Shown here: piece by piece, positions 1-64,000 of the stretch
Position numbering within the stretch: the first letter of the stretch is position 1
Layout of the letters: every line of letters begins with the position of its first letter
Source: Candidatus Chloroploca mongolica
GTDB taxonomy: Bacteria > Chloroflexota > Chloroflexia > Chloroflexales > Chloroflexaceae
Direction: 5' to 3'
DNA: 64,000 nt
Assembly (NCBI RefSeq): GCF_004762035.2
Contig: NZ_SIJK02000023.1
Coordinates: 5,410 to 69,409 of the forward strand
The notes under the pieces: generated by a model
Told to the model about the DNA's origin: nothing
The model's database searches: none
Seen by the model: only the letters and a program-made list of their open reading frames with translations
Made by a program: the position numbers and the translations under genes

Positions 1-72
1 AGGAGCCAGCGTCGGTGTCTCCGTAGGAGCCAGCGTCGGTGTCTCCGTAGGAGCCAGCGTCGGTGTCTCCGT
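1..72. repeat. 24-bp tandem repeat (at least 3 units, cut by window edge)
   Basis: Three identical 24-bp units lie head to tail and continue beyond position 1. The length is a multiple of three, and on the minus strand the array encodes the Thr/Pro/Glu stalk of the partial gene. Copy number can therefore change without breaking the frame. Confidence 0.9.
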
Positions 73-474
73 AGGAGCCGTCGTTATCGTGGATCTGGGT
101 GTTTCTAAAACCGGTATTGTATTTGTTGCATTCACAGGTTGTATAGAAGAGGGGGCTGGCTCTGATGATTCGGCTACACGAGAGTTGCTTGAAGGCCATA
201 TAAGTATCATGAAGAAAATCATGCCAGTCACTATAATTGCTATTTGTGTATCATGGCTATTCTCAATTAATTTAGCAAAATTAGGAAGCTTTGACAATGG
301 TTGAAAGGAGTAAAACAAAGGAAGGAGGCCTAATATTCCCGTGACAAATCCAATATAACCAAGAACTTCTGAATAAGGAGACAGATACCGATAAAGCAAT
401 ATCGAAAGCAGTATAAGATCAACAACTAGAAAAACTAAGAAGATACGAGTTCTTGCTTGCATACTATTCCTCAT
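1..474 (-). CDS. Membrane protein with Thr/Pro repeat stalk (5' part only, runs off the left edge)
   Basis: A minus-strand frame is open from an ATG at 474 (or 462) to the window edge, at least 158 codons. The visible protein has three hydrophobic segments (about residues 7-27, 37-56 and 77-95). A Ser/Pro-rich linker follows, then repeats of an eight-residue Thr/Pro/Glu/Leu/Ala unit, a typical extracytoplasmic stalk. The ATG at 462 has GAGGA about five bases upstream, so it may be the true start; the ATG at 474 lacks a clear ribosome site. The gene is clearly more AT-rich than its surroundings, which suggests transfer. I do not recognise the family, and the C-terminus is outside the window. 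Confidence 0.6.
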   Translation of the reverse strand, partial: MRNSMQARTRIFLVFLVVDLILLSILLYRYLSPYSEVLGYIGFVTGILGLLPLFYSFQPLSKLPNFAKLIENSHDTQIAIIVTGMIFFMILIWPSSNSRVAESSEPAPSSIQPVNATNTIPVLETPRSTITTAPTETPTLAPTETPTLAPTETPTLAP

Positions 475-481
475 AGATCTC

Positions 482-509
482 AGTTCACAACATTAATCTG
501 TTGTGAACT
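482..509. promoter_or_regulatory. 10-bp inverted repeat just upstream of the partial membrane gene
   Basis: Perfect arms at 482-491 and 500-509 (AGTTCACAAC and its complement) are separated by 8 bp and end only eight bases before the upper possible start of the minus-strand gene. Position and symmetry suit an operator, but no regulator is identified. Confidence 0.35.
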
Positions 510-695
510 AGTAAACTTCTCACTCTGAATTTTGTATAGCATCTATGTAACCATACTGTAACCAAAGTGATGTCCTAAACTTATTGAGCGTTTTGCGGTG
601 TAGCTTGCGGCCCAACATGAAGTAGACAGCGATTCAGCGGCCTAGATGAGCCTTACCCGTTCTATACCGCGATTATACCATCTAAATCTGCTCTG

Positions 696-994
696 TATAG
701 TGCGACGCCGCACGGTCGCCGCCTAGCCACGATCCTGGTCGGTGCTAGGCCCACTACTGTTCAAAGAAGCTCACGCGAAGGCACGAAGGCGCGAATGGGT
801 CGCTCACGTACACGAAAAACGGTGCGCCGTTGCGTCAAAACAAGCGCCTTCTTTGCATAGTGCGACGCCGCACGTTTGCCGCCTAGCCACGATCCTGGAA
901 AGAAGCTCACGCGAAGGCGCGAAGGGTTCGCTCACGTGCGCGAAAAACGTTGAAAACCGTGCGCCTTTGCGTCAAAACAAGCGCCTTCTTTGCA
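696..994. repeat. Two diverged copies of a composite repeat; no gene in 475-1399
   Basis: A block at 696-738 recurs at 856-898, and a block at 763-857 recurs at 899-994. The second block contains the GCGTCAAAA and CGAAGGCGCGAA words shared with dispersed repeats at 39667-39752 and 41862-41940. I see no convincing coding frame in the 475-1399 interval; short open frames here only read through repeats. Confidence 0.6.
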
Positions 995-1164
995 GGGTCT
1001 TGGTGCGAGGCCGCTTCTTCGCTCGTCGAGCGTGGTTGCCCGCACCGCTGGCAGCGGGTGCGGTCGGTCGATGACGGGCGGTGGTTGCACGGGGTGTTGG
1101 GCTGCGGGGATGGCAAAATGCAATGCTTACTCTTCTGCAATCGAACGTGTTGCCCTTCCGATCG

Positions 1165-1230
1165 TCCGCAGATTACGCAGATTACGCAGATGCGGAAGCG
1201 CTAATCTGCGTAATCTGCGTAATCTGCGGA
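1165..1230. repeat. 27-bp perfect palindrome built from GATTACGCA-type units
   Basis: Arms 1165-1191 and 1204-1230 are perfectly complementary around a 12-nt loop. Each arm is itself a short direct repeat of a nine-base unit. It looks like a dispersed intergenic palindrome rather than a terminator, because no T-run follows and no gene ends just upstream. Confidence 0.8.
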
Positions 1231-1399
1231 CACTATCAAACCCTCCTGGGATGTTGCATCAGCCCTGCTGCATAATCAGCATCCTCCTCGGATCGTAACT
1301 TTTATCCGCTCGCAGACGTTTTATTGTGTAGGTTCCCTTGACATCACCGTGCCCGTGTCGCATACTTACGCCGACGTAGCCCAATGTAGAAGGACGCGC

Positions 1400-4222
1400 A
1401 TGGCCCCCAGCATTACCCCACACGAGTTCGTTGCGAAGTGGTCTGGCGATACGCGCAAAGAGCGCAGTGTGAGTCAGGAGCACTTTATTGATCTCTGTCG
1501 CCTGGTCGGCCACGAGACGCCGGGCGAGAATAGGGATGGGACGCTGGTTTTTGAAGCGGGCGCGGCGAAGAGTGCGGGTGGTCAAGGGTGGGCTGATGTT
1601 TGGAAGAAAGGCCACTTTGGCTGGGAGTATAAGGGGCCGCGTGCTGACCTGGGCAAGGCGTTTCAGCAACTCCAGCAGTACCGCGACTCGCTCCAGAACC
1701 CGCCATTGCTGGTGGTTTCCGATATTCAGACCATCGTTATTCATACCAATTTTGTCAATACGGTTAAGCAGACGCAGACGCTCGCGTTGGCCGATCTGGA
1801 GACGCTTGAAGGCTTGCAAATGCTCCGCAAGGTCTTCTTTCACCCGTATGCGCTTGAGCCAACGCTGACGATTCAGCAGGTTACGGAAGCAGCCGCAGCT
1901 GAGTTTGCCCGGCTTGCTGATTTGCTCCGTCGTTATGGTGAACAGCCCCAGGCGATTGCCCATTACTTGATTCGCTTGCTGTTTTGCCTCTTTGCCGAGG
2001 ACGTAGGCTTGCTCCCGGATGGAATCTTCACCCGGATTATTCATGCGACCCGTCACAAAGCGCCTGCCTTTACCGCGCAGATCAAGGCGCTCTTTGGGGC
2101 GATGGCAACCGGCGGCTACTTTGGCACCGACGAGATTAAGAACTTCAATGGTGGGCTGTTTGAGGATGATACGGCGCTGCCGCTTGATAGCGATGGCTTG
2201 CACATTCTTGAGCGGGTCAGCGCCCTTGACTGGTCGGCTATCGAGCCGTCGATCTTTGGCACGTTGTTTGAACGCAGTCTTGACCCGGCGAAGCGGTCGC
2301 AGCTTGGGGCGCATTACACGAGCCGCGACGACATTATGCTCATTGTTGAACCGGTGCTGATGCTTCCCTTGCGCCGCAGATGGGCCGAGGTTGAGGCGAT
2401 GGCACGTGAGCTTGCGGCACAACGTGATGCGGCCAGTGGCGCAAAGCGCAATCGGCTTGAGAATGAGCTCATCCGCCTGCTGATGGCCTTTGCGGATGAA
2501 CTGTCGCGTGTTCGCGTGCTCGACCCGGCCTGCGGGTCGGGCAACTTCCTCTACGTTGCCTTGAAGCAACTGCTCGACCTCGAGAAGCAGGTGATCAACC
2601 TGGGGGCTGATCTGGGCCTGACCCGCATGCTGCCTAGCGTTGGTCCCGAGCAACTCTATGGCATCGAGATCAACGAGCTTGCGCATGAACTTGCGCAGGT
2701 GACCGTCTGGATCGGCTATATCCAGTGGCACAAAGACAACGGCTTTGCCGAGTTGAAAGAGCCGATCCTCCAGCCGCTCGAAACGATCAAGCGTATGGAC
2801 GCGATCCTGGCTTTTGACGAGACCGGCAAGCCGGTAGAACCAGAATGGCCCGAGGCTGAGGTGATCATTGGCAACCCGCCGTTTTTGGGTGGTAAGCGGC
2901 TACGCACCGAGATGGGCGATACCTACGTGGATCAGATCTTTGCGCTCTACGATGGGCGCGTGCCCCGCGAAGCCGATCTGGTGACCTATTGGTTTGAGCG
3001 ATCACGGGCGGTTATTACTCAAGGCACCGTCAAGCGGGCGGGGCTCCTGGCAACTAACTCCATTCGGCAGCAACAGAACCGGCTTATCCTTGAGCGCATT
3101 AATGCCAAGGGTGGTATTTTCATGGCTTGGAGCGATCGCCCTTGGGTTCTTGATGGAGCTGCAGTTCGTGTCTCGATGGTTGGATTTGATGGTGGCGAGG
3201 AACCGGATCGTGTTTTGAACGGTACTGCTGTAGCGAGCATCAACGCCGACCTAACAAGCAATCTCAATTTTACGCTAGCTCGCCGTCTTACTGAGAATAG
3301 TGGACTAATCTTCATGGGTGACACCAAAGGCGGCTCGTTTGACCTCACCCCCGACCAGGCAGAGCAACTGCTCAGCGCCCCGCTCAACCCGAATGGCAGA
3401 CCGAACAGTGATGTGGTGCGCCCATGGGTGAATGGTCTGGATATCACCCGCCGACCACGGGGCATGTTTATTGTTGATTTTGGCGTTAATATGCCCGAGG
3501 CCGAAGCTGCTATCTACGAGCTACCGTTTGCCCATATCGAGCGCGAGGTTAAGCCTGAGCGTCTGAAGAACAATCGCGTCGCCTATCGAGAGCGCTGGTG
3601 GATTCATGTGGAACCGCGACCAGCCTTGCGAAAAGCGATGGCTAGGCTTTCTCGCTGCGTTGCGACAGTTATTGTGGCCAAGCATCGCCTCTTTGCTTGG
3701 ATTTCCTCCGACGTGATACCCGACCACCGTCTTTTTGTATTTTCACGGGATGACGACTACTTCCTGGGGGTACTCCACAGTCGATCCCATGAGCTATGGT
3801 CGCTTCGTATGGGGTCTACACTAGAAGATCGCCCATCTTACTCCTCTGCGACATGCTTCGAAACCTTCCCCTTCCCCTGGCCGCCAGGCCAAGAGCCCCT
3901 TGATGATCCCCGCATCACCGCGATCAGCGAGGCTGCACAGCGGCTCGTCGCGCAGCGCGATGCCTGGCTGAACCCGCCTGACGTGACCGAGGCCGAGCTC
4001 AAGCAGCGCACGCTCACCAAGCTCTACAACCAGCGCCCGCCCTGGCTTGACCAGGCGCACAAGGAACTCGACCAGGCTGTCTGTGATGCCTATGGCTGGC
4101 CGCATGATCTGAGCGACGAGGCGATCTTGGCGCGGCTGTTGGCGTTGAATCTCGAGCGGGCGGCAAAGCAGGGTGATGCAGCGGCTGGCGCCGTGGAGAC
4201 GCATACCGACGACAAGGAGTAA
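1400..4222 (+). CDS. MmeI-like (type IIL) fused restriction endonuclease-methyltransferase
   Basis: This 940-residue protein combines cleavage and modification in one chain, as in the MmeI family. An N-terminal PD-(D/E)XK nuclease site is visible as D66, E76 and K78, with the D-X9-EXK spacing of MmeI, within the family-typical text ADVWKKGHFGWEYKG. The methyltransferase core shows the SAM-binding motif DPACGSG (about 375-381) and the amino-methyltransferase motif NPPF (492-495). The C-terminal third should hold the target recognition domain. I chose the ATG at 1400 because AGAAGGA lies six bases upstream; the GTG at 1349 has no ribosome site. Length is close to that of MmeI. The Mrr-like gene starts six bases after the stop. 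The recognition sequence cannot be read from the protein. Confidence 0.9.
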   Translation: MAPSITPHEFVAKWSGDTRKERSVSQEHFIDLCRLVGHETPGENRDGTLVFEAGAAKSAGGQGWADVWKKGHFGWEYKGPRADLGKAFQQLQQYRDSLQNPPLLVVSDIQTIVIHTNFVNTVKQTQTLALADLETLEGLQMLRKVFFHPYALEPTLTIQQVTEAAAAEFARLADLLRRYGEQPQAIAHYLIRLLFCLFAEDVGLLPDGIFTRIIHATRHKAPAFTAQIKALFGAMATGGYFGTDEIKNFNGGLFEDDTALPLDSDGLHILERVSALDWSAIEPSIFGTLFERSLDPAKRSQLGAHYTSRDDIMLIVEPVLMLPLRRRWAEVEAMARELAAQRDAASGAKRNRLENELIRLLMAFADELSRVRVLDPACGSGNFLYVALKQLLDLEKQVINLGADLGLTRMLPSVGPEQLYGIEINELAHELAQVTVWIGYIQWHKDNGFAELKEPILQPLETIKRMDAILAFDETGKPVEPEWPEAEVIIGNPPFLGGKRLRTEMGDTYVDQIFALYDGRVPREADLVTYWFERSRAVITQGTVKRAGLLATNSIRQQQNRLILERINAKGGIFMAWSDRPWVLDGAAVRVSMVGFDGGEEPDRVLNGTAVASINADLTSNLNFTLARRLTENSGLIFMGDTKGGSFDLTPDQAEQLLSAPLNPNGRPNSDVVRPWVNGLDITRRPRGMFIVDFGVNMPEAEAAIYELPFAHIEREVKPERLKNNRVAYRERWWIHVEPRPALRKAMARLSRCVATVIVAKHRLFAWISSDVIPDHRLFVFSRDDDYFLGVLHSRSHELWSLRMGSTLEDRPSYSSATCFETFPFPWPPGQEPLDDPRITAISEAAQRLVAQRDAWLNPPDVTEAELKQRTLTKLYNQRPPWLDQAHKELDQAVCDAYGWPHDLSDEAILARLLALNLERAAKQGDAAAGAVETHTDDKE

Positions 4223-4228
4223 GCACCT

Positions 4229-5158
4229 GTGCCTGTGCCCGACTTTCAACTGATGATGCTTCCCCTGCTCCAGATTGCCAGCGATGGACAGGAGCACACC
4301 ATTAGCGCAGCCATCGAAACGCTGGCGCAACAGTTCCACTTGTCGGACGATGACCGACGCGAAATGCTCCCCAGCGGGAAGCAGTCGAAATTATCCAACC
4401 GCGTCGGATGGGCAGCAACGTATCTGCGCAAGACGAAACTGTTGGAGAGCACCGGACGGGGCAAATTCCGCATCACCAGCCGGGGAACGAACGAACTGAA
4501 GCTCACCCCTGAGCGGATAGACCTCCGCTATTTGGCAAAGTACCCCGAGTTAGCAGACTTCCGAGGTGACCCACAGCCAGGTGGCTGCAGCAACGGGACA
4601 GAGGCACATGCGGGCCTGACTGCGGTGGAGGAAACCAGCCAGACCCCGCGTGAAGTGCTTGAGGCAAGCTACCTTCTGATACGCCGTGAGATAGCCCAGG
4701 AGCTTCTGGAGCGGATCAAAGCCCAGCCACCAACCTTCTTCGAGAAGTTAGTGGTTGACCTCTTGGTGGCGATGGGTTATGGCGGCTCACACAAAGACGC
4801 GGGGCAAGCCATTGGCCGGAGCGGTGACGGCGGGATCGATGGCGTGATCAAGGAAGACCGGCTCGGCCTTGACTTCATCTACCTCCAGGCAAAGCGGTGG
4901 GAAGGGACGGTTGGCCGTCCCGTCGTACAGGCGTTTGCTGGGGCGCTAGAGGAGCAAAAAGCAAGACGCGGCGTGCTCATCACAACGTCGAGCTTCTCTC
5001 AAGACGCCCAGAAGTACGTAGGGCGCATCGAAAAGCGCATTGTGCTCATTGACGGGGAACAGCTTGCTCAACTGATGATCGACTACAACGTCGGCGTCAC
5101 TGAGGAACAGAGCTACACGGTCAAGAAGGTGGATGCTGATTACTTTGGGGAAGAGTGA
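4229..5158 (+). CDS. mrr: Mrr-family restriction endonuclease
   Basis: The 309-residue protein has an N-terminal winged-helix-like region (about 1-105) and a C-terminal Mrr catalytic domain (about 165-300). Catalytic-type residues are visible: E172 in the FEKLV helix, D204 in GDGGIDG, and Q220-A-K222 (the QxK variant typical of Mrr). Family members usually cut methylated DNA (type IV restriction). The GTG start at 4229 is preceded by AAGGAG at 4214-4219, which overlaps the end of the MmeI-like gene, so the two are probably co-translated. Some Mrr-domain proteins act as ordinary nucleases, and methyl-dependence here is inferred from the family, not seen. Confidence 0.85.
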   Translation: MPVPDFQLMMLPLLQIASDGQEHTISAAIETLAQQFHLSDDDRREMLPSGKQSKLSNRVGWAATYLRKTKLLESTGRGKFRITSRGTNELKLTPERIDLRYLAKYPELADFRGDPQPGGCSNGTEAHAGLTAVEETSQTPREVLEASYLLIRREIAQELLERIKAQPPTFFEKLVVDLLVAMGYGGSHKDAGQAIGRSGDGGIDGVIKEDRLGLDFIYLQAKRWEGTVGRPVVQAFAGALEEQKARRGVLITTSSFSQDAQKYVGRIEKRIVLIDGEQLAQLMIDYNVGVTEEQSYTVKKVDADYFGEE

Positions 5159-5720
5159 GCAAGAAGTTGCCATGCCACAACTACTATAGGTATGGGACAG
5201 GTGCATGCATCAGTACCGGGTATCAAGAATGAGTCAGCGCCACAGTCTGTTATTGGCGACCCAGGTGCGGGTTAGCAGCATCAAGACCTCTACGTCGACA
5301 CGCTGCATAGCAATCTCGATGCGACCTCCCAGGGGCGTCCAGCGCCGTTTATGAACGTTCATCACCAACTGAGGTCCCCGGCTCACCGCCGCCACGCCAA
5401 GCCGAGGCAGCGGTGCCGCAGCACGGATCGCCGCACCGCAGCGCCACGCAAGCCGGGAGCCGTGCCCACGCCCGCCCTCAGCGGAGGCGGGCGCGAGCGA
5501 ACGAGCATGGTGCGATCCCAAGGATCACCCCTGTGCGGCATCAGAGCGCAGCGGCGGCGGTACGGGCACGGCGGCGCCGTGCCCCGCGCTGCCCGTGCCC
5601 CGCGCCGCCCGTACGGGCACGGCGGCGCCGTGCCCCAACAAAAAAATCGCGGATGTGGCGGGGGCAAACCCTTGACACCGTTGTCGCCCCAGAAGGAAAC
5701 AGCAATGCAGCATACAGAAT
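5159..5720. other. Gap without recognised gene, containing GC-rich palindromic repeats (5560-5636)
   Basis: A 26-bp palindromic unit occurs at 5560-5585 and again at 5611-5636, with further complementary GC-rich sequence between, so the stretch can form large hairpins. It lies downstream of both converging genes (Mrr-like on plus, NACHT on minus) and may work as a bidirectional terminator. A minus-strand open frame (5234-5521) resembles no family I know and I do not call it. Confidence 0.5.
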
Positions 5721-8700
5721 TCAGAAACCAGAATTCAGGACATCCGTGCGAACAAGGGGGGCCGCCACCACCCGACAACCCAGGTCGTCGTCCCAGAAGT
5801 AGGGATGGTACCAGTTCCGCGCCCCGCAGCGAACGCTTGTGCTACCATTCCGCCACGACCCACCGCGCAACGGCACATCACTTTTATCAGGTGTAAAGTC
5901 TTTCACCTCTTGGTCTGCCTGGCCTGGATAGCCCGCGTACCTGCTGCTGGTCCATTCATCGACATTGCCCGCCATATCCATCGCCCCGCACGCCGCCGCC
6001 CCTGCCGGACAACAGCCCACCGGGGCGGGGCGATCCAGGCGACTCCCGTCAGAGATCGCCAAATCCGGCGTTGGTGCTACGTCACCCCACGGATACGGAC
6101 GCCGCTGGCTCTGCGCGTCATACGCCGTCGCCACTTCCCACTCCGCCTCGGTCGGTAAACGCAGTGTCCAGCCTGCCGGCAGCACGTCAGCCAGGCGCTC
6201 GCTCAGCCAGGCACAGAAGGCCGTCGCCTCGTACCAACTGACCCCGATCACCGGCTGATTGGCCCCGTTGAAATCAGCATCATCCCACCCCCACGGCTGC
6301 TGGTGCTGCTCCTGCTGCTTCCACCGCCAGCCCTTGGGCGTCCACCAGCGTTGCGCTGCGTCGCCATAGCCCTCAGCGACAAACGCAGCGTACTGGGCCA
6401 CCGTGATCGGAGCGCGGGCAATCCAAAAGGCGGGGAGGGGTAGCGTGGCGGCAGGTTCATCGTCCTCCCACCCGCCGATCTGATAGCTTCCCGCTGGCAC
6501 AAAGCACCAGTACCCCGCTGGCGGCCCAAACGTCGTACTCCGCTGGGCCAGTTCGGCGTGCCAGGCCTCGACCGTCACAGGGAAGCGCGGATCACCTAAA
6601 TCGCCCAGCAGGAACCCGGCCCGCACCCGCTCCGCCACCGGCAGGGGTTGGTCGCGGTCGGCCAGCAGCGTCACCAACCCGTCACGCAGATCAGCCTGCA
6701 AGCCAGCGACATCCACCTGCTGCTCGGCCAGATACGTCCAGTCGCGATCAACGCCCACCTCCGCTGCCAGGATCAGATCGCGGTACCAGCGTGCAGGGGG
6801 TTTTGCCGCCCCCTGCTCACGCCGGTCAACCAGCACGCGCAGCACCTTCTCGACCAGAAACGGGTTCGTCGCCTGCACCACCCCCACTCCCAGGAAGAGC
6901 GGCTCGCGCCAGCGGTCGTCGCCCCGCCGCGCAAGCACCTGCGCGACCGGATCACGACTGAGCAGCATGTGCCGCCCGGCGCAGTGTTCTTGCAAGGTCA
7001 GGTGCGCAAAGACATAGCTCGTCGGCCCATCCGGGGCCAGCAACCCGCTCCGGTGTTCCATATAGTCGAGACAGCGCCCGGCGGCTCCCCAGGGTTCCGG
7101 GAGCTTGGCCGCCTCAAAAAACTCGATCAAGGCATCGCGGATCTGGCTCTTGCCCAGCCGCCCGCGCCCATCTTCCGACGACCCCGCCGCGTGCGCGTCA
7201 TACGAGAGCCGGTCGAGCAGCGGGCGCAAGCGGGCGGTTGTCCAGTCCGGGCGGCCCAGCGCATCGGCCAAGTTCTGCCCGTCCCGCACTTTGTCCCACT
7301 CGCCCAGCAGCAATTCCAGAATTTGCTCGTAGAGCGCCGGGCGGTCACGGGGCAACGTACCGCGTCGAAAGAGCAACAAGGCCATCAAGGTCACGAGCAA
7401 CGGCGAGGCCGCCATCGCCCGCAAGCGGGGACTTGCCGCAATCGTCGCGATCAGATCGTCGCTCAAGCCCGCTGCCTGGGCCTGGGCCAGATGCCCGTGC
7501 GCCACCAACTCCCCATACCAGGCCGGGACAAACGCCCGTACTTGGCCCAGCGTCAAGGGAGCCAACGTCGTCACTGGCCAGCCGAGGACGGCCTGCAAGT
7601 CGTCGGTGAACGCCCGCGTGCGACAGGTGACCACCATGCGTACCTGCGGATAGCGCGTCGCGAACGCCTGTACCGCGTGCAGCGTCGTGGCCCGCTCGGC
7701 AGCCTGCGCGGTCGGCTCCAGCAGCACTTCATCCAGCCCATCAAGCAGGAGGATCACCGCGCCGCGCACCAGCGCATCCGTCAGCAGATCCTCGGGCTGC
7801 GCCACCCCGTGCTCAGCAAGCGTCGCACGCAGCAGCGTCACCACCGTTTGCGCGTCCACCGTTGCCGTCGCCAGTGCTCCGGCCAGCCGACGCAGCGGCA
7901 GCAGCACTGGCAGCAGCGGTAGGGCCGCGTCCCACCCTGGCAAGGCTGTCGCCGGGTCAGCCTGATCCAACCCACGCCGCGCCAGCGCCCAGGCCAAATG
8001 GCGCACGAAAGTACTCTTGCCGCTGCCCGGATCGCCGAGCACGACCAGGCGTGGCTGATCAGCCAAGGCCTCGGTCGCCGCCTGCGCCCGCAGCAGCGTC
8101 AGCGGTGCCGCGTCATCCGCACGGCCACGCCCACGGACACTGCCCTCGGCCTCGTCCACCCTGGTCGCCAGCACCGCTGCCACCGGCAACACAAGCTCCG
8201 GATCGTAGGCTTCGGCAGGCTGGGTCAGTTCGTCATCGGCAAAGTAGGGCCGCAGCGCTTCCCGCGTACCCGTCGCCAATGGCAGGCGCGTCGTCGTCGC
8301 CAGCAGCACATAGACCCGCGCCAGATCCAAGCCCTGCGCCCCGGCCAATTGCGTATCCAGCCCCCGCAGCGGCAGGGCGCGCAGATCATTCGCCAGCGCA
8401 TCGAGGTACCAGATCAACCGTCGGCGCTCGTCGTCACGCGGATCACGCCCGTAGATGATCGTGCCCAGGTTCACGCCGACGGTCGGGCCGTAGACGCGCC
8501 CGCCACTCACCATCACCTGGCCCTCGGTCGTGGCCGTGGCCCCTTGGCCGACCGCCACGGTGCTCTGGGTGAGATTGCCCGTGGTCAGCGTATCACCACC
8601 GCCCGCTGGCATCGCCGCGCCAAACACCTCGGCCTCGACGAACGCCGCTTGTGCCGGGGTCAGCGTGTCCATCGCCGCCAGTGCCGCCCGCGCCGCCGCC

Positions 8701-8765
8701 GCGCCCACCTGCGCATGCAGGGTACGCAGCGTTGTCATCACGCTGGCAAGCTCAGATTCGTCCAT
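5721..8765 (-). CDS. NACHT (STAND) ATPase fused to an FGE-sulfatase-like C-terminal domain
   Basis: A protein of about 1,014 residues. Residues 1-50 form a small helical region, followed by a Gly/Thr/Val-rich linker (about 55-105). A NACHT NTPase follows, with Walker A GDPGSGKS at 244-251, a Walker B text LLLDGLDEV near 345 and a sensor-like CRTRAF. A helical region leads to a formylglycine-generating-enzyme-like domain from about 750 to the end, with the motifs RLPTEAEWE, AGNVDEW and LRGGSW. STAND proteins of this layout are signal sensors, many of them anti-phage; the C-terminal C-type-lectin fold would be the ligand-recognition part. The ATG at 8765 has GAGG upstream and is preferred to a TTG at 8801. 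The gene is very GC-rich. It might instead be a non-defence regulator. Confidence 0.85.
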   Translation of the reverse strand: MDESELASVMTTLRTLHAQVGAAAARAALAAMDTLTPAQAAFVEAEVFGAAMPAGGGDTLTTGNLTQSTVAVGQGATATTEGQVMVSGGRVYGPTVGVNLGTIIYGRDPRDDERRRLIWYLDALANDLRALPLRGLDTQLAGAQGLDLARVYVLLATTTRLPLATGTREALRPYFADDELTQPAEAYDPELVLPVAAVLATRVDEAEGSVRGRGRADDAAPLTLLRAQAATEALADQPRLVVLGDPGSGKSTFVRHLAWALARRGLDQADPATALPGWDAALPLLPVLLPLRRLAGALATATVDAQTVVTLLRATLAEHGVAQPEDLLTDALVRGAVILLLDGLDEVLLEPTAQAAERATTLHAVQAFATRYPQVRMVVTCRTRAFTDDLQAVLGWPVTTLAPLTLGQVRAFVPAWYGELVAHGHLAQAQAAGLSDDLIATIAASPRLRAMAASPLLVTLMALLLFRRGTLPRDRPALYEQILELLLGEWDKVRDGQNLADALGRPDWTTARLRPLLDRLSYDAHAAGSSEDGRGRLGKSQIRDALIEFFEAAKLPEPWGAAGRCLDYMEHRSGLLAPDGPTSYVFAHLTLQEHCAGRHMLLSRDPVAQVLARRGDDRWREPLFLGVGVVQATNPFLVEKVLRVLVDRREQGAAKPPARWYRDLILAAEVGVDRDWTYLAEQQVDVAGLQADLRDGLVTLLADRDQPLPVAERVRAGFLLGDLGDPRFPVTVEAWHAELAQRSTTFGPPAGYWCFVPAGSYQIGGWEDDEPAATLPLPAFWIARAPITVAQYAAFVAEGYGDAAQRWWTPKGWRWKQQEQHQQPWGWDDADFNGANQPVIGVSWYEATAFCAWLSERLADVLPAGWTLRLPTEAEWEVATAYDAQSQRRPYPWGDVAPTPDLAISDGSRLDRPAPVGCCPAGAAACGAMDMAGNVDEWTSSRYAGYPGQADQEVKDFTPDKSDVPLRGGSWRNGSTSVRCGARNWYHPYFWDDDLGCRVVAAPLVRTDVLNSGF

Positions 8766-8986
8766 CGTCGCCTCGCTCGCTGGCGCCCGCCCCCCAGCCA
8801 ATCAGGGGCGGGCGCGGTCAGATCGTGGGCCGCACCCTGATTATAGCATCCCCTTCAACTGGCGTGTCGGTATGCCAAACTGATATGCCATCAATAGCAG
8901 AGCAGAGTTCTTATTATGCACGTGTTGACATTTCAGATAAGCGCGTGCTACAGTTTGGATATACGGATAGCAAGATAGTAACTTAA

Positions 8987-9274
8987 TCATCTCTAAAGCA
9001 AATTTTCGATTCTTTTTTGAGTCATTCAATTCGCCTTTCACAGAACCAAGTGTTACAACTGGTCACTGGAACCACAGTATTTCATCTATATGCTGCTGAT
9101 ATGAAAAGGTTCACTTTCCCTTTACCACAGATTGAAGAACAATAAGCAATCATTCATGTCTTGGAGGAAATAGACGCCGCGATCGCCGCGTTGGAGGCGA
9201 AGCTGGTCAAGGCCCGCCAGGTGAAGTAGGGGATGATGCAGGAGTTACTGACGGGTAAGACTCGTCTGGTATAA
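8987..9274 (+). pseudogene. hsdS: Type I restriction specificity subunit (HsdS), degraded 3' remnant
   Basis: Read in one frame, this stretch spells the C-terminal end of an HsdS subunit: LVTGTTVFHLYAADMKRF, then FPLPQIEEQ, then a coiled-coil spacer ending in GMMQELLTGKTRLV. Two in-frame stops break it (TAA at 9143-9145 and TAG at 9227-9229), and another TAA precedes the recognisable part (8984-8986). No hsdM or target recognition domain is visible upstream. The remnant ends 45 bp before the intact nuclease gene, which suggests that gene once sat inside the type I operon. The interval 8766-8986 shows no gene. Confidence 0.85.
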
Positions 9275-9318
9275 ATACTGGTAAGCAACAATCAGATCTG
9301 GCAAAAGGGAGTCCACCT

Positions 9319-10392
9319 ATGACTACGACCACACATCATCGCTCGACCCCGACCTACCTCCTCCCCGGCGGCCTCAGCCCGTTTCAAAACAAGCTGTACC
9401 GGCATCTCATTGACTGGAAATGGGCCCACGGTATCAAGGAGCCAGGCAAGTTTAGGAAGACCAACAAGGCCGGCGTCGTCGTTGAGTACCTGTATGACGC
9501 AATGCTTCCTGAAGATTTTGCGACCGAGCAGCGCTGGCCGCACCTCCACCCCGCTGCCGCAAGTCAGCTGCGGCGTCACATGGGCCGCAACAAGTTTCGC
9601 ATCCACAACCACTTCTACCACATGGCCAGCTCTCAGGCGGCCAACCTCAACCTGTTCCTGCCACTGCTGATCCACCGTGACGCCGCAGCCATCTTGCGGG
9701 CGCTCCGGCCCGACTTCGCCAGCCTGGCAACCGATGCACTCGACAACGGCTACTGCGTCGAGTATTGGGGTGGCAACTTCGCTCCCTCCGGCGGCAAACT
9801 CAAAGATGCCAGCCCCCTGCGCGACAAGACCGCCCGCACCGGCACCGACGCCGACATCGCCATCGCCTACCGCAACCTCGCCGGAGAGCTCTGCCTCTGG
9901 CTGGTCGAACACAAGCTGACCGAGCAGGAATTCACAGCCTGCGGTGGCGCGAAGAGCAAAGGGCGCACCGCGCATCACAGCTGCGCCCATGGCCTCGGCG
10001 ACATCCTGGCGGACAAGAGCCTCTGCTACTACCACGACGTCAACAAGTACGCCTACTGGGACATTACAGAGGCGAACCGTGAACTATTCGTCGGCCACGC
10101 CGCACACACCAGTTGCCCCTTCAAGGGCGGCATGAACCAACTCTGGCGCAATCTGCTCCTCGCTCGTGCCCTGGAGGCGCAGGGCGACTACAAGCACGTC
10201 TTCTTCTCGGTGGTGCGCCACCCGGACAACCACGCCCTTGACGGGTCGCTCAAGACGTTCCAGGAGCTGATCGGCGGCCACCCGAGCTTCTCGACCCTCA
10301 CCTCGCGCGAGGTGGTGGTGGCAGCGGAGCGGCTCGACGACCCGGAGCTGAACGCGTGGGCGCAGTGGTACCGGGATCTGTACAAGGTCTAA
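9319..10392 (+). CDS. PD-(D/E)XK-like restriction nuclease, passenger in type I locus
   Basis: The 357-residue protein has a plausible PD-(D/E)XK core: the text TDADIAIAY (D177, D179) followed by LWLVEHK (E197, K199). A Cys/His-rich patch (about 207-240) follows and could bind metal. It resembles uncharacterised putative restriction endonucleases (the PGN_0703-like group), but I assign this from motif layout only. The ATG at 9319 follows an AGGGAG ribosome site. It is intact while its type I neighbours (hsdS remnant upstream, hsdR remnant downstream) are broken. The DUF262 gene follows after 41 bp with its own strong ribosome site. Confidence 0.55.
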   Translation: MTTTTHHRSTPTYLLPGGLSPFQNKLYRHLIDWKWAHGIKEPGKFRKTNKAGVVVEYLYDAMLPEDFATEQRWPHLHPAAASQLRRHMGRNKFRIHNHFYHMASSQAANLNLFLPLLIHRDAAAILRALRPDFASLATDALDNGYCVEYWGGNFAPSGGKLKDASPLRDKTARTGTDADIAIAYRNLAGELCLWLVEHKLTEQEFTACGGAKSKGRTAHHSCAHGLGDILADKSLCYYHDVNKYAYWDITEANRELFVGHAAHTSCPFKGGMNQLWRNLLLARALEAQGDYKHVFFSVVRHPDNHALDGSLKTFQELIGGHPSFSTLTSREVVVAAERLDDPELNAWAQWYRDLYKV

Positions 10393-10433
10393 AGCCCTCA
10401 ACGTCAACATCAATGTCATCAAGGAGGTTCTGG

Positions 10434-12302
10434 ATGAACAAGAAGACCCTGACTAGTCTGTTCGCCGAGTCGCTCTATCAAATCCCCGACTACCAGCGCG
10501 GCTACGCCTGGGAGGAGAAGCAGTGGAAGGACTTCATCCAGGATATTGACGCCCTCGTCGATGAAGAGGTGCGAGGTCACTACACTGGCACGGTGGTGGT
10601 CTACGCCGCTCGCAATGCCACATTTCAACCCTACGGGATCAAACATCTGAGGGTCGTCGATGTGGTGGACGGTCAGCAGCGCCTGACCACCGTCTGTCTC
10701 TACCTCGCAGTGATCATCCGTGCACTCGTGGACAGCGGCGATTCAGCGTATAAGGACGCCATCTCCGAATTCCTCTACTCGGGCGCAACGTGCAAGCTCA
10801 CTCTCAATAATGATACCGACCATATCTTCTATGACCTTTTGAAAACGGGGCAGTCAAACATCCCACCGCAATCTCCGCATCAGCGGCGCCTCGTGACCGC
10901 CTGCGCTCGATTTCAGGGGCACATCGACCGACAGTTGGCAGCGCGAGGGGCTGAGGGGGTCGCCTACCTCAGAGATCTGTACCGCGCGATCACCCAGAAG
11001 CTCAACTTCACCTTCTATGAAATCGATGAGGTCTCAGAGATAGGCATGACCTTTGAGCTGATGAACTCGCGGGGCAAGAGCCTCTCAACCCTGGAGTTGC
11101 TCAAGAACTACCTCATGCATTGGGTCTCCCGCAACGAGAGCGAGCAGGCGCACCGGGATACGCTCACGAAAATCATCAACACCAGCTGGAAGGCCGCCTA
11201 CACCAATCTTGGCCGCAGCGCCGGCAATGAGGATCAGTTCCTCCGCATCGCCTGGACGCTCTACTGTAGTGCTAATCCGAAGCAGTGGACTGGCTACGAC
11301 GGCTTCAAGGACGACCAGTACATTCCCTTGCGCTCCTTTACCAAGCGCTCGAAGGAGTCGACCCGCGACTTTATCATCCGCTTCACCGAAGGTCTCGCCG
11401 AGCTTTCCAACCATTACGCCGCCATTATCAGCCCTCGGACGAGCAACAACGTTTCGGGCGAAGAACTGCGTTGGCTTACCAAGATTCATCACACCGGCAA
11501 CATCGCCAACTTCCTACCGCTATTGGTGGCAGCCCACAAGTGCCACGTGGAGCAGAGCATTTCCGAGGGTGACTACATCGCGCTTCTCAAAGCCCTGGAG
11601 TGCTACGCCTACCGGGTTTTCCTCCACGCCACGCGCCGCAGCAATGCCGGTCGGACGATCTTCTTCCGCTGGGGACACGATCTGTTCAACGGCAAGCAAT
11701 CTATCGACAGCCTTACCCGGCAAATCCACGGGCTAACTCGCCACTATGCGCCCGAAAAAGCCTTCCTCGCTGGCAACGCCGAGCCTGACTACTGGTATCG
11801 GACGCGTCACCTCCTGAAGTACACGCTGTTCGAGTACGAACTGCATCTGCTCAAGAAGGATGGCCACGGCATGGCTCCAAAGATCACTTGGTCTCAGCTA
11901 AGCGACGCCACCATTGAGCATATTCTGCCGCAATCCCCGGCTGCCCGCTCCCATTGGAGGAAGGTCTGGAGCGCCAAGGAGATCGAGCAATGTGTCCACG
12001 ACATTGGTAATCTCGTACTGACACATGACAACTCTAGCTACAGCAACTTTGAATTCGACCGCAAGAGGGGGGCGATTGGGGTGAGACCAAGCTACAGCGA
12101 CTCTGACATCCGGCAAGAGCGGGATCTAGGCTTCTACAAAGACTGGACACCGCAGGAGTTCCAGCAACGCCGCGCCACAATTGTCGCCTGGATCAACGAG
12201 CGATGGAAGACCGAGGGAGCCGAGGTCGAGCCGCTGCTGGCAGACGTCGACGAGGACGATGATGACGAGATCGCGTTACAGCCAGAGGCGGTAGACGTAT
12301 GA
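10434..12302 (+). CDS. DUF262/DUF1524 protein (GmrSD-like, type IV restriction or nickase family)
   Basis: The 622-residue protein carries an N-terminal DUF262 domain with IPDYQRGYAW (17-26) and the nucleotide-binding text DGQQRLTT (79-86), and a C-terminal DUF1524 HNH-like domain with EHILPQ (His496) and a downstream HDIGNL stretch. In GmrS/GmrD and related single-chain proteins the DUF262 part hydrolyses NTP and the DUF1524 part cuts DNA, often modified phage DNA. The ATG at 10434 has AAGGAGG at 10421-10427. Its stop overlaps the start of the hsdR remnant (ATGA), as in a living type I operon with cargo between hsdS and hsdR. The C-terminus is acidic (runs of Asp/Glu). Confidence 0.8.
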   Translation: MNKKTLTSLFAESLYQIPDYQRGYAWEEKQWKDFIQDIDALVDEEVRGHYTGTVVVYAARNATFQPYGIKHLRVVDVVDGQQRLTTVCLYLAVIIRALVDSGDSAYKDAISEFLYSGATCKLTLNNDTDHIFYDLLKTGQSNIPPQSPHQRRLVTACARFQGHIDRQLAARGAEGVAYLRDLYRAITQKLNFTFYEIDEVSEIGMTFELMNSRGKSLSTLELLKNYLMHWVSRNESEQAHRDTLTKIINTSWKAAYTNLGRSAGNEDQFLRIAWTLYCSANPKQWTGYDGFKDDQYIPLRSFTKRSKESTRDFIIRFTEGLAELSNHYAAIISPRTSNNVSGEELRWLTKIHHTGNIANFLPLLVAAHKCHVEQSISEGDYIALLKALECYAYRVFLHATRRSNAGRTIFFRWGHDLFNGKQSIDSLTRQIHGLTRHYAPEKAFLAGNAEPDYWYRTRHLLKYTLFEYELHLLKKDGHGMAPKITWSQLSDATIEHILPQSPAARSHWRKVWSAKEIEQCVHDIGNLVLTHDNSSYSNFEFDRKRGAIGVRPSYSDSDIRQERDLGFYKDWTPQEFQQRRATIVAWINERWKTEGAEVEPLLADVDEDDDDEIALQPEAVDV

Positions 12303-12822
12303 CCACCATCGGCAAACCCACCCGAGCGCGCCACCCAGGATCGCGTAATCAAGCTCTTCTACGACGAGTTAGGCTATCGCTACCTGGGAAATTGGAGTGA
12401 GCGCGACGGGAATAGCAATATCTAGGAGCAGTACCTGACCTCGTATCTGATTGGGCGGGGCTACACGCCAAACCAAGGGAGCACCGCCCTCTACCACCTC
12501 CGGAACGAGGCCGATAACCCCAACCGTAGCCTCTCCCAGTACAACCAGGCGGTGTACGCCCTGCTGCGCTACGGCGTTCCGGTGAAGATCGAGGCCAGGC
12601 AACTGACCGAGACGGTACACCTGATCGATTGGCAGCATCCTCAGCGCAACGACTTCTGGATCGCCGAAGAAGTGACGCTCAAGGGCAATCACGAGCGTCG
12701 CCCCGATATTGTGCTCTATGTGAATGGGATTGCGGTCGCGGTGCTGGAATTGAAGAATAGTCGGGTCAGTATTAGCGATGGTATTCGCCAGAATCTCTCT
12801 AATCAGCGCCCCGAATTCAATA
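12299..12822 (+). pseudogene. hsdR: Type I restriction endonuclease subunit (HsdR), broken 5' remnant
   Basis: The reading begins with MTTIGKP at 12299, then needs a +1 shift near 12323 to continue as [18 protein letters not shown]. It meets an in-frame TAG at 12423-12425 and goes on through a recognisable HsdR N-terminal nuclease domain, with RRPDIVLYVNG and VLELKN giving the Asp and the ExK of the PD-(D/E)XK site. Similarity stops near 12822, and the helicase motor domains are absent. Frameshift, nonsense codon and truncation together make this a dead gene. Confidence 0.9.
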
Positions 12823-13210
12823 TGAGGACTGGGTATATTAACGGCCGCCACCCCATCGTCATTTCCGCGCAGAAGAGAACCCAGAGGCTGCTGAGCGAGT
12901 TCTTGCGCGCAACGCTTTTCTCATCTACGTCTCATCTTTCGGTGGCGGCAAAATATGGTACGATAAAAAAACATCTATGCGCTCTAACCCGTTCGTTCAA
13001 CCCCTGGGTGAGACCACGCTGTCTCCTGAAACGTTTGTGTATCCGTATCGACCGAGATGAGTCAAGCTATCTGCGCCTCCACCTGTTCAGACATGCGTTG
13101 TGCCCCCTTCCTTCCCCTGTGCGGCTGACCGCTCGCGTCACTCTGTCGGTGTCATGCTGAACCGACGGTGGTGACACCGTTGGGCTCTGCATGGCCCGGC
13201 CTGACAACCA
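12823..13210. other. Intergenic gap between hsdR remnant and conjugative element
   Basis: I see no gene or RNA here. A short AT-rich patch (about 12945-12975) interrupts otherwise GC-rich DNA. This is the likeliest place for a junction between the defence cluster and the conjugative module, but no copy of the tRNA-Leu 3' end, which would mark an attachment site, was found here. Confidence 0.4.
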
Positions 13211-15070
13211 ATGTCACTTTCACCACGTTCCCCTGAAGGGGTTTCGCCACACGCCGCCCTGCCTTGGCCAGTGCGCCTGATGCACCCCCTGGCGCTGCTC
13301 TTATTTCTGCTCGGTTCCATGACCGCGCTAGGCTATCCGATTAGCCTGTTTCTTGAGCAAAGCCTTCCTTTTTCGATCAGTATTCTTTTGCTTTTTCTGC
13401 TCGGTCATCTCGGTCTGTTGCTGCTCATTCTGTGGCATGTCATCCAGACACGCCCTCTCCCGCTGCGGGTGCTGGTTGCGGGTACGTTGCTTTTTGTGGC
13501 CCAACTGGGCACCATTGGGACATCAGTATTCTGGTCTCAGGCCTATAGCTCGGCTGTGCCGCTGAGCCATCCGGGGATTGGATTGACGCTGCTGACGTTG
13601 TGGTGCTCTGCAGGAAGCCTGTGCGCCATTGTGCCCGCATGGAAATGGCATCGCTTGCATGTCCTGCATTTTGTCACCACAATCTGGCATGTGCTCGTGT
13701 TGCCTCCCCTTGCAGTGGGTTTCTTGCTTCCGCTGTTGTTCCCTGACTGGACGTGGACAGCGGCCCAGTTTGTTGCGCTCACCTACCTTGGCGTGAGTCT
13801 CGCTTTGTTCGGTTGGTATGGCATGGTGGCGTATCGGTATGCCCAACCTGCTGCCCCGATCTGGCGCCTCTGGACGATAGGCATGGTCTGTTTCTGTGGT
13901 ACGAGCCTGGCGCTGCTCTTCGGCGCGTTGCGGATGGATCAAGGGCTGTCGCCCTGGCTCTTCGGCATGGCTTTACCCTGCTGGATGCTCCAGCAGGTTC
14001 TTTGGACGTTTGCCCTGATTGAGCAACTCCCCCTCCTTCGCGTATCGAAGGTCGTGGCCTCACCAGTCGTGATCGATGACAACCCACGCGCAGGTCTGCG
14101 CGGCTTACTCACTGACATCGGGATGGGGGTGCTGACCGTCCTGAGCAGTATGGTGGATCTGCTCATCCTTACGGTAACCCTGATCAGTGGTCTTCTGATG
14201 CGCGGCTGGCTCCGCATCATCAATCTCCGCCGTCAACAGGCCGAAGTTGAAGAAGCCTATGACACGGCGATCGTCCAACTAAGCCGCCTCGAGCAGGTGC
14301 GTCAACATCAGCAGATCGATCAACTTACGAACCAGCACCAACATATGGCCGAGGTAACGCACGATCTCTATGCACTTCTCTATGATCTCCAGGTCGAATT
14401 ACGCTCCACTGAGCATATTTTGGCGACGCCAGAGGATGGGTACGACCGCCTCACGCCGCACCTTGAACAGGCAAACGCCCTGCTTCATGATGCCGAGTTA
14501 CTGATACACACCTTGGCGACAACGCGACAGCTAGAGAAGGGGCTTCTCCAGCCGATCCCCACCTGGCATGATGCGCATCAATGGATCATGCACGTTGTTG
14601 CCCTGCAGCAAACCCGTGCTCGCGAAATCGGCGTCAGCTTGAATGCTTCAGCGATCCCTGCGCCATGTATGGTCTGGGGCGATCATGTTCTGCTTGCGCG
14701 GGCACTGGCAAATCTCGTGCGCAATGCGATCCAGGCCACCGGTGCGTTTCGGAGCGATGGTACCGGTGTGGTCGAGGTGCGAATCTGGCAGGAGGCTGGT
14801 CGGTTCCAGTTGCAGGTTGAAGATAACGGGCCAGGGATGCCTATCGCGCAGCGGGTCGCGTTGCGCCAATGGGCCTCGCGTGGTCTGACCGCAGGTTCGG
14901 CTGCAACGGAAGAAGGTAGTCTGGGCCTGAAATTCATTCATCGGGTCGTCAGTGGACATCCTGATGGGCATCTGCGGATAGTGAGCGCAGCGGGCATCGG
15001 AACGACAGCGATCATCGATCTCCCTGCGGAATCTCCCTCAGACGAGGCGACGATACCCGGGGCCTCCTAA
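13211..15070 (+). CDS. Polytopic membrane sensor histidine kinase
   Basis: The 619-residue protein starts with eight or nine hydrophobic helices (about 25-330), a 7TM-type sensor module. A coiled-coil dimerisation region follows, with a putative phosphoacceptor His in VTHDLYALLYDL (about residue 383). The HATPase domain shows an N box (NLVRNAIQA, about 500), a G1 box (DNGPGMP, about 538) and a G2-like GLKFIH. It would sense a membrane or extracellular cue and phosphorylate the response regulator encoded 93 bp downstream. No clear ribosome site precedes the ATG. It is the first gene of the conjugative element as I read it, so the pair may control transfer or excision; that role is inferred from position. 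Confidence 0.8.
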   Translation: MSLSPRSPEGVSPHAALPWPVRLMHPLALLLFLLGSMTALGYPISLFLEQSLPFSISILLLFLLGHLGLLLLILWHVIQTRPLPLRVLVAGTLLFVAQLGTIGTSVFWSQAYSSAVPLSHPGIGLTLLTLWCSAGSLCAIVPAWKWHRLHVLHFVTTIWHVLVLPPLAVGFLLPLLFPDWTWTAAQFVALTYLGVSLALFGWYGMVAYRYAQPAAPIWRLWTIGMVCFCGTSLALLFGALRMDQGLSPWLFGMALPCWMLQQVLWTFALIEQLPLLRVSKVVASPVVIDDNPRAGLRGLLTDIGMGVLTVLSSMVDLLILTVTLISGLLMRGWLRIINLRRQQAEVEEAYDTAIVQLSRLEQVRQHQQIDQLTNQHQHMAEVTHDLYALLYDLQVELRSTEHILATPEDGYDRLTPHLEQANALLHDAELLIHTLATTRQLEKGLLQPIPTWHDAHQWIMHVVALQQTRAREIGVSLNASAIPAPCMVWGDHVLLARALANLVRNAIQATGAFRSDGTGVVEVRIWQEAGRFQLQVEDNGPGMPIAQRVALRQWASRGLTAGSAATEEGSLGLKFIHRVVSGHPDGHLRIVSAAGIGTTAIIDLPAESPSDEATIPGAS

Positions 15071-15163
15071 TACGACAACGAAATGGGTCATGCTGCTGGG
15101 TCTTGGCTTGATGGAAAAACGAGCCGCCCGGGAGCCATCACCGTGAAATAAAGGAGCAAGTGG

Positions 15164-16294
15164 ATGCAATCTGCGTCAACATTTCCCTCAAGCGGCACGA
15201 TGCCGCAGCCTATCACGGTCATCGGGGTGGACGACCACCGCGGATTTCGCGAGGGCATTGCACGTGCCGCAAGCCTGCTCAGTCAACACCTCGGACGGCC
15301 TGTGACCACCTATCTCTCAGCGTCAGGCTTGGATCTGGAAACGATCCTGCGGGACGAACCAGCAGATCAGTCTGTCCTGGTGGTGCTGGATATTCGCATG
15401 CCTACCGGGGTGGATGGTCGTCTGCTTGGGCCCTGGATTCGCACCACCTTTCCGCATGTCCAGATTCTGCCATGTACCAGTGATCATCATCCTACGACGC
15501 TTGATCTCTTGCGGCGAAGCGGTATGCTTGAACCCGTCTTAAAGCCGGTCTCCCTTGAAGGACTGACCGAGCGCATGGCAATGGCGTTGACCACAACGCC
15601 GCCACCCGGTGATCCAACGATCCAGGCTGTGCAAGCCGATCTGGCGCAACAATTTGTCACGTTGCACCAGCGGCGGCAGGGGGGGCGATCAATTCAGGTT
15701 GGGATTTTGGCTCAACGTGCGCTGACGCGCGTCGGCTTGCCCCAGATGTTAAGTGGCGTCAGCACAACGCTGGCGGTTGATGTGGCGATCTGTACCGATC
15801 AGGTACGTGCTCTGCAGACGGCCCTGCAACAGCGCCGCCTCGATATTTTGCTCTGCGATGCGCATGATTACAAAGAGATCGAAGGGTTGAGTCAGGCCTA
15901 TCATATCCCATTGCTGGTCTACACCTCGATCCGTCAGGCCAAACAGGTGCTCAGAGCCAAGCATAGTGTCATTCTTGACCCGGCTTCGAATGAGGCATGG
16001 GCCGATGCCTTCCAGATGGTACTGAGTGGCGCTACGTATGCCCCACGGTGGCTGGATCTGATGATCTCGCTCCTGCCCCGCGACCGGCAAATCCTAGGGA
16101 GGATTCAGCATGGCGTTGAGATGGCGCAACTAGCGGCAAACCTGGGCATTACCGAGGCCCGCCTTCGCCAGCGCATCAGCAACCTCTATCGCCTGCTTGA
16201 TCTGCCGCCCCATCGCGCAAGTCTGGTTGCCTGGGCCCAGGCCATTCCTCCGCAGTGGTTTCAAGAGCTTGATCGGGACGATGACGAGCACTGA
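15164..16294 (+). CDS. Tandem-receiver response regulator with HTH output
   Basis: The 376-residue protein starts at an ATG with AAGGAG at 15151-15156. Residues 16-140 form a standard receiver: acidic pair D23/D24, phosphoacceptor D76 in VVLDIRMP, T105, and K127 in LKP. Residues about 170-290 look like a second, degenerate receiver lacking the acidic pair and the usual Lys. The C-terminus (about 305-365) is a LuxR/NarL-like helix-turn-helix with the text MAQLAANLGITEARLRQRI. It is the likely partner of the upstream kinase. A 25-bp hairpin terminator follows, so the pair forms its own transcription unit upstream of the transfer operon. Confidence 0.75.
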   Translation: MQSASTFPSSGTMPQPITVIGVDDHRGFREGIARAASLLSQHLGRPVTTYLSASGLDLETILRDEPADQSVLVVLDIRMPTGVDGRLLGPWIRTTFPHVQILPCTSDHHPTTLDLLRRSGMLEPVLKPVSLEGLTERMAMALTTTPPPGDPTIQAVQADLAQQFVTLHQRRQGGRSIQVGILAQRALTRVGLPQMLSGVSTTLAVDVAICTDQVRALQTALQQRRLDILLCDAHDYKEIEGLSQAYHIPLLVYTSIRQAKQVLRAKHSVILDPASNEAWADAFQMVLSGATYAPRWLDLMISLLPRDRQILGRIQHGVEMAQLAANLGITEARLRQRISNLYRLLDLPPHRASLVAWAQAIPPQWFQELDRDDDEH

Positions 16295-16333
16295 ACGTCC
16301 ACGGATAGGCAGGGCTGCGTCCACAAAACCCGC

Positions 16334-16386
16334 GCTCATCATGACGAAAACGGCCAACGAAGTTGGCCGTTTTCGTCATGATGAGC
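16334..16386 (+). terminator. Strong hairpin, probable terminator of the two-component operon
   Basis: Perfect 25-bp arms (16334-16358 and 16362-16386) with a three-base GAA loop lie 40 bp after the response-regulator stop. There is no long T-run after the stem, so it could also be a protein-binding palindrome. It separates the regulatory pair from the transfer operon. Confidence 0.65.
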
Positions 16387-16548
16387 ACGCTGCTCAGGGG
16401 CCTTCGCCATAACAAATGTCTTGTTTTTGGGGGTATTCCCCCGAACAGGCCACCCGGTACACTCTCTTCAGTTCAAGCATACGCTCACGTCGGACATGCG
16501 GGCTGCCGCCACCACCGTGATCGATGAATGGAAGAGACGAGAACCCTG

Positions 16549-18165
16549 ATGACCTGTTGTGTTCAAGGTGTTCCCACCCCTCAGACAATCGCCCGGTTTC
16601 CCTGCTGGATCTGGCTGGTCACGGTATGCGTGCCCGTCGTGCTGCTCACCGGCTGTGGTCAGGCCCCCCTGACCTACCGCGATGCCCAGGCCACCGCGTT
16701 GGCGGGCGGATGCTGGCCGCCAACGCTGCCTACCCCGCCCCTGGTGACCGTGACCCCCGACCCCGCCCTGCCCCCGCCGGACGCGGCCCCGGCCCCGTCG
16801 CTGCCCACCACCACGCCCTTCCCACCCTGCCCCCCGGTGGCCGGGGCCACCGCCGTCCCCTGGCCGACGCCCGTCCCAGCCCCACCGCCCTATCCCACGC
16901 TGGCCCCGGCCCCGTGGCAGGTTGCCCAAGATCAGGGAACGACCCTCCACCTTCCACATGCCATTCTCAGTCTCGATCTGGCGGTGCATCCTACCGAAGA
17001 CTGGGCCGCAGTGGCAGCGGTCGTCTGGTCGGGCAACGACGATCCCGAGCGGGTCATGCTGACGGTGTTGCATCCAACGACCCGCCGCTGGAGCCTCGCC
17101 CGCCAGGTGGATCTTGGCCCGGCCCGCATTGGCCGCTATAGCCGCACCGTGGCCGTCGCGATCACGGGTGATCAGCAGGTGCATGCACTCTGGGGCATGA
17201 GTGATCCCGATCCGACCACCGGGGCGCCGGTCAGCCTCTGGGCGAGCAGTAGTCCTGATTTCGGGACAACGTGGGCCGCGCCGGTGCGGATTGCCGAAGG
17301 CTGCCGACGGGTCAATGCCGTCGTCGCGGGCCTCGACGGCACCTTGGTCGCCCAACTGGTCTGTGATGACGGAGCCGAGTCAACACTGGCAATGGTAACC
17401 CGCACCGCGAGTGGCACCTGGCTGCCCGTCGAATATCTCGCGGCACCGGTGCGCTTTTACAGCGAGGGGAGCCTTGTTCTGGTGCCAGACACGGTGGCCC
17501 CGATGATCGTTGGGTTGGCGATGACCGACGTGGGCGGTCAGGCCCGCGGGTATCTGCTACGCCGCACGCTGCATGGAACCGAACCGTGGCAGATCGAGGG
17601 GATCGTGCTGACAAATCCCTGGTCAGCTCCGATGAGCCCACGCATGTGGAACGTCAACAGCCTGATGGCGGTGCGTCCAGGCGGGGTCTTGCTGACCTTC
17701 ACCTGGACAGATGCCGATGCTGGCTATGCCTATGCGCTCACCTCGCATGATGGCGGTGACACCTGGGGGGCACCCGAAGCGCTTGCGGCTCCCTTTGAAG
17801 CAACTGGGGCAATCATTGCGGCCCTTCCCGCCTATGAACCGATGACTGACCGCCTGGTGGTGGTTTGGGATTGTTGTGCTGGCGGCATCTTACGGAGAGC
17901 TCCGACCACCCACTATGCCAGTTGGCAACCTGCTGGGCAAGGCCCCTGGGTGCCGCTGGGCGACCCTGCGCCGATCCCACTCATCCTTGGCTCACGTGCG
18001 GTGGGGTTGACGGTTGGGGCGCAGGCCTGGCAGAGCACGCGGGTCTGGGTGGCCTGGATCGAGGGTATGAGTCAGGTTGAAGTACGGGCGGTACCGGTTA
18101 CGCGCCTACTGCCTGGCCTACCAACCGGAACCGGGCTGTCCACCAGCCGAGCACAGATCTGGTGA
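16549..18165 (+). CDS. Lipoprotein with Pro-rich stalk and Asp-box (sialidase-like) propeller
   Basis: About 538 residues. A signal peptide ends in a lipobox (VVLLTGC), so the mature protein would be lipid-anchored outside the membrane. A very Pro/Ala/Thr-rich stalk (about 45-130) is followed by a beta-propeller-like region with Asp-box texts such as SPDFGTTW and SHDGGDTW, found in sialidase-fold and BNR proteins. No catalytic triad of sialidases is evident, so a binding or scaffolding role on the cell surface is more likely. An ATG at 16528 is an alternative start; neither has a strong ribosome site. It opens the transfer operon and overlaps the leader of the wall-hydrolase gene. Confidence 0.6.
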   Translation: MTCCVQGVPTPQTIARFPCWIWLVTVCVPVVLLTGCGQAPLTYRDAQATALAGGCWPPTLPTPPLVTVTPDPALPPPDAAPAPSLPTTTPFPPCPPVAGATAVPWPTPVPAPPPYPTLAPAPWQVAQDQGTTLHLPHAILSLDLAVHPTEDWAAVAAVVWSGNDDPERVMLTVLHPTTRRWSLARQVDLGPARIGRYSRTVAVAITGDQQVHALWGMSDPDPTTGAPVSLWASSSPDFGTTWAAPVRIAEGCRRVNAVVAGLDGTLVAQLVCDDGAESTLAMVTRTASGTWLPVEYLAAPVRFYSEGSLVLVPDTVAPMIVGLAMTDVGGQARGYLLRRTLHGTEPWQIEGIVLTNPWSAPMSPRMWNVNSLMAVRPGGVLLTFTWTDADAGYAYALTSHDGGDTWGAPEALAAPFEATGAIIAALPAYEPMTDRLVVVWDCCAGGILRRAPTTHYASWQPAGQGPWVPLGDPAPIPLILGSRAVGLTVGAQAWQSTRVWVAWIEGMSQVEVRAVPVTRLLPGLPTGTGLSTSRAQIW

Positions 18166-18176
18166 GGGGGCAACCG

Positions 18177-19571
18177 ATGCGCACATGGTTCAATCTCGCA
18201 TCCTCAGCACGGCCAGCATCGCGCCGATCACCGCGCTGGCCGTGCTCACGACGGGGGACCTGGCTTGGTCTGCTGGCCTTGCTCCTGACCATGCCAACCA
18301 TTCTGGCCTGTACCTCAGGGCTTGCGATTACACAGGCCCCCCGCTGGGCGTGTCCAAGCCCGACACCGTTGCCTTATGGCGAGACCGGGCCGGTCAAAGA
18401 GGTCATTCGCCATACTCGCCCGGTGACCGAGGGTGGAGATTGGGACGAGCAGATCTTCTATGAACTGTGGGAGCAAGAGTATCCCGAGGCGGCTGGTCGG
18501 CCCTTCCCTTCACCGACGCCCTACGCCAAAACGGGTCGCGCCTATGTCTTTGGGCAACGGGTCGAAATCTGGCCTTTCCATGTGCTGGTGACCGCCAGCG
18601 CTGGGCCCGAGATCACCCGGGCCAGCGCTGCCGCCAATGCGGTTCAGCTCTATCACGTGACGATCACCTGGGTCAATCATACCGTCGAGGCCGTGCCGAT
18701 CAACTATGCCCAGCAGGTGCGCCTCCGGGCGCTTACTACCCCCACGGGACAATTGCTTAGCCAGGCCTATTGGGGTGTGACCGCCGAGGCGTTGAGCGTG
18801 AGTGCGTTGCCTGTGCTCCCTACGACCATTCCTCCGGGTGAAAGCAGTGTCCAGATTCCCATCCTTGGACCAGTTGGGACACCCCATACGGTCGAGCTCG
18901 AAGTCGCGACGGCACCCGTGGGGATCTTTCTTCTCCCTACCACAACCACCCTACCCGGGTTGCCGACATCGACGCCGCAACCAACGCTGACGCCTACCCC
19001 ACGGCCGCTCAATACCGGATTGCACGCCCCGGGGCGCGAGACGGTGACGGTACAGTGGAGCAATGCCCGCTGGGTGCCGCCTGGGGCTGAGCCGTGTCTT
19101 GATCCTGGAGCCCTGACCGATTGGGACGATGGCCGCGCCAACGCAGCAGCCGCGACAGACCTGATCATGCCAGCCCCGCCGGGGGCCAGCCGTGTGGTGC
19201 AATTGGCGCTCGCGCAGGTTGGCAAACCATACATCTGGGGGGCCAAAGGCCCGGAGGCCTTTGATTGCTCCGGCTTAATGACCTGGGTCTATGCCCAGAT
19301 CGGGCTCAGGATCCCGCATGGCACGGCAGGCCAGTGGCCGGGGATGCAACCCGTCGACCACGCGGCCTTGCAGCCCGGTGACCTCGTCTTTTTTGCAATT
19401 GCTGGCGGACGCATTGACCACGTTGGCATGCTCGTCGGCGACCTCAATGGCAATGGCCGCTGGGATATGGTGCATGCCGCCAGCCCTGGGTTGGGAGTAC
19501 GGGTAGATTACGACATTTTTGAGTCGCCTTATTACGCTCCGCGCATCCGTGGGATGCGCACCGCCCGCTGA
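18177..19571 (+). CDS. NlpC/P60-family cell-wall hydrolase lipoprotein of the transfer system
   Basis: The 464-residue protein has a lipoprotein signal (ILAC, Cys45), a middle beta-rich domain resembling extracytoplasmic DUF-type folds, a Thr/Pro linker (about 265-285) and a C-terminal NlpC/P60 domain. The catalytic Cys364 lies in FDCSGLMTW and His415 in GRIDHVGML. Such enzymes cut peptide stems of peptidoglycan and in conjugation systems open the wall for the channel, the job VirB1 does in other systems. The ATG at 18177 follows GAGGGG. The start lies 11 bp beyond the stop of the preceding gene, and the next gene follows after 12 bp. Confidence 0.8.
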   Translation: MRTWFNLASSARPASRRSPRWPCSRRGTWLGLLALLLTMPTILACTSGLAITQAPRWACPSPTPLPYGETGPVKEVIRHTRPVTEGGDWDEQIFYELWEQEYPEAAGRPFPSPTPYAKTGRAYVFGQRVEIWPFHVLVTASAGPEITRASAAANAVQLYHVTITWVNHTVEAVPINYAQQVRLRALTTPTGQLLSQAYWGVTAEALSVSALPVLPTTIPPGESSVQIPILGPVGTPHTVELEVATAPVGIFLLPTTTTLPGLPTSTPQPTLTPTPRPLNTGLHAPGRETVTVQWSNARWVPPGAEPCLDPGALTDWDDGRANAAAATDLIMPAPPGASRVVQLALAQVGKPYIWGAKGPEAFDCSGLMTWVYAQIGLRIPHGTAGQWPGMQPVDHAALQPGDLVFFAIAGGRIDHVGMLVGDLNGNGRWDMVHAASPGLGVRVDYDIFESPYYAPRIRGMRTAR

Positions 19572-19583
19572 AAGGATGCCCCT

Positions 19584-20312
19584 ATGCGGAAGCACCATTG
19601 GATGATTGTGACGGGCCTGCTGATCTTCGGAGGGGTGCTGGTTACGGTGAGCCGAGTCGTTGCGCACGAGCCGGTGCCGACTCTGGTGGTCTCCTTGCAC
19701 GGGGAGGATGCCCAGCCGCTGCGTGGGGCAACCATCCGCCTGACCGATGCACGTGGAAGCACCATGCTGGCTGAGGGTATCACCGATACGACAGGCCATG
19801 TTGCATTCGGCCCCGTCCCTGTGGCGCACGTGCGCGTCCAGGTCAGCGGCACGCTGGCCGATGGAACCACTTTGTGGCAGCCAGGCCAGGATGCCCTGGG
19901 CGTCCTGGTATTCCTGGGCCGTCCCACCGTAGTCTTGCCGCTCCGAAGCGCTGCGTCCGGGCTGATCTTGCCCGATCCCGAAACGGCACTGGCGCTCGAA
20001 CTCGGCCCTATCCTCACCACGACCCCACAACCAGCGGCCGATGAACAAACCGCCCTGGCCCCTGCGCCGCCCATCACGCTTGTCGCTCCTGCTGACCAGC
20101 GCGATCGCACGCTGCCTGCCGAGTCGTTGGTGCTGCCATCTGACGTGGCAATGTCGTCGAGCACCGCTCCACCGCTCCTCGTGGATGATCCGGTTACAGA
20201 ACCATCGCTCGCGGCCCTACCAATCTGGGGAGGCGTCTTGCTGCTGGGGTGCCTGGGACTGGGGCTGGGGGTGACCTTGCTCGTGCATCACCAGAGCCGG
20301 AGGTTCCTATGA
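19584..20312 (+). CDS. Envelope protein with Ig-like/carboxypeptidase-regulatory-like domain and C-terminal membrane anchor
   Basis: The 242-residue protein has an N-terminal signal or anchor helix (about 7-27), a beta-rich region (about 32-115) with the text ATIRLTDARG and TDTTGHVAF typical of Cna-B or carboxypeptidase-regulatory-like folds, a Pro/Ala-rich linker, and a C-terminal hydrophobic helix (about 213-234) followed by Arg residues. This is a sortase-free anchor layout. The stop overlaps the start of the VirB6-like gene (ATGA), indicating coupled translation. Function unknown; a surface or channel-stalk role is inferred from context. Confidence 0.55.
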   Translation: MRKHHWMIVTGLLIFGGVLVTVSRVVAHEPVPTLVVSLHGEDAQPLRGATIRLTDARGSTMLAEGITDTTGHVAFGPVPVAHVRVQVSGTLADGTTLWQPGQDALGVLVFLGRPTVVLPLRSAASGLILPDPETALALELGPILTTTPQPAADEQTALAPAPPITLVAPADQRDRTLPAESLVLPSDVAMSSSTAPPLLVDDPVTEPSLAALPIWGGVLLLGCLGLGLGVTLLVHHQSRRFL

Positions 20313-22504
20313 TGAGCCAACCTCGCAACAGGCGGCGGCTGTTTGGGGGCCTGCTGATCCTACTCTTTGGCGGACTGAGTATCAGTCTTCCAGCGACCAG
20401 TTGGGCGGCTGGATGTGGCCCGCTCGATCTTGGGGCATGCGTCGATGCGGCGCAGTACAGCTTCTGGTTTGGCCTCACCGCTCTGGGTTGGTCGATCAAT
20501 CGCACCCTGTTGATGCTTGCCTATCAACTTGACACCTTTCGCTGGTGGCTGGTTGAAATTGCCTTCACCAGTGCCTATCAGGTACTCATTGATGTCATTG
20601 ATCCCTTGCTTGTCCCGGTAGCGTCAATCGCGATCATCATTGGTGGCCTTGCGCTCTTGCTCTTCCCAATCTTTGGCCGTCTAGAGGTGGTCAAACTTCG
20701 CCATGCCCTCGCCTGGGTTGTGCTGGCCCCGGTGCTCTTGACGATCAGCGGCCCTCTGATCGTCCAGACCGAAGCCCTGCGCGAGGATCTTGGGGCTGCG
20801 CTCTTCAATGGGGTGAGCAGTCTGGCTCCTGGCGCAATCTTTGGGGTCACGGGCTCGGACATGGCCGAAGTCACGCCGCTCTATCCGTCCAATCCATGTG
20901 GAACATCGCTGACTCGTCGCAGCGGGGTCGCCACGCTCCGTATGGATGATCTCGCGGCGGCCCTGCTCTGGGCCAATGCCCAGGATATTCATTGCCCTGA
21001 GTATGCCGGGCCGAGTATTGACATCCCCGATAGCTTCTACCTGGCCGTCCCCGAAGGCCCCGGCTATGCGACCGGTCAGGCTGTGGGCACGATGGATCAA
21101 CCGGCAGAACGTGCGAGTGCCGTTGATGCGATCCAGCGCGGTGCCGTGCGCACGGCACTCGGTCTGTTGCCGAGCAGCCTGGCGGTCATTGATGCGCTGG
21201 TGCAGTTTGTCTTTGCCCTGTGTCTGCTTGTGCTCTGGATCGGCCTCCCCCTGGGCTTGCTGGTGGTCTTTTTTACCCAGACAAACCAGCCTGTCACCGG
21301 TCTCTTCCGGCGCGTACTCAGTGTTTTGCAAGTCAGTTGGTCGAGCAGCGTGGTGTTGGGCCTGCTCTTTGCCTGTTTGCTTGCTGCCGCCGAATTGCGC
21401 AATGCGGCCGCCTATACGGGCTTTGCCATCGGCGGTCTGCTTGTGACCAGTTTTATCCTGATGGTCGCAGTCAGCACATTGAGCACGTGTCTCCGGACCA
21501 TCAATGATGCGCTTGCGGTCGCCACCGGCCTGAACCCAGCGGAGGGTCTCGCTCATGCACGTGGTCTCGCAACGGCAACAGCCGGAATCGGGATGGCAGC
21601 CCTGACCGGGGGCGCGGGGGTCGCCTTGACTGGCGCGATTGCGGCACGGCAGACCGGCAGTGGCCGCTATGCAGCCGGCGCGATGCTTGGGCGGGCCACA
21701 CCCCTTGCGCAGGTGGGCGAGATTGCGCAGGCCTTTGGCGCAACAGATGAGGTAACCAGTGGTCTGGTGACCGGAGGGCGTAGTCAGCGCGGAGGGCTCC
21801 GTAGCCTTGCGGCGCTCACGGGCGCTGATGCACGCCGTCGAGATGCCAGCGGGCGGACGCCGGGTGACTATGTGACCGAACGGCGTGTTGCCCAAATGCT
21901 GGCCCATCCTCCTGATCTTGGCACTACCTCACCTCCACCCTTGCCTGATGATGATGCACTGGTGGCTGCAATGCGGCAGCGTGCAGCCTTGCCTGCAGAG
22001 AACCGTGCTCCACGGTATGGCTACCTAGGCGACGCCTGGAACCGCCTGAGCAGCCAGGTTCACCTTCCCCATGCAGGAAGTTCAGCAACCTCAGGTGAGC
22101 CAGCAACCGCCTCTGTGGCGATGCACCTTGATCCCAATCAGCGCACCATCGTCTGGTCGCCACCCGTCGCGCCAGACGATCTGCCTCCCCAACGGCTGAG
22201 CCTTCCGCGCCATCAGGCCCGGATCCCTCGTTTGCTCACGCTGGGCTACCACGTCCAGCACGAAGACGATCAGACCATCACGATCTGGCAACCCAATCCG
22301 CCAGCACAACCCCATCCGCCTGCGCTGACGAGCCTTGATCAACACATTCACCTCGTCGAAGCCGGGGCCATGCTGGGCAACCTGGACGAGCTCCGGGCTG
22401 AACGACAGCGGCTCCGCCAGGGGTTGCCCACGCCACCAACGGCGCCTCGTCAGGGAAGGGCTCAGCCACCGGCAGCAACGAGTAGCGAAGGAGAAAACGC
22501 ATGA
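20309..22504 (+). CDS. VirB6/TrbL-like polytopic channel protein
   Basis: A 731-residue membrane protein with an N-terminal signal-like helix, five or six further helices (clusters near 50-75, 95-145, 295-335 and 345-410), a Gly/Ala-rich segment near 440, and a long hydrophilic C-terminal half rich in Pro, Arg and Gln. This architecture, next to VirB2/3/4-like genes, fits the VirB6/TrbL inner-membrane channel component; sequence motifs for that family are weak, so the call rests on topology and neighbours. The ATG at 20309 has GGAGG at 20299-20303 and overlaps the previous stop. The stop at 22504 overlaps the next start. Confidence 0.6.
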   Translation: MMSQPRNRRRLFGGLLILLFGGLSISLPATSWAAGCGPLDLGACVDAAQYSFWFGLTALGWSINRTLLMLAYQLDTFRWWLVEIAFTSAYQVLIDVIDPLLVPVASIAIIIGGLALLLFPIFGRLEVVKLRHALAWVVLAPVLLTISGPLIVQTEALREDLGAALFNGVSSLAPGAIFGVTGSDMAEVTPLYPSNPCGTSLTRRSGVATLRMDDLAAALLWANAQDIHCPEYAGPSIDIPDSFYLAVPEGPGYATGQAVGTMDQPAERASAVDAIQRGAVRTALGLLPSSLAVIDALVQFVFALCLLVLWIGLPLGLLVVFFTQTNQPVTGLFRRVLSVLQVSWSSSVVLGLLFACLLAAAELRNAAAYTGFAIGGLLVTSFILMVAVSTLSTCLRTINDALAVATGLNPAEGLAHARGLATATAGIGMAALTGGAGVALTGAIAARQTGSGRYAAGAMLGRATPLAQVGEIAQAFGATDEVTSGLVTGGRSQRGGLRSLAALTGADARRRDASGRTPGDYVTERRVAQMLAHPPDLGTTSPPPLPDDDALVAAMRQRAALPAENRAPRYGYLGDAWNRLSSQVHLPHAGSSATSGEPATASVAMHLDPNQRTIVWSPPVAPDDLPPQRLSLPRHQARIPRLLTLGYHVQHEDDQTITIWQPNPPAQPHPPALTSLDQHIHLVEAGAMLGNLDELRAERQRLRQGLPTPPTAPRQGRAQPPAATSSEGENA

Positions 22505-24144
22505 CAACGCACCTTCGAAGAATGATCCGTATGCTCCCTGCATTGCTGCGCGCCGTTGGCTTCCTCTTGCTTCTGGGCCTCCTAACGATCCAGCCAGCGC
22601 ACCTGGCGGCCCAGATCGCCCAAGCAGAAACGCCGATCCTGGGCGCACCAACAATCGCCACACCGGTCATGACCGCGCCGGCGACGCCATCGGCACCGAT
22701 GCCCATGCCATCGTCTGAAGAAACGGGAGCCCGACGCGCCCCAACGTCAACGCCAGGGACAGCGGCGCTTGAACAGCCCCATACCTGCGAACCGCATCAG
22801 ACACGCTCAAGCATATGCGCACAGCACATCGATCCCGAACTGCATCCAGATCCTCTGGAGAATAACTGGCATCCCGAGTCAGCCGCGCCTATTGCCGTTG
22901 GCGTCATCTACGACCTGAATTTTGTTTGTCCGGTACCCAACGGTTGTCCCGGAGGCGATCATGACTACCTGCGTGTGACGGTCAAAGGTGGCACGCCGTA
23001 CCTCATCACGACCTTTGATCTGGGGCCAGGGGTTGATACGGTACTGGATCTCTTTTGGGGCGATCCGGAATTTCCCGTGATGAGCAATGATGATGCCTTC
23101 CCAGGACGGCACTTTCTCAGCACCATCCGTTGGGAAGCGCCAGACGATGGTGAGTTGCTCATCCGCGTGGCTCCGCGCACCGGGGGCGACACTCCGCACG
23201 TGGCTGAACCCGAGGCAGGAACATACCGGTTTGTGATCGCCTTGGACGGAAGTGCGCTTGCCCATCAACTCGACGACCGGATCAGGCAAGAGGCCGGTGT
23301 TCCAACTCCGACCCCGCCGCGCATACCGACAAGCATACCCTCGGCTGTTGGCGCACCATCGGTTGGCTCAGCGCAGACCGGGGGCAACCAGCCTGTTGCC
23401 GCGCCAACGGCGGTGCCTGCCCCCGTACTCACGCAAGATGCCCCCCAGGGGCGGGCCATGGTGCGTACCTCAACGGCGCTGCGTGATGGCCCCGGGGCCA
23501 CGCAGACCCTGCTGACTATGCTTCCCGAAGGCACCCGGCTTACCTTGCTTGGTCAAACTCAGGGCCGTTGGGTGCGCGTTCAGCCCGATGATCTCGTGCT
23601 CCCCGGCTGGGTGGCAGGGATGGATCTAAGCAAGCTCCCTGACGAAACCCCGCTTCGCGCCTCCGGCATGCTGACGACCACTGAACCCGTGCGCAGTCCA
23701 CCCGACCCGACGACAACGACCATTGCCGGTGAGGGCACGCCGCCACGCGATCCGGCCCCGACCTCATTGCCAGGGCTTTCGACAACGGGAGCAACCGTCA
23801 GTCTCGTCGAGCGCCTCGAGCCACTGCCACCACCGCCGCCACCTGCACCAGTCCAGCGGATCTCTCGCTCGCTCACGCTCCAGGTCGAACGCAGCCCGGA
23901 CTCAGACCGAACACCTTCACCAGGCCATAGCGCATTCGCGGGCCTTCGCGTCCAACTCGTCACGGTCTTTGGTGACATCCTGGCCGAAGCTGTAACCCCG
24001 GCATCAGGGCAAGTCACCCTGACAACCGAAGTCCTGCCAGCAATGGCTGTGCTTGTCCAGATTCCAGCGGCGGGCCTGCGCTTTCCGCTTGACCCAACCA
24101 CCACCAGCCTCCGGCTGGTCTTGCCCACGGAGGTACAGCCATGA
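22501..24144 (+). CDS. Secreted protein with PPC-like and SH3b domains
   Basis: The 547-residue protein has a signal peptide, a Pro/Thr-rich spacer, a beta-sandwich resembling bacterial pre-peptidase C-terminal (PPC) domains (about 115-255, with DHDYLRVTV and DTVLDLFWG), a second spacer, a bacterial SH3 domain (about 316-378, VRTSTALRDGPG to GWVAG) and a C-terminal beta-domain. SH3b domains often bind peptidoglycan. It probably decorates or spans the wall near the transfer channel. Translation is coupled at both ends by ATGA overlaps. No enzymatic motif is visible. Confidence 0.65.
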   Translation: MTTHLRRMIRMLPALLRAVGFLLLLGLLTIQPAHLAAQIAQAETPILGAPTIATPVMTAPATPSAPMPMPSSEETGARRAPTSTPGTAALEQPHTCEPHQTRSSICAQHIDPELHPDPLENNWHPESAAPIAVGVIYDLNFVCPVPNGCPGGDHDYLRVTVKGGTPYLITTFDLGPGVDTVLDLFWGDPEFPVMSNDDAFPGRHFLSTIRWEAPDDGELLIRVAPRTGGDTPHVAEPEAGTYRFVIALDGSALAHQLDDRIRQEAGVPTPTPPRIPTSIPSAVGAPSVGSAQTGGNQPVAAPTAVPAPVLTQDAPQGRAMVRTSTALRDGPGATQTLLTMLPEGTRLTLLGQTQGRWVRVQPDDLVLPGWVAGMDLSKLPDETPLRASGMLTTTEPVRSPPDPTTTTIAGEGTPPRDPAPTSLPGLSTTGATVSLVERLEPLPPPPPPAPVQRISRSLTLQVERSPDSDRTPSPGHSAFAGLRVQLVTVFGDILAEAVTPASGQVTLTTEVLPAMAVLVQIPAAGLRFPLDPTTTSLRLVLPTEVQP

Positions 24145-25847
24145 CCCGTTCCGCTGTCCATCGAGCAACGGCCCTGCTCCAAGAGACCGTTCATCGTGAA
24201 TGGCGGGCCTGGAGTCGCACCTTGCAGGCGCGCCTCACGCTCCTTGATGCCCGGTTAGCCGAACGTGACCAGGCTGGCTTTGAACGCGATGACATCCTCG
24301 CGCCCGAAGCGCAGGAAGCGCAGGCCATTTTGCAGAGTTTGCGCCCAGATCAGCGCCGCTTCTTTGCCCAGATGGTCGACGAGCGACGGCAAGCCCTGGC
24401 GTCCCTACCTCAAGCCATTGAGCATCCCGATCCCGACACCCCCGCTATCTTGCCGGCGGCTGAACGGCACGAACGTGAAGCCCTCACCGCCTTGCTCCGT
24501 GAAGCGCTAGGTGATGCCGACAGTCACGGCTGGGGTGTTGTCCCAGTTCAAACAGGAGAGACCCATGCATGGTATGAAGTTCATGTGCCCACCTTGCGGG
24601 CAGCACCCGATGATGAGACCTACGCGCTGGCCGAACCTGATGGCATGGGGCTCCGGACGCGCACGCTCCTCGCGGGCTTGCTGGCCGTCGCCGGAATCTT
24701 GTTTGTTCTCATCTGGTTTTTCTGGCCGCGCACCGCTGGTGATGCGCTCACGGCGACCCACTTGCCCGCGATGGCCAATGGGCTCGCGCTCACCCCCTGG
24801 CCACTCGTCGGCGTGGTGGTGGAGCGTCCCAATGCTGACCCGCTCACCCTGTCTGTGCAGCAGGTTACTACCACAACGCCCTCGCCAGGCCCAGAGCAGC
24901 AGCATGCATTCTGGAACCCCATGCACCTTGTTCCGCTCCGGCTCTGTCTGCCCGCAGACGTGCTGGGGGAAGCGACCCTGGTTACGCTCCAGAGCGGGGA
25001 TGATGCCCCAGATCGGGTCTATCACCTGCTCGCCTCAGGCGCGGGCACCCCCACATCCGGGCAAGCTCCACCTGTCGATCTGATTCTAGAGCCCTGTCAC
25101 GGGAACGCCGCGCCGCGTCCCGCTTTGCTCAAACATACGGTGGTACCACCCGATATCGTAGCTGGCCTGGCGCATCCCGCAACCGATCCAGCAGTAACGC
25201 TTGTCGACTACGCCGTCATTGGCCCGGGTGAAGACCGCACCCTACCGTCGGGCCAAGCCCGCGTACGGGTAACCGTGCAGGCCAACCTGACGGATTGGAC
25301 GTCTGCGGCCCCGACGCTGCACCTGGCCGATGGGCAGATCCGGATGCCCATCGAGCCGCCCCAGTCATCGGGGCCATCAACTGTCCTGCATTATCTCGTG
25401 CCCCTGCCCACCTATCCACTGCCAGCTCGCTGGACGCTCACGCCACCAGGGCAACGCCAACCGGTCGGGTGGCGCATCACCCTCGCAGGGCCACCCGACC
25501 GTGCCACGCTGCTGCATCGGGCGCTGATCGTGAGCGATGTCACAGCGCATCTCACCCAGAGCCACATCCAGATCCAACTCACCGTGCAATCCCAACATGA
25601 ACGCCCACTGTTGCTCACCCTGGACGATATGCATGTGACGTACCGTAGAAGTGGCGAGCGGCTTCCCGTGAGCCTGCTTGAGACAGAAGATCTAGCCTTG
25701 CCACTCGCACCCAACGTCCCGCACACCATCACCGTGACCACCCCTCGGCGCGACGAACGAACTGATCTGCTCATCATAACCCTAGGAGCAGCGCGGTTTC
25801 AGTTGAACCCGGGGACAACGAACGCCTCACTGCGCGAGGGGCCCTGA
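24141..25847 (+). CDS. Single-pass membrane protein of the transfer operon, unknown family
   Basis: The 568-residue protein has a helical, charged cytoplasmic N-terminal half (about 1-170), one transmembrane helix (about 174-194, AGLLAVAGILFVLIWFFW) and a beta-rich extracytoplasmic C-terminal part. The topology is like that of VirB8/VirB10-type bridge proteins but no motif supports either. It overlaps the preceding gene by ATGA. After its stop an 84-bp gap leads to the small pilin-like gene. I do not recognise the family. Confidence 0.5.
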   Translation: MTRSAVHRATALLQETVHREWRAWSRTLQARLTLLDARLAERDQAGFERDDILAPEAQEAQAILQSLRPDQRRFFAQMVDERRQALASLPQAIEHPDPDTPAILPAAERHEREALTALLREALGDADSHGWGVVPVQTGETHAWYEVHVPTLRAAPDDETYALAEPDGMGLRTRTLLAGLLAVAGILFVLIWFFWPRTAGDALTATHLPAMANGLALTPWPLVGVVVERPNADPLTLSVQQVTTTTPSPGPEQQHAFWNPMHLVPLRLCLPADVLGEATLVTLQSGDDAPDRVYHLLASGAGTPTSGQAPPVDLILEPCHGNAAPRPALLKHTVVPPDIVAGLAHPATDPAVTLVDYAVIGPGEDRTLPSGQARVRVTVQANLTDWTSAAPTLHLADGQIRMPIEPPQSSGPSTVLHYLVPLPTYPLPARWTLTPPGQRQPVGWRITLAGPPDRATLLHRALIVSDVTAHLTQSHIQIQLTVQSQHERPLLLTLDDMHVTYRRSGERLPVSLLETEDLALPLAPNVPHTITVTTPRRDERTDLLIITLGAARFQLNPGTTNASLREGP

Positions 25848-25931
25848 CCACAGAGCCTCAGACGCCGTCTATGACCGTATCTTGCGGGGCTTTTGAAACC
25901 CTGCCTACTCTGGTATGGAGGAGAGATCATC

Positions 25932-26165
25932 ATGGGTGAAATTAACACCATCTTTACCAGCCTGCAAACGAACCTCTTGACCCTGGTTATTCCCATTGGC
26001 GTTGTTGGGTTCGTGCTCTGGGGCCTGGCGTTACTCTTGACGCCGATCATCCCCGATTGGGGGCAAACCATGCGGGGCTACTTCCAACGTGCGATGCTCA
26101 CCATTGCCTTTCTCGGCTTTGCGCTGACCTTCGTCACGGCGCTCTACGGACTTGGCGGCGGCTAG
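25932..26165 (+). CDS. Small two-helix membrane protein, VirB2-like pilin candidate
   Basis: The 77-residue protein consists of two hydrophobic helices joined by a short polar loop (PDWGQTMRGYFQR) and ends in Gly-rich residues. Size, topology and position just before the PrgI-like and VirB4 genes match VirB2/TrbC-type subunits, but there is no obvious cleaved signal peptide. I chose the ATG at 25932 because GGAGGAGAG lies upstream; an in-frame ATG at 25893 is less likely. A hairpin follows (26191-26223). Confidence 0.55.
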   Translation: MGEINTIFTSLQTNLLTLVIPIGVVGFVLWGLALLLTPIIPDWGQTMRGYFQRAMLTIAFLGFALTFVTALYGLGGG

Positions 26166-26190
26166 ATCACCTTCAGCCGCCTAACCATTG

Positions 26191-26223
26191 GGGAGCACCG
26201 GCCAAGGACAGGTGGGTGCTCCC
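26191..26223 (+). terminator. Hairpin between pilin-like and PrgI-like genes (possible attenuator)
   Basis: Arms GGGAGCACC (26191-26199) and its complement (26215-26223) flank a 15-nt loop, in a 161-bp gap inside an otherwise tightly packed operon. There is no T-run. It could partly stop transcription or protect the upstream mRNA, giving more pilin than channel ATPase. Confidence 0.35.
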
Positions 26224-26326
26224 TACGACAAGAAACCAGCCCTGAGGACGACCAGGGCAAGCGATCCAGCCCTCGGGTTGATACCCAAGGGGCGAAAATC
26301 GCACCGGCCAGCAAAGGAGTGCCGCT

Positions 26327-26839
26327 ATGCCATATGACCAACTTGAAGAGATTCAAAATCGTCGGAGTGAGAAGATCGCGATGTTCCTGACCCTGGAAAA
26401 CGCGGTCGGCCTGATCCTGATCGCCGTGCCCGTCTATCTGCTCAGTTATGGGCTCCCTGGGGTGTTGCGGATCAGCATCGTGCTCTTGGCAGCGCTGTTA
26501 GGCATTGGGTTGACCATCGATATCAATGGCCTTCCGCCCTATACCCGGCTGCTCTGGGCGGGGCGCGGCTGGCTCGAACGTCACCTGAATGGGGCTCGGA
26601 TTACGCCAACCCATCTGCCTGGCACCGCAAGCAGTGCGCCCCCGGATCGCCCGCTACCACGCGGTGGCCCCATTCGCCGTCGCCGGATGCCAACGCCCGT
26701 TGTCGCACCGAGCCGCAGCATACAGCCCACGCGCATCGGCTCCACACCACGCGTTGCGACCGAGCATCTGGCGCAGGCCAGTGAGCATTCCGAGCTGATC
26801 ATCAGCCACGATCATCACGCCCATGAGGGAGCATCATGA
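26327..26839 (+). CDS. VirB3/PrgI-like membrane protein
   Basis: The 170-residue protein has a short polar N-terminus, two adjacent hydrophobic helices (about 24-42 and 46-62), then a hydrophilic Pro/Arg/His-rich tail. PrgI-family proteins of this layout occur directly before VirB4/TraE ATPases in conjugation loci and fill the VirB3 role at the inner-membrane base. AAGGAG precedes the ATG by eight bases. Its stop overlaps the VirB4 start (ATGA). The long tail is unusual for VirB3. Confidence 0.65.
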   Translation: MPYDQLEEIQNRRSEKIAMFLTLENAVGLILIAVPVYLLSYGLPGVLRISIVLLAALLGIGLTIDINGLPPYTRLLWAGRGWLERHLNGARITPTHLPGTASSAPPDRPLPRGGPIRRRRMPTPVVAPSRSIQPTRIGSTPRVATEHLAQASEHSELIISHDHHAHEGAS

Positions 26840-29160
26840 GTAGTTTTCAACTCGGCAGCTTTCCGATTGAACAGATTCCCGACCTGCACGCGCTTGAGGC
26901 TCGCCTGGGCATGGCGGTGTCCAGTGTCCCGGTACCGATGCGCCTGCTGGTGTTCTCGCGTGCCTTTGATATGACCCCACCGATCACCCGTACCATACAA
27001 CGCCAACACACCCTCGAACGACTGGCCCTCATGGTCACGCCAGTGCGCGCCGCGCTACAAGCCAGGCTTGCAGGGACAACCTCGACGGATCCAGGGATCG
27101 CACTTCGTGCCCTCCCGGCTGATATCAGTGCAACGCTGCTTGATCTGCTGGCCCACGATCCGCCGATGCAGCAGGTCTTGCTCACAGCCGATCACACCAC
27201 CCACGCCGATGCGCCCGTGCTCTGGGCTGCACTCAATGAGGCCCTGGGCACCATCCTGCAAGCATTGACCTGGCGCATCCCGCTGGCGCATGCGATGACC
27301 CACTTTTATCGCCAACTCCAACAACGCCAATTGCGCACCGTTACCTTTGTGATGCATGCCTGGGAACCTCCAACCATGAGTCCCCAGACGATTGCGACCG
27401 CCTTGCAAGCTGCGCTCGGTCGCCGCGTGACGCAACTTGACCACTTGCCCTCGGTGCTTCCGGGGAGCTATCAAGAGCAGGCCCATCGCCTCATGCCCGA
27501 TGAGCCAGGCCATCCTTATCTTGCCGGGTTGCTCGCTTATGAAGTACGTGGGCGTTGGGACGCAACCACCTTGCATGATCTGCTGGATGACTCCTGCGAT
27601 GTGGCACTCGCGATTGACATTCATACCTACCCCCGCCATACAGCTACCCGCATTGCAGAACTTGCCTACAATGCCGCCCGTGTTGTGGCTCGCGACCATC
27701 AGGTTCTTGACCTCCGTGCCCATCGGGTTATGGATGCAGCAACCCAGATTCTTCAGCATCTGGTTGACCAGAGTCTCCATGCCGTCCAACTTGCGGTTCT
27801 CGTGAGTGGGACGACCGTTGAACAGCTCGATACGAACCTGGCATCCATCGCGACACGTCTGGGCAGCCAGATACGGTTTCTGCGCCCACCGAATGGGCAA
27901 CGCGAGTTACTCAAGCTCTGGAGTGGCACGCCACGTCAGCGCATTACCCTGCCCGTCAAACCGCACACCATGCTCTCGCAAGGGGTTGGGTGCTGTCTCG
28001 GTATTTTGGGCTCCCATCGTCCCTCCCGCACCGACGGCATCTTCTGGGGCATTGCCTATCCTGGGGGTGGCCCGCTCTTCTTTGATCTCTTCCGCAACCG
28101 GCAAGCCGCCCACACCGTCGTGATGGGCAAATCAGGGTTTGGCAAGAGCTTCTTTCTCAACATTCTTACGATGCGGAGTGCGCTGGAAGGCTATCGGGTG
28201 ATTGGCATTGATGCCTTTCACAATGCCCAACGCATTGCAGCAGCCACCGGTGGCGGTACCCGTTGTTATGCCCTCAGTCTGGAAGACACCTATAACCCGC
28301 TCGATATTCTGTTCACCGATGAGCATTGGCTGCCGAATCAGGTTGCCCAGGCGCAGCGCATGCTCGCGCTGATTCTCGGACGCACGATCAGTTCGGCCCA
28401 AGGTCAGACCAGCCAGTTTCTCCCCCGCATCTTCAGCGAAGATGAGGCGAGCTTGCTCGATCATGCACTCACCCAACTCTATCGTCCTCTGCATCCCGAT
28501 CTGCCACGCACCGAAATGCCCTTGCTCAGCGATCTGGTGACGATCCTTGCCGGTATGGGCGAACCTGAAAGCGCTGCCCTGGCCCGTAGTCTGCGCCTGC
28601 TGATCACCGAGACGAGTCGCGGCCAACGGTTCAACGGTCATACCACCGTGGACTGGCGCTTTGATGCCGATATTTCCTATTATGATCTTTCGGCTATTCC
28701 CCCAACCAGTCGCGTGCTCGCCAGTCTGCTCTTCCTCGACGGCGTCTTGCACTTTATGCGTGATCCTCAGCGCGACCTCAGTCGCCCGACCCTGCTGCTC
28801 ATCGACGAGTTCGGCTATCTGGCGCGGATTGAAGCCTTTGCCCGCGTCGCGGCAGAGATCAGCAAAGTCGCCCGCAAATACAGCCTCGGCCTGGTGGCCG
28901 TCGATCAGAGTCCGCAGATCTTCCTCGAAAGCCCCGAAGGCAAAGACATCTTCGACAACGCCCGCGCCCGGGTGCTCTTTCGCATGGATGCCCCGGCCCA
29001 GGCTCGCATCCACGAGGCGATCCCTGAATTACGCCCGATGCATCTGGATTATCTGGCGCATGCCGAGCCAGGCCATGCCGTGGTTGTCGTAGATAACGAT
29101 GTCTATTGCATGTATGTGCAACCAAATGCCCACGAAGCAATGACTCTGGGAAACTCATGA
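26836..29160 (+). CDS. VirB4/TraE-type conjugation ATPase
   Basis: The 774-residue protein is the main energy-supplying ATPase of a type IV secretion system. An N-terminal VirB4-type domain (about 1-400) is followed by the motor: Walker A GKSGFGKS at 431-438, Walker B LLLIDEFG (D657, E658), and a downstream sensor text LVAVDQSPQIF. Length is within the family range. It sits at the inner membrane and works with the VirB3-like protein encoded just upstream (ATGA overlap) and the VirB6-like protein. This is the most secure proof that the operon encodes a conjugation apparatus. Confidence 0.92.
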   Translation: MSSFQLGSFPIEQIPDLHALEARLGMAVSSVPVPMRLLVFSRAFDMTPPITRTIQRQHTLERLALMVTPVRAALQARLAGTTSTDPGIALRALPADISATLLDLLAHDPPMQQVLLTADHTTHADAPVLWAALNEALGTILQALTWRIPLAHAMTHFYRQLQQRQLRTVTFVMHAWEPPTMSPQTIATALQAALGRRVTQLDHLPSVLPGSYQEQAHRLMPDEPGHPYLAGLLAYEVRGRWDATTLHDLLDDSCDVALAIDIHTYPRHTATRIAELAYNAARVVARDHQVLDLRAHRVMDAATQILQHLVDQSLHAVQLAVLVSGTTVEQLDTNLASIATRLGSQIRFLRPPNGQRELLKLWSGTPRQRITLPVKPHTMLSQGVGCCLGILGSHRPSRTDGIFWGIAYPGGGPLFFDLFRNRQAAHTVVMGKSGFGKSFFLNILTMRSALEGYRVIGIDAFHNAQRIAAATGGGTRCYALSLEDTYNPLDILFTDEHWLPNQVAQAQRMLALILGRTISSAQGQTSQFLPRIFSEDEASLLDHALTQLYRPLHPDLPRTEMPLLSDLVTILAGMGEPESAALARSLRLLITETSRGQRFNGHTTVDWRFDADISYYDLSAIPPTSRVLASLLFLDGVLHFMRDPQRDLSRPTLLLIDEFGYLARIEAFARVAAEISKVARKYSLGLVAVDQSPQIFLESPEGKDIFDNARARVLFRMDAPAQARIHEAIPELRPMHLDYLAHAEPGHAVVVVDNDVYCMYVQPNAHEAMTLGNS

Positions 29161-29201
29161 GCAAGCAGGTCTATTCCGCAACCCAGCCGAAAGGAGATCT
29201 T

Positions 29202-30527
29202 ATGGGTCATATCCCTAACATGGGTTCCGGTCATCTCTGGCGCATCACCATTCCTGAATCACGACCGATGGTGCCAGCGAATGATGCCGCCTGGTGCGCG
29301 AGTCTACGCCGTCACTTGAGCCACGCGCCCCTGACGAGCGTGCGTGTACGCATTGGCTCAACTGAGCGCTGGTATGTTGTCAGTGAGGGATGTCGCGGCT
29401 GTGTACGTGACGCCTGTGAGCTTGGCTGCCGTGGCGAATTTCTGCGCCGCATGCTTGCTGAACATTGGCCCGATCTGCGGCTCCACCTGATCGCCAACGG
29501 CTTGGCCGTGCGACCATATACTCGTGTGGTTGGCGCTCTCCCATCACGCACGAGCGATCTCCAGGCCATTCTACGCGCACCGTGGCACGAGGCTCGCTGG
29601 CAGGTGCAGTGGCATACCCGCCGCTCAAGCCCCGACCTGCACGTCAATCTCATCCTGGCCGTCGGCGACGATGGGCCGGATCCCATCACCGTACTGCGCC
29701 AGGCGGGCTGGCACGTTCTTCCACTCCCAGGACTACTGGCGCAACGGTGGATGACGCCACCGCTTCCCTCAGGGTTGCCCATCAGTGGTCGGTGGCGACA
29801 GCAGCCTGTGCTCTTGCTTCCAGAAGACAATGGCTTCGCTATCGAGTCAACCAACCGGCCAAGTAGCCCGGCTCCCGCACAGCAGCTTGAGCACGCCTCG
29901 AACCCCACCGACCCAGACTCACCTGAGCTCCCGGCCACCCCTGAACCCGCGCAGCAGCTTGAGCACGCCTCGAACCCCACCGACCCAGACTCACCTGAGT
30001 TCCCGGCCACCCCTGAACCCGCGCAGCAGCTTGAGCAGCCAACAACCTCTGACGTGCATGGGGCACCTGATCGCCTTGATGCGACGTTGACCACCTGGCT
30101 CACTGCAATCCTGAGCCAACCAGCGGAGCCTTTGGCTCCACCTGAGGCGCAGTCCAGTTTGGGGCAAACATCCCCGTGGCCCGCTGGCCCCGGCAGCCTG
30201 GCTGACCCCGCTGCCCTCGGCACCGTCGTCGCCCAACTCGTCCAGGAACCCAGCTTTCAATCCTCCCGCAAAGGCCAATCCGGGTTGTCCAAAAAGCGCC
30301 TCGTCCGGCTCGCCCATCCCAGCCTCAACGACAGCATCGCCCGCATCCTGCTCGTCTGGTTTGACCGCGCCGGGGTGCTCGCCCCGCCCGACAGCCCCAG
30401 CCTGCCCTGGCGCACGCCCCGCCCCTTGGCCGTCACTGACCTGACCGCGCTCGCCGCCGCGTTGCAGGCCACCCCCCTGCCCACCGCCGACGATGCGCTG
30501 GCTGCCTTTGGAGGTGACCCGTCATGA
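29202..30527 (+). CDS. Transfer-operon protein with Cys cluster, repeat linker and C-terminal winged-helix-like domain
   Basis: About 441 residues. The ATG at 29202 is favoured by AAGGAG at 29191-29196; an in-frame ATG at 29157 overlaps the VirB4 stop and is an alternative. A four-Cys cluster (C64, C67, C72, C76) could bind zinc or an Fe-S cluster. A Pro/Glu/Gln-rich middle contains two full copies and a partial third of a 24-residue repeat. The C-terminal region (about 355-430) looks like a small helical or winged-helix domain. The stop overlaps the coupling-protein start. Position between VirB4 and VirD4 suggests an adaptor between substrate and channel; the family is unknown to me. Confidence 0.5.
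   Translation: MGHIPNMGSGHLWRITIPESRPMVPANDAAWCASLRRHLSHAPLTSVRVRIGSTERWYVVSEGCRGCVRDACELGCRGEFLRRMLAEHWPDLRLHLIANGLAVRPYTRVVGALPSRTSDLQAILRAPWHEARWQVQWHTRRSSPDLHVNLILAVGDDGPDPITVLRQAGWHVLPLPGLLAQRWMTPPLPSGLPISGRWRQQPVLLLPEDNGFAIESTNRPSSPAPAQQLEHASNPTDPDSPELPATPEPAQQLEHASNPTDPDSPEFPATPEPAQQLEQPTTSDVHGAPDRLDATLTTWLTAILSQPAEPLAPPEAQSSLGQTSPWPAGPGSLADPAALGTVVAQLVQEPSFQSSRKGQSGLSKKRLVRLAHPSLNDSIARILLVWFDRAGVLAPPDSPSLPWRTPRPLAVTDLTALAAALQATPLPTADDALAAFGGDPS
29880..30040 (+). repeat. 72-bp in-frame tandem repeat
   Basis: Unit starts at 29880, 29952 and 30024 (partial), nearly identical at DNA level, encoding a 24-residue Pro/Glu/Gln linker unit. High DNA identity implies recent expansion; copy number may vary between strains without frameshift. 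Confidence 0.85.
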
Positions 30528-33500
30528 ACCCACCGGCCTCGCCCCGCACCCCACGCAGCACGGCCCGCGCCCCGGGCCGTGGGAACCGCCCCCAGCCCCC
30601 GCTCGGGCAACGGCCCCCCGCCCCGCCCTGGGCCAAGCTCGGCGCATGGGCGCTCCTGTTGCTCAGCCTCAGCCTGCTCATGGCCCAGGCCCCGCTCCTG
30701 CGCTGGGCCGACGCCCAGCCCGTGACCCGGCTGAGGCTGCCTGCCCCGGCCTTCCCCGGCCTGACGCCCCAGGGGGCCGCCGACACCCTGCCCAGCCCCG
30801 ATAGCCCACCCCGCCGGGACGAGGCTGACCCGCCCGCGGGCCTGGCAGCCCTCCCCAGCCTGGGCGCGGCCCTCATCCAGGCCATCCTGCGTGGCCCCGG
30901 ACGGCGCATCCTTGAAGCCCTCGTCGTGCTCGGCCTCAGCCTGCTCGCCCTCGAACTCATCCTCGCCGCCGGGGTGCTCGTTCTGCAGACCAGCCTCCGG
31001 CCCACCCACGGGCGGTTGACCCTGCGCGTGCGCGTGCCCATGCCCAGTGCCAGCCGTGCCACCCCCACCGGGGCCGACCTCTTCCGCGCCCTCCACCGCC
31101 AACTTCCGGTCAGTTCGCCCTGGTTGGGCCGCAGTCCCACCGTCAGCCTCACCATGACCGCCCACCCGGACGAACCCGTCACGCTGGGCGTCGTGCTCAC
31201 GGGCGGCACCGGCCCCCAGCGCGACCGCTGGGCCGCCGCGCTGCGCAAGACCCTGCTCGGCCTGGCCCCCGACGCCGTGATCGAGCGCTGGCCCGACCCA
31301 CTCGCCGCCGCCGCCACCCCCGGCCGCACGCTCTGCCACGCCACCTGGCACCTAGCCCTGCCGCCCTGGTACCCCTTGCGCAACGCCGCTGACCACGACC
31401 CCGGCACCAGTCTCGTCGGGCCGCTCATGGCCGCCATGCAGCCCCGGCAGGGCGTGGCCCTCACCGCCGCCGCCCTGACCATCCGCCCGCGCCCGGATGA
31501 TAGTCACCTCGCCCGAGGCTGGCGGGCCAGCGCCCTCCGCCGCATGCTCCGCCTCAGCAGCAAACAGGACTACGCCCTCAGTCCCGATGGCCGCGCCCTC
31601 GAAAGCAAACTCGGCAGCCCCACCTACGATGTCACCTTGCAGGCCGTCGCCCTCGCCACCAGCCCCGCGACCGTCGCCCAGGCCCACGCCGAACTCGCCG
31701 AACTCCACGCCGTCTTGGGCCAGTACGCCGCCCGCAGTGGCAGTCGTGTCCAGCGCTGGGTCGGCGGCCAGCCCCAGACCCTCCCGCTCCCGCCGACGTT
31801 CTGCCCTGACCCGCCCGGCTGGGGGGCACGGCTCGGCATGCTCGCCCGCAGCCTCGGCGTCAGCCTGCTCGCCGGGTACGGCCTGCATGCCCTCCCCCTG
31901 CCGCCGACCAGCGTCCCCGCCCCCGTCCTGACGGGCCTGCTCGCCGCCGCCCTGGGCCTGGCAACGCTCGCCCTCCTGCAACGACGCAGCGGGCACCACA
32001 CCCGGCAGCGCCTCGCCACCCTGCTCGCCCGCCCCATGCGAGCCACGCCCCCCCCGGCCTGGCTCGGCCCCAGCGCCTGGCGCGGCCCGTGCATTCTCAG
32101 CCTCGACGAACTCGCCGGGCTCTGGCATCTGCCCACCGCCAGCCTGGGTTCCCTCGTGGCCTGGTTGCCCGCCCGCTATCTGCCGCCCCCGCCCGAGGCC
32201 TTCTGTGACCCGCCCGATCCGCACGCCACCACGCCCCCCGCCCGGCTGGTGCTCGGCATCGGACGCCACCGCGACGACCAGGACGCCCCCATCGGCCTGC
32301 CGCTGCGCGATGCCCGGCAAGGCCTGGCCTTCACCGCCCCGCCGGGGATCGGCAAAACCCAACTCGCCTCGAACCTGGCCGACCAGTTGCGGCCCTGTGG
32401 CTATACGCTCATCGACGGCAAAGGCGATGATGCGGGCAACCTCGCCACCGTCATGCGCACCCGCATCCCGCTCGCCGACGAAGGCCGCCTCATCGTGCTC
32501 GATGTCCTCGATGACTGGCCCGTCGGCCTGAACCCGCTCGCTGAAGTTGACCCTACTGATCCAGCTGCACTTGATCAGGTACTCGGCCAGATGGAAGCCA
32601 TCTTCGCCCGCCTCGACCCCGAAACCTGGGCGCGTGCGCCCCGCATGAAGAACTATCTCCGCAAGGCCACCTTGCTTGTTCTGGCTGGGGAAGCGCATCC
32701 CACCATTGCCCACATCAAGCAAGCCCTGCTCGATGCGCGCTACCGCGAGCAACTGCTGCCCCATTGTCACAATGTCGAGGTGCGCGACTTCTGGCACATC
32801 GAGTTTCCGCAGATTGGCGAGCAGCAAAAAGTGAGTCGTGATGCCTTGATCAGCCGCTTCGATATGCTGCTCGACTCCGAACTCACCCGCTATCTCTTCA
32901 ACCAGATGACCCCAGCCCTTTCGTTTCGCACCGTGATCGCCGAACGTCAGATCGTGCTCGTCCCCTTGCCCCATCGCGCCCTCGGAGCACTGGCCGGGCC
33001 TGTTGGCATGCTGCTGTTTCAAGCCTTGATGCGCGCCGCCTTCAGTCGTCCTGGCACCGACCTCACCCGCCCCGAGTATGGCTTCATCGGCGACGAGTTC
33101 CAGGTGCTCGTCGAACACTGTGATACCAAAGATATACGCGATGCCTTGACCCAGGTTCGGGCCTTCGGCATCGTGACCATTATTGCGAATCAGGTTCACC
33201 GCCAATTGGGCGATCTTGCCGATTATGCCCTGACCGCCATTTCCAACCGCATTCTCCTGCGCACCCAGGAACCCGACGCAACCATGTATGCGCGACACTA
33301 TGCCGAGAGTGGGATCACGGCATCGGATATTGCTGGGCAAGACCCGCGTGACCATCAATATGCATGGATTGGCGTTCATGGACGCCTGACCCGCCTCTTC
33401 TCAATGCGCCCACTGCCCTGGCGTCAACCATTGACGCTCGACGTGCCACCCTATGATGGCCCTCCATGGCAGACCGTGCCGCCAACAGCCTCGCCTACGC

Positions 33501-33997
33501 CTCTGTTTGACCGCGTCGTGTGTGACCTGATGTATGGTGATCATCAGCTCCATCGCGAGGCCATCGTTGCTCAGTTAGCCGCCTGTGATGACGAACGCTG
33601 GCATATGCTACTTGCACGCTGGGATGCCATTCGCACCACCCATTGGGCCTACATTCGCGCCCATCCCGGTTGCATTCCCGATACACCCACGCGCCAGCAA
33701 TGGCTTTCCCGGCTCATCGCCGCACGCCCCCGTCTCCTGGCAATGGCTGAGTATGCGCGCATTCGACACGCCTTGACTGGTGATCCCGCTCAAGCTGGCA
33801 GCCTATCGGTACCCCGCTATCCTGGCAGCAGAGCGCAGAGTCATAGCCTACGGCACAACGATGAAGGTCGCGAGTCCCGTGCCACCCAACAACCCCATCA
33901 TCAAGAACTCGAGCAACGTCAACCACCTCGCCTGATCCGCGCCGAACCTGATGATGTTAAGCACCCGTACGAAATGGAGGAACCCCATGTCTCATGA
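30524..33997 (+). CDS. VirD4/TraG-type type IV coupling protein
   Basis: The 1,157-residue protein carries N-terminal transmembrane segments (about 43-61 and 127-153), an extended region, more hydrophobic helices near 440-485, then the motor: Walker A PPGIGKT (606-612), LIDGKGDD, Walker B GFIGDEF (D857, E858) and TraG-C-like texts such as ANQVHRQLGDL. Coupling proteins bring the relaxase-DNA complex to the channel. The family is usually 500-800 residues; the extra length lies in the N-terminal half and a C-terminal tail. The first half is strikingly GC-rich compared with the second; the change falls near nt 32530. Its start overlaps the preceding stop (ATGA). Confidence 0.88.
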   Translation: MNPPASPRTPRSTARAPGRGNRPQPPLGQRPPAPPWAKLGAWALLLLSLSLLMAQAPLLRWADAQPVTRLRLPAPAFPGLTPQGAADTLPSPDSPPRRDEADPPAGLAALPSLGAALIQAILRGPGRRILEALVVLGLSLLALELILAAGVLVLQTSLRPTHGRLTLRVRVPMPSASRATPTGADLFRALHRQLPVSSPWLGRSPTVSLTMTAHPDEPVTLGVVLTGGTGPQRDRWAAALRKTLLGLAPDAVIERWPDPLAAAATPGRTLCHATWHLALPPWYPLRNAADHDPGTSLVGPLMAAMQPRQGVALTAAALTIRPRPDDSHLARGWRASALRRMLRLSSKQDYALSPDGRALESKLGSPTYDVTLQAVALATSPATVAQAHAELAELHAVLGQYAARSGSRVQRWVGGQPQTLPLPPTFCPDPPGWGARLGMLARSLGVSLLAGYGLHALPLPPTSVPAPVLTGLLAAALGLATLALLQRRSGHHTRQRLATLLARPMRATPPPAWLGPSAWRGPCILSLDELAGLWHLPTASLGSLVAWLPARYLPPPPEAFCDPPDPHATTPPARLVLGIGRHRDDQDAPIGLPLRDARQGLAFTAPPGIGKTQLASNLADQLRPCGYTLIDGKGDDAGNLATVMRTRIPLADEGRLIVLDVLDDWPVGLNPLAEVDPTDPAALDQVLGQMEAIFARLDPETWARAPRMKNYLRKATLLVLAGEAHPTIAHIKQALLDARYREQLLPHCHNVEVRDFWHIEFPQIGEQQKVSRDALISRFDMLLDSELTRYLFNQMTPALSFRTVIAERQIVLVPLPHRALGALAGPVGMLLFQALMRAAFSRPGTDLTRPEYGFIGDEFQVLVEHCDTKDIRDALTQVRAFGIVTIIANQVHRQLGDLADYALTAISNRILLRTQEPDATMYARHYAESGITASDIAGQDPRDHQYAWIGVHGRLTRLFSMRPLPWRQPLTLDVPPYDGPPWQTVPPTASPTPLFDRVVCDLMYGDHQLHREAIVAQLAACDDERWHMLLARWDAIRTTHWAYIRAHPGCIPDTPTRQQWLSRLIAARPRLLAMAEYARIRHALTGDPAQAGSLSVPRYPGSRAQSHSLRHNDEGRESRATQQPHHQELEQRQPPRLIRAEPDDVKHPYEMEEPHVS

Positions 33998-34088
33998 TCG
34001 CCAGGATGCGCCTCTTGCGCTCCATGCACAAGAAGAGGAACTGCCCATGAATTGGGGTACCCAAGGGCAGTGCGCATATCGCAGGCAC

Positions 34089-34122
34089 GTGCTAGCACCA
34101 GTGCTGGCACTGGTGCTAGCAC
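34089..34122. repeat. 16-bp perfect palindrome in the candidate origin region
   Basis: Arms 34089-34104 and 34107-34122 are perfectly complementary around two bases; the core word GTGCTAGCAC is itself palindromic. A second inverted repeat (34205-34212 with 34226-34233) lies 80 bp on. Both lie between the coupling-protein and replication-relaxation genes, where an origin of transfer would be expected. Confidence 0.6.
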
Positions 34123-34329
34123 CAACCAGACGTGCCCGTATGCGACTTCTGCCGTCGCCCAGACGTCATCGTAACCGGTGCCCAACGCACCGGGACAGGC
34201 TTCAGGTGGGAACGTTTTTCCCTGTTTCCCACCGGGCAGATCGGGGGGCCTTTACCCGTGATCTGCCCTGCAACGCCGGGCCTGGGAAACGTTTTCCCGG
34301 AAAAAGGGCCGCACAAGGGGCTTCATGCC

Positions 34330-34395
34330 CGCTTCGTTTGCGGTTCGTCTGGGCTTCGTTGCCGCTTCGTTTGCGGGTCGCTGACGCTTCGTTTG
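34330..34395. repeat. 11-bp tandem repeat array, iteron-like
   Basis: Six consecutive 11-bp units start at 34330, 34341, 34352, 34363, 34374 and 34385. Units 1, 4 and 6 are identical (CGCTTCGTTTG) and the others diverged, with a weak seventh at 34319. An 11-bp period is close to one DNA turn and not a multiple of three, which argues against coding and for a protein-binding array on one face of the helix, as at replication or transfer origins. Confidence 0.6.
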
Positions 34396-34487
34396 CCCTG
34401 TTTTTCCGCGTCCTGATGCAGAAGGGCCAGATCGACGCTCCGGCAGGGGCGATTGAAAGACGGGTTTTTCCGCTTTTTTCTCCGACC

Positions 34488-35396
34488 ATGGACGACACCA
34501 TTGATGTTCACAACGTGCTGATCTCCCTCGCCTGGCTCGGCGAACTCAGCACCAGCCACATCCACCGCCTGTGGATGGGTACGCACACCCTGCGAGCCAC
34601 CCAGTATCTGCTGCGTGGGCTGCAAGACGAAGGCATCATTGCGCGGCGACAATGGGCACGCTGGTTACCGCATTGCTCAACGCCGGTGCGACAGGCAGCG
34701 CTCTGGTCAGTGACCCGCAAGGGACGTGACCTGATCCGAGCACACGACCAGTATCCACCCGAGTATAAAGAGCCCCGTTCACGCAAGATGGCCCTGCACG
34801 ACTCAACGACTAGCGAGGCGATTGTGCGCATGATTGAACTTGGCCGTGCCTACAACTATGGCAATCAACGAGGCCTCAGCGGGCTCTATATCGAACGCGA
34901 AGTCCGCCTCGATCCCGCCAGGAGTCGTCCACTGATGGATGCCCTGATCATCATTACGCTTGGTGGCACGTTCGACCATCCCAACCTCGTGCCCTGGTCA
35001 CGCGACCCAACCTTGCCCGGCGAACGCCGCGTGCGCTACGCCCTTGAAAACGACCGCGACACCGAACCCGCGACCGTGATTGCGGGCAAAGCAGTCCATT
35101 ATCAGCACGCCGGTACCCCCGCCTGGGAACAACGCTACGGCCGCTTTCCCTTGCCGATCTGGCTTACCCCATCGACCCGGCGGCTCGAACACATCTTGAA
35201 TCTCTGGCGCGACGCCTGGCCCGTGGGCAAATGGATTATGACCACGGATGCCTGGCTGCGCGATGATTATTGGCTTGAATGTGACCGGGGGTTGGTCAGC
35301 GAGCGCAGTCTGTTCTCCGCTCCACCACGCCTTCGCCCCACCCTGAGTCCGGAAGAGGAGGAACGCCTACAGCGTATGTTACGGATAAAGCGCTAA
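34488..35396 (+). CDS. Replication-relaxation family protein
   Basis: About 302 residues from the ATG at 34488. The N-terminal part (about 1-90) is a winged-helix DNA-binding domain (LGELSTSHIHRLW, then a turn and ALWSVTRKGRDLI), followed by a core typical of replication-relaxation proteins of mobile elements, with EREVRLDPARSRPLMDALI. In such elements these proteins act in plasmid or element replication and DNA relaxation. The same frame is open upstream to an ATG at 33987 that has a ribosome site (GGAGG), but 33987-34487 reads through the palindromes and 11-bp repeats and does not look like protein, so I use the internal start. No ribosome site is seen at 34488; the true start is uncertain. 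Confidence 0.6.
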   Translation: MDDTIDVHNVLISLAWLGELSTSHIHRLWMGTHTLRATQYLLRGLQDEGIIARRQWARWLPHCSTPVRQAALWSVTRKGRDLIRAHDQYPPEYKEPRSRKMALHDSTTSEAIVRMIELGRAYNYGNQRGLSGLYIEREVRLDPARSRPLMDALIIITLGGTFDHPNLVPWSRDPTLPGERRVRYALENDRDTEPATVIAGKAVHYQHAGTPAWEQRYGRFPLPIWLTPSTRRLEHILNLWRDAWPVGKWIMTTDAWLRDDYWLECDRGLVSERSLFSAPPRLRPTLSPEEEERLQRMLRIKR

Positions 35397-35469
35397 CAAC
35401 GACACCTGAATCGCTTGGCCCCCCGGGGACAATTCGTCCCGTCTACACCTAATAAAAGGAGAAACTTCC

Positions 35470-36780
35470 ATGACCAGTCAAGCAACGGAGCGCACGCTCA
35501 ACCACGTCCGCCTTGTCGGGACACTCGATACCCAGACCATCTCGCGCCGCGAGGCCGCCAACCGCCCCGAGGTGGTCGCCAGCAGCCCCGGCGAACGCCC
35601 CCGCGCCACGCTCGTCCAGCGCGTCAACGATGTCCAAGGCACCGAACAACGCGCCGTGCTGCAAGTCCCCTCGCCCTTTGGCAAACCCTTTCAGATCACC
35701 CTCCACCTCGAAGGCAACGTCGCCGGCAGCGAGCTGCTCACCGACGCCGCCCCTGGCACCCTGCTGGCTGCCGAGGGCGAATTGGAATGGGTGCAGACCA
35801 CCGACCCCCGCTACGCCCTCGACCTGACCGAGCGCGGGCGGCGGGCCAGTGAACTGCACTTCCGCGCCCGCAGCCTGGCCCTCGCCACCGCCGACGACGA
35901 ACCCGGCTGCGATGTCTGGCTCACTGGCACCGTGCTGACCACGACGCGCATCCTGCGCCACCCTGACCGCCCGGTGCGCATCGCCGTGACCACGGTGCGG
36001 GTCGTCGTCGAACGCACGCGCCGTCACAGCCGCGCCCGGCTGAGCGAACCGGCCAACGTCGCGGTTGCCATCCCGCTTGACCACCCAGACGCGCCGAACC
36101 TAATGCGGGCGGGCAACGAGGTCTGCATTGAAGGCATGCTGGAACGCTACCTGGTACCGCTGCGCGGGGTGGAGGTTGACCGGGCGGTCGCGGCGCTGGA
36201 TGCGAGTTGGCCGGACGAGCAGGCCGCCGCCCGCAGCCCGCAGGCCCTGCGCGACGCCGAGCGGCGCTACGCCCGCCAGCGGCGGCGCTTGCAGGAGACG
36301 ACGCGGACGCGGGTGATCGCGGGCTACGTGGCGCTGACCGCAGGCAGCCCGGCGAGCGTGGCCGAAGCGCAGGCCTTGCGCAGCGCCCAGCAACGCGCCC
36401 GCCAGGACGACCGCCGCGCCCGGCAGCGCCCGCGCCGGATCGTCGCGGCGCAGGCCGGGCCAGAGGATCCGACCGATGACGTGATCGCGGCCCCCACTGA
36501 CCAGGCCGCCCAGGATGGCACACCAGCGGCCTCGACGCTCGCGGATCAGGCCGCCCAGGACACCCTCACCACCACGCCCAGCCACGGCCCAGCGGAAGCC
36601 AGGCTCGCTGACACGCCAGCGCCCACCGAGGAGGCAACACAAGCCACATTCACCGACGCAGACGCGCCCAACGAGGAGGTCACAGGTGCCGTCACTTCTG
36701 CGGTAACCTCGGTCTCCATACCTGCACGTACCAGCAAGCCACGCACCCCCGATCGCCAGGAATTGACGAAGGACGTATAA
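35470..36780 (+). CDS. OB-fold protein, single-stranded-DNA-binding-like
   Basis: The 436-residue protein has two beta-rich segments that each resemble an SSB/OB fold: about 8-120 (HVRLVGTLDTQ at the start) and about 145-245 (DVWLTGTVLTTTRILRHP). A charged Arg/Gln-rich helical region follows (about 250-330), then a low-complexity acidic Ala/Thr/Asp tail ending in DV. The two-OB layout and the disordered acidic tail fit an element-encoded ssDNA-binding protein used during transfer replication. AAAGGAGA precedes the ATG at 35470. GC content is very high in the first 1 kb. The assignment is from fold impression only. Confidence 0.45.
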   Translation: MTSQATERTLNHVRLVGTLDTQTISRREAANRPEVVASSPGERPRATLVQRVNDVQGTEQRAVLQVPSPFGKPFQITLHLEGNVAGSELLTDAAPGTLLAAEGELEWVQTTDPRYALDLTERGRRASELHFRARSLALATADDEPGCDVWLTGTVLTTTRILRHPDRPVRIAVTTVRVVVERTRRHSRARLSEPANVAVAIPLDHPDAPNLMRAGNEVCIEGMLERYLVPLRGVEVDRAVAALDASWPDEQAAARSPQALRDAERRYARQRRRLQETTRTRVIAGYVALTAGSPASVAEAQALRSAQQRARQDDRRARQRPRRIVAAQAGPEDPTDDVIAAPTDQAAQDGTPAASTLADQAAQDTLTTTPSHGPAEARLADTPAPTEEATQATFTDADAPNEEVTGAVTSAVTSVSIPARTSKPRTPDRQELTKDV

Positions 36781-36920
36781 CAGCATTGACGTTGTAGGCA
36801 GGACGTAGTAGAATCGGCCCCATCATCATCCTCACATCGCACCGGCCAGCAGGGCAACCCGGGTTCAATGGGTTCTCCCCGTGCTTCTACACCTGTCCTA
36901 TGCAGAGAGAGGAACCAGTG

Positions 36921-37160
36921 ATGGAAATGACCAAACCCGAGTTTGAGCGCTCATCGAACGCCAGAGAGTCTTCGCCAGTGCAGGTACCGCGAGAACCCCT
37001 TCAGGTCACGATTCGCGAAGCAGCCGCACTACTCAGTTACGACCCACGGACGATCCGCCGCCTCATCACCCAGGGCGAACTCACCGCCATTGGGCGAGGC
37101 AAATTACGCCGCATCGCTATGGCTGATCTGCGAGCGTATCAGGTTCGGAATCGGTGTTAA
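36921..37160 (+). CDS. Excisionase-like helix-turn-helix protein
   Basis: A 79-residue protein whose C-terminal 50 residues form a MerR/excisionase-type helix-turn-helix (VTIREAAALLSYDPRTIRRL, then GELTAIGRGKLRRI). Such proteins bend attachment-site DNA and steer the integrase towards excision. Start chosen at 36921 (AGAGGA seven bases upstream); ATGs at 36900 and 36927 are alternatives. The stop lies one base before the integrase start. Confidence 0.75.
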   Translation: MEMTKPEFERSSNARESSPVQVPREPLQVTIREAAALLSYDPRTIRRLITQGELTAIGRGKLRRIAMADLRAYQVRNRC

Positions 37161-37161
37161 C

Positions 37162-38502
37162 ATGGGCAAGCGCAAAGGCCGTTCCAACGGCGAAGGCTCA
37201 ACCTACGAATACCCAAAAGGGTCGGGCAAGTGGATCGCCCAGATCTACCTCGAAAATGGACGTGCCATTCGACGACGCGCCGGGAGTCTCCGCGAGGCGC
37301 GCGCCAAACTGCGGGAACTCCAGGATCAACACCTTCAAGGGGTCGATCTGGCGATGACCCAGCCAACGGTTGCCGAATGGTGTGCGATCTGGCTCAACAC
37401 CTTCGCCATCAATTTGAAACCCAACATTCGCGAGGACTATCAGGGCGTCATTCGGCGCTACATTGAGGATGCGCCACTGGGCAAGAAGCGGCTCAACAAG
37501 CTCACGCCCATCGACGTACAGGTCTGGGTCAACCAGTTGTGTACCCAGATCGCAGCCCAGACCGTACGCAATGCCCATGCCCGTTTGCACAAAGCACTTG
37601 CCGTCGCGGTACGTCAGCGGTATATTATACGTAACGTCGCCGAGAACATCGAACTTCCATCAGTGCGTACACCACCCATTCTGCCATTTGACCTTGAACA
37701 GGCCCAGACTTTGCTCAAAGCCGTTGAGGGTCATCGCTGGTACGCACTCTATCGCCTGGCCGTCAACCTGGGTTTACGCCAAGGTGAGTTGCTTGGGTTG
37801 ACCCGGGACGCGCTGGATCTTGAGGCGGGAACGCTACGGATTTGCCGTCAACTGCAACGCATCACCAACACCGAGGGCAAGCGCGTCTTTGTCTTGCAAA
37901 CGACCAAAACGCGCGCGGGGGAACGAACCCTTACGCTGGATCAGGCTCTGGTGAAAATCCTGCGCGAGCATGTACGTGTTTTGGACGAAGAACGGGCCCT
38001 GATGGGCACGGCCTGGAAAGATCGCCACCAGCTGCTCTTTGTCACCGAAACGGGGGCACCCATTCATGGCTCAGACCTTGTCCAACATTTCAAGCGCATG
38101 CTAAAACGGTCTGGGTTACCAAGTAAACGCTTTCACGATCTCCGCCACACCGCTGCAACCCTAATGCTAACTGATGGGGTGCCGTTGGTAACGGTCGCGA
38201 AAATTCTGGGGCACAGTTCCCCAGCGATAACGGCAGTCATCTATGCCCATGCCCTGGATGATGCGAAAGCAAGCGCTATTGCGGGGTTATCACAGAAGTT
38301 GGAGCAGTCCGATGCAGGCATCACTCACACCATCACTCACACCAGCCCTCAAGACGACGGCGCGCCCCTCAAGGAGGGGCGCGTTCCAGAGCATCCCAAT
38401 GCTGGTGCCGGAGACGGGACTCGAACCCGTAAGGGGTTGCCCCCAGCGGTTTTTAAGACCGCAGCGTTTGCCTTTTCGCCACTCCGGCTGACGTTCCCCT
38501 GA
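37162..38502 (+). CDS. int: Tyrosine-type site-specific integrase of the conjugative element
   Basis: The 446-residue protein has an N-terminal Arm-binding region, a core-binding SAM-like domain (about 68-165) and a catalytic domain with the full set: R206 (GLRQGELLG), K249, H325-x-x-R328 (HDLRHTA), H351 (LGHSS) and nucleophile Y361 (VIYAHAL). It integrates and excises the element at the tRNA-Leu gene. The reading frame runs into and through that tRNA: residues about 415-442 (AGDGTRTRKG and onward) are antisense tRNA sequence. The last part of the protein and its stop are therefore supplied by the host side of the junction and should differ in the excised circle. Confidence 0.92.
   Translation: MGKRKGRSNGEGSTYEYPKGSGKWIAQIYLENGRAIRRRAGSLREARAKLRELQDQHLQGVDLAMTQPTVAEWCAIWLNTFAINLKPNIREDYQGVIRRYIEDAPLGKKRLNKLTPIDVQVWVNQLCTQIAAQTVRNAHARLHKALAVAVRQRYIIRNVAENIELPSVRTPPILPFDLEQAQTLLKAVEGHRWYALYRLAVNLGLRQGELLGLTRDALDLEAGTLRICRQLQRITNTEGKRVFVLQTTKTRAGERTLTLDQALVKILREHVRVLDEERALMGTAWKDRHQLLFVTETGAPIHGSDLVQHFKRMLKRSGLPSKRFHDLRHTAATLMLTDGVPLVTVAKILGHSSPAITAVIYAHALDDAKASAIAGLSQKLEQSDAGITHTITHTSPQDDGAPLKEGRVPEHPNAGAGDGTRTRKGLPPAVFKTAAFAFSPLRLTFP
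38403..38488 (-). tRNA. tRNA-Leu(UAA), attachment site of the element
   Basis: The minus strand folds as a class II tRNA: acceptor GCCGGAG (38482-38488) pairs with CTCCGGC (38407-38413), discriminator A, and encoded CCA at 38403-38405. The anticodon stem GCGGT/ACCGC encloses loop CTTAAAA, anticodon UAA. A long variable arm (GGGG/CCCC) and a T arm ending in GGTTCGAGTCC are present. Its 3' end faces the element, and the integrase gene overlaps it on the other strand, as expected for integration into a tRNA 3' end. Confidence 0.93.
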
Positions 38503-38562
38503 TTATACCATGCGATCAGCCCTGCGCTCGCTTCCGTTGCCGCCGCGCTGCCATCACCCCCT

Positions 38563-38603
38563 GGTCAACAACCGGTTCAGCTTTGCTGAACCGGTTGTTG
38601 ACC
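38563..38603 (-). terminator. Hairpin terminator downstream of the Gdx gene
   Basis: Perfect 19-bp arms (38563-38581 and 38585-38603) with a TTT loop sit six bases beyond the stop of the exporter gene and upstream of the tRNA-Leu gene on the same strand. It would insulate the tRNA from read-through. No T-run follows on either strand. Confidence 0.65.
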
Positions 38604-38608
38604 AAAAT

Positions 38609-38929
38609 CTACTCCCCGGCGCTGATCCGTAAGCCGATGATGCCGCCGATCAGCATGGCTAACGAGATGAGCTTTAACGCGTCCCGTGGTTCGCCAAGCC
38701 AGATCATGCCGACAATGGCGGTGCCCGCTGCGCCGATGCCTGTCCAGACGGCGTACGCGGTGCCCACCGGTAGCGTGCGCAAGGCGTAGCCGAGCAGTCC
38801 CATGCTCAGGCTTAAGGTGATGATGAAGCCGATCGTTGGTCCCACTTGCGTGAACCCTTGCGTCTGTTTTAAGAGCAAGGCCCACGCCATTTCCATTAGG
38901 CCCGCGATGATGAGGACAATCCATGCCAT
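38609..38929 (-). CDS. gdx: Guanidinium exporter, small multidrug resistance family (Gdx/SugE)
   Basis: The 106-residue protein has the four-helix plan of SMR transporters, with the essential membrane Glu13 (GLMEMAWA) and the SugE/Gdx-type text LPVGTAYAVWTGIGAAGTAI. Family members work as antiparallel dimers and exchange guanidinium for protons; the sequence is closer to SugE/Gdx than to EmrE. AAGGA precedes the ATG. I looked upstream for guanidine riboswitch motifs and saw none. It is the first chromosomal gene beyond the integration site. Confidence 0.88.
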   Translation of the reverse strand: MAWIVLIIAGLMEMAWALLLKQTQGFTQVGPTIGFIITLSLSMGLLGYALRTLPVGTAYAVWTGIGAAGTAIVGMIWLGEPRDALKLISLAMLIGGIIGLRISAGE

Positions 38930-39029
38930 TTCGTTCTTCCTTGCACGTCATTGGTCTTCAGTGAACTGGGGTTACGCCCCAAAACCCTGCCCAGGCGCTG
39001 CCGCAGCACGATCAAGTGTTCACACTTCT

Positions 39030-39092
39030 CCTGGGAGCGAGGGCGTCCCGCCCTCGGGATGCCTTCGAGGGCGGGACGCCCTCGCTCCCAGG
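39030..39092. repeat. 27-bp perfect palindrome (GGGAGCGAGGGCGTCCCG type)
   Basis: Arms 39030-39056 and 39066-39092 are perfectly complementary with a nine-base loop. Outside them, GTGTTCAC-like and GTGAACAC words form an imperfect outer repeat, so the unit may be a 100-bp non-autonomous element. It lies between divergent genes. Confidence 0.75.
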
Positions 39093-39137
39093 CTTGCCTG
39101 TTGCCCCAAACGTGAACACGTACCAGCACGACACCCT

Positions 39138-39167
39138 TTTACAAACCCGTTCAGGTTGCTATATAAT
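39138..39167 (+). promoter_or_regulatory. Promoter candidate for the VOC gene
   Basis: TTTACA (39138-39143) and TATAAT (39162-39167) are separated by 18 bp, about 120 bp before the VOC start. The leader contains four 7-bp repeats of CTATTTC (39234-39261). Confidence 0.5.
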
Positions 39168-39233
39168 ACCCCAGGACAATCCGCTCAAGCCAACGGTTGA
39201 CGCAAAGACGCTAGGACACAACCCTGCGTTCAG

Positions 39234-39261
39234 CTATTTCCTATTTCCTATTTCCTATTTC
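39234..39261. repeat. 7-bp tandem repeat, four units
   Basis: CTATTTC is repeated four times directly upstream of the VOC gene's ribosome site, in its probable 5' leader. Such short arrays slip easily and could vary leader length between cells. Confidence 0.8.
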
Positions 39262-39288
39262 CTTGCCTTAACCCCAAGGACACACGCG

Positions 39289-39654
39289 ATGTTTGACAGC
39301 CACATCCTCTTCTTTCCTGTCACTGATCTTGCGCGTAGTTATCAGTTTTACAGCCAGATTCTAGGATTAAAGCTGGTGCTCGATCAGGGCGGTATTCAGA
39401 TCTATCAGGTTGCGCCCGGTGCGTTTGTTGGTCTCTGTCAGCACGAGCAGGGGCCGCTCGCTGCTGATGATCGGTTGATTGTGACCCTCGTGACCCCCGA
39501 GGTTGATCATTGGTATGAGCGCCTCGCCACTGGCGGGGTTTCCGTCGATGCTCCGCCCCGCGAAAATCCGCGCTATCAGATTTATCATTTCTTTGCCCGC
39601 GATCCCGATGGCTATCGCGTCGAAATCCAACGCTTTCTCCATCCGTTTCCGTGA
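39289..39654 (+). CDS. VOC-superfamily (glyoxalase/bleomycin-resistance-like) protein
   Basis: The 121-residue protein has two beta-alpha-beta-beta-beta modules: FPVTDLARSYQFYSQILGLKL at the start, and LVTPEVDHWYERL with a closing FFARDPDGYRVEIQRF, typical of single-domain VOC proteins. Possible metal ligands are His5 and Glu114 but the set is incomplete, so the reaction is unknown. AAGGA lies eight bases before the ATG at 39289. Confidence 0.8.
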   Translation: MFDSHILFFPVTDLARSYQFYSQILGLKLVLDQGGIQIYQVAPGAFVGLCQHEQGPLAADDRLIVTLVTPEVDHWYERLATGGVSVDAPPRENPRYQIYHFFARDPDGYRVEIQRFLHPFP

Positions 39655-39666
39655 CGGCTCGAGGAG

Positions 39667-39752
39667 TTTGACGCAAAGGCGCAGAGGCGCGAAGGTCTGA
39701 TCTAGCTCCATCCATAGCTTTGCGTCTTTGCGTCTTTGCGTCTTTGCGTCAA
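39667..39752. repeat. Dispersed palindromic repeat, copy A (TTTGACGCAAAGGCGC family)
   Basis: Begins TTTGACGCAAAGGCGCAGAG and ends in complementary GCGTC/TTTGCGTCAA units; the inner part is shared with copy B at 41862-41940. On the right arm a CTTTGCGT unit is repeated four times. It fills the gap between the VOC and patatin genes. Confidence 0.75.
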
Positions 39753-39794
39753 CACGGGTCAACCTTTTGCGCGTACAGAATTGAGGGAACTGTT

Positions 39795-40853
39795 ATGTCT
39801 AGCCAAACAAGTCCACGTCGGGTCGCAATTGCTTGCCAGGGCGGGGGCAGCCATACGGCCTTTACGGCCGGGGTGCTGAAGTCGTTGCTGCGTGATGAGG
39901 CCCATGGCCGCTATCAGATCTGTGCGTTGACTGGTACCTCCGGTGGCGCGATCTGCGCCGCCCTCGCCTGGTATGGCTTGATCAAGGTGGAACGTGGCGA
40001 ATGGCAGCGTGAGCAGATTAGCGCGACCCTCCAAGATTTCTGGCTCGATAATGCGCCTCAGTTGCCATGGGAACGCTTCTGGAATGATTGGACGATGACG
40101 TTGTTGAATATGCAGGTGCGCGGCAAGCTGCCAGCCCTGAAGTCGAGTCCGTATACGCCGCAGATGGTGCTGGCAAATGACCTGCTCAAGCAGTTCGCGC
40201 CTCGCCCAGAATTCCTCGATCTGCGGATGTTGCTGGAAAAGTATTTTCATGTCGATGAAATACAACAGCCGGTCAATCAGCCCCGTTTGTTGCTTGGCGC
40301 GATTGCGGTTCTGGCTGGTACGTTTAAGGCCTTCGATTCGATGAAGGCCGAGATTAGCGTTGATGCGGTGCTGGCGTCAACGACCCTGCCGACGCTCTTT
40401 CAGGCGATCAAGATCGATGATGAAGTCTATTGGGACGGGCTCTTTTCGCAGAATCCGCCGGTGCGCCAGCTTGTTGTGGGCATTGATCCGGCGCTCAAAC
40501 CAGATGAGATCTGGGTGGTGCGCATTAATTCGCAGCGCATTAGCCAGGAACCAACGAGCATTGAGGAGATCGAGGATCGGCGCAATGCACTTGCTGGCAA
40601 TCTCTCGCTCAACCACGAACTCGATGTGATTAACAAGGTTTCAAAATGGGTGCGCCAGGGGCAACTCAAGGATCTCGGGCTGAAAGCAGTGGATATTCAC
40701 TCGATTGGGATGAGCCCGGAATTGAATGCACGCCTCAGTTATATCTCGAAGCTGAACCGTGATCGCGCTTTTCTGCTGAATCTGATCGCCGATGGCGAGG
40801 CTCAGGCTGATGCGTTTCTTGCAAACTGGAATGCCAATGTCGCTACAACCTGA
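39795..40853 (+). CDS. Patatin-like phospholipase
   Basis: The 352-residue protein has the patatin signature: oxyanion loop QGGGSHTAFTAGVL (about 15-28), nucleophile elbow GTSGG (Ser near residue 51) and the dyad Asp in YWDGLFSQNPP. It would hydrolyse acyl esters of phospholipids, in the cytosol or at the membrane, since no signal peptide is visible. GAGGGAA lies before the ATG at 39795. The downstream YihY-like gene overlaps its 3' end. Confidence 0.88.
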   Translation: MSSQTSPRRVAIACQGGGSHTAFTAGVLKSLLRDEAHGRYQICALTGTSGGAICAALAWYGLIKVERGEWQREQISATLQDFWLDNAPQLPWERFWNDWTMTLLNMQVRGKLPALKSSPYTPQMVLANDLLKQFAPRPEFLDLRMLLEKYFHVDEIQQPVNQPRLLLGAIAVLAGTFKAFDSMKAEISVDAVLASTTLPTLFQAIKIDDEVYWDGLFSQNPPVRQLVVGIDPALKPDEIWVVRINSQRISQEPTSIEEIEDRRNALAGNLSLNHELDVINKVSKWVRQGQLKDLGLKAVDIHSIGMSPELNARLSYISKLNRDRAFLLNLIADGEAQADAFLANWNANVATT

Positions 40854-41772
40854 GCACCGTTCCTCGTCGATGCTCGGTTCAGTAGGTGAGAAAATCCGCC
40901 ATGACGTCGCCCGCCTGCTGGTTCTGCTGCGGGGCACCTACGCTGCCTTCAAAGACGATGGCGGCCGTGCCCTCAGTGCGGCGCTGGTCTACTATAGTAC
41001 GCTCTCTATCGTGCCGCTCCTCATTTTGATTATTTCGCTGCCCGGTCTCCTGCTCCGCATGGTTGATCCGGTCGCTGCTGAACGTTTTGTTCGTCAGATT
41101 ACGGATCTCGTTGGCCCGACCTTCGCCGATATCTTGACGACGTTCCTCGAACGGGTGCAGAATCAGTCGCTGCTCGTGGCCGGGGTGAGCATTGGGATGC
41201 TGCTCTTTAGCGCCTCTTCGGGCTTTCGCTTTCTCCGGTATGCCTTTCGCTGGATCTGGCGTAACGAGCAGCTCGTCCCTCCCACGCCTTCTTCGCTCGG
41301 ACGTCTCCGCGCAACCCTGCCAGGGCGTATCGTTGATGCCTTGATCGCGTTTGGCATCGTCTTTGTCGCCCCGTTGATCGCAACCGTTGGCTTGATTATC
41401 TATCTCCTGCTCAGTCTTGCCCGTGCGTTGCTCAACGATCTGCCCATGATCGGCAGTACCCTCAGTTCACTGCTCGCTCCGTTGATCTTGCTCTTTATCT
41501 ATAGCCTGATCTTCATCCTTTTGCTCTGGGTGATGCCCCCTGTCCTGTTGCGCCTGCGCGATATTGTCGTGCCCGGCTTTGTCTGCGCCGTTGCGGTGTT
41601 GATCACGACCTATGGCCTCGGACTCTATATCCGTTTTTTTAGTGGCATGAGCATTTATGGTGCGATCGGCACGATCTTTGCACTGCAACTCTGGACCTAC
41701 ATCAATGCCATTGTGCTCTTTAGTTGCGCCGAGTTGACCAAGTTGCTTGTGCGTAACGTTGCACCCACCTGA
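40831..41772 (+). CDS. YihY/BrkB-family inner-membrane protein
   Basis: About 313 residues with six transmembrane helices, including the family-typical first helix after DDGGRALSAALVYYSTLSIVPLL, a conserved FRFLRYAFRWIW stretch, and a last segment IYGAIGTIFALQLWTYINAIVLFSCAEL. Function of the family is poorly known; the old tRNA-processing link to RNase BN was withdrawn. The start overlaps the patatin gene (ATG at 40831; 40837 and 40870 are alternatives), so the two are probably co-expressed. Confidence 0.85.
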   Translation: MPMSLQPEHRSSSMLGSVGEKIRHDVARLLVLLRGTYAAFKDDGGRALSAALVYYSTLSIVPLLILIISLPGLLLRMVDPVAAERFVRQITDLVGPTFADILTTFLERVQNQSLLVAGVSIGMLLFSASSGFRFLRYAFRWIWRNEQLVPPTPSSLGRLRATLPGRIVDALIAFGIVFVAPLIATVGLIIYLLLSLARALLNDLPMIGSTLSSLLAPLILLFIYSLIFILLLWVMPPVLLRLRDIVVPGFVCAVAVLITTYGLGLYIRFFSGMSIYGAIGTIFALQLWTYINAIVLFSCAELTKLLVRNVAPT

Positions 41773-41861
41773 TTTCTTCCAGGATCTCTTTGGCCGCGCT
41801 GTCCTCCCCGTTGGCAACCCCTGGTTGCCTTGATGCTTTGCCCTGCCAATAAGGCGGGATA

Positions 41862-41940
41862 TTTGACGCAAAGGCGCAGAGGCGCGAAGGTTTGATGGAT
41901 CTGCATCCACAGCTTTGCGCCTTCGCGCCTTTGCGTCAAA
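41862..41940. repeat. Dispersed palindromic repeat, copy B
   Basis: Same family as 39667-39752: TTTGACGCAAAGGCGCAGAG at the left, GCCTTTGCGTCAAA at the right, with the same central GATGGATCTGCATCCA-like stretch. The arms can pair to a long imperfect hairpin. It lies between the convergent YihY-like and UvsE genes. Confidence 0.75.
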
Positions 41941-41973
41941 AGGTATTGCTTCTCGCCTTACCTGCCCGCTACC

Positions 41974-42909
41974 TCAGCCAAGCCTCGCGGCAAGCTCTGG
42001 TGCTGAACGCGCAAGGTCGTTCCGCAAGCGCGCGAGCGCCAGATCACCCCCTTTCGCTTCGAGCATGATGTCAAATGATGGCAAGCCACGCGCTGCAACC
42101 AGTAACCTGATCAGGTCGCCTGGGGCAATGAAGTCGGCATGTTGCCCTACCCGCGGCGCAACAATGCGCATCGGTGTCCCGGCCCGCCCCGACAAGAGGT
42201 GCGCCTCAGTGCGCTGCGTGCTCAGGTGAACCTCGGGCCGCGTCCCCGGCGGCCAGGTCGCCAGCGCCAGCCCGAGCGCAAGAGGCAGGCTGAAGCCCTC
42301 TGGGTTGTGCAGTTCCCAGTGCAACGTGTCAAAGACAAGCGGGATCCCGCACTGCTCGTGCAACATTAGCAATTGCCCAAGACTCGGCCCGTTGGCTTCA
42401 TGCTCCAGCGCCAGACGCGCCCGCGCCCGCGGCGAGAGTGCCCGGTAACGCAGCGCAAAGCGACGGTAACTCAGTGGATCATCCGCCGCCGCTCCCAGAT
42501 GCGCGACGACGATGCCCTCGATTTGCGCTGAACGGCGCTGCCCATCGAGTGCCGCGAGCAGCGCCGCCGCTGCCTCGATTGTCGCCGCACTGCGCTGCGC
42601 AAGCTCGGCATCAGCGCTCGCTAGCGTTAACCCATGCTCAAGGTGCAGCGTGATGCGGAGGCCCGCCTCTGCAACTCGCTCGGCCAGCAGATCGAGTTGA
42701 TCGGCACACGCCGCCAGTTGCCCAAATCCGTCGCGTGCCGTGAGCACCAGCGCTGCGCGGTAGTAGCGTACCTGGATCTGCCCCAGATAGCCCACCATAT
42801 CCCCGAGCCGTGCGAGATCAAGGCTCAAATGTGCCCCTCGCTCGCGCTTGCCACCACTTGCTAAGCCCGGGCGCCCAATTGCCCGCACGACAAAACCCAG
42901 TCGTACCAT
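41974..42909 (-). CDS. uvsE: UV damage endonuclease (UvsE/UvdE family)
   Basis: The 311-residue protein reads as a TIM-barrel UvsE/UvdE: MVRLGFVVRA at the start, LALEHEANGP with the metal-ligand Glu, GIPLVFDTLHWELHN with Asp and His, and the closing FDIMLEAKGGDLAL. The enzyme nicks DNA 5' to UV photoproducts in an alternative excision pathway, useful to a sunlight-exposed phototroph. Some family positions differ from the usual (EHEANG for ENDD), so activity should not be taken for granted. GGGAGG precedes the ATG. It is divergent from the COG0523 gene. Confidence 0.75.
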   Translation of the reverse strand: MVRLGFVVRAIGRPGLASGGKRERGAHLSLDLARLGDMVGYLGQIQVRYYRAALVLTARDGFGQLAACADQLDLLAERVAEAGLRITLHLEHGLTLASADAELAQRSAATIEAAAALLAALDGQRRSAQIEGIVVAHLGAAADDPLSYRRFALRYRALSPRARARLALEHEANGPSLGQLLMLHEQCGIPLVFDTLHWELHNPEGFSLPLALGLALATWPPGTRPEVHLSTQRTEAHLLSGRAGTPMRIVAPRVGQHADFIAPGDLIRLLVAARGLPSFDIMLEAKGGDLALARLRNDLARSAPELAARLG

Positions 42910-42963
42910 GCCAGACCTCCCTAGCCGAGGGGTGTTTATACGTTTCCGTGTAGATTATACCAT

Positions 42964-43016
42964 AGGTATGTCCGTGGTATCGGGCGGCCTGGCCGCCCGA
43001 TACCACGGACATACCT
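42964..43016. repeat. 26-bp perfect palindrome between uvsE and the zinc operon
   Basis: Arms 42964-42989 and 42991-43016 are perfectly complementary around one base. The adjacent stretch 43026-43060 (GGGCGATTGCATCTTC and onward) recurs inverted at about 55190-55225 next to another palindrome, so this is probably part of a dispersed element. Confidence 0.75.
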
Positions 43017-43087
43017 TGTTTGACCAGGGCGATTGCATCTTCTGTGTATGCATCCCGCAAGCGCCCTACTTGTTTGACGCTCGCTCC

Positions 43088-43117
43088 TTGACAAGCACAA
43101 TGATATATTTTATCATT
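43088..43117 (+). promoter_or_regulatory. Promoter with overlapping Zur/Fur-like operator
   Basis: TTGACA (43088-43093) and TATCAT (43111-43116) are 17 bp apart. The palindrome AATGATA-N5-TATCATT (43099-43117) covers the spacer and the -10 box and resembles Zur/Fur-family boxes. With the downstream genes, repression by zinc-loaded Zur is the natural reading. Confidence 0.6.
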
Positions 43118-43184
43118 ACCAGCATAATCGACTCGCCGTGAGTCGTTCTTTTTCGCCTTGTATTATTGATAGAATGTATCACTT

Positions 43185-44465
43185 ATGACAGCAACTCCCG
43201 TACCTCTGCACCGCCTGCCCGTGACGGTGCTCTCGGGGTTTCTTGGCTCGGGCAAGACGACGCTGCTCAACCATGTGCTCGCGAATCGTGAGGGCTTGCG
43301 TGTCGCGGTGATCGTCAACGATATGAGCGAGGTCAATATTGATGTGCAACTCGTGCGCGGTGGCGGGGCCGCGCTCAGCCGTACCGAAGAGCGCCTCGTC
43401 GAGATGTCTAATGGCTGTATTTGCTGTACCCTGCGCGAGGATCTGCTCGTTGAGGTGGCGCGCCTCGCCCGCGAAGGTCGTTTCGATTATTTGCTGATCG
43501 AGTCGACCGGGATCGCCGAGCCGCTGCCGGTCGCCGAGACCTTTACCTTTCCCGGGCCTGATGGCGTCAATCTCGGTGATCTCGCTCGTCTCGATACGAT
43601 GGTGACGGTAATCGATGCCTTTAACTTTACCCAGGATTTTGCGTCGCTCGATGAGTTGCGCGACCGCAACCTCGATGCCGGTGAAGGCGATGAGCGAACG
43701 GTGGTCGATCTGCTGATCGATCAGATCGAGTTCGCCGATCTTCTTGTGCTCAACAAGACCGATCTGGTGGAGCCCGATGAGCTTGATCAGCTCGAGGCGC
43801 TGCTGCATAAACTCAATCCCGAGGCCCAGATCATTCGCTCCAGCTTTGGTCAGGTGCCGCTCAACGCGCTGCTCAATACCGGTCGCTTCGACTTCGAACA
43901 CGCCGCCCAATCTCCCGGCTGGCTCAAGGAACTGCGCGGTGAGCATGTGCCCGAGACCGAGGAGTACGGCATCGCTAGTTTTGTCTACCGCGCCCGGCGT
44001 CCGTTTCATCCTCAGCGCTTCTGGGATCTGATCAACCAACCCTGGCCCGGTGTGCTGCGCTCCAAGGGGCTCTTCTGGTTAGCTACCCGCATGGAGTTGA
44101 ACGGCGTATGGTCACAGGCCGGCGGTGCCTGCCGCGTTGAGCCAGGTGGCCGCTGGTGGGCCGCGCTGCCCGAAGAGGCTGTGCCCGATGATCCTGAGCA
44201 CGAGTTGTTCCTCGTCAATCGCTGGGATCCGACCTGGGGCGACCGACGCCAGGAGCTTGTCCTGATTGGGCAGCATCTCGATGAGGCCGCCTTGCGCGCT
44301 GAACTCGATGCTTGTCTGCTGACCGAGCGCGAAATGGCTCTCGGCCCTGACGGGTGGGCCCACTTCGAGGATCCCTTCGGGTCATGGGAGTTTCTCGATG
44401 CGTATGACGACGATGACGATGACGACACGTACGAAAGGAGCGTAAGCAATGGCAAAACGGTGTGA
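43185..44465 (+). CDS. COG0523 (CobW-like) metal-chaperone GTPase, probable zinc type
   Basis: The 426-residue protein has Walker A GFLGSGKT (18-25), the metal-binding GCICC motif (Cys78, Cys80, Cys81), a base-recognition NKTD (about 188) and a C-terminal CobW_C domain, ending in an Asp-rich tail (DDDDDDD) that may bind metal. COG0523 GTPases deliver metal to client enzymes; those under Zur with alternative ribosomal proteins act in zinc shortage. The rpmB start lies inside its 3' end (17-nt overlap). The Zur-like operator lies about 70 bp upstream. Confidence 0.85.
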
Positions 44466-44841
44466 TCTGACTGGCCGCAAACCATCCTACGGCCATAATG
44501 TCTCGTTTTCGAAACGGCGTACCAACTGTCGCTGGGAGCCAAATCTGCACTATCACCGGATCTGGGTGCCCGAAGAGCAACGCTTTGTGCGGCTGCGCCT
44601 GTCGGCGGCTGCGCTGCGCGAGATCGAAAAGAAGGGTCTGATGCTCGCGCTGCGTGACCGTGGTCTCAGGCTCAAAGGGGTGGATCGCCCTCCTGGTGCG
44701 GGCATTGAACCACCCCAAGGCCTCCGCCCTGGCCCCCCGCTGCACCCGCCGTGTCACCCGCTGCGCCAGCAATGTCACCCCGAGCGCAGCGAGGGGTCTT
44801 CCATGCGCCGCAGCGAAGATTCCTCACTCCGTTCGGAATGA
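44449..44841 (+). CDS. rpmB: Ribosomal protein bL28, zinc-free paralogue, with repeat-derived C-terminal extension
   Basis: Residues 1-77 are a normal L28 ([20 protein letters not shown], then [20 protein letters not shown]). It has only two isolated cysteines (C5, C27), not the paired CxxC sets of zinc-ribbon L28, which suits a zinc-sparing substitute. AAAGGAG at 44434-44440 precedes the ATG, and it overlaps the COG0523 gene. After residue 77 the frame continues 53 more residues into a GC-rich stretch and the 189-bp repeat array, ending in [10 protein letters not shown]. That tail is dispersed-repeat sequence, so the original stop was probably lost when repeats inserted. Confidence 0.85.
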
Positions 44842-45250
44842 CATGGCTGGCGTTGGCACCCCCGCTGCGCCAGCCATGTCACCCGCCACACCCGCCGTGT
44901 CACCCCGCTGCGCCCGCCGTGTCACCCGCCGCACCCGCCGTGTCACCCGCCGCGCCAGCATTGTCACCCCGAGCGCAGCGAGGGGTCTTCCATGCGCCGC
45001 AGTGAAGATTCCTCACGACGTTCGGAATGACATGGCTGGCGTTGGCACCCCCGCTGCGCCAGCCATGTCACCCGCCACACCCGCCGTGTCACCCCGCTGC
45101 GCCCGCCGTGTCACCCGCCGCACCCGCCGTGTCACCCGCCGCGCCAGCATTGTCACCCCGAGCGCAGCGAGGGGTCTTCCATGCACAGCAGGGAAGATTC
45201 ATGGGTCGCAGTGAAGATTCCTCACTTCGTTCGGAATGACATGGCTGGCG
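44773..45250. repeat. 189-bp tandem repeat array (about 2.5 units)
   Basis: Unit starts at 44773, 44962 and 45151. Each carries the well-known-looking CACCCCGAGCGCAGCGAGGGG and TTCGGAATGACA words plus GTGTCACCCGCC-type sub-repeats; the last unit is shortened. A word resembling TGGTGCGGGC occurs before (44694) and after (45261) the array, like a target duplication. Translations through it are artefacts, apart from the L28 tail. Confidence 0.85.
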
Positions 45251-45772
45251 TTGGCACCCCTTGGTGCGGGCCCTGAACCAGCACCCCATCCCCATGCCGC
45301 AACGCTTGTCTCCCGAACCCTGGCCAACGACACCGCCAACCTAAGGCGAACCAATCCAACGCCATGACGCTCCCTCGGCCCGTGAATAAAAAATCTACCC
45401 CCAAAAGATACTGCTGGCGAACTCTGCATACGCGCCATCCTCTCAAACAGCCCTTACCCTCTACCGGACGATTGTGGTTTTCGGCGGAGAAGGGCTGTGA
45501 CGACCTCGCCTGCTGGCCCAGGGCGCACCAAGCGCAATTTTTCGATGCAAGACGACCCGAAAAACGCAGGTGCCGGCTGAGGAGGGGTTTGCCAGCAGTA
45601 TCCCAAAAGGCTCAGCCGACTTCAACGCTTGGTGTGAGATCGTTTTTGCCGCACTGGGACGCCGCCGAAAAATGCATATTTCGCCCGATTGCGATGCGGA
45701 GGCTACGCGTGTACCGCATCCTGATGCAAAACCGTGTACGAGAACTCACACCAAGCGTTTCAGTCGACACTC
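45251..45772. other. Gap without recognised gene
   Basis: Between the repeat array and the stop of the hybrid kinase I find no convincing gene, RNA or terminator. Short open frames on both strands have no family resemblance or ribosome sites. Confidence 0.5.
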
Positions 45773-48700
45773 CTATGCCCCCTCAGAGGCAGTTGGGGCA
45801 AGCGCGGCGAGCGCCGTACGCAGCGTGATCACGGCCTCGTCCATTGCAAAAGCATCCATCTGTCGAGCAAGGATGGTGGCATACCCACCCAGGGCACTGC
45901 GCAACAACGGCTCATGGCGACGATAAACCTCGTGGGCTTCTAGATCGTCCTGGGCTAACAGGGCCATCAATTCATCGATCACTGTGCGCAAATGCACAGC
46001 GTTGACGTTGTCCACCCGCGGGGCAGATGGCGCAGGGAGGGCAGACACGATAGCGTCGGCAATGCGGTGCTGCGCCTCCTCGATCACAAGGGTCAACGCC
46101 TGGATTGCCTCATCGCCGTGTTCAGCCCGGATCAGCGCCTCAAGCTCGGCAGCCAACTCGTGAACCCGGTTGATGCCGAGGGTCGCAGCAGAGCTTTTCA
46201 GCGAATGGGCAATGCGCCGCGCCGCCACACGCTCATCAACGCTCAGGCAAGCGCGTAACTGATCCATATCCTCACGATGCGTCTCGGCGTACTTGCGCAG
46301 CAGCCGTGCGTAGGTCTTTGGCTTGCCATGGACATTCCTGAGCCCCTGAATTGGATCAAGGCCGGGAATAGCCGCCAGAGCCTCACGCAGTGACACGAGA
46401 GCATCGAGCGACTCGGTCGTCTCCGTAGCCGCAGATTCGGCTGGCAGCCATCTTGCCAAGGTTGCGTAGAGATCTTCGGGAATAACTGGCTTGGCAACAA
46501 AACCGTTCATCCCAGCCAGCAGACACCGCTGACGATCTTCCTCGAAAGCACCGGCTGTAAGCGCGAGAATAGGCGTCTGCTCATACCCAGGCATCATACG
46601 GATCATACGAGTCGCGGCGAGGCCGTCAAGCACCGGCATCTGGATGTCCATGAGGATCAGATCATAGGGAATCTCGGTCTCCCGCACGTGATCGACTGCG
46701 ATCTGCCCATTCTTCGCCAGATCAGCCATAAAGCCAATTTCGCGCAGCAGATCCAGGGCTACTTCCTGATTGATCAGATTGTCCTCGACAAGCAGGATGC
46801 GGGCATTGCGACGCATCATCAGTGCAAGTTCAGCCGAAGGCGGACGCGACTCGACCTCGTTCAACTGGCGTCCCTCGAGTACCTCAACCAGGGTATCGAA
46901 GAGGATCGAGGGCGTTACTGGCTTGAGCAGAAAGGCCGCAAAGCCGGCACGCTCCAGATCTTCTTTGGGCACACGCTGCCCAAAGGCCGTGATCATCAAG
47001 CAGGTTGGTGCGAGCATGAGCGGAAGCAGCCGCATGCGGCGGGCCGTTTCGAGGCCGTCCAGACCAGGCATGTGCCAGTCGATAAGCACAATTGCGTAGG
47101 GCTTTCCCTCTTGATCAGCATGTTGCACCGCAACCAGGGCTGTGAACCCGGATGCAACCAGATCAACGATGAGACCCATTGCGCTCAGCATTTCGCCAAG
47201 CACATCACGCGCAGCCTCTAGATCATCCACGATCAGCACGCGCAACCCTTGCAAGTTGGGACTGAGACGACGGGGCTGCAAGCGACTCGCGCTTTTGCCG
47301 AGTGGAACCTCGAACCAGAAGCAACTGCCCTGGCCGACCACACTGTCTACCCCCAAGCGCCCGTTCATGAGATGCACCAGGCGTTTGCTGATCGCCAGAC
47401 CCAACCCGGTGCCGCCATATTTGCGCTCGGTCGAACTGTCGGCTTGCTCGAAGACCTCGAAGAGTCGCACTTGCACGTCGGGCGCGATCCCGATTCCGGT
47501 ATCTTCGACTTCAAAGCGCACGAGCAAGTTTTGTTCATTCTCCTTGATGATGCGAACGCGCAGCACAATCGTACCCTGATCGGTGAACTTGATCGCATTG
47601 CTGGTGAAGTTCAGCAAGATCTGACCCAGTCGCAGCGAGTCACCATGCAGCAATGGCGGCAACCGCACATCCAGGGCATAAAGAACCTCGATGCCCTTCG
47701 CATGGGCCTTTTCGATCACCAGGTCGCTTACATTCTGAATCACTTGATCAAGACCAAAGTCGGTAGCTTCGAGAACCAGTTTGCCGGCCTCGATCTTCGA
47801 GATATCGAGGATGTTGTTGATAATCGCCAGGAGGTGCTGGGCTGCGTCAATGATCCGGCTGAGTTGATCACGCTGGCGGGCATCAGCGACATTGCGTAGC
47901 AGCAGGTGGGTCAGGCCAACAATTGCATTCATCGGAGTGCGGATTTCGTGGCTCATATTCGCCAGAAACGTGCTCTTGGCACGACTCGCAGCCTCAGCGG
48001 CGGCGCGGGCACGCTCGAGATCACGCTCGATCTGCCGACGTGCAGTAACGTCCTGGTAGTACGAGACAATGCCGCGAGTCTCATCGTGGACACGGTAGGG
48101 CGCGTTGTGCCGTTCGATGATCCTTTCATCAAGGAACTCGATCATATCGATGCCGCGCTCATCAGGAGCGCGAAAGCGTCGCTCGATCTTCGCTCGGAAA
48201 TCTTCCGGTTCCCTAATCATCTGCTTGATATGCCCGATGAAGCCTATGCGCGTAAAGACGGCAAAGTCTGGTGGAAAGCGGAAGAGATCGAGAAAGGCCT
48301 GGTTGAAGATGATGCAGTCGCCATCCATTCCCATCACCATGATGCCATCGGGAATTGACTCCAGCGTGGCCCGCAGCAGGGCGGCCGTCTCGTGGACCGC
48401 TATCTCTGCCTGTTTACGCGCCGTGATGTCCCAATTGACGCCAAGCACCCGGCACGGTGTGCCTGCCGCATCACGCTCGATCTGGGCATGGGCCGCAATA
48501 TGGCGGATGCGGCCATCGGGCAAGACAATGCGAAACTCGGTGATATACTCTTGTTGGTTGCGCATAGCTTGCTCGGTCGCGGTAATCGCCTGAGCAACGT
48601 CGTCAGGGTGCAGTCGGTTGAGCCAGGTTTCGGCTCTACCGTCAAACTCCTGAGGGTCAATGCCATAGAGGGTACACATCTGGGCATCCCAGATCAGAAG

Positions 48701-50038
48701 TTCGCGCTCGCGATCACGTTCCCAGACCCCGATGCCAGCCGAGCCGGTCGCAAGCGCAAGACGACGCGCACTTTCCTCCAGGAGTCGATACGCTTCTTGC
48801 AGTTCCTGGGTGCGTTCTTCAACCAGATCCTGGAGATGCTGCCGGTAGCGTTCCAACTCAGCCTCGGCTTGCTTGCGCTCGGTGATATCAATGAATGCAC
48901 CAATAATACCAGCGCGGTTGCCCGCCTCGTCACGGAAAACATCCTTGACAAAAAGAACATCACGCCGCTGTCCGTGCTCATCAATAACCTGCGACTCGTA
49001 CATCTGGGCACCACTCTGCTCGATCAGCGCGAGATCGTGAGTCTCGTAGACCGCGCTTAGCGACGAAGGCCAGAGCTCTTTCACGGTCTTGCCCTGCAAC
49101 TCCTCGGGCGTTTTGCCCACCATTTCGGCAAAAGCCCGGTTGCAATCAAGGTAGCGGCCTTCGCAGTCTTTTGAGAAGATAGGGACGGGGATCGCGGCAA
49201 GCAGCGATTGGCGAAAGTTCAGCGCCCGGTCACGTTCGGCATTCGCACGTCGCAATTCCTCCTCTTGCAGCTTGCGTGCCGTGATGTCCTCAAACGTCGT
49301 ATGCACCTCAAACGGAGTCGCTTCGCCGGTGCGAAATTGAGGCACCGCGTTGATGCTGATCCAGACATGATGCCCTACCTGAGGGTTGTAGACCCCCATC
49401 ACCACATCTCGTACTGGGTGCCCAGTGCGCAGCGCGACGATCGCCGGGTGCTCTTCGCCAGGAAACGGTGAACCATCCTCGCGAAGCGACTCCCAGGTAG
49501 GGGTGCGGCTTGTCCGACTCTTCAATTCCGCTAGATGAACCCCCAGAATGCGCTCGGCCGTCGGATTGGCCGCAATGATCTCTCCTTGCACATTCTGGTA
49601 CACGACGCCCTGCACCAGGGTCTCGAAGAGGGTGCGATAGCGCCGTTCGCTCTCACGCAATGCCGCCTGGGCTTCGTGGAGGGCGGTGATGTCACGCGCA
49701 ATGCCATGCACGCCGATCAATTCGCCAGCACTATCATACATCGGTGTTTTGATCGTCTGAAAGAGGTAGTCTCTCCCATCAGCCGCACAGGTCGCCCACG
49801 CTTCATTAATGCTCGAACGACCGGCTGCAATAGCCTCCACATCTTTCTCGCGAAAGAAAGCGGCTTGCTCAGCACTGAAGAGCGCTGCATCGGTCTTGCC
49901 GATAACTTCCGACTGGGGCAACGCCACAAAACGCTCGAGGGCAGGGTTGCACATCAAATACACCCCGTGCGGATCCTTGAGCCAGACCAGGTCAGGGATA
50001 GTCTGAAGGAGCATACTGAGATAGTCGATCGAGAGCAT
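45773..50038 (-). CDS. Hybrid sensor histidine kinase: five PAS, HisKA-HATPase, two receivers, HPt
   Basis: A 1,421-residue soluble hybrid kinase. Five PAS/PAC modules (about 1-660) precede a HisKA domain with phospho-His near 694 (FLANMSHEIRTPMNA), an HATPase (NFTSNAIKF, EDTGIGI, GTGLGL), receiver 1 (acidic VDD near 936, phospho-Asp near 986 in IDWHMPGLDG), receiver 2 (Asp near 1128 in LMDIQMPVLDG) and an HPt domain (His near 1277 in RIAHSLKSSAATLG). This is a complete internal phosphorelay of the BarA/ArcB type. GAGAGG precedes the ATG. The HD-GYP gene ends 15 bp upstream on the same strand, so both form one operon, and the HPt could pass phosphate to that receiver. Confidence 0.92.
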   Translation of the reverse strand: MLSIDYLSMLLQTIPDLVWLKDPHGVYLMCNPALERFVALPQSEVIGKTDAALFSAEQAAFFREKDVEAIAAGRSSINEAWATCAADGRDYLFQTIKTPMYDSAGELIGVHGIARDITALHEAQAALRESERRYRTLFETLVQGVVYQNVQGEIIAANPTAERILGVHLAELKSRTSRTPTWESLREDGSPFPGEEHPAIVALRTGHPVRDVVMGVYNPQVGHHVWISINAVPQFRTGEATPFEVHTTFEDITARKLQEEELRRANAERDRALNFRQSLLAAIPVPIFSKDCEGRYLDCNRAFAEMVGKTPEELQGKTVKELWPSSLSAVYETHDLALIEQSGAQMYESQVIDEHGQRRDVLFVKDVFRDEAGNRAGIIGAFIDITERKQAEAELERYRQHLQDLVEERTQELQEAYRLLEESARRLALATGSAGIGVWERDRERELLIWDAQMCTLYGIDPQEFDGRAETWLNRLHPDDVAQAITATEQAMRNQQEYITEFRIVLPDGRIRHIAAHAQIERDAAGTPCRVLGVNWDITARKQAEIAVHETAALLRATLESIPDGIMVMGMDGDCIIFNQAFLDLFRFPPDFAVFTRIGFIGHIKQMIREPEDFRAKIERRFRAPDERGIDMIEFLDERIIERHNAPYRVHDETRGIVSYYQDVTARRQIERDLERARAAAEAASRAKSTFLANMSHEIRTPMNAIVGLTHLLLRNVADARQRDQLSRIIDAAQHLLAIINNILDISKIEAGKLVLEATDFGLDQVIQNVSDLVIEKAHAKGIEVLYALDVRLPPLLHGDSLRLGQILLNFTSNAIKFTDQGTIVLRVRIIKENEQNLLVRFEVEDTGIGIAPDVQVRLFEVFEQADSSTERKYGGTGLGLAISKRLVHLMNGRLGVDSVVGQGSCFWFEVPLGKSASRLQPRRLSPNLQGLRVLIVDDLEAARDVLGEMLSAMGLIVDLVASGFTALVAVQHADQEGKPYAIVLIDWHMPGLDGLETARRMRLLPLMLAPTCLMITAFGQRVPKEDLERAGFAAFLLKPVTPSILFDTLVEVLEGRQLNEVESRPPSAELALMMRRNARILLVEDNLINQEVALDLLREIGFMADLAKNGQIAVDHVRETEIPYDLILMDIQMPVLDGLAATRMIRMMPGYEQTPILALTAGAFEEDRQRCLLAGMNGFVAKPVIPEDLYATLARWLPAESAATETTESLDALVSLREALAAIPGLDPIQGLRNVHGKPKTYARLLRKYAETHREDMDQLRACLSVDERVAARRIAHSLKSSAATLGINRVHELAAELEALIRAEHGDEAIQALTLVIEEAQHRIADAIVSALPAPSAPRVDNVNAVHLRTVIDELMALLAQDDLEAHEVYRRHEPLLRSALGGYATILARQMDAFAMDEAVITLRTALAALAPTASEGA

Positions 50039-50053
50039 GGTAGCCTCTCAAGT

Positions 50054-51313
50054 TCAGGCCACAGACGGCATACGGCCCACCGATTGCCCCTGGATGCTGA
50101 CCAATTTGGCGCAAATGTCCGCCTCGCTATCGGCATAGTGCTCAGCAATGGCCTGAAATTCGGCAGACAGGGCGAGAAAGGCATCAACGATGTCGGGGTC
50201 AAACTGATGCCCACGCTCCTCGCGGATAATCTCAATCACCTCTGACATTGGCAAGGGCGGCTTGTAGATGCGACGAGAAATCAACGCATCAAAGGTGTCG
50301 GCGAGGGCCATCAGTCGCGCCGAGATGGGGATGTCCTCTTGCGCGAGACCCTCGGGGTAGCCCGTGCCATCCCAATGCTCATGATGCGAGAGTGCAATCT
50401 CACGGGCTACGTGGAGAAATTCCAGCGGAGCATGCCGGGGCCAGTTGTGTGCGCGATCAAGCTTATTGGCGCAGCCATGACTAGGCATATCGAGCAGGTG
50501 AGCCTCTTCGCTGACGAGCGTGTTATTCATTGCCATCTCGATCGCGTTGCTGCCAATGCGACAGTGCCGCTTCATAATCTCTCGCTCTTCAGGCGTGAGT
50601 CTGCCAGGTTTGAGCAGAATGTGGTCGGGGATGCCCACCTTGCCAATATCGTGCAACGGGGCTGATTTGACCAGCAGATCACGGCACGACTGGCTCAGCG
50701 CATCGGCAAAGCGGGGATGGTTGGCGAGCGCATTGGACAGTACTTTCACATAGATCTGGGTACGCCGCAGGTGATTGCCGGTATCGGGATCGCGTACCTC
50801 TGCCAGCGCGGCCATCGCTCTGATGCTCACATCTTCAATCAGTTGGTTCTCGCGCATACGCCGTGCTACTTCTGCCTCAAGGCAGGCGTTCTGGTTGGTG
50901 AGCCAGTCACGCGCTTGCTTGAGCTCAAGATGAGTGCGGACACGCGCCAGCACGATCGCCGGGCGGATCGGTTTGGTAATATAATCAACGGCACCAAGCT
51001 CAAATCCGTGTGACTCATCCTCGGTTGAGTCCATGGCTGTGACGAAGATCACCGGGATAGAGCGTGTCGCTGAATTATCGCGTAGGCGGGTGAGCACAGC
51101 GTAGCCATCCATCTCGGGCATCATCACATCCAGCAAGAGCAGATCGGGTTGCGGCGCTGATGCAGCCACCTGCAACGCCCGTATCCCCGAGCGCGCAACC
51201 CGCACCTGGTAGAACGGCATAAGCAATTCGCCCAGAATGGTGAGATTCTCCGGGGCATCGTCAACGATGAGAATTGTCTGCCTGGTAGATGCTGGCCAAA
51301 AAGATGACATCAT
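50054..51313 (-). CDS. Response regulator with HD-GYP c-di-GMP phosphodiesterase domain
   Basis: The 419-residue protein has a receiver (acidic D18/D19, phospho-Asp62 in LLLDVMMPEMDG, Lys in ITKPI) and an HD-GYP output: HDIGK near 221, then HHEHWDGTGYPEGL near 309-322 and the closing GHQFDP. Such enzymes degrade cyclic di-GMP. An insertion of about 20 residues (near 265-290) sits between the HD and GYP halves. Start chosen at 51313 with GGAGG on the minus strand. It is the first gene of the operon with the hybrid kinase. The start and ribosome site lie at the end of a 120-bp tandem duplication. Confidence 0.9.
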   Translation of the reverse strand: MMSSFWPASTRQTILIVDDAPENLTILGELLMPFYQVRVARSGIRALQVAASAPQPDLLLLDVMMPEMDGYAVLTRLRDNSATRSIPVIFVTAMDSTEDESHGFELGAVDYITKPIRPAIVLARVRTHLELKQARDWLTNQNACLEAEVARRMRENQLIEDVSIRAMAALAEVRDPDTGNHLRRTQIYVKVLSNALANHPRFADALSQSCRDLLVKSAPLHDIGKVGIPDHILLKPGRLTPEEREIMKRHCRIGSNAIEMAMNNTLVSEEAHLLDMPSHGCANKLDRAHNWPRHAPLEFLHVAREIALSHHEHWDGTGYPEGLAQEDIPISARLMALADTFDALISRRIYKPPLPMSEVIEIIREERGHQFDPDIVDAFLALSAEFQAIAEHYADSEADICAKLVSIQGQSVGRMPSVA

Positions 51314-51550
51314 ACGCACCTCCGCTAGCAACCATTGTAGGGCACAGCCTTATGCGTATCACGTGTAGGGCCGACACCCAGCCGACTCCCGTCGGTGACT
51401 TCCTGCGATCATCGACGAGGGTGGGAACCACATACGCACCTCCGTTAGCGACCATCGTAGGGCGCAGCCTTATGCACATCACGCGTAGGGCCGCCACCCA
51501 GCCGACTCCTGTCGGTGGCTTCCTTTGATCATCGACGAGGGTGGGAACCA
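51311..51550. repeat. 120-bp tandem duplication carrying a copy of the HD-GYP start region
   Basis: Copies 51311-51430 and 51431-51550 differ at scattered bases. Each contains on the minus strand GGAGGTGCGTATG, i.e. ribosome site and start codon, so the upstream copy offers a decoy start. The unit also holds a GGGTGG/CCACCC half-hairpin. The minus frame through both copies is open (40-residue period) but looks like repeat translation, not a gene. Confidence 0.8.
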
Positions 51551-51569
51551 CCCTCGTCGATGATCAAAG
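51523..51569. repeat. 22-bp perfect hairpin at the edge of the tandem duplication
   Basis: Arms 51523-51544 and 51548-51569 with GAA loop. The left half is part of the 120-bp repeat; the right half closes the array. It may be an end of a small mobile palindrome or a transcription barrier between divergent genes. Confidence 0.7.
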
Positions 51570-51718
51570 ACTTATCTCATCATTATAGGCAGATGATCTC
51601 ATTTTTATATGTGCAATCTATTGCCCTGTCTGGTACAATTTAGGGCAAATCAAGGGAAAAGAGCGGGCCATCGTAAAGCACAAGTTCCTGAAGGCTTTGC
51701 TCAAGCTAGGACTCCACC

Positions 51719-53149
51719 ATGGCTGAACCGAAGAGTGTCAGCTGCCCTGAAGCAACAACAGAACTGGCAATGCTCCGTGCGCGTGTCGCGCACCTTGAAG
51801 CACAGCTCGTTACGTGTGAAGCAACGGTCGCGCAGCAAACAGCGTGGATCGAAGAGACCCTCCGCAAGCACGAGCAGCAGGTGCTTGCGCTGCACGATTC
51901 GCTCGGCAAGCTTCTCACACACATGAAACTCGAGGCCCAGACTATCCGCGAGAGCATCCCAATCAGGCACCTGGCGCAAACCACGCCTGTCCCATCCGCA
52001 CCGTTCACTGGAACCCATCTGGAGCAGCATCCTGGATCGTTGATGCCACGGAAGACACGGATGATCGCGATCATCGAGCAGCATCGCCAATGGGTCGCTG
52101 AGGTCTATGGGTTTCATATCGATCTCCACATCGGCCAGGGCGTCGCTACGCTCTCAATCGCGCCCGATGTTGAGGTGCAGTTGCTGCGGACGATCCAGCA
52201 AGCCATGGCAAATGTGCGTACATCCACCAGTTCACAGCATGTCAGCCTGATGCTTGAATTGGTGGATGTACAGCTAGTTGTGGAACTGAGCAACATGGGA
52301 CTAGAGTTTGATCTCGCCGATACAGGAGAGCCTATACGCATCCTAAAGGCCTTTGAGTTCCAGAATCTCCACGAGCAAGCAGAAGTGATCGGCGGCACCC
52401 TTGCGATGATCGCAATGCCGGGTTCGGGCCTCATCGTGCGGCTAGAGGTTCCTCTCGAACGCCTGTCGGGTTACCTTCATCATCGGCCAGGCATCCTGCT
52501 CGTCGGCAGCAATCTGTTCGATCTGCATACGCTCCAGCAGTCGCTCCATGCCGATGGCTTTGCCATCGTCGGGGTGGTGACCGATGGCCCGTCTGCGCTG
52601 GACGCCGCACCTACATTGCGACCCGACATTATTCTGATGGATCTCGCGATGCCCGGTATGAGCGGTCTCGAAGCGATGCACCCGATCCTGAAAAAAATGC
52701 CCGAGATGCAAATAGTACTGCTGACAGCCGTCGAAAACGAACAAGACCTGCTTGAGGCGCTCAAGGTAGGTGCTGCCGGTTATCTCCTGAAGAGCATAGA
52801 TAGTGACGAACTTTGCAATCAACTCCTTGGGGTTCTGCGTCGAGAGTTGGCAATCTCTCACCATCTGGCCCTCCGGATTTTGCGCAATCCAGCAACACAG
52901 CCATCTCATGAGTCGCTCTCTAGCGAAGATCTCTCCTCAGCTCTCACGCAACAAGAACTAAAGGTGCTGACCCTCTTGGCCCAGGGCCATACCTACCGGG
53001 CAATCGCCCAACTGCTGGACTACAGCGAGCGAGCGATCAAGTACCAGACGGGCAAAGCCATTAAAAAGATGCATATGCCGAGCCGCGACGCAGCCGTCAC
53101 CCTGGTGCGCCAGCAGATGCAGCGTGGCCTCTGGCCTGCGTCGCATTGA
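51719..53149 (+). CDS. NarX-NarL-like fusion: degenerate kinase module joined to receiver and LuxR HTH
   Basis: The 476-residue protein starts with a coiled coil (about 15-75). A NarX-type HATPase-like domain follows (about 150-250: VQLLRTIQQAMANVR, later LHEQAEVIGGTLAM), in which the ATP-binding DxGxG box is replaced by SNMGLEF and the GLxGM lid is lost. A NarL-type receiver (about 258-375) has phospho-Asp near 305 in ILMDLAMPG, and a LuxR HTH (about 405-465) has YRAIAQLLDYSERAIKYQT. The H-box ERxRIAxxLHD of such kinases is absent. So it seems a kinase-dead sensor fused to its regulator. AGGA lies upstream of the ATG. Confidence 0.8.
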   Translation: MAEPKSVSCPEATTELAMLRARVAHLEAQLVTCEATVAQQTAWIEETLRKHEQQVLALHDSLGKLLTHMKLEAQTIRESIPIRHLAQTTPVPSAPFTGTHLEQHPGSLMPRKTRMIAIIEQHRQWVAEVYGFHIDLHIGQGVATLSIAPDVEVQLLRTIQQAMANVRTSTSSQHVSLMLELVDVQLVVELSNMGLEFDLADTGEPIRILKAFEFQNLHEQAEVIGGTLAMIAMPGSGLIVRLEVPLERLSGYLHHRPGILLVGSNLFDLHTLQQSLHADGFAIVGVVTDGPSALDAAPTLRPDIILMDLAMPGMSGLEAMHPILKKMPEMQIVLLTAVENEQDLLEALKVGAAGYLLKSIDSDELCNQLLGVLRRELAISHHLALRILRNPATQPSHESLSSEDLSSALTQQELKVLTLLAQGHTYRAIAQLLDYSERAIKYQTGKAIKKMHMPSRDAAVTLVRQQMQRGLWPASH

Positions 53150-53155
53150 GCTAGC

Positions 53156-53293
53156 TTACCTCAACACGTACTGCATTGGCGCAGCCTGCCGCACTAATCC
53201 CTTCAGTTCAAGCAGGGTCAGGGCCCCCGCCGTCGCCTGCGCCGTCAGATTCGCTTCGCGGCTCAGTTCATCAATATGGCACGGTGTGTAGCT
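53156..53293 (-). pseudogene. dprA: Duplicated 3' end of dprA (headless fragment)
   Basis: This stretch repeats, in the same orientation, the last 136 bp of dprA (53848-53983) with seven differences. It encodes the same C-terminal winged-helix end (HIDELSREANLTAQATAG to MQYVLR) and its own stop (TAA rather than TGA). All seven differences are synonymous. It starts ten bases after the hicA stop and has no start codon of its own. It may be the old end of dprA displaced by insertion of hicBA with a second dprA end. Confidence 0.9.
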
Positions 53294-53303
53294 AATTTGG
53301 GGC

Positions 53304-53522
53304 TTAGACCTGTTCCCACTCCTCACGGCTCACGTCGGCCTGACGAAGTATGGTGGCGAGCAAACCAACGCCAATATCTCCGCGATGCGGATTGGGAATA
53401 GTGATGCGCTTCTCCTCGCGCACCATAAAGGCATGGCGACCAGCGGGATAAGGTCCTTGAAAGCCCAAGGCCCGCAACCCACGAATCAGACGCACTCGGC
53501 TGATGGGCCCAAAGGGTGGCAT
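53304..53522 (-). CDS. hicA: HicA-family mRNA interferase toxin
   Basis: The 72-residue protein has the HicA double-stranded-RNA-binding-like fold: RLIRGLRALGFQ at the start, catalytic His in GRHAFMVRE, then RITIPNPHRGDIGVGLLATILRQADVS. HicA cleaves mRNA and stalls growth until HicB binds it. It overlaps hicB by one base (antitoxin first, toxin second). The pair sits between dprA and a duplicate of the dprA 3' end. Confidence 0.88.
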   Translation of the reverse strand: MPPFGPISRVRLIRGLRALGFQGPYPAGRHAFMVREEKRITIPNPHRGDIGVGLLATILRQADVSREEWEQV

Positions 53523-53776
53523 CAGGCGGCCTCCTGCGTGCGGATAGGCTGGCTCAAGTCGATCCCATCAAGTGGTGGGATAGCGTGTCCCAAACGCAAA
53601 CCAAGCCAGATCCAATCTTCCAGCGCAGATTGAAGATCCTCGCGACACGCTTCGAGGCTCTCAGCGTGGCCAATCACGCCTTGCAAGCCAGGGATTTCAC
53701 CAACAAAGCCTTCGTCATCAACCAATAGCTGGTAGGTGGCGCGGCGCATTGCCGCCGCAATGTAGGCACTCAGCAT
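53522..53776 (-). CDS. hicB: HicB-family antitoxin
   Basis: The 84-residue protein has the partial RNase H-like HicB fold: YQLLVDDEGFVGEIPGLQGVIGHAESLEACREDLQSAL. It lacks the separate C-terminal ribbon-helix-helix or HTH domain that many HicB proteins use to repress their promoter, so autoregulation is uncertain. GAGGA lies upstream of the ATG. First gene of the toxin-antitoxin pair. Confidence 0.88.
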   Translation of the reverse strand: MLSAYIAAAMRRATYQLLVDDEGFVGEIPGLQGVIGHAESLEACREDLQSALEDWIWLGLRLGHAIPPLDGIDLSQPIRTQEAA

Positions 53777-53845
53777 GGCTCTTCCTCTCGTTGAGCATGG
53801 TCCGATCGCAGCATCTTCGCTCGCATTGTAGCACGGCCCGCTCGA

Positions 53846-54925
53846 TCACCTCAATACATACTGCATTGGCGCAGCCTGCCGCACTAATCCCTTCAGTTCA
53901 AGCAGGGTCAGGGCCCCCGCCGTCGCCTGAGCCGTCAGGTTTGCTTCGCGGCTCAGTTCATCAATATGGCACGGCGTGTAGCTGAGCAGGCCAAGCAGTG
54001 CCGTTTCGATCGGATCAATCGGCAATTCGCTGCGTGCTTCGCGCTGCACGCTCGCGCTGGTGAGATCGAGGTCGGCGAGCAGATCGTCAGCCGAACGGAC
54101 AAGCGTTGCGCCGTCGCGGATCAGCCGATGACAGCCGGCACTCTGGCGGGAGAAGATCGGCCCCGGCAACGCAAAAACCTCGCGCCCCTGATCGAGCGCA
54201 AAGCCCACGGTAATCAAGGCCCCACTCTTTTCGCCCGCTTCGATCACCAGCGTTGCCCGGCTTAACCCGCTGATGATGCGGTTGCGCGGCGGGAAATTCG
54301 CCGCTACCGGCATCGTCCCCAGCGGGTAGTCACTGATCAACGCGCCCTGTTCGATGATACGCTGCGCTAGGCGCTGGTTGCGTTCGGGGTAGGGCTGATC
54401 AACCCCACTGCCCAACACGGCAAGCGTGCGCCCACCCGCCTCCAGCGCCGCCTCGTGGGCCAACGTATCCACACCAAGCGCCAAGCCGCTTATAATAGAG
54501 ACACCCGCACGGGCCAGACCATCAGTCAGGCGCATCGTCGCCTCACGTCCATAGGTTGTCGGCGCACGGGTTCCAACCAGCGCAATCGACCAATCATCGG
54601 CAGGCGTCAACGCGCCGCGCACATAAAGCAGCGGTGGGGCAGCGGGGATATTGCGCAGCAAGTGAGGATAGGCCGCATCATCAATCGTCAGCAACGTCAC
54701 CCCGGCCCGCGCCGTCCGTTCCAACTCGGCATCGAGGTCAAGCCGCGTGCGCACCGCCATCAGCGACGCACTCGTCTTGCCCTCGATCCCAGCGGCAGCC
54801 AGCGCAAACGCATCGGCATGCCAGGCCGCCTCCAGTGAGCCACACTGCTCAACCAGGCGCGCCAGACGGATCGGGCCAATACCCGGCACAAGATTGAAAC
54901 CAAGATAATAGCGCGTATTTGGCAT
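53846..54925 (-). CDS. dprA: DNA-processing protein DprA (Smf)
   Basis: The 359-residue protein has the N-terminal SAM-like region, the extended Rossmann fold (LVGTRAPTTYGR, SGLALGVDTLAHEAAL, GSGVDQPYPERN, ANFPPRNRIISGLS) and the C-terminal winged-helix domain. DprA loads RecA on incoming single strands in natural transformation. The ATG at 54925 is preferred to a TTG at 54946. The last 136 bp are duplicated at 53156-53293 on the far side of hicBA. Confidence 0.93.
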   Translation of the reverse strand: MPNTRYYLGFNLVPGIGPIRLARLVEQCGSLEAAWHADAFALAAAGIEGKTSASLMAVRTRLDLDAELERTARAGVTLLTIDDAAYPHLLRNIPAAPPLLYVRGALTPADDWSIALVGTRAPTTYGREATMRLTDGLARAGVSIISGLALGVDTLAHEAALEAGGRTLAVLGSGVDQPYPERNQRLAQRIIEQGALISDYPLGTMPVAANFPPRNRIISGLSRATLVIEAGEKSGALITVGFALDQGREVFALPGPIFSRQSAGCHRLIRDGATLVRSADDLLADLDLTSASVQREARSELPIDPIETALLGLLSYTPCHIDELSREANLTAQATAGALTLLELKGLVRQAAPMQYVLR

Positions 54926-55017
54926 AGCATCGGTCTTCTCAAGCAAACAGAAAAACCATCGTCTCCAGAGTTATACCGCTGCCAGACCAATTTTGATACG
55001 GGTGCGGGGGGGTAATA

Positions 55018-55230
55018 GTAAGGACGATTGCATCATACGAAACCGGAGACAACCATACGCGCTATGTGGCAGCATGTGCACGCAACCAGCGGCGCAAACG
55101 GCGGCCCCCGGCCCTGTAGGGGCACCCCTTGCGGGTGCCCCTACAGGGCCGGGGGCCGGGCCCGGTGTACGGGCACCCCTTGCGGGTGCCCTGGTGGGGT
55201 GCATGCACGGAAGATGCAATCGCCCTAGGC
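55018..55230. mobile_element. MITE-like palindromic element
   Basis: Inverted ends GGACGATTGCATC (from about 55021) and GATGCAATCGCCC (to about 55224) flank two hairpins: a perfect 23-bp one (55105-55127 with 55133-55155) and an 8-bp one (55171-55178 with 55184-55191) sharing the loop CTTGC. The right end matches 43026-43060 in inverted orientation. No coding capacity. It lies between dprA and the DinB-family gene. Confidence 0.55.
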
Positions 55231-55232
55231 AA

Positions 55233-55724
55233 CTACGGGTTATCATAGACATAGAAAATATAGTCTTGTGACGTCGTCTTCACGCCTAGATCGTTGAGTA
55301 ACCTGAGCATCTGGGCGCGATGATCCGTGCCATGATTCACTACATGGAGCAGCACTTGCCACACCAGAAGGTCTTTGTCTTCTTCCGGTTCGGTGATCGG
55401 TGTCTCAAGCAACATCTCGTCCTGCAAGACGGTCAGATATGCGCGCATGCGCTGCTCAACCTGATCCCAATACGTGCGTATGATGGTTCGATCATCACCG
55501 TGCGCGGGCGGTAGCGGTTCGCAGGGTTCGATGTTGCATAGTTCGCTGAACCAGATATCATCTACGCTGATGAGATGCAGAATGTGCGCCCGCACAGATC
55601 CATGCGAGTAGTGTAGCGCCTGGGTGAACTGCTCATAAGGAAGCGATGTGATGCAGTCATCCCATAGCTTGCGGTTTTCAGCGAAGTGATAGTTATAGAA
55701 ATGACGAAAGGAGTTGGCATTCAT
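55233..55724 (-). CDS. DinB/YfiT-family putative metal-dependent protein
   Basis: The 163-residue protein has the four-helix-bundle plan of the DinB superfamily with probable metal ligands in HGSVRAHILHLISVDDIWF and in HVVNHGTDHRAQML. Members include thiol transferases and many uncharacterised proteins; this is not the DNA polymerase IV also called DinB. No strong ribosome site is seen before the ATG. Confidence 0.8.
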   Translation of the reverse strand: MNANSFRHFYNYHFAENRKLWDDCITSLPYEQFTQALHYSHGSVRAHILHLISVDDIWFSELCNIEPCEPLPPAHGDDRTIIRTYWDQVEQRMRAYLTVLQDEMLLETPITEPEEDKDLLVWQVLLHVVNHGTDHRAQMLRLLNDLGVKTTSQDYIFYVYDNP

Positions 55725-56239
55725 ACGTCTGAGGCCCTATTTCAGCTTGCGCGGCAGACCTTCATCAAGCAACACGCGTATCATTCATCTCGAAGACAAG
55801 CGCTTCTAAGCGGGCTAAAACCATGAAGATCGCCATGTGACTATTCCATAGCATTAGTTTACCCAATATATCACGAAATGTATTGCCATGATAACGATGA
55901 CTGCTGGTACAAGCAACCCGAACGTGGGCGTCAGGCGCGCCGTATGCGGCTTCGGTAGGCGCACGGCTGGCGGCACGCGGCGACGGGTTGAAAAACACAC
56001 AAGGTTACGGGCCACGCCAACAGCGTCGCCTGCGAGACAATCTAGCCCTGCCTTGCGGTTCAGCCAGCAGCTACGCATCTCATTGATTCCGCCTATCATA
56101 CCTGCTATAGTATTTTCAGGAGAAGATATAGCAACCCTAACGGGTTTGTAAAAGCGGTTGGATGCTTGCGCACGGCTGTGCCGTGCGCAAGCATCCAACA
56201 CCTTCACCTGTCTTTCGATGACGAAAGCGAGGTGCGCTT
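55725..56239. other. Gap of about 515 bp; hairpin at 56157-56199, no gene
   Basis: No convincing gene. A perfect 20-bp palindrome (56157-56176 with 56180-56199, loop TGT) lies about 40 bp before the HAD-ATPase start and could regulate it or end upstream transcription. An open minus frame (55765-55998) has no family resemblance. Confidence 0.6.
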
Positions 56240-58012
56240 GTGCATCTGTCAATTCTGGCTTCCGATCTGGATGGCACCCTGGCTGAGCATGGTCACGTTG
56301 CCTCCGCAACCTGGCAGGCTCTGCGCAAGGCGAAGCAGGCGCAGAAGACCCTGATCCTTGTGACTGGGCGCTCGCTGGCGACGTTTGCCCCTGATGGCCC
56401 GTTTGCCGAGGTTTTTGACGCGATTGTGGCCGAAAATGGCGCGGTTATCTATTTGCCGCGCCAGGATAGTGTCATCTTGCCTTTTGGGCGTTTGCAACAG
56501 GTGTTGCTCGAACGCTTGCTCGCTTTGCCAATCCCTCTTGAACACGGCATGGCCCTGGTTGCAACGCACGTTCCTCATGATCAGCCTATTATTGACGTGC
56601 TGCGTGAATGTGGTGGCGGTGCCAACATCGAGTACAATCTCGGATCGGTTATGGTTTTGCCCCAGGGGGCGACCAAAGGAACCGGGCTGGCGTTTGTGCT
56701 ACGCGAACTCGGCCTTTCGCTGCATAATGTGGTTGCATGTGGCGATGCGGAAAATGACCTGAGTCTCTTGCAGGCTAGTGAGTTGGCTGTTGCTGTTGCG
56801 AATGCAACCCCTGAATTAAAGGCTACCGCTGATCTGGTGCTCGATCAGCCAGATGGTGCTGGGATGCGCCAGTTGCTTGGGCAGTTGATCGATGGTACGC
56901 TGCCTGCCCGCCCCATGCGTCCAGAGCGTCAGCTTGCCCTGGGGTATCAGCTTGGTCAGCAGCCATTTCACCTGGATCCCTGGCACCTGGTCGATCGGGT
57001 TTGGTCGATTGGTGGTGCAAGTGGGAGCGGCAAATCCTGGCTTGCTGGTTTGCTTGCCGAGGAATTAATCGCTCAGGGTTATCAGGTTGTCGTCATTGAT
57101 CCCGAGGGTGATTATCGCAGCCTCGCGGCGCTACCGCATACGATGCTGGTTGGTAGTCAGAATTCGCATCAGCAACGCGTCGGCGATGCCATCACCCTCT
57201 GTGAGTATGGCAATGCCAACCTGATCGTTGACCTCTCTTCAATGGAGCAGGAAGCTCGTAATGATTACCTTGAACGGCTGCTCCGCGAATTGCTCGATCT
57301 CCGCGTCCGTCGCAGTCGCCCACACTGGATCTTGATCGATGAAATTCAGCAGAGCTATCCGGCATGGAAGTCGCCCTATACTGGCACGGTTCAGGCGCTG
57401 ATGGCAGGTGGCGGGGTGGCGATGGTAAGCTATCGGCCCAGTCTGATTGCCCGGCCACTCCTTGAGGCTGTGCAAGTCTGGGCGATTACGAATACCACGA
57501 CCCCCGAAGATCTGGCGCTCTTCGATGAATTGCTTGGCACCACTCCCAATTGGGCACACACCCGTATGCAGATTCCCGCTTTGCCGCGGGGCCATGCGTA
57601 TCTGGCCGATCTGGGGCCGACGCCAATGCACGGTGCTGCCTCTGAGCATAATATCATCTTTCGCACCGGTCTCCGCCGCATGCCTCACATTCGACACCTG
57701 CATAAGTATGTCACCGTCCCCTTGCCACGCAATAAATGGTTTGTCTTTCGTGACCATACGGGCGCCATGCACGGAACCGCCGCTAATCTCGCCGAGTTCC
57801 GCATCCTTATCGGGCGTGTGCCAATTGCAACCCTGGAATATCATCTCTACCGCAACGATTTTGCTTACTGGCTCACCGATAGCTTGCACGATGCCGAGCT
57901 CAGTCGGCAGATGCGCAAAATTGTTCACCGTAAGGTCAAAGGTTCGGGCCTCCGTGATGAGCTTGAAGCGATCATCGCTGCCCGCTATGATGAATTAGCC
58001 ACAATGCTGTAG
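56240..58012 (+). CDS. HAD phosphatase fused to HerA/DUF87-like ATPase
   Basis: The 590-residue protein joins two enzymes. Residues 1-215 are a Cof-type HAD hydrolase: DLDGTL (nucleophile Asp9), VTGRS, Lys in GATKGTGL, and GDAENDLSLL. Residues about 235-480 form a HerA-like P-loop ATPase: Walker A GASGSGKS, VVVIDPEGDY, Walker B HWILIDEIQQS. The C-terminal part (about 490-590) with LATLEYHLYRNDFAYWL-like text resembles a small DUF5752-type domain. The GTG start at 56240 follows GAGGTG. Substrate of neither part is known; coupling of a sugar-phosphate-type phosphatase with a DNA- or polymer-pump ATPase is unusual. Confidence 0.8.
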   Translation: MHLSILASDLDGTLAEHGHVASATWQALRKAKQAQKTLILVTGRSLATFAPDGPFAEVFDAIVAENGAVIYLPRQDSVILPFGRLQQVLLERLLALPIPLEHGMALVATHVPHDQPIIDVLRECGGGANIEYNLGSVMVLPQGATKGTGLAFVLRELGLSLHNVVACGDAENDLSLLQASELAVAVANATPELKATADLVLDQPDGAGMRQLLGQLIDGTLPARPMRPERQLALGYQLGQQPFHLDPWHLVDRVWSIGGASGSGKSWLAGLLAEELIAQGYQVVVIDPEGDYRSLAALPHTMLVGSQNSHQQRVGDAITLCEYGNANLIVDLSSMEQEARNDYLERLLRELLDLRVRRSRPHWILIDEIQQSYPAWKSPYTGTVQALMAGGGVAMVSYRPSLIARPLLEAVQVWAITNTTTPEDLALFDELLGTTPNWAHTRMQIPALPRGHAYLADLGPTPMHGAASEHNIIFRTGLRRMPHIRHLHKYVTVPLPRNKWFVFRDHTGAMHGTAANLAEFRILIGRVPIATLEYHLYRNDFAYWLTDSLHDAELSRQMRKIVHRKVKGSGLRDELEAIIAARYDELATML

Positions 58013-58059
58013 TGGCCTAAGCCCGAGGCTCCAACCAGGTTCGTACCCTGACAAGATAC

Positions 58060-58095
58060 AAAAGCGGAGTAGCGCATCAGCGCTACTCCGCTTTT
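58060..58095. terminator. Bidirectional intrinsic terminator
   Basis: Perfect 16-bp arms (58060-58075 and 58080-58095) with A-run before and T-run after the GC stem, between the convergent HAD-ATPase and propionyl-CoA synthase genes. It suits termination in both directions. Confidence 0.9.
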
Positions 58096-58116
58096 ATATC
58101 TTCCGTTTCTCCAGGC

Positions 58117-61100
58117 TTACGAGCGCATGCTCTCAGCCCAGGCTTCGTACAGCTCGTCCTTGTTCTTCAGGCCGATGCGCGGCAGGGCGTGGTTGACCAC
58201 GTAGGTCGACCCGACGTGGCGGTTCTCCCACATCGCCTGGTGCGCCTCCTTTAGTTCCGGCCAATCCACCACCAGCGGTTCGGTGATCGAGAGCAGACCG
58301 GCGCTGATCTCGTCGCTGAGCCGCAGGATCTCGTAGGCATTCGAGAGGTGCGTGCCCCAGAGGTTGACGGTTGGCATGTAGACCCGGCGCTGACGCATCC
58401 AGATCTGCGGGGCAAAGAAGGAGTAGCGCCGCCCGCCCATCTCTTCAAAGTAGACGATCCGTCCGATGAACGGTTTGACCAGCATGGCACTGACGTTCAG
58501 CGTATCGTGACCCGCCCGCTCGATGATCATGTCGGGATAGCCACGTGGGTTATCTGCACTCGTCAGGAAGCCACCAATGGCACTACCCAGCGGCTTGAAG
58601 GTCAGGTCATTGAAGCGCCGGATCGCTTCCTTCAGGCCATCCGGATCCGTCTTGGAGTCGGGCAGGTCGGGCATCGTGTCGGGCCAGTCAAAGTCCTCAC
58701 CATAGCGGCGATGCAACTCTTCGATACTAACCACGCCACGCAACGCTGCACCAAAGCCGAGACTGAAGACAAACTCGCGCTGGGCATCGGTATAGGTCAC
58801 AACCACAATGCGTGCCCCGAGCGCACGAGCTGCCTCGATTGCCTCAAGACCCGGCTCGTCAACGAGTGATTTGCCGTCGACACCGTAGTAGATCATCACC
58901 GCTTGACCGCCGCGCAGACCCGCCCGGCGCATCATCTCCTCGGGGCTCGAATGGCCCGGTTTGCCAAGGAAGGTGAAGTGGTAGCCCGAGCTGGCCCCGT
59001 AGAAGGTCAGCACCGGAATATGCCCATCACGCGGCTCACCGAGCAACTGGAAGCTGCGGCCAAACGCCTGCTCACCAGCGTGCGAGATGGCATAGTCGGC
59101 CAGATGATGGTTGTTCTGCTGGCGATAGAGATCGAGCAACGGCTCGCCAGCCTTCTCCCACGCCGCCCACTGGGAAGGATCGGACGGGATGCGCGTGAAG
59201 ATATTGGCAATCGACGGATGCTTGCGGTTGATCGTACCTTTGCCGCCTGCCTCCATCAACGTCCTGGCGCGTTCTTCGCTCGAGACCATACCAATTACCC
59301 GCAGGCCGTTGCGCGCTGCCGAGCGGGCTGCGTCAAGACCAGTACCGGTGGCGGCACCCTCGATGAAGACACTCTTGCCGGCCTTGATCTGCAGTGTCGT
59401 AAAGAGCGCACGGTAGGCCGTACCCAGATTGAGCATAAAGCTCCCTGCCGCCTCAAGCGACATATCCGGGGCCAGCGGCAGACACTGCGGTGCCTGGGCC
59501 AACATAAACTGCTGATGCGATCCATCAGGCGTATTGTAGCCCTGGATAACAAAATCAGCCGCCATCGGGTCGAGGCCCATCATCGGCGAGAGCACATTGC
59601 TCTGGCCGGAGTAGACGGCGACCAGATCTCCGACTTTGAGGCGTCCCTCGCGGCGCAGTTCTTCGCCAAGGGTCGCCACGATGGCAACACCGCCCGAACC
59701 GGTAATGTGCCAGTCGCGGTCGTGCTCATCAAAGAGCGAGACGGGAATACCCGTAATTGCCCAGATGTCATTGAAGTTGACTTCGCTCGCCAGGATATAG
59801 AGCAACGCCTGATTTGGGCGCGGCTTCTCGACTGGAATGATCACCTCGCGCTCGGCATCAATCGGGTCACCGACCAGATCTTCGCCGCTTTCGGGGTCAC
59901 GGATGACACCCTGCGCATATTGCCACGTGGGCAGTGGCGTCACCCCTGGGAAGAACGGCGAGCCAATCGGCAGCAATTGCTCGGTCTCCAGGTAGAGTTT
60001 CTCTTGCTCGGGGGTGACCAGGGTGCGGCGGGTGGGCAGCGGTGCGCTGCGCTTATCCATAAAGTCCTGGATACCCTTCTTTCCGCCTTCAGGATCAACC
60101 ACCGCCTCGGCAAAGAGTTTTGCCTCGTGGGCCAGGCCATGCTCGAAGCCCTTTTCGAAGCCAACGGTGATGGCCTCGAGTGCCCGCTGCACTGCCTTGG
60201 CACGACCGGCACCTTCTGACTGCTTCAGAATGCGCTGTACTCGGGGGTTCTGGATGATCGCGTTCAGTTCATCCTGCACGAAGTGGGACTGCGGCTGTTC
60301 CCAGTTGACCAGAGCCGCCTTGCGGCGCTCGAAGGCAGCTTTCAGCACGCCCGTGCCCGTGGCATACTCACGTACCAGGGCACCAGCGAAATTGACTGCA
60401 TCCTCGGTTTGGGTTGCCAGGTGATCGATCAAGCCAATTTCAAGCGCCTCTTCCGAGGTAATGCTGCGCCCACCAAGGATCATCTCGAGCGCACGCAGGG
60501 TTCCGGTGCCATTCGAGCGCTTGTAGAGCAAGCGGGGAAGGCGCTGCGTACCACCGTAGCCGGGCAACATGCGCAGGTTAATCTCGGGTTGACCAAACTC
60601 GGCGTGCTCATCGGCAACGCGATAGTGACACGCGAGCGCAAATTCGAGACCACCACCAAGCGCGACACCATTGATGGCTGCGATACACGGCTTCTCCATC
60701 CGCTCGATCTTGCGGAAGGCGAGGTGGGCGTTATTCGGTAGCGCAATGGCATCCTCGAAGGTGTGCATATCTTCGAGTAACTGACGGATATCCGCACCAG
60801 CCACAAAGCTCTTGGTGCCTTGACCAGTGAAGATCACGGCGGCAACATCCTCGCGGCGAGCCAGGTGGTCAACAATCGTATTCAACTCGTCAAGCGCACG
60901 CTCGTTCAGCGCATTGACCGGCGGGTTGGTGATCGTCACAATCGCCAGGCGTCGCAGGGCCGTGCTCTTCTGCGCGACCCCACTGCCCTTGAGGGCGTGG
61001 TACTCGATGCGGAAGTAGCGATAGCGCTCGAAAATCTGCTGCTCATCGGCAAGTTGCTGTTTGCGCTTCCAGGCATCGATCTTCTCGGTCAGTTCGTCGA

Positions 61101-63597
61101 GTATCTCAGGATTCCGCAACGTACTCGTATCGCCAAGCGATTCATCGAGCATCAGATTGCGCAAGAAACGACGCACATACTTGCCGCTCCGCGTCTCGGG
61201 GAAGGCCGTGACTTCGATATAATCCTCGGGTACGGCTACGATACCCTTTTCGTTGCGTACCAAGTCATCGAGGCGGCGGCGATCATTGCTGGTGAGGCGG
61301 TGGCCGGGTGCCGTCAACACAAAGGCGAGCGGGGTCAGACCCTTTTCGCGGTGGGGTGCGCCGACCACAATACAGTTGCCAACCGGCGAATCGGGGGTCG
61401 TCTGCTTATCACGCAGGATCGCGCCCTCGATCTCTTCGGTCCCCATCCGGTGCCCCGACACATTGATCACATCGTCCGAGCGGCCATGTAGGGTAAAGCT
61501 ACTATCGGCATACTTCATCGCGAAGTCGCCCTGGACATAGGCCCACTGACCATCAGGCCCGCGGCGCCAGTAGGTCTTGGCATAGCGGTCGCCATCGCCA
61601 ATCCATGCGGTCAGCGGCTGTTCGCCCGTGACTACTTTCTCGAAGCCAGCCACATCACCCCAGATCGTCCGCGTGAGATAAGGATAGGGCATGGTAATAA
61701 CAATCTCACCCTTTTCCTCGGTCTCGGCCTGGCGGTACGTTGCCGTAGTGCCATCGGCCTGCAACTCACTGAGCCAGACATCACCAAGCACCCAGGGCAG
61801 CGGGTAGGTGTGCGCATCGGGGCGCAGCGGATAATCCTCGTTGCCATAGAAGTGAGTCCAGACAATGCCACCATGCTCAGTTGCCCAGTACGAATTGATA
61901 TACTGAGGCGACATAATTTCCATACCAAACTGCTGCACCGCTGGTGAAACAGGCTCGGCACAGAAGGTACAGACACGCAGGGTGCTCATATCGTACTGCT
62001 GTACGTCGGCGACATTCTGCTGGTTGGTCATCACGCTCTTGAGGAAGGTCACACCAGCCTTGAAGATCTGCACCTTGTGGCGCTCGATGATGCTCGAATA
62101 ACGGCCAGCACTGGGGAAGACCGGGGAGCCTTCGACGAGCACGCCGATACAGCGCGAGCTCAGCGTCGCACTGATCATATAGCTCTGACCGGTAATCCAG
62201 CCTGGATCAGCGATCACAAAGATCACATCACCTGGCTCGGCGTCAAAGCTCACCTTCATCGTATGCGCGAGGCCAGCGACATAGCCACCGTGGACATGCA
62301 CTACACCCTTGGGTTTGCCCGTCGAGCCGGAGGTATAGATGATAAACATCGGATACTCGGCATCAACCGGGGTACAGGGCACAGCGGCATAGAGTGCCTG
62401 CACGAATTGTTCGGTCGGCAGATCGAGCAACTCTTTCTCGCTCTTGACGGTCACACCGGCAGCGGCGGCGAGTTCAAACAACTTTGCCGTTGCCTTCTCC
62501 ATCAAATCGTGGCTCCATACATCACGTTCGGGGCGCCAGAGGATATCCTGGCCCGTATGGCGCACCACAACGACGGCCTTGACACGAGCCGGCGAAGCCA
62601 CCAGCGCCATCGCGACGGCGGTACGGATCTGCGACTGCTCGGCGACATCGAGATCGCTCATATCGTGCAGCGCCTTACCGACGCCACGCATCACATCCGA
62701 GCGCTCGACCGTAATATCCTCGGCAATCGTCTCCTTGACCACTCCGAGCATCATCTCGGCCTGCGGGGCTGCAAGGCCAAGCCCCTTCAAGGTCTGCTCA
62801 ACAATAGAAATTGCCATCTCGACCGGGATAAACTTATCGAGCGCCTGGTCGGTGTAGACCTCTTTATAGGGCACGATCTGCGCATTGCGGTAGGCACCAT
62901 CTGAGGTGATGACCACCTCGGCACCCGCATTATGGATGCGATCCGAGAGGGTCTTATCAGAAAAACCACCGAAAACGGGCGTATAGACAATGCCTAGGCG
63001 CTTGGCGGCCTCGGTGTAGTAGATCTGGTCAAGAATATTGGGCATATTGAGGGCAATGCGATCGCCCTGCTTCAACCCCAACCCCTGAAGCACCAGGGCT
63101 GCCTTGACGACTTCAAGCATCATCTGCTTGCGGGTAATGCTGGTATGCACCACCGGGCCGCCGCGCCCACCATTGAGTGAGCTATCCCAGCGATCGCCCT
63201 CGAAATAGTAGGCGATTTCATCCCCAAAACCGTTGAGGACATGGCGGTCAACCTCATTGAAACAGGCGTTGGTCAGACCACCTTCGAACCAGCGGTAGTG
63301 TGGGGGATTATCATCATTAAAGGTACGCGCCCAGGGCTGATGATCAGCCCCATAGGGCACCTCAACAACTGCGCCGTTACGTGCATCGAGGCCTATCCAG
63401 CGGGCTGCGGCCTCGTCCCAGGTGATCCAGGCGTTCAGTTCAGCATCGTACCAGTGAATAGCACTGCGGGCGATAGCAGCATGAAAGACACCGGGATCAT
63501 CGAGAACGGCATTACGTTGAGCCTCCCAGTCAACACGGCTAAGGATCGGATTGCTGCGCGGAGCGCGCGGTGGGGCGAGGGACGGAGCCTCGAACAT
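58117..63597 (-). CDS. pcs: Trifunctional propionyl-CoA synthase
   Basis: A 1,826-residue fusion that turns 3-hydroxypropionate, CoA, ATP and NADPH into propionyl-CoA in the 3-hydroxypropionate bicycle. Domain 1 (about 1-860) is an acyl-CoA synthetase: YTSGSTGKPKG near 417, GRSDDVINVSGHRMG, and ETRSGKYVRR with the adenylation Lys. Domain 2 (about 880-1200) is an enoyl-CoA hydratase: GADIRQLL near 932 and GGGLEFALACH near 981. Domain 3 (about 1250-1826) is an MDR-type acrylyl-CoA reductase: GAATGTGLDAARSAARNG near 1416. Length matches the Chloroflexus enzyme. GGAGG lies seven bases before the ATG. The fusion keeps toxic acrylyl-CoA within one protein. Confidence 0.96.
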   Translation of the reverse strand: MFEAPSLAPPRAPRSNPILSRVDWEAQRNAVLDDPGVFHAAIARSAIHWYDAELNAWITWDEAAARWIGLDARNGAVVEVPYGADHQPWARTFNDDNPPHYRWFEGGLTNACFNEVDRHVLNGFGDEIAYYFEGDRWDSSLNGGRGGPVVHTSITRKQMMLEVVKAALVLQGLGLKQGDRIALNMPNILDQIYYTEAAKRLGIVYTPVFGGFSDKTLSDRIHNAGAEVVITSDGAYRNAQIVPYKEVYTDQALDKFIPVEMAISIVEQTLKGLGLAAPQAEMMLGVVKETIAEDITVERSDVMRGVGKALHDMSDLDVAEQSQIRTAVAMALVASPARVKAVVVVRHTGQDILWRPERDVWSHDLMEKATAKLFELAAAAGVTVKSEKELLDLPTEQFVQALYAAVPCTPVDAEYPMFIIYTSGSTGKPKGVVHVHGGYVAGLAHTMKVSFDAEPGDVIFVIADPGWITGQSYMISATLSSRCIGVLVEGSPVFPSAGRYSSIIERHKVQIFKAGVTFLKSVMTNQQNVADVQQYDMSTLRVCTFCAEPVSPAVQQFGMEIMSPQYINSYWATEHGGIVWTHFYGNEDYPLRPDAHTYPLPWVLGDVWLSELQADGTTATYRQAETEEKGEIVITMPYPYLTRTIWGDVAGFEKVVTGEQPLTAWIGDGDRYAKTYWRRGPDGQWAYVQGDFAMKYADSSFTLHGRSDDVINVSGHRMGTEEIEGAILRDKQTTPDSPVGNCIVVGAPHREKGLTPLAFVLTAPGHRLTSNDRRRLDDLVRNEKGIVAVPEDYIEVTAFPETRSGKYVRRFLRNLMLDESLGDTSTLRNPEILDELTEKIDAWKRKQQLADEQQIFERYRYFRIEYHALKGSGVAQKSTALRRLAIVTITNPPVNALNERALDELNTIVDHLARREDVAAVIFTGQGTKSFVAGADIRQLLEDMHTFEDAIALPNNAHLAFRKIERMEKPCIAAINGVALGGGLEFALACHYRVADEHAEFGQPEINLRMLPGYGGTQRLPRLLYKRSNGTGTLRALEMILGGRSITSEEALEIGLIDHLATQTEDAVNFAGALVREYATGTGVLKAAFERRKAALVNWEQPQSHFVQDELNAIIQNPRVQRILKQSEGAGRAKAVQRALEAITVGFEKGFEHGLAHEAKLFAEAVVDPEGGKKGIQDFMDKRSAPLPTRRTLVTPEQEKLYLETEQLLPIGSPFFPGVTPLPTWQYAQGVIRDPESGEDLVGDPIDAEREVIIPVEKPRPNQALLYILASEVNFNDIWAITGIPVSLFDEHDRDWHITGSGGVAIVATLGEELRREGRLKVGDLVAVYSGQSNVLSPMMGLDPMAADFVIQGYNTPDGSHQQFMLAQAPQCLPLAPDMSLEAAGSFMLNLGTAYRALFTTLQIKAGKSVFIEGAATGTGLDAARSAARNGLRVIGMVSSEERARTLMEAGGKGTINRKHPSIANIFTRIPSDPSQWAAWEKAGEPLLDLYRQQNNHHLADYAISHAGEQAFGRSFQLLGEPRDGHIPVLTFYGASSGYHFTFLGKPGHSSPEEMMRRAGLRGGQAVMIYYGVDGKSLVDEPGLEAIEAARALGARIVVVTYTDAQREFVFSLGFGAALRGVVSIEELHRRYGEDFDWPDTMPDLPDSKTDPDGLKEAIRRFNDLTFKPLGSAIGGFLTSADNPRGYPDMIIERAGHDTLNVSAMLVKPFIGRIVYFEEMGGRRYSFFAPQIWMRQRRVYMPTVNLWGTHLSNAYEILRLSDEISAGLLSITEPLVVDWPELKEAHQAMWENRHVGSTYVVNHALPRIGLKNKDELYEAWAESMRS

Positions 63598-63668
63598 TAC
63601 TTATCCTCCGGGGATATGCAAGGCACGTGTAACAGATTGTGATATGACGTACAAAGGGACTATACACT

Positions 63669-63697
63669 AGGGTACCGAGGATGCCCACTTTCGTCAA
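63669..63697 (-). promoter_or_regulatory. Promoter candidate for propionyl-CoA synthase
   Basis: On the minus strand TTGACG (63692-63697) and TACCCT (63669-63674) are 17 bp apart, about 70 bp before the start codon. The -10 box is weak, so activator dependence is possible. Confidence 0.4.
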
Positions 63698-63793
63698 GGG
63701 TGAGTCGGGCGGTATCCTACCTACCCGATCTAATAGGGGGTGAAGGCCGCTGGCCCCATACGCATGAACGTTAGGGCGGTTGCTCTAAAAAAC

Positions 63794-63830
63794 CTTGCGT
63801 ATGCTGGCGAAAACAGCCAGCATACGCAAG
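63794..63830 (-). terminator. Intrinsic terminator of a minus-strand gene to the right
   Basis: Arms 63794-63808 and 63816-63830 (15 bp, perfect) are followed on the minus strand by GTTTTTT. It lies about 50 bp after the stop of the partial gene at the right edge. Confidence 0.8.
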
Positions 63831-63881
63831 ATTCTTGGGGCCGCAGGACCCAACACCCCGGCGGGTTACAGGGCTAGCGCC

Positions 63882-64000
63882 CTACAATATCACACTCTGC
63901 ATCACCAGCATGCCTGCCAGGGCAAAAAACATGATACTCGACACACTCGTAAACACTGCTTGCCCGCGAGGACCAATGACATTGCCCGACCGTGAAATAG
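63882..64000 (-). CDS. C-terminal end of a probable membrane protein (runs off the right edge)
   Basis: The last 38 codons of a minus-strand frame end at TAG (63882-63884) and encode a polar stretch followed by a hydrophobic helix (VSSIMFFALAGMLVMQ). The following intrinsic terminator supports a real gene end. Too little is visible to name a family. Confidence 0.35.
   Translation of the reverse strand, partial: ISRSGNVIGPRGQAVFTSVSSIMFFALAGMLVMQSVIL

Follow-up and report, generated by a model that had tools for sequence, protein, structure and literature searches.

The operon studied here, in a 64,000-nucleotide stretch of DNA (the window) from the photosynthetic bacterium Candidatus Chloroploca mongolica, very probably encodes a seemingly complete T4SS of the conjugation type, a lineage-specific form of the monoderm systems that appears not to have been described before and is carried on an integrative element. 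We base this on gene content, conserved gene order, the insertion site and the homology of VirB4, the coupling protein (T4CP), the relaxase, the hydrolase and the integrase, all of which were directly observed. No published description of the system was found in the literature searched, where a 2025 review of T4SS makes no mention of Chloroflexota (PMC12857230), and conjugation in this phylum seems to be undescribed so far. The genes lie where a sequence-only reading of the window had placed them, in one block on the + strand; the transfer block runs past position 35396 to the integrase and the tRNA-Leu at 38488 (Table 1).

Table 1. Features of the transfer block and its surroundings, in window coordinates
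Feature	Position	Strand	Evidence
Histidine kinase, response regulator; immediately upstream	13211..16294	+	HATPase_c 2.5e-14; Response_reg 2e-8
Asp-box lipoprotein (BNR-like), first gene of conserved block	16528..18165	+	BNR_2 2.2e-5, below cut-off
NlpC/P60 wall hydrolase, lipoprotein, putative VirB1 role	18162..19571	+	NLPC_P60 1.2e-19; lipobox in 9/9 homologues
Cna-B/transthyretin-like protein, C-terminal membrane anchor	19584..20312	+	domain matches; equivalent place in relatives
VirB6-like polytopic membrane protein	20309..22504 (longest ORF from 20249)	+	membrane topology, position, length
Secreted PPC-SH3b protein, C-terminal Cna-B-like domain	22501..24144	+	SH3_3 1.1e-6, above cut-off; order conserved
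Single-pass protein with tandem Ig-like exterior	24141..25847	+	AF2 model, fold searches, alignment
VirB2-like pilin of 77 aa with two hydrophobic segments	25932..26165	+	equivalent place in relatives
VirB3/PrgI-like protein, 170 aa, two hydrophobic segments	26327..26839	+	topology, position; ATGA overlap with virB4
VirB4 ATPase	26836..29160	+	NF045971 8e-26; profile to solved VirB4 PDB 4ag5 6.5e-24; tree
Soluble Cys-containing protein	29157..30527 (longest ORF from 29106)	+	near group only
VirD4-type coupling ATPase, extended N-terminal region	30524..33997	+	DotL profile 1.7e-5; Embleya T4CP 1.6e-55
MOBC-type relaxase (Replic_Relax), winged helix and PD-(D/E)XK-like core	34488..35396	+	PF13814; AF2 model
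Conserved protein after relaxase	35470..36780	+	equivalent place in G023, G033 and G034 loci
Tyrosine integrase, 3' end running through attachment site	36943..38502	+	Phage_integrase 1e-25; phrog_1 1e-76
Attachment site, right copy, 77 bp	38381..38457	.	identical copy at G000:C68:42982-43058
tRNA-Leu(TAA), insertion target, intact	38403..38488	-	tRNA call; two congeners with empty sites

The transfer core and the relaxase

The VirB4 ATPase, by which a T4SS is recognised, is present, and the earlier view of it as secure was upheld by both a family profile and a solved structure (Table 1). When the organism's own genome was searched with the Pfam model AAA_10, no match was obtained, because this VirB4 is too diverged for that model. 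The VirD4 homologue also stood up to examination: it matched the DotL profile, and the T4CP in the equivalent place on the Herpetosiphon plasmid pHAU02 matched TraG-D_C and TrwB above the cut-offs. In other lineages the VirD4-type gene is split into two. Conjugation calls for such a coupling protein and a relaxase, and both were found, the latter through a Replic_Relax match above the cut-off.

The sequence-only reading could assign none of the remaining proteins to known transfer systems, and here it has to be corrected, since the block does contain a MOBC relaxase and proteins resembling VirB1, VirB2, VirB3 and VirB6. We infer the VirB2, VirB3 and VirB6 identities from position and topology, their best profile matches being below the curated cut-offs or absent. 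Relatives of the VirB2-like protein, which the earlier reading did not contain, matched T4SS_pilin at 0.003 and TrbC/VirB2 at 0.012 and 0.11, all below the cut-offs. The VirB3-like protein gave no profile match, and neither did the VirB6-like protein (731 aa; 6–8 predicted membrane segments in the window and in close homologues), which also had no meaningful match in a PDB profile search. At the position of the NlpC/P60 gene, pHAU02 carries a gene annotated as peptidase M23B. A protein with a Cys cluster and a winged helix had been proposed between VirB4 and VirD4; a Cys-containing protein does lie there, but it matched no winged-helix or other family, and the winged helix was seen instead in the relaxase after VirD4. 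Among the proteins of the block, no Pfam or NCBIfam match was detected to VirB7, VirB9, VirB10 or VirB11, in line with the earlier reading, nor to VirB8.

The relaxase scored 25.7 bits against PF13814 (cut-off 25.3) in the genome search and 22.3 bits as the longest ORF alone, while one homologue matched at 5.5e-13 and others down to 3e-18. PF13814 corresponds to MobC of CONJscan (PMC5357655). The AF2 model (pTM 0.81) contains a winged helix and an alpha-beta-beta-beta-alpha-beta core, in agreement with published descriptions of MOBC (PMC12857230, PMC11389934). E187, D189 and Y205 are invariant, and the order of elements in the model fits PD-(D/E)XK; the Foldseek matches to PaqCI and FokI were weak (E 0.03). 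A PF13814 relaxase was found in all seven genomes tested, whereas the HUH-type families PF03432, PF08751 and PF03389 were found in none of the seven, with positive controls for all three; these families were rejected as candidates. The conserved protein that follows the relaxase matched no family.

Envelope proteins and conserved gene order

Judged by gene order and sequence comparison, the Asp-box lipoprotein, the Cna-B-like anchored protein, the PPC/SH3b protein and the single-pass tandem-Ig protein form a fixed envelope set in Chloroflexia. The domains named for them and for the hydrolase by the earlier reading were all recovered, some below cut-off. The Asp-box lipoprotein probably folds as a beta-propeller; all nine homologues have the lipobox LTGC and Asp-box matches. 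The Cna-B-like protein has hydrophobic segments at both ends and matched bMG3 (1e-4), CarboxypepD_reg (5e-4) and SpaA (0.01), all below cut-off. In the G023 homologue of the PPC-SH3b protein, the C-terminus matched the Cna-B-like profile at 2e-4.

Strong matches to the single-pass protein were confined to Chloroflexia when 400 genomes of the phylum were searched. Its AF2 model (mean pLDDT 74.5) has cytoplasmic helices, one membrane helix and, on the outer side, only beta structure that includes two Ig-like domains in tandem, the fold search covering mainly residues 349–560 and the first exterior domain being modelled at low confidence. According to this model, the protein would take the topological place of VirB8. 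Its identity with VirB8 is not supported by this beta-only, tandem-Ig exterior as far as the model and fold search reach, and no NTF2-domain VirB8-like protein was recognised by profile search of the block. No Omp85 was found in the host, so a channel suited to a single-membrane envelope is plausible, as the earlier reading had suggested for what it called an atypical envelope.

That reading also proposed to look for the same gene order in other Chloroflexota, and it was indeed found in several Chloroflexia genera whose VirB4 proteins are 26–49% identical. The conserved order is BNR, NlpC, CnaB-like, VirB6-like, PPC/SH3, Ig protein, VirB2, VirB3 and VirB4, then T4CP and relaxase; it was seen in Chloroploca, Oscillochloris, other Chloroflexales and on pHAU02, a closed plasmid that also carries the envelope set, with several loci cut by contig ends. 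On pHAU02 the VirB4, relaxase and Ig-protein genes are Haur_5240, Haur_5233 and Haur_5244. Such recurrence across genera is more than chance. Distribution is patchy: 31 of 158 genomes of the class gave any VirB4-type match. Neighbouring genes overlap by four bases (ATGA/GTGA) at seven junctions, two of which require start codons later than that of the longest ORF; these overlaps had been taken as a sign of fixed stoichiometry, and at most translational coupling is shown. The histidine kinase and response regulator upstream are possible regulators of the block, with no clear counterpart at other loci.

The integrative element and its insertion site

By the arrangement of genes and repeats, this Candidatus Chloroploca species carries an integrative element, and the operon is its conjugation module. 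An integrase, attachment repeats at both ends and a known empty site, which are among the marks of an ICE, were all found. The 77-bp repeat links the element in the window to a second contig, C68, where the left copy sits; a repeat search found no left copy inside the window. Two Chloroploca congeners have an empty tRNA-Leu(TAA) site. The element thus continues outside the window, in part on that second contig, and its length is estimated as at least about 117 kb, on the assumption that it fills both contigs to their ends, with the middle unbridged between them. The opposite end carries an HTH Rep-like gene, an IstB/DnaC-like ATPase, an actin-like segregation gene and an FtsK-like gene. Next to the empty site in a different Chloroploca lies a close homologue of the gene pair found at C68:104-110 kb, and rearrangement is therefore possible. 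In a PHROGs search the integrase was the sole match. We also noticed a large anti-phage defence island aboard the element.

Relation to known systems and proposed mechanism

Like MPF_FATA systems (pCF10, Lacticaseibacillus pMGB0734-1), the block has a VirB3-like gene directly upstream of VirB4, a wall hydrolase, a VirD4-type T4CP and no annotated VirB9/10/11; it differs in lacking a recognised NTF2-type VirB8, in its propeller, PPC/SH3b and Ig proteins, and in a MOBC relaxase in place of the annotated HUH-type enzyme. In the VirB4 tree, the Chloroflexia proteins cluster with one another and separately from those of pCF10, Lacticaseibacillus, Geobacillus and Embleya (support 93–100, with only seven references), and so do not group with pCF10-type VirB4, as membership in MPF_FATA would demand. 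Among FA systems, the comparison covered pLS20. The Embleya linear-plasmid cluster (PrgI, VirB4, VirD4, replication-relaxation, NlpC/P60) shares the core, including the MOBC-type relaxase and NlpC/P60, and its plasmid, like pHAU02, is rated non-mobilizable by MOB-suite, whereas a search there for the propeller, Cna-B-like, PPC/SH3 and Ig genes found no homologues. With the MOBC systems pAD1 TraX and CloDF13 MobC the block has in common a relaxase family of PD-(D/E)XK type, a fold that is predicted for the protein here; in streptococcal IMEs, PF13814 relaxases have a VirD4-type coupling protein as partner, as in this block (PMC5357655, PMC12857230, PMC11389934). Here the relaxase is joined to a Chloroflexia-specific mating channel, and nicking is predicted. 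Patescibacteria have a monoderm T4SS with a VirB2-, VirB3-, VirB4- and VirB6-type set (PMC12102498), a likeness drawn from the published description, while the system here is carried by mobile elements that also encode a relaxase.

An ordinary MPF_FA or MPF_FATA system, its other parts diverged past recognition and its extra proteins cargo or adhesins, would account for the core roles and the hydrolase, which suit monoderm systems, and for the length of the VirB6-like protein, within the 700–900 aa of MPF_FA (PMC12857230); the Embleya cluster also speaks for it. We consider it rather unlikely in view of the separate VirB4 clade and of the envelope genes, which are interleaved with the core in an order fixed across distant genera and had no clear matches in the seven reference plasmid loci (one weak BNR match, 0.018). 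According to the sequence-only reading, matches of every protein to FA or FATA families in the same order would have made the system a described one; the core does match by role, but no counterpart of the four envelope proteins turned up in the reference loci that were examined. Its idea of a distinctive Chloroflexota conjugation system thus holds for the conserved envelope set and not for a new kind of system, since this is a T4SS. Less likely than not, and tentative, is the idea that Chloroflexia have an MPF class of their own, whose wall-spanning part would consist of proteins with Ig, SH3b, Cna-B and propeller domains where other systems use NTF2-type VirB8 (and VirB9/10).

That the element has decayed and lost transfer ability is improbable: the neighbouring HsdR-type gene (12552-13160) is just a fragment and contigs break inside the element, yet all transfer genes are open and homologues hold their order despite wide divergence, a sign of selection. 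Least probable of all is a host-fixed T4SS secreting proteins or effectors. Its surface-protein-like propeller, Ig and SH3 domains could mediate contact with other cells, but the adjoining integrase, the tRNA attachment site and the empty sites in congeners speak against it, as do the relaxase beside the T4CP in every locus reaching that far and the occurrence on plasmids with a patchy distribution.

If the block is a conjugation module, the tyrosine integrase would excise the element from tRNA-Leu at the 77-bp repeats, and the MOBC-type protein would use its winged helix to bind a putative transfer origin, which its PD-(D/E)XK-like domain would nick. The DNA would then be brought by the VirD4-type ATPase to a translocon in the inner membrane, made up of VirB3, VirB4 and VirB6-like proteins together with the VirB2-like pilin, while the NlpC/P60 lipoprotein would make a local opening in the wall. 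From position and topology, from which all their roles are deduced, the four envelope proteins may stand in for VirB8 and the VirB7-VirB9-VirB10 of other systems, lining or bracing a channel through the single-membrane envelope, or may grip the mating partner.

If this is true, present counts miss part of the mobility in Chloroflexota, and the set can serve as a natural test of the T4SS parts that a one-membrane envelope requires. The conserved outer parts are, on present sequence matches, confined to Chloroflexia, and MOB-suite, a standard plasmid-typing tool, overlooks the system: it calls both Herpetosiphon plasmids, pHAU02 included, non-mobilizable. Having a closed plasmid sequence in a named strain of Herpetosiphon aurantiacus, pHAU02 makes the system open to experiment.

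Gene order of the predicted transfer operon

We conclude that the window encodes a T4SS-based conjugation module, predicted to transfer DNA, that includes a MOBC-type relaxase; its envelope set is lineage-specific and is conserved in Chloroflexia. Pfam and NCBIfam scans of the operon matched NlpC/P60, SH3_3, VirB4 and Replic_Relax, and an integrase directly downstream; Asp-box and Cna-B-like matches were weaker, and the remaining genes gave no family match in these scans. The operon listed in the sequence-only reading proved conserved, but that list had overlooked a small VirB2-like gene, whose homologues at the same place show pilin-type matches (T4SS_pilin, 0.003; TrbC/VirB2, 0.012 and 0.11), all under the cut-offs. 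With this gene counted in, the order becomes VirB2, VirB3, VirB4, as in R388.

VirB4 relatives were found at E <= 0.001 in 31 of the 158 class genomes, some of them distant only. The closer ones have the same flanking genes in the same order: Asp-box lipoprotein, NlpC/P60, Cna-B-like, VirB6-like, PPC/SH3b, single-pass Ig protein, VirB2-like, VirB3-like and VirB4, with the T4CP and Replic_Relax after VirB4 where the locus extends far enough. This recurrence in other Chloroflexota, suggested earlier as a check, extends to the Herpetosiphon aurantiacus plasmid pHAU02 (CP000877), which has the complete gene set; there a gene encoding a reverse transcriptase, likely a group II intron, lies between the VirB2- and VirB3-like genes, an M23 peptidase takes the place of the NlpC/P60 hydrolase, and the T4CP scores over the TraG-D_C and TrwB cut-offs. 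pHAU01 carries a more distant version. PLSDB enters both plasmids as non-mobilizable.

Features of the operon, the element and related loci
Feature	Position	Strand	Remarks
Operon, thirteen genes	window 16528-36780	+	four-base start/stop overlaps at several junctions
Small VirB2-like gene	window 25932-26165	+	two hydrophobic segments; between single-pass protein and VirB3-like gene
Attachment repeat, 77 bp	window 38381-38457		identical copy at C68:42982-43058
Left end of element	C68:43559-51130 (L054, L055)		HTH Rep-like gene, IstB/DnaC-like ATPase, actin-like (ALP/MreB-like) segregation gene, FtsK/SpoIIIE-type ATPase
Large defence island, in or adjoining element	C68:53450-110495; window 1349-13160		Druantia DruE-like, MzaA-like, type I and IIG restriction-modification, type IV restriction, GmrSD, NACHT/STAND, JetD-like
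Related left end, Chloroploca sp. Khr17	G015:C16 7512-12738 (L084)		
Dispersed repeats	window 39014-39123; 39666-39772		
HAD-type hydrolase/HerA-like ATPase fusion	window 56240-58012		outside element
Reverse transcriptase and M23 peptidase	pHAU02 9353-11116 and 19030-20289		
Tandem Replic_Relax genes	L062 4492-6640; L046 4959-7197		after T4CP
Small lipoprotein	L040 13451-14035; L041 15466-15939; L036 13663-14127		directly after VirB4

Envelope proteins and relaxase

The lipobox was kept in all nine Asp-box and all nine hydrolase homologues, and the Asp-box motifs likewise in 9/9. When the Ig protein profile was run against 400 genomes of the phylum, strong matches were confined to the host's order-level kin, with four weak ones elsewhere. 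Its AF2 model (mean pLDDT 74.5, pTM 0.43) shows helices on the cytoplasmic side, a single membrane helix and an exterior built entirely of beta structure, in which residues 349-560 resemble tandem Ig domains in fold searches, a common arrangement uninformative on function; no VirB8-type NTF2 domain was seen in this model, where the stretch 220-340 is of low confidence. These envelope proteins may take part in transfer. Omp85 was absent from the host and six relatives, while 7 of 14 control genomes matched, in keeping with a single-membrane envelope.

In three relatives, a small lipoprotein of NTF2-type look by eye follows VirB4 and is a possible VirB8 stand-in; the two of these proteins that were tested gave no Pfam match, and none is present at that place in the window.

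The protein after VirD4 matched Replic_Relax (PF13814), a family present in all seven genomes tested; PF03432, PF08751 and PF03389 were absent from all seven, and controls matched for all three. One published survey treats PF13814 as CONJscan's MobC family (PMC5357655), and other papers call MOBC kin to restriction endonucleases (PMC11389934, PMC12857230). The AF2 model (pTM 0.81) combines a winged helix with an alpha-beta-beta-beta-alpha-beta core; in the fold search the winged helix was clear and restriction enzymes came up weakly. All 14 sequences compared keep E187, D189 and Y205. The putative MOBC relaxase would nick its site. The second copies of the tandem Replic_Relax genes at loci L062 and L046 lack some otherwise conserved residues.

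Relation to described systems

In 4/4 tree builds the group's VirB4s made up a single clade, and the pCF10, Lacticaseibacillus, Geobacillus and Embleya sequences fell outside it (separation support 93-100). With thinly sampled references, and with R388, F and pLS20 on long branches, the tree speaks to a split from the FATA-like set and not to deep position; it lends no support to membership in MPF_FATA. The core, together with a replication-relaxation protein and NlpC/P60, recurs on an Embleya plasmid, where the window's envelope genes had no homologues. Of the unusual Chloroflexota system proposed earlier, the lineage-specific, conserved envelope set stands; the core resembles, and presumably works like, other monoderm T4SSs. 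In the literature searched, which takes in few subscription journals, we found no published account of a Chloroflexota conjugation machine.

Two contigs labelled Candidatus Gracilibacteria (JAAUTF010000662, JAAUTF010000665; L098, L103), probably a mislabelled bin, carry a Chloroflexales-type VirB4 with 42-45% identity to that of the window. The HAD-type fusion matched the VirB4 profile distantly.

The integrative element

The end of the integrase gene overlaps tRNA-Leu(TAA). Candidatus Chloroploca asiatica B7-9 and Chloroploca sp. Khr17 are among the host's congeners by kinship, which makes the host itself a Chloroploca species. In two congeners the stretch to the left of the repeat copy on C68, another contig of the host genome (6.3 Mb, 160 contigs), joins an intact tRNA and the window's right flank directly, giving an empty site. 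From the repeat copies and these empty sites, the element spans C68:43059 to C76:43789 (C76 being the contig on which the window occupies 5410-69409), with at least one contig gap between. pHAU02 and other genomes with a T4SS also carry Rep-like and FtsK-like homologues; with its recurring FtsK-like ATPase, the element thus owns a second DNA translocase beside VirD4. Defence genes are numerous on the remainder of C68 and on the left part of contig C76.

Besides an empty tRNA-Leu site, Khr17 has, at a second genomic place, a related element's left end that shares the att core. The dispersed repeats belong to two families with many copies per genome in three Chloroploca genomes; one family has a perfect 27-bp inverted repeat, and one overlaps a predicted ORF start.
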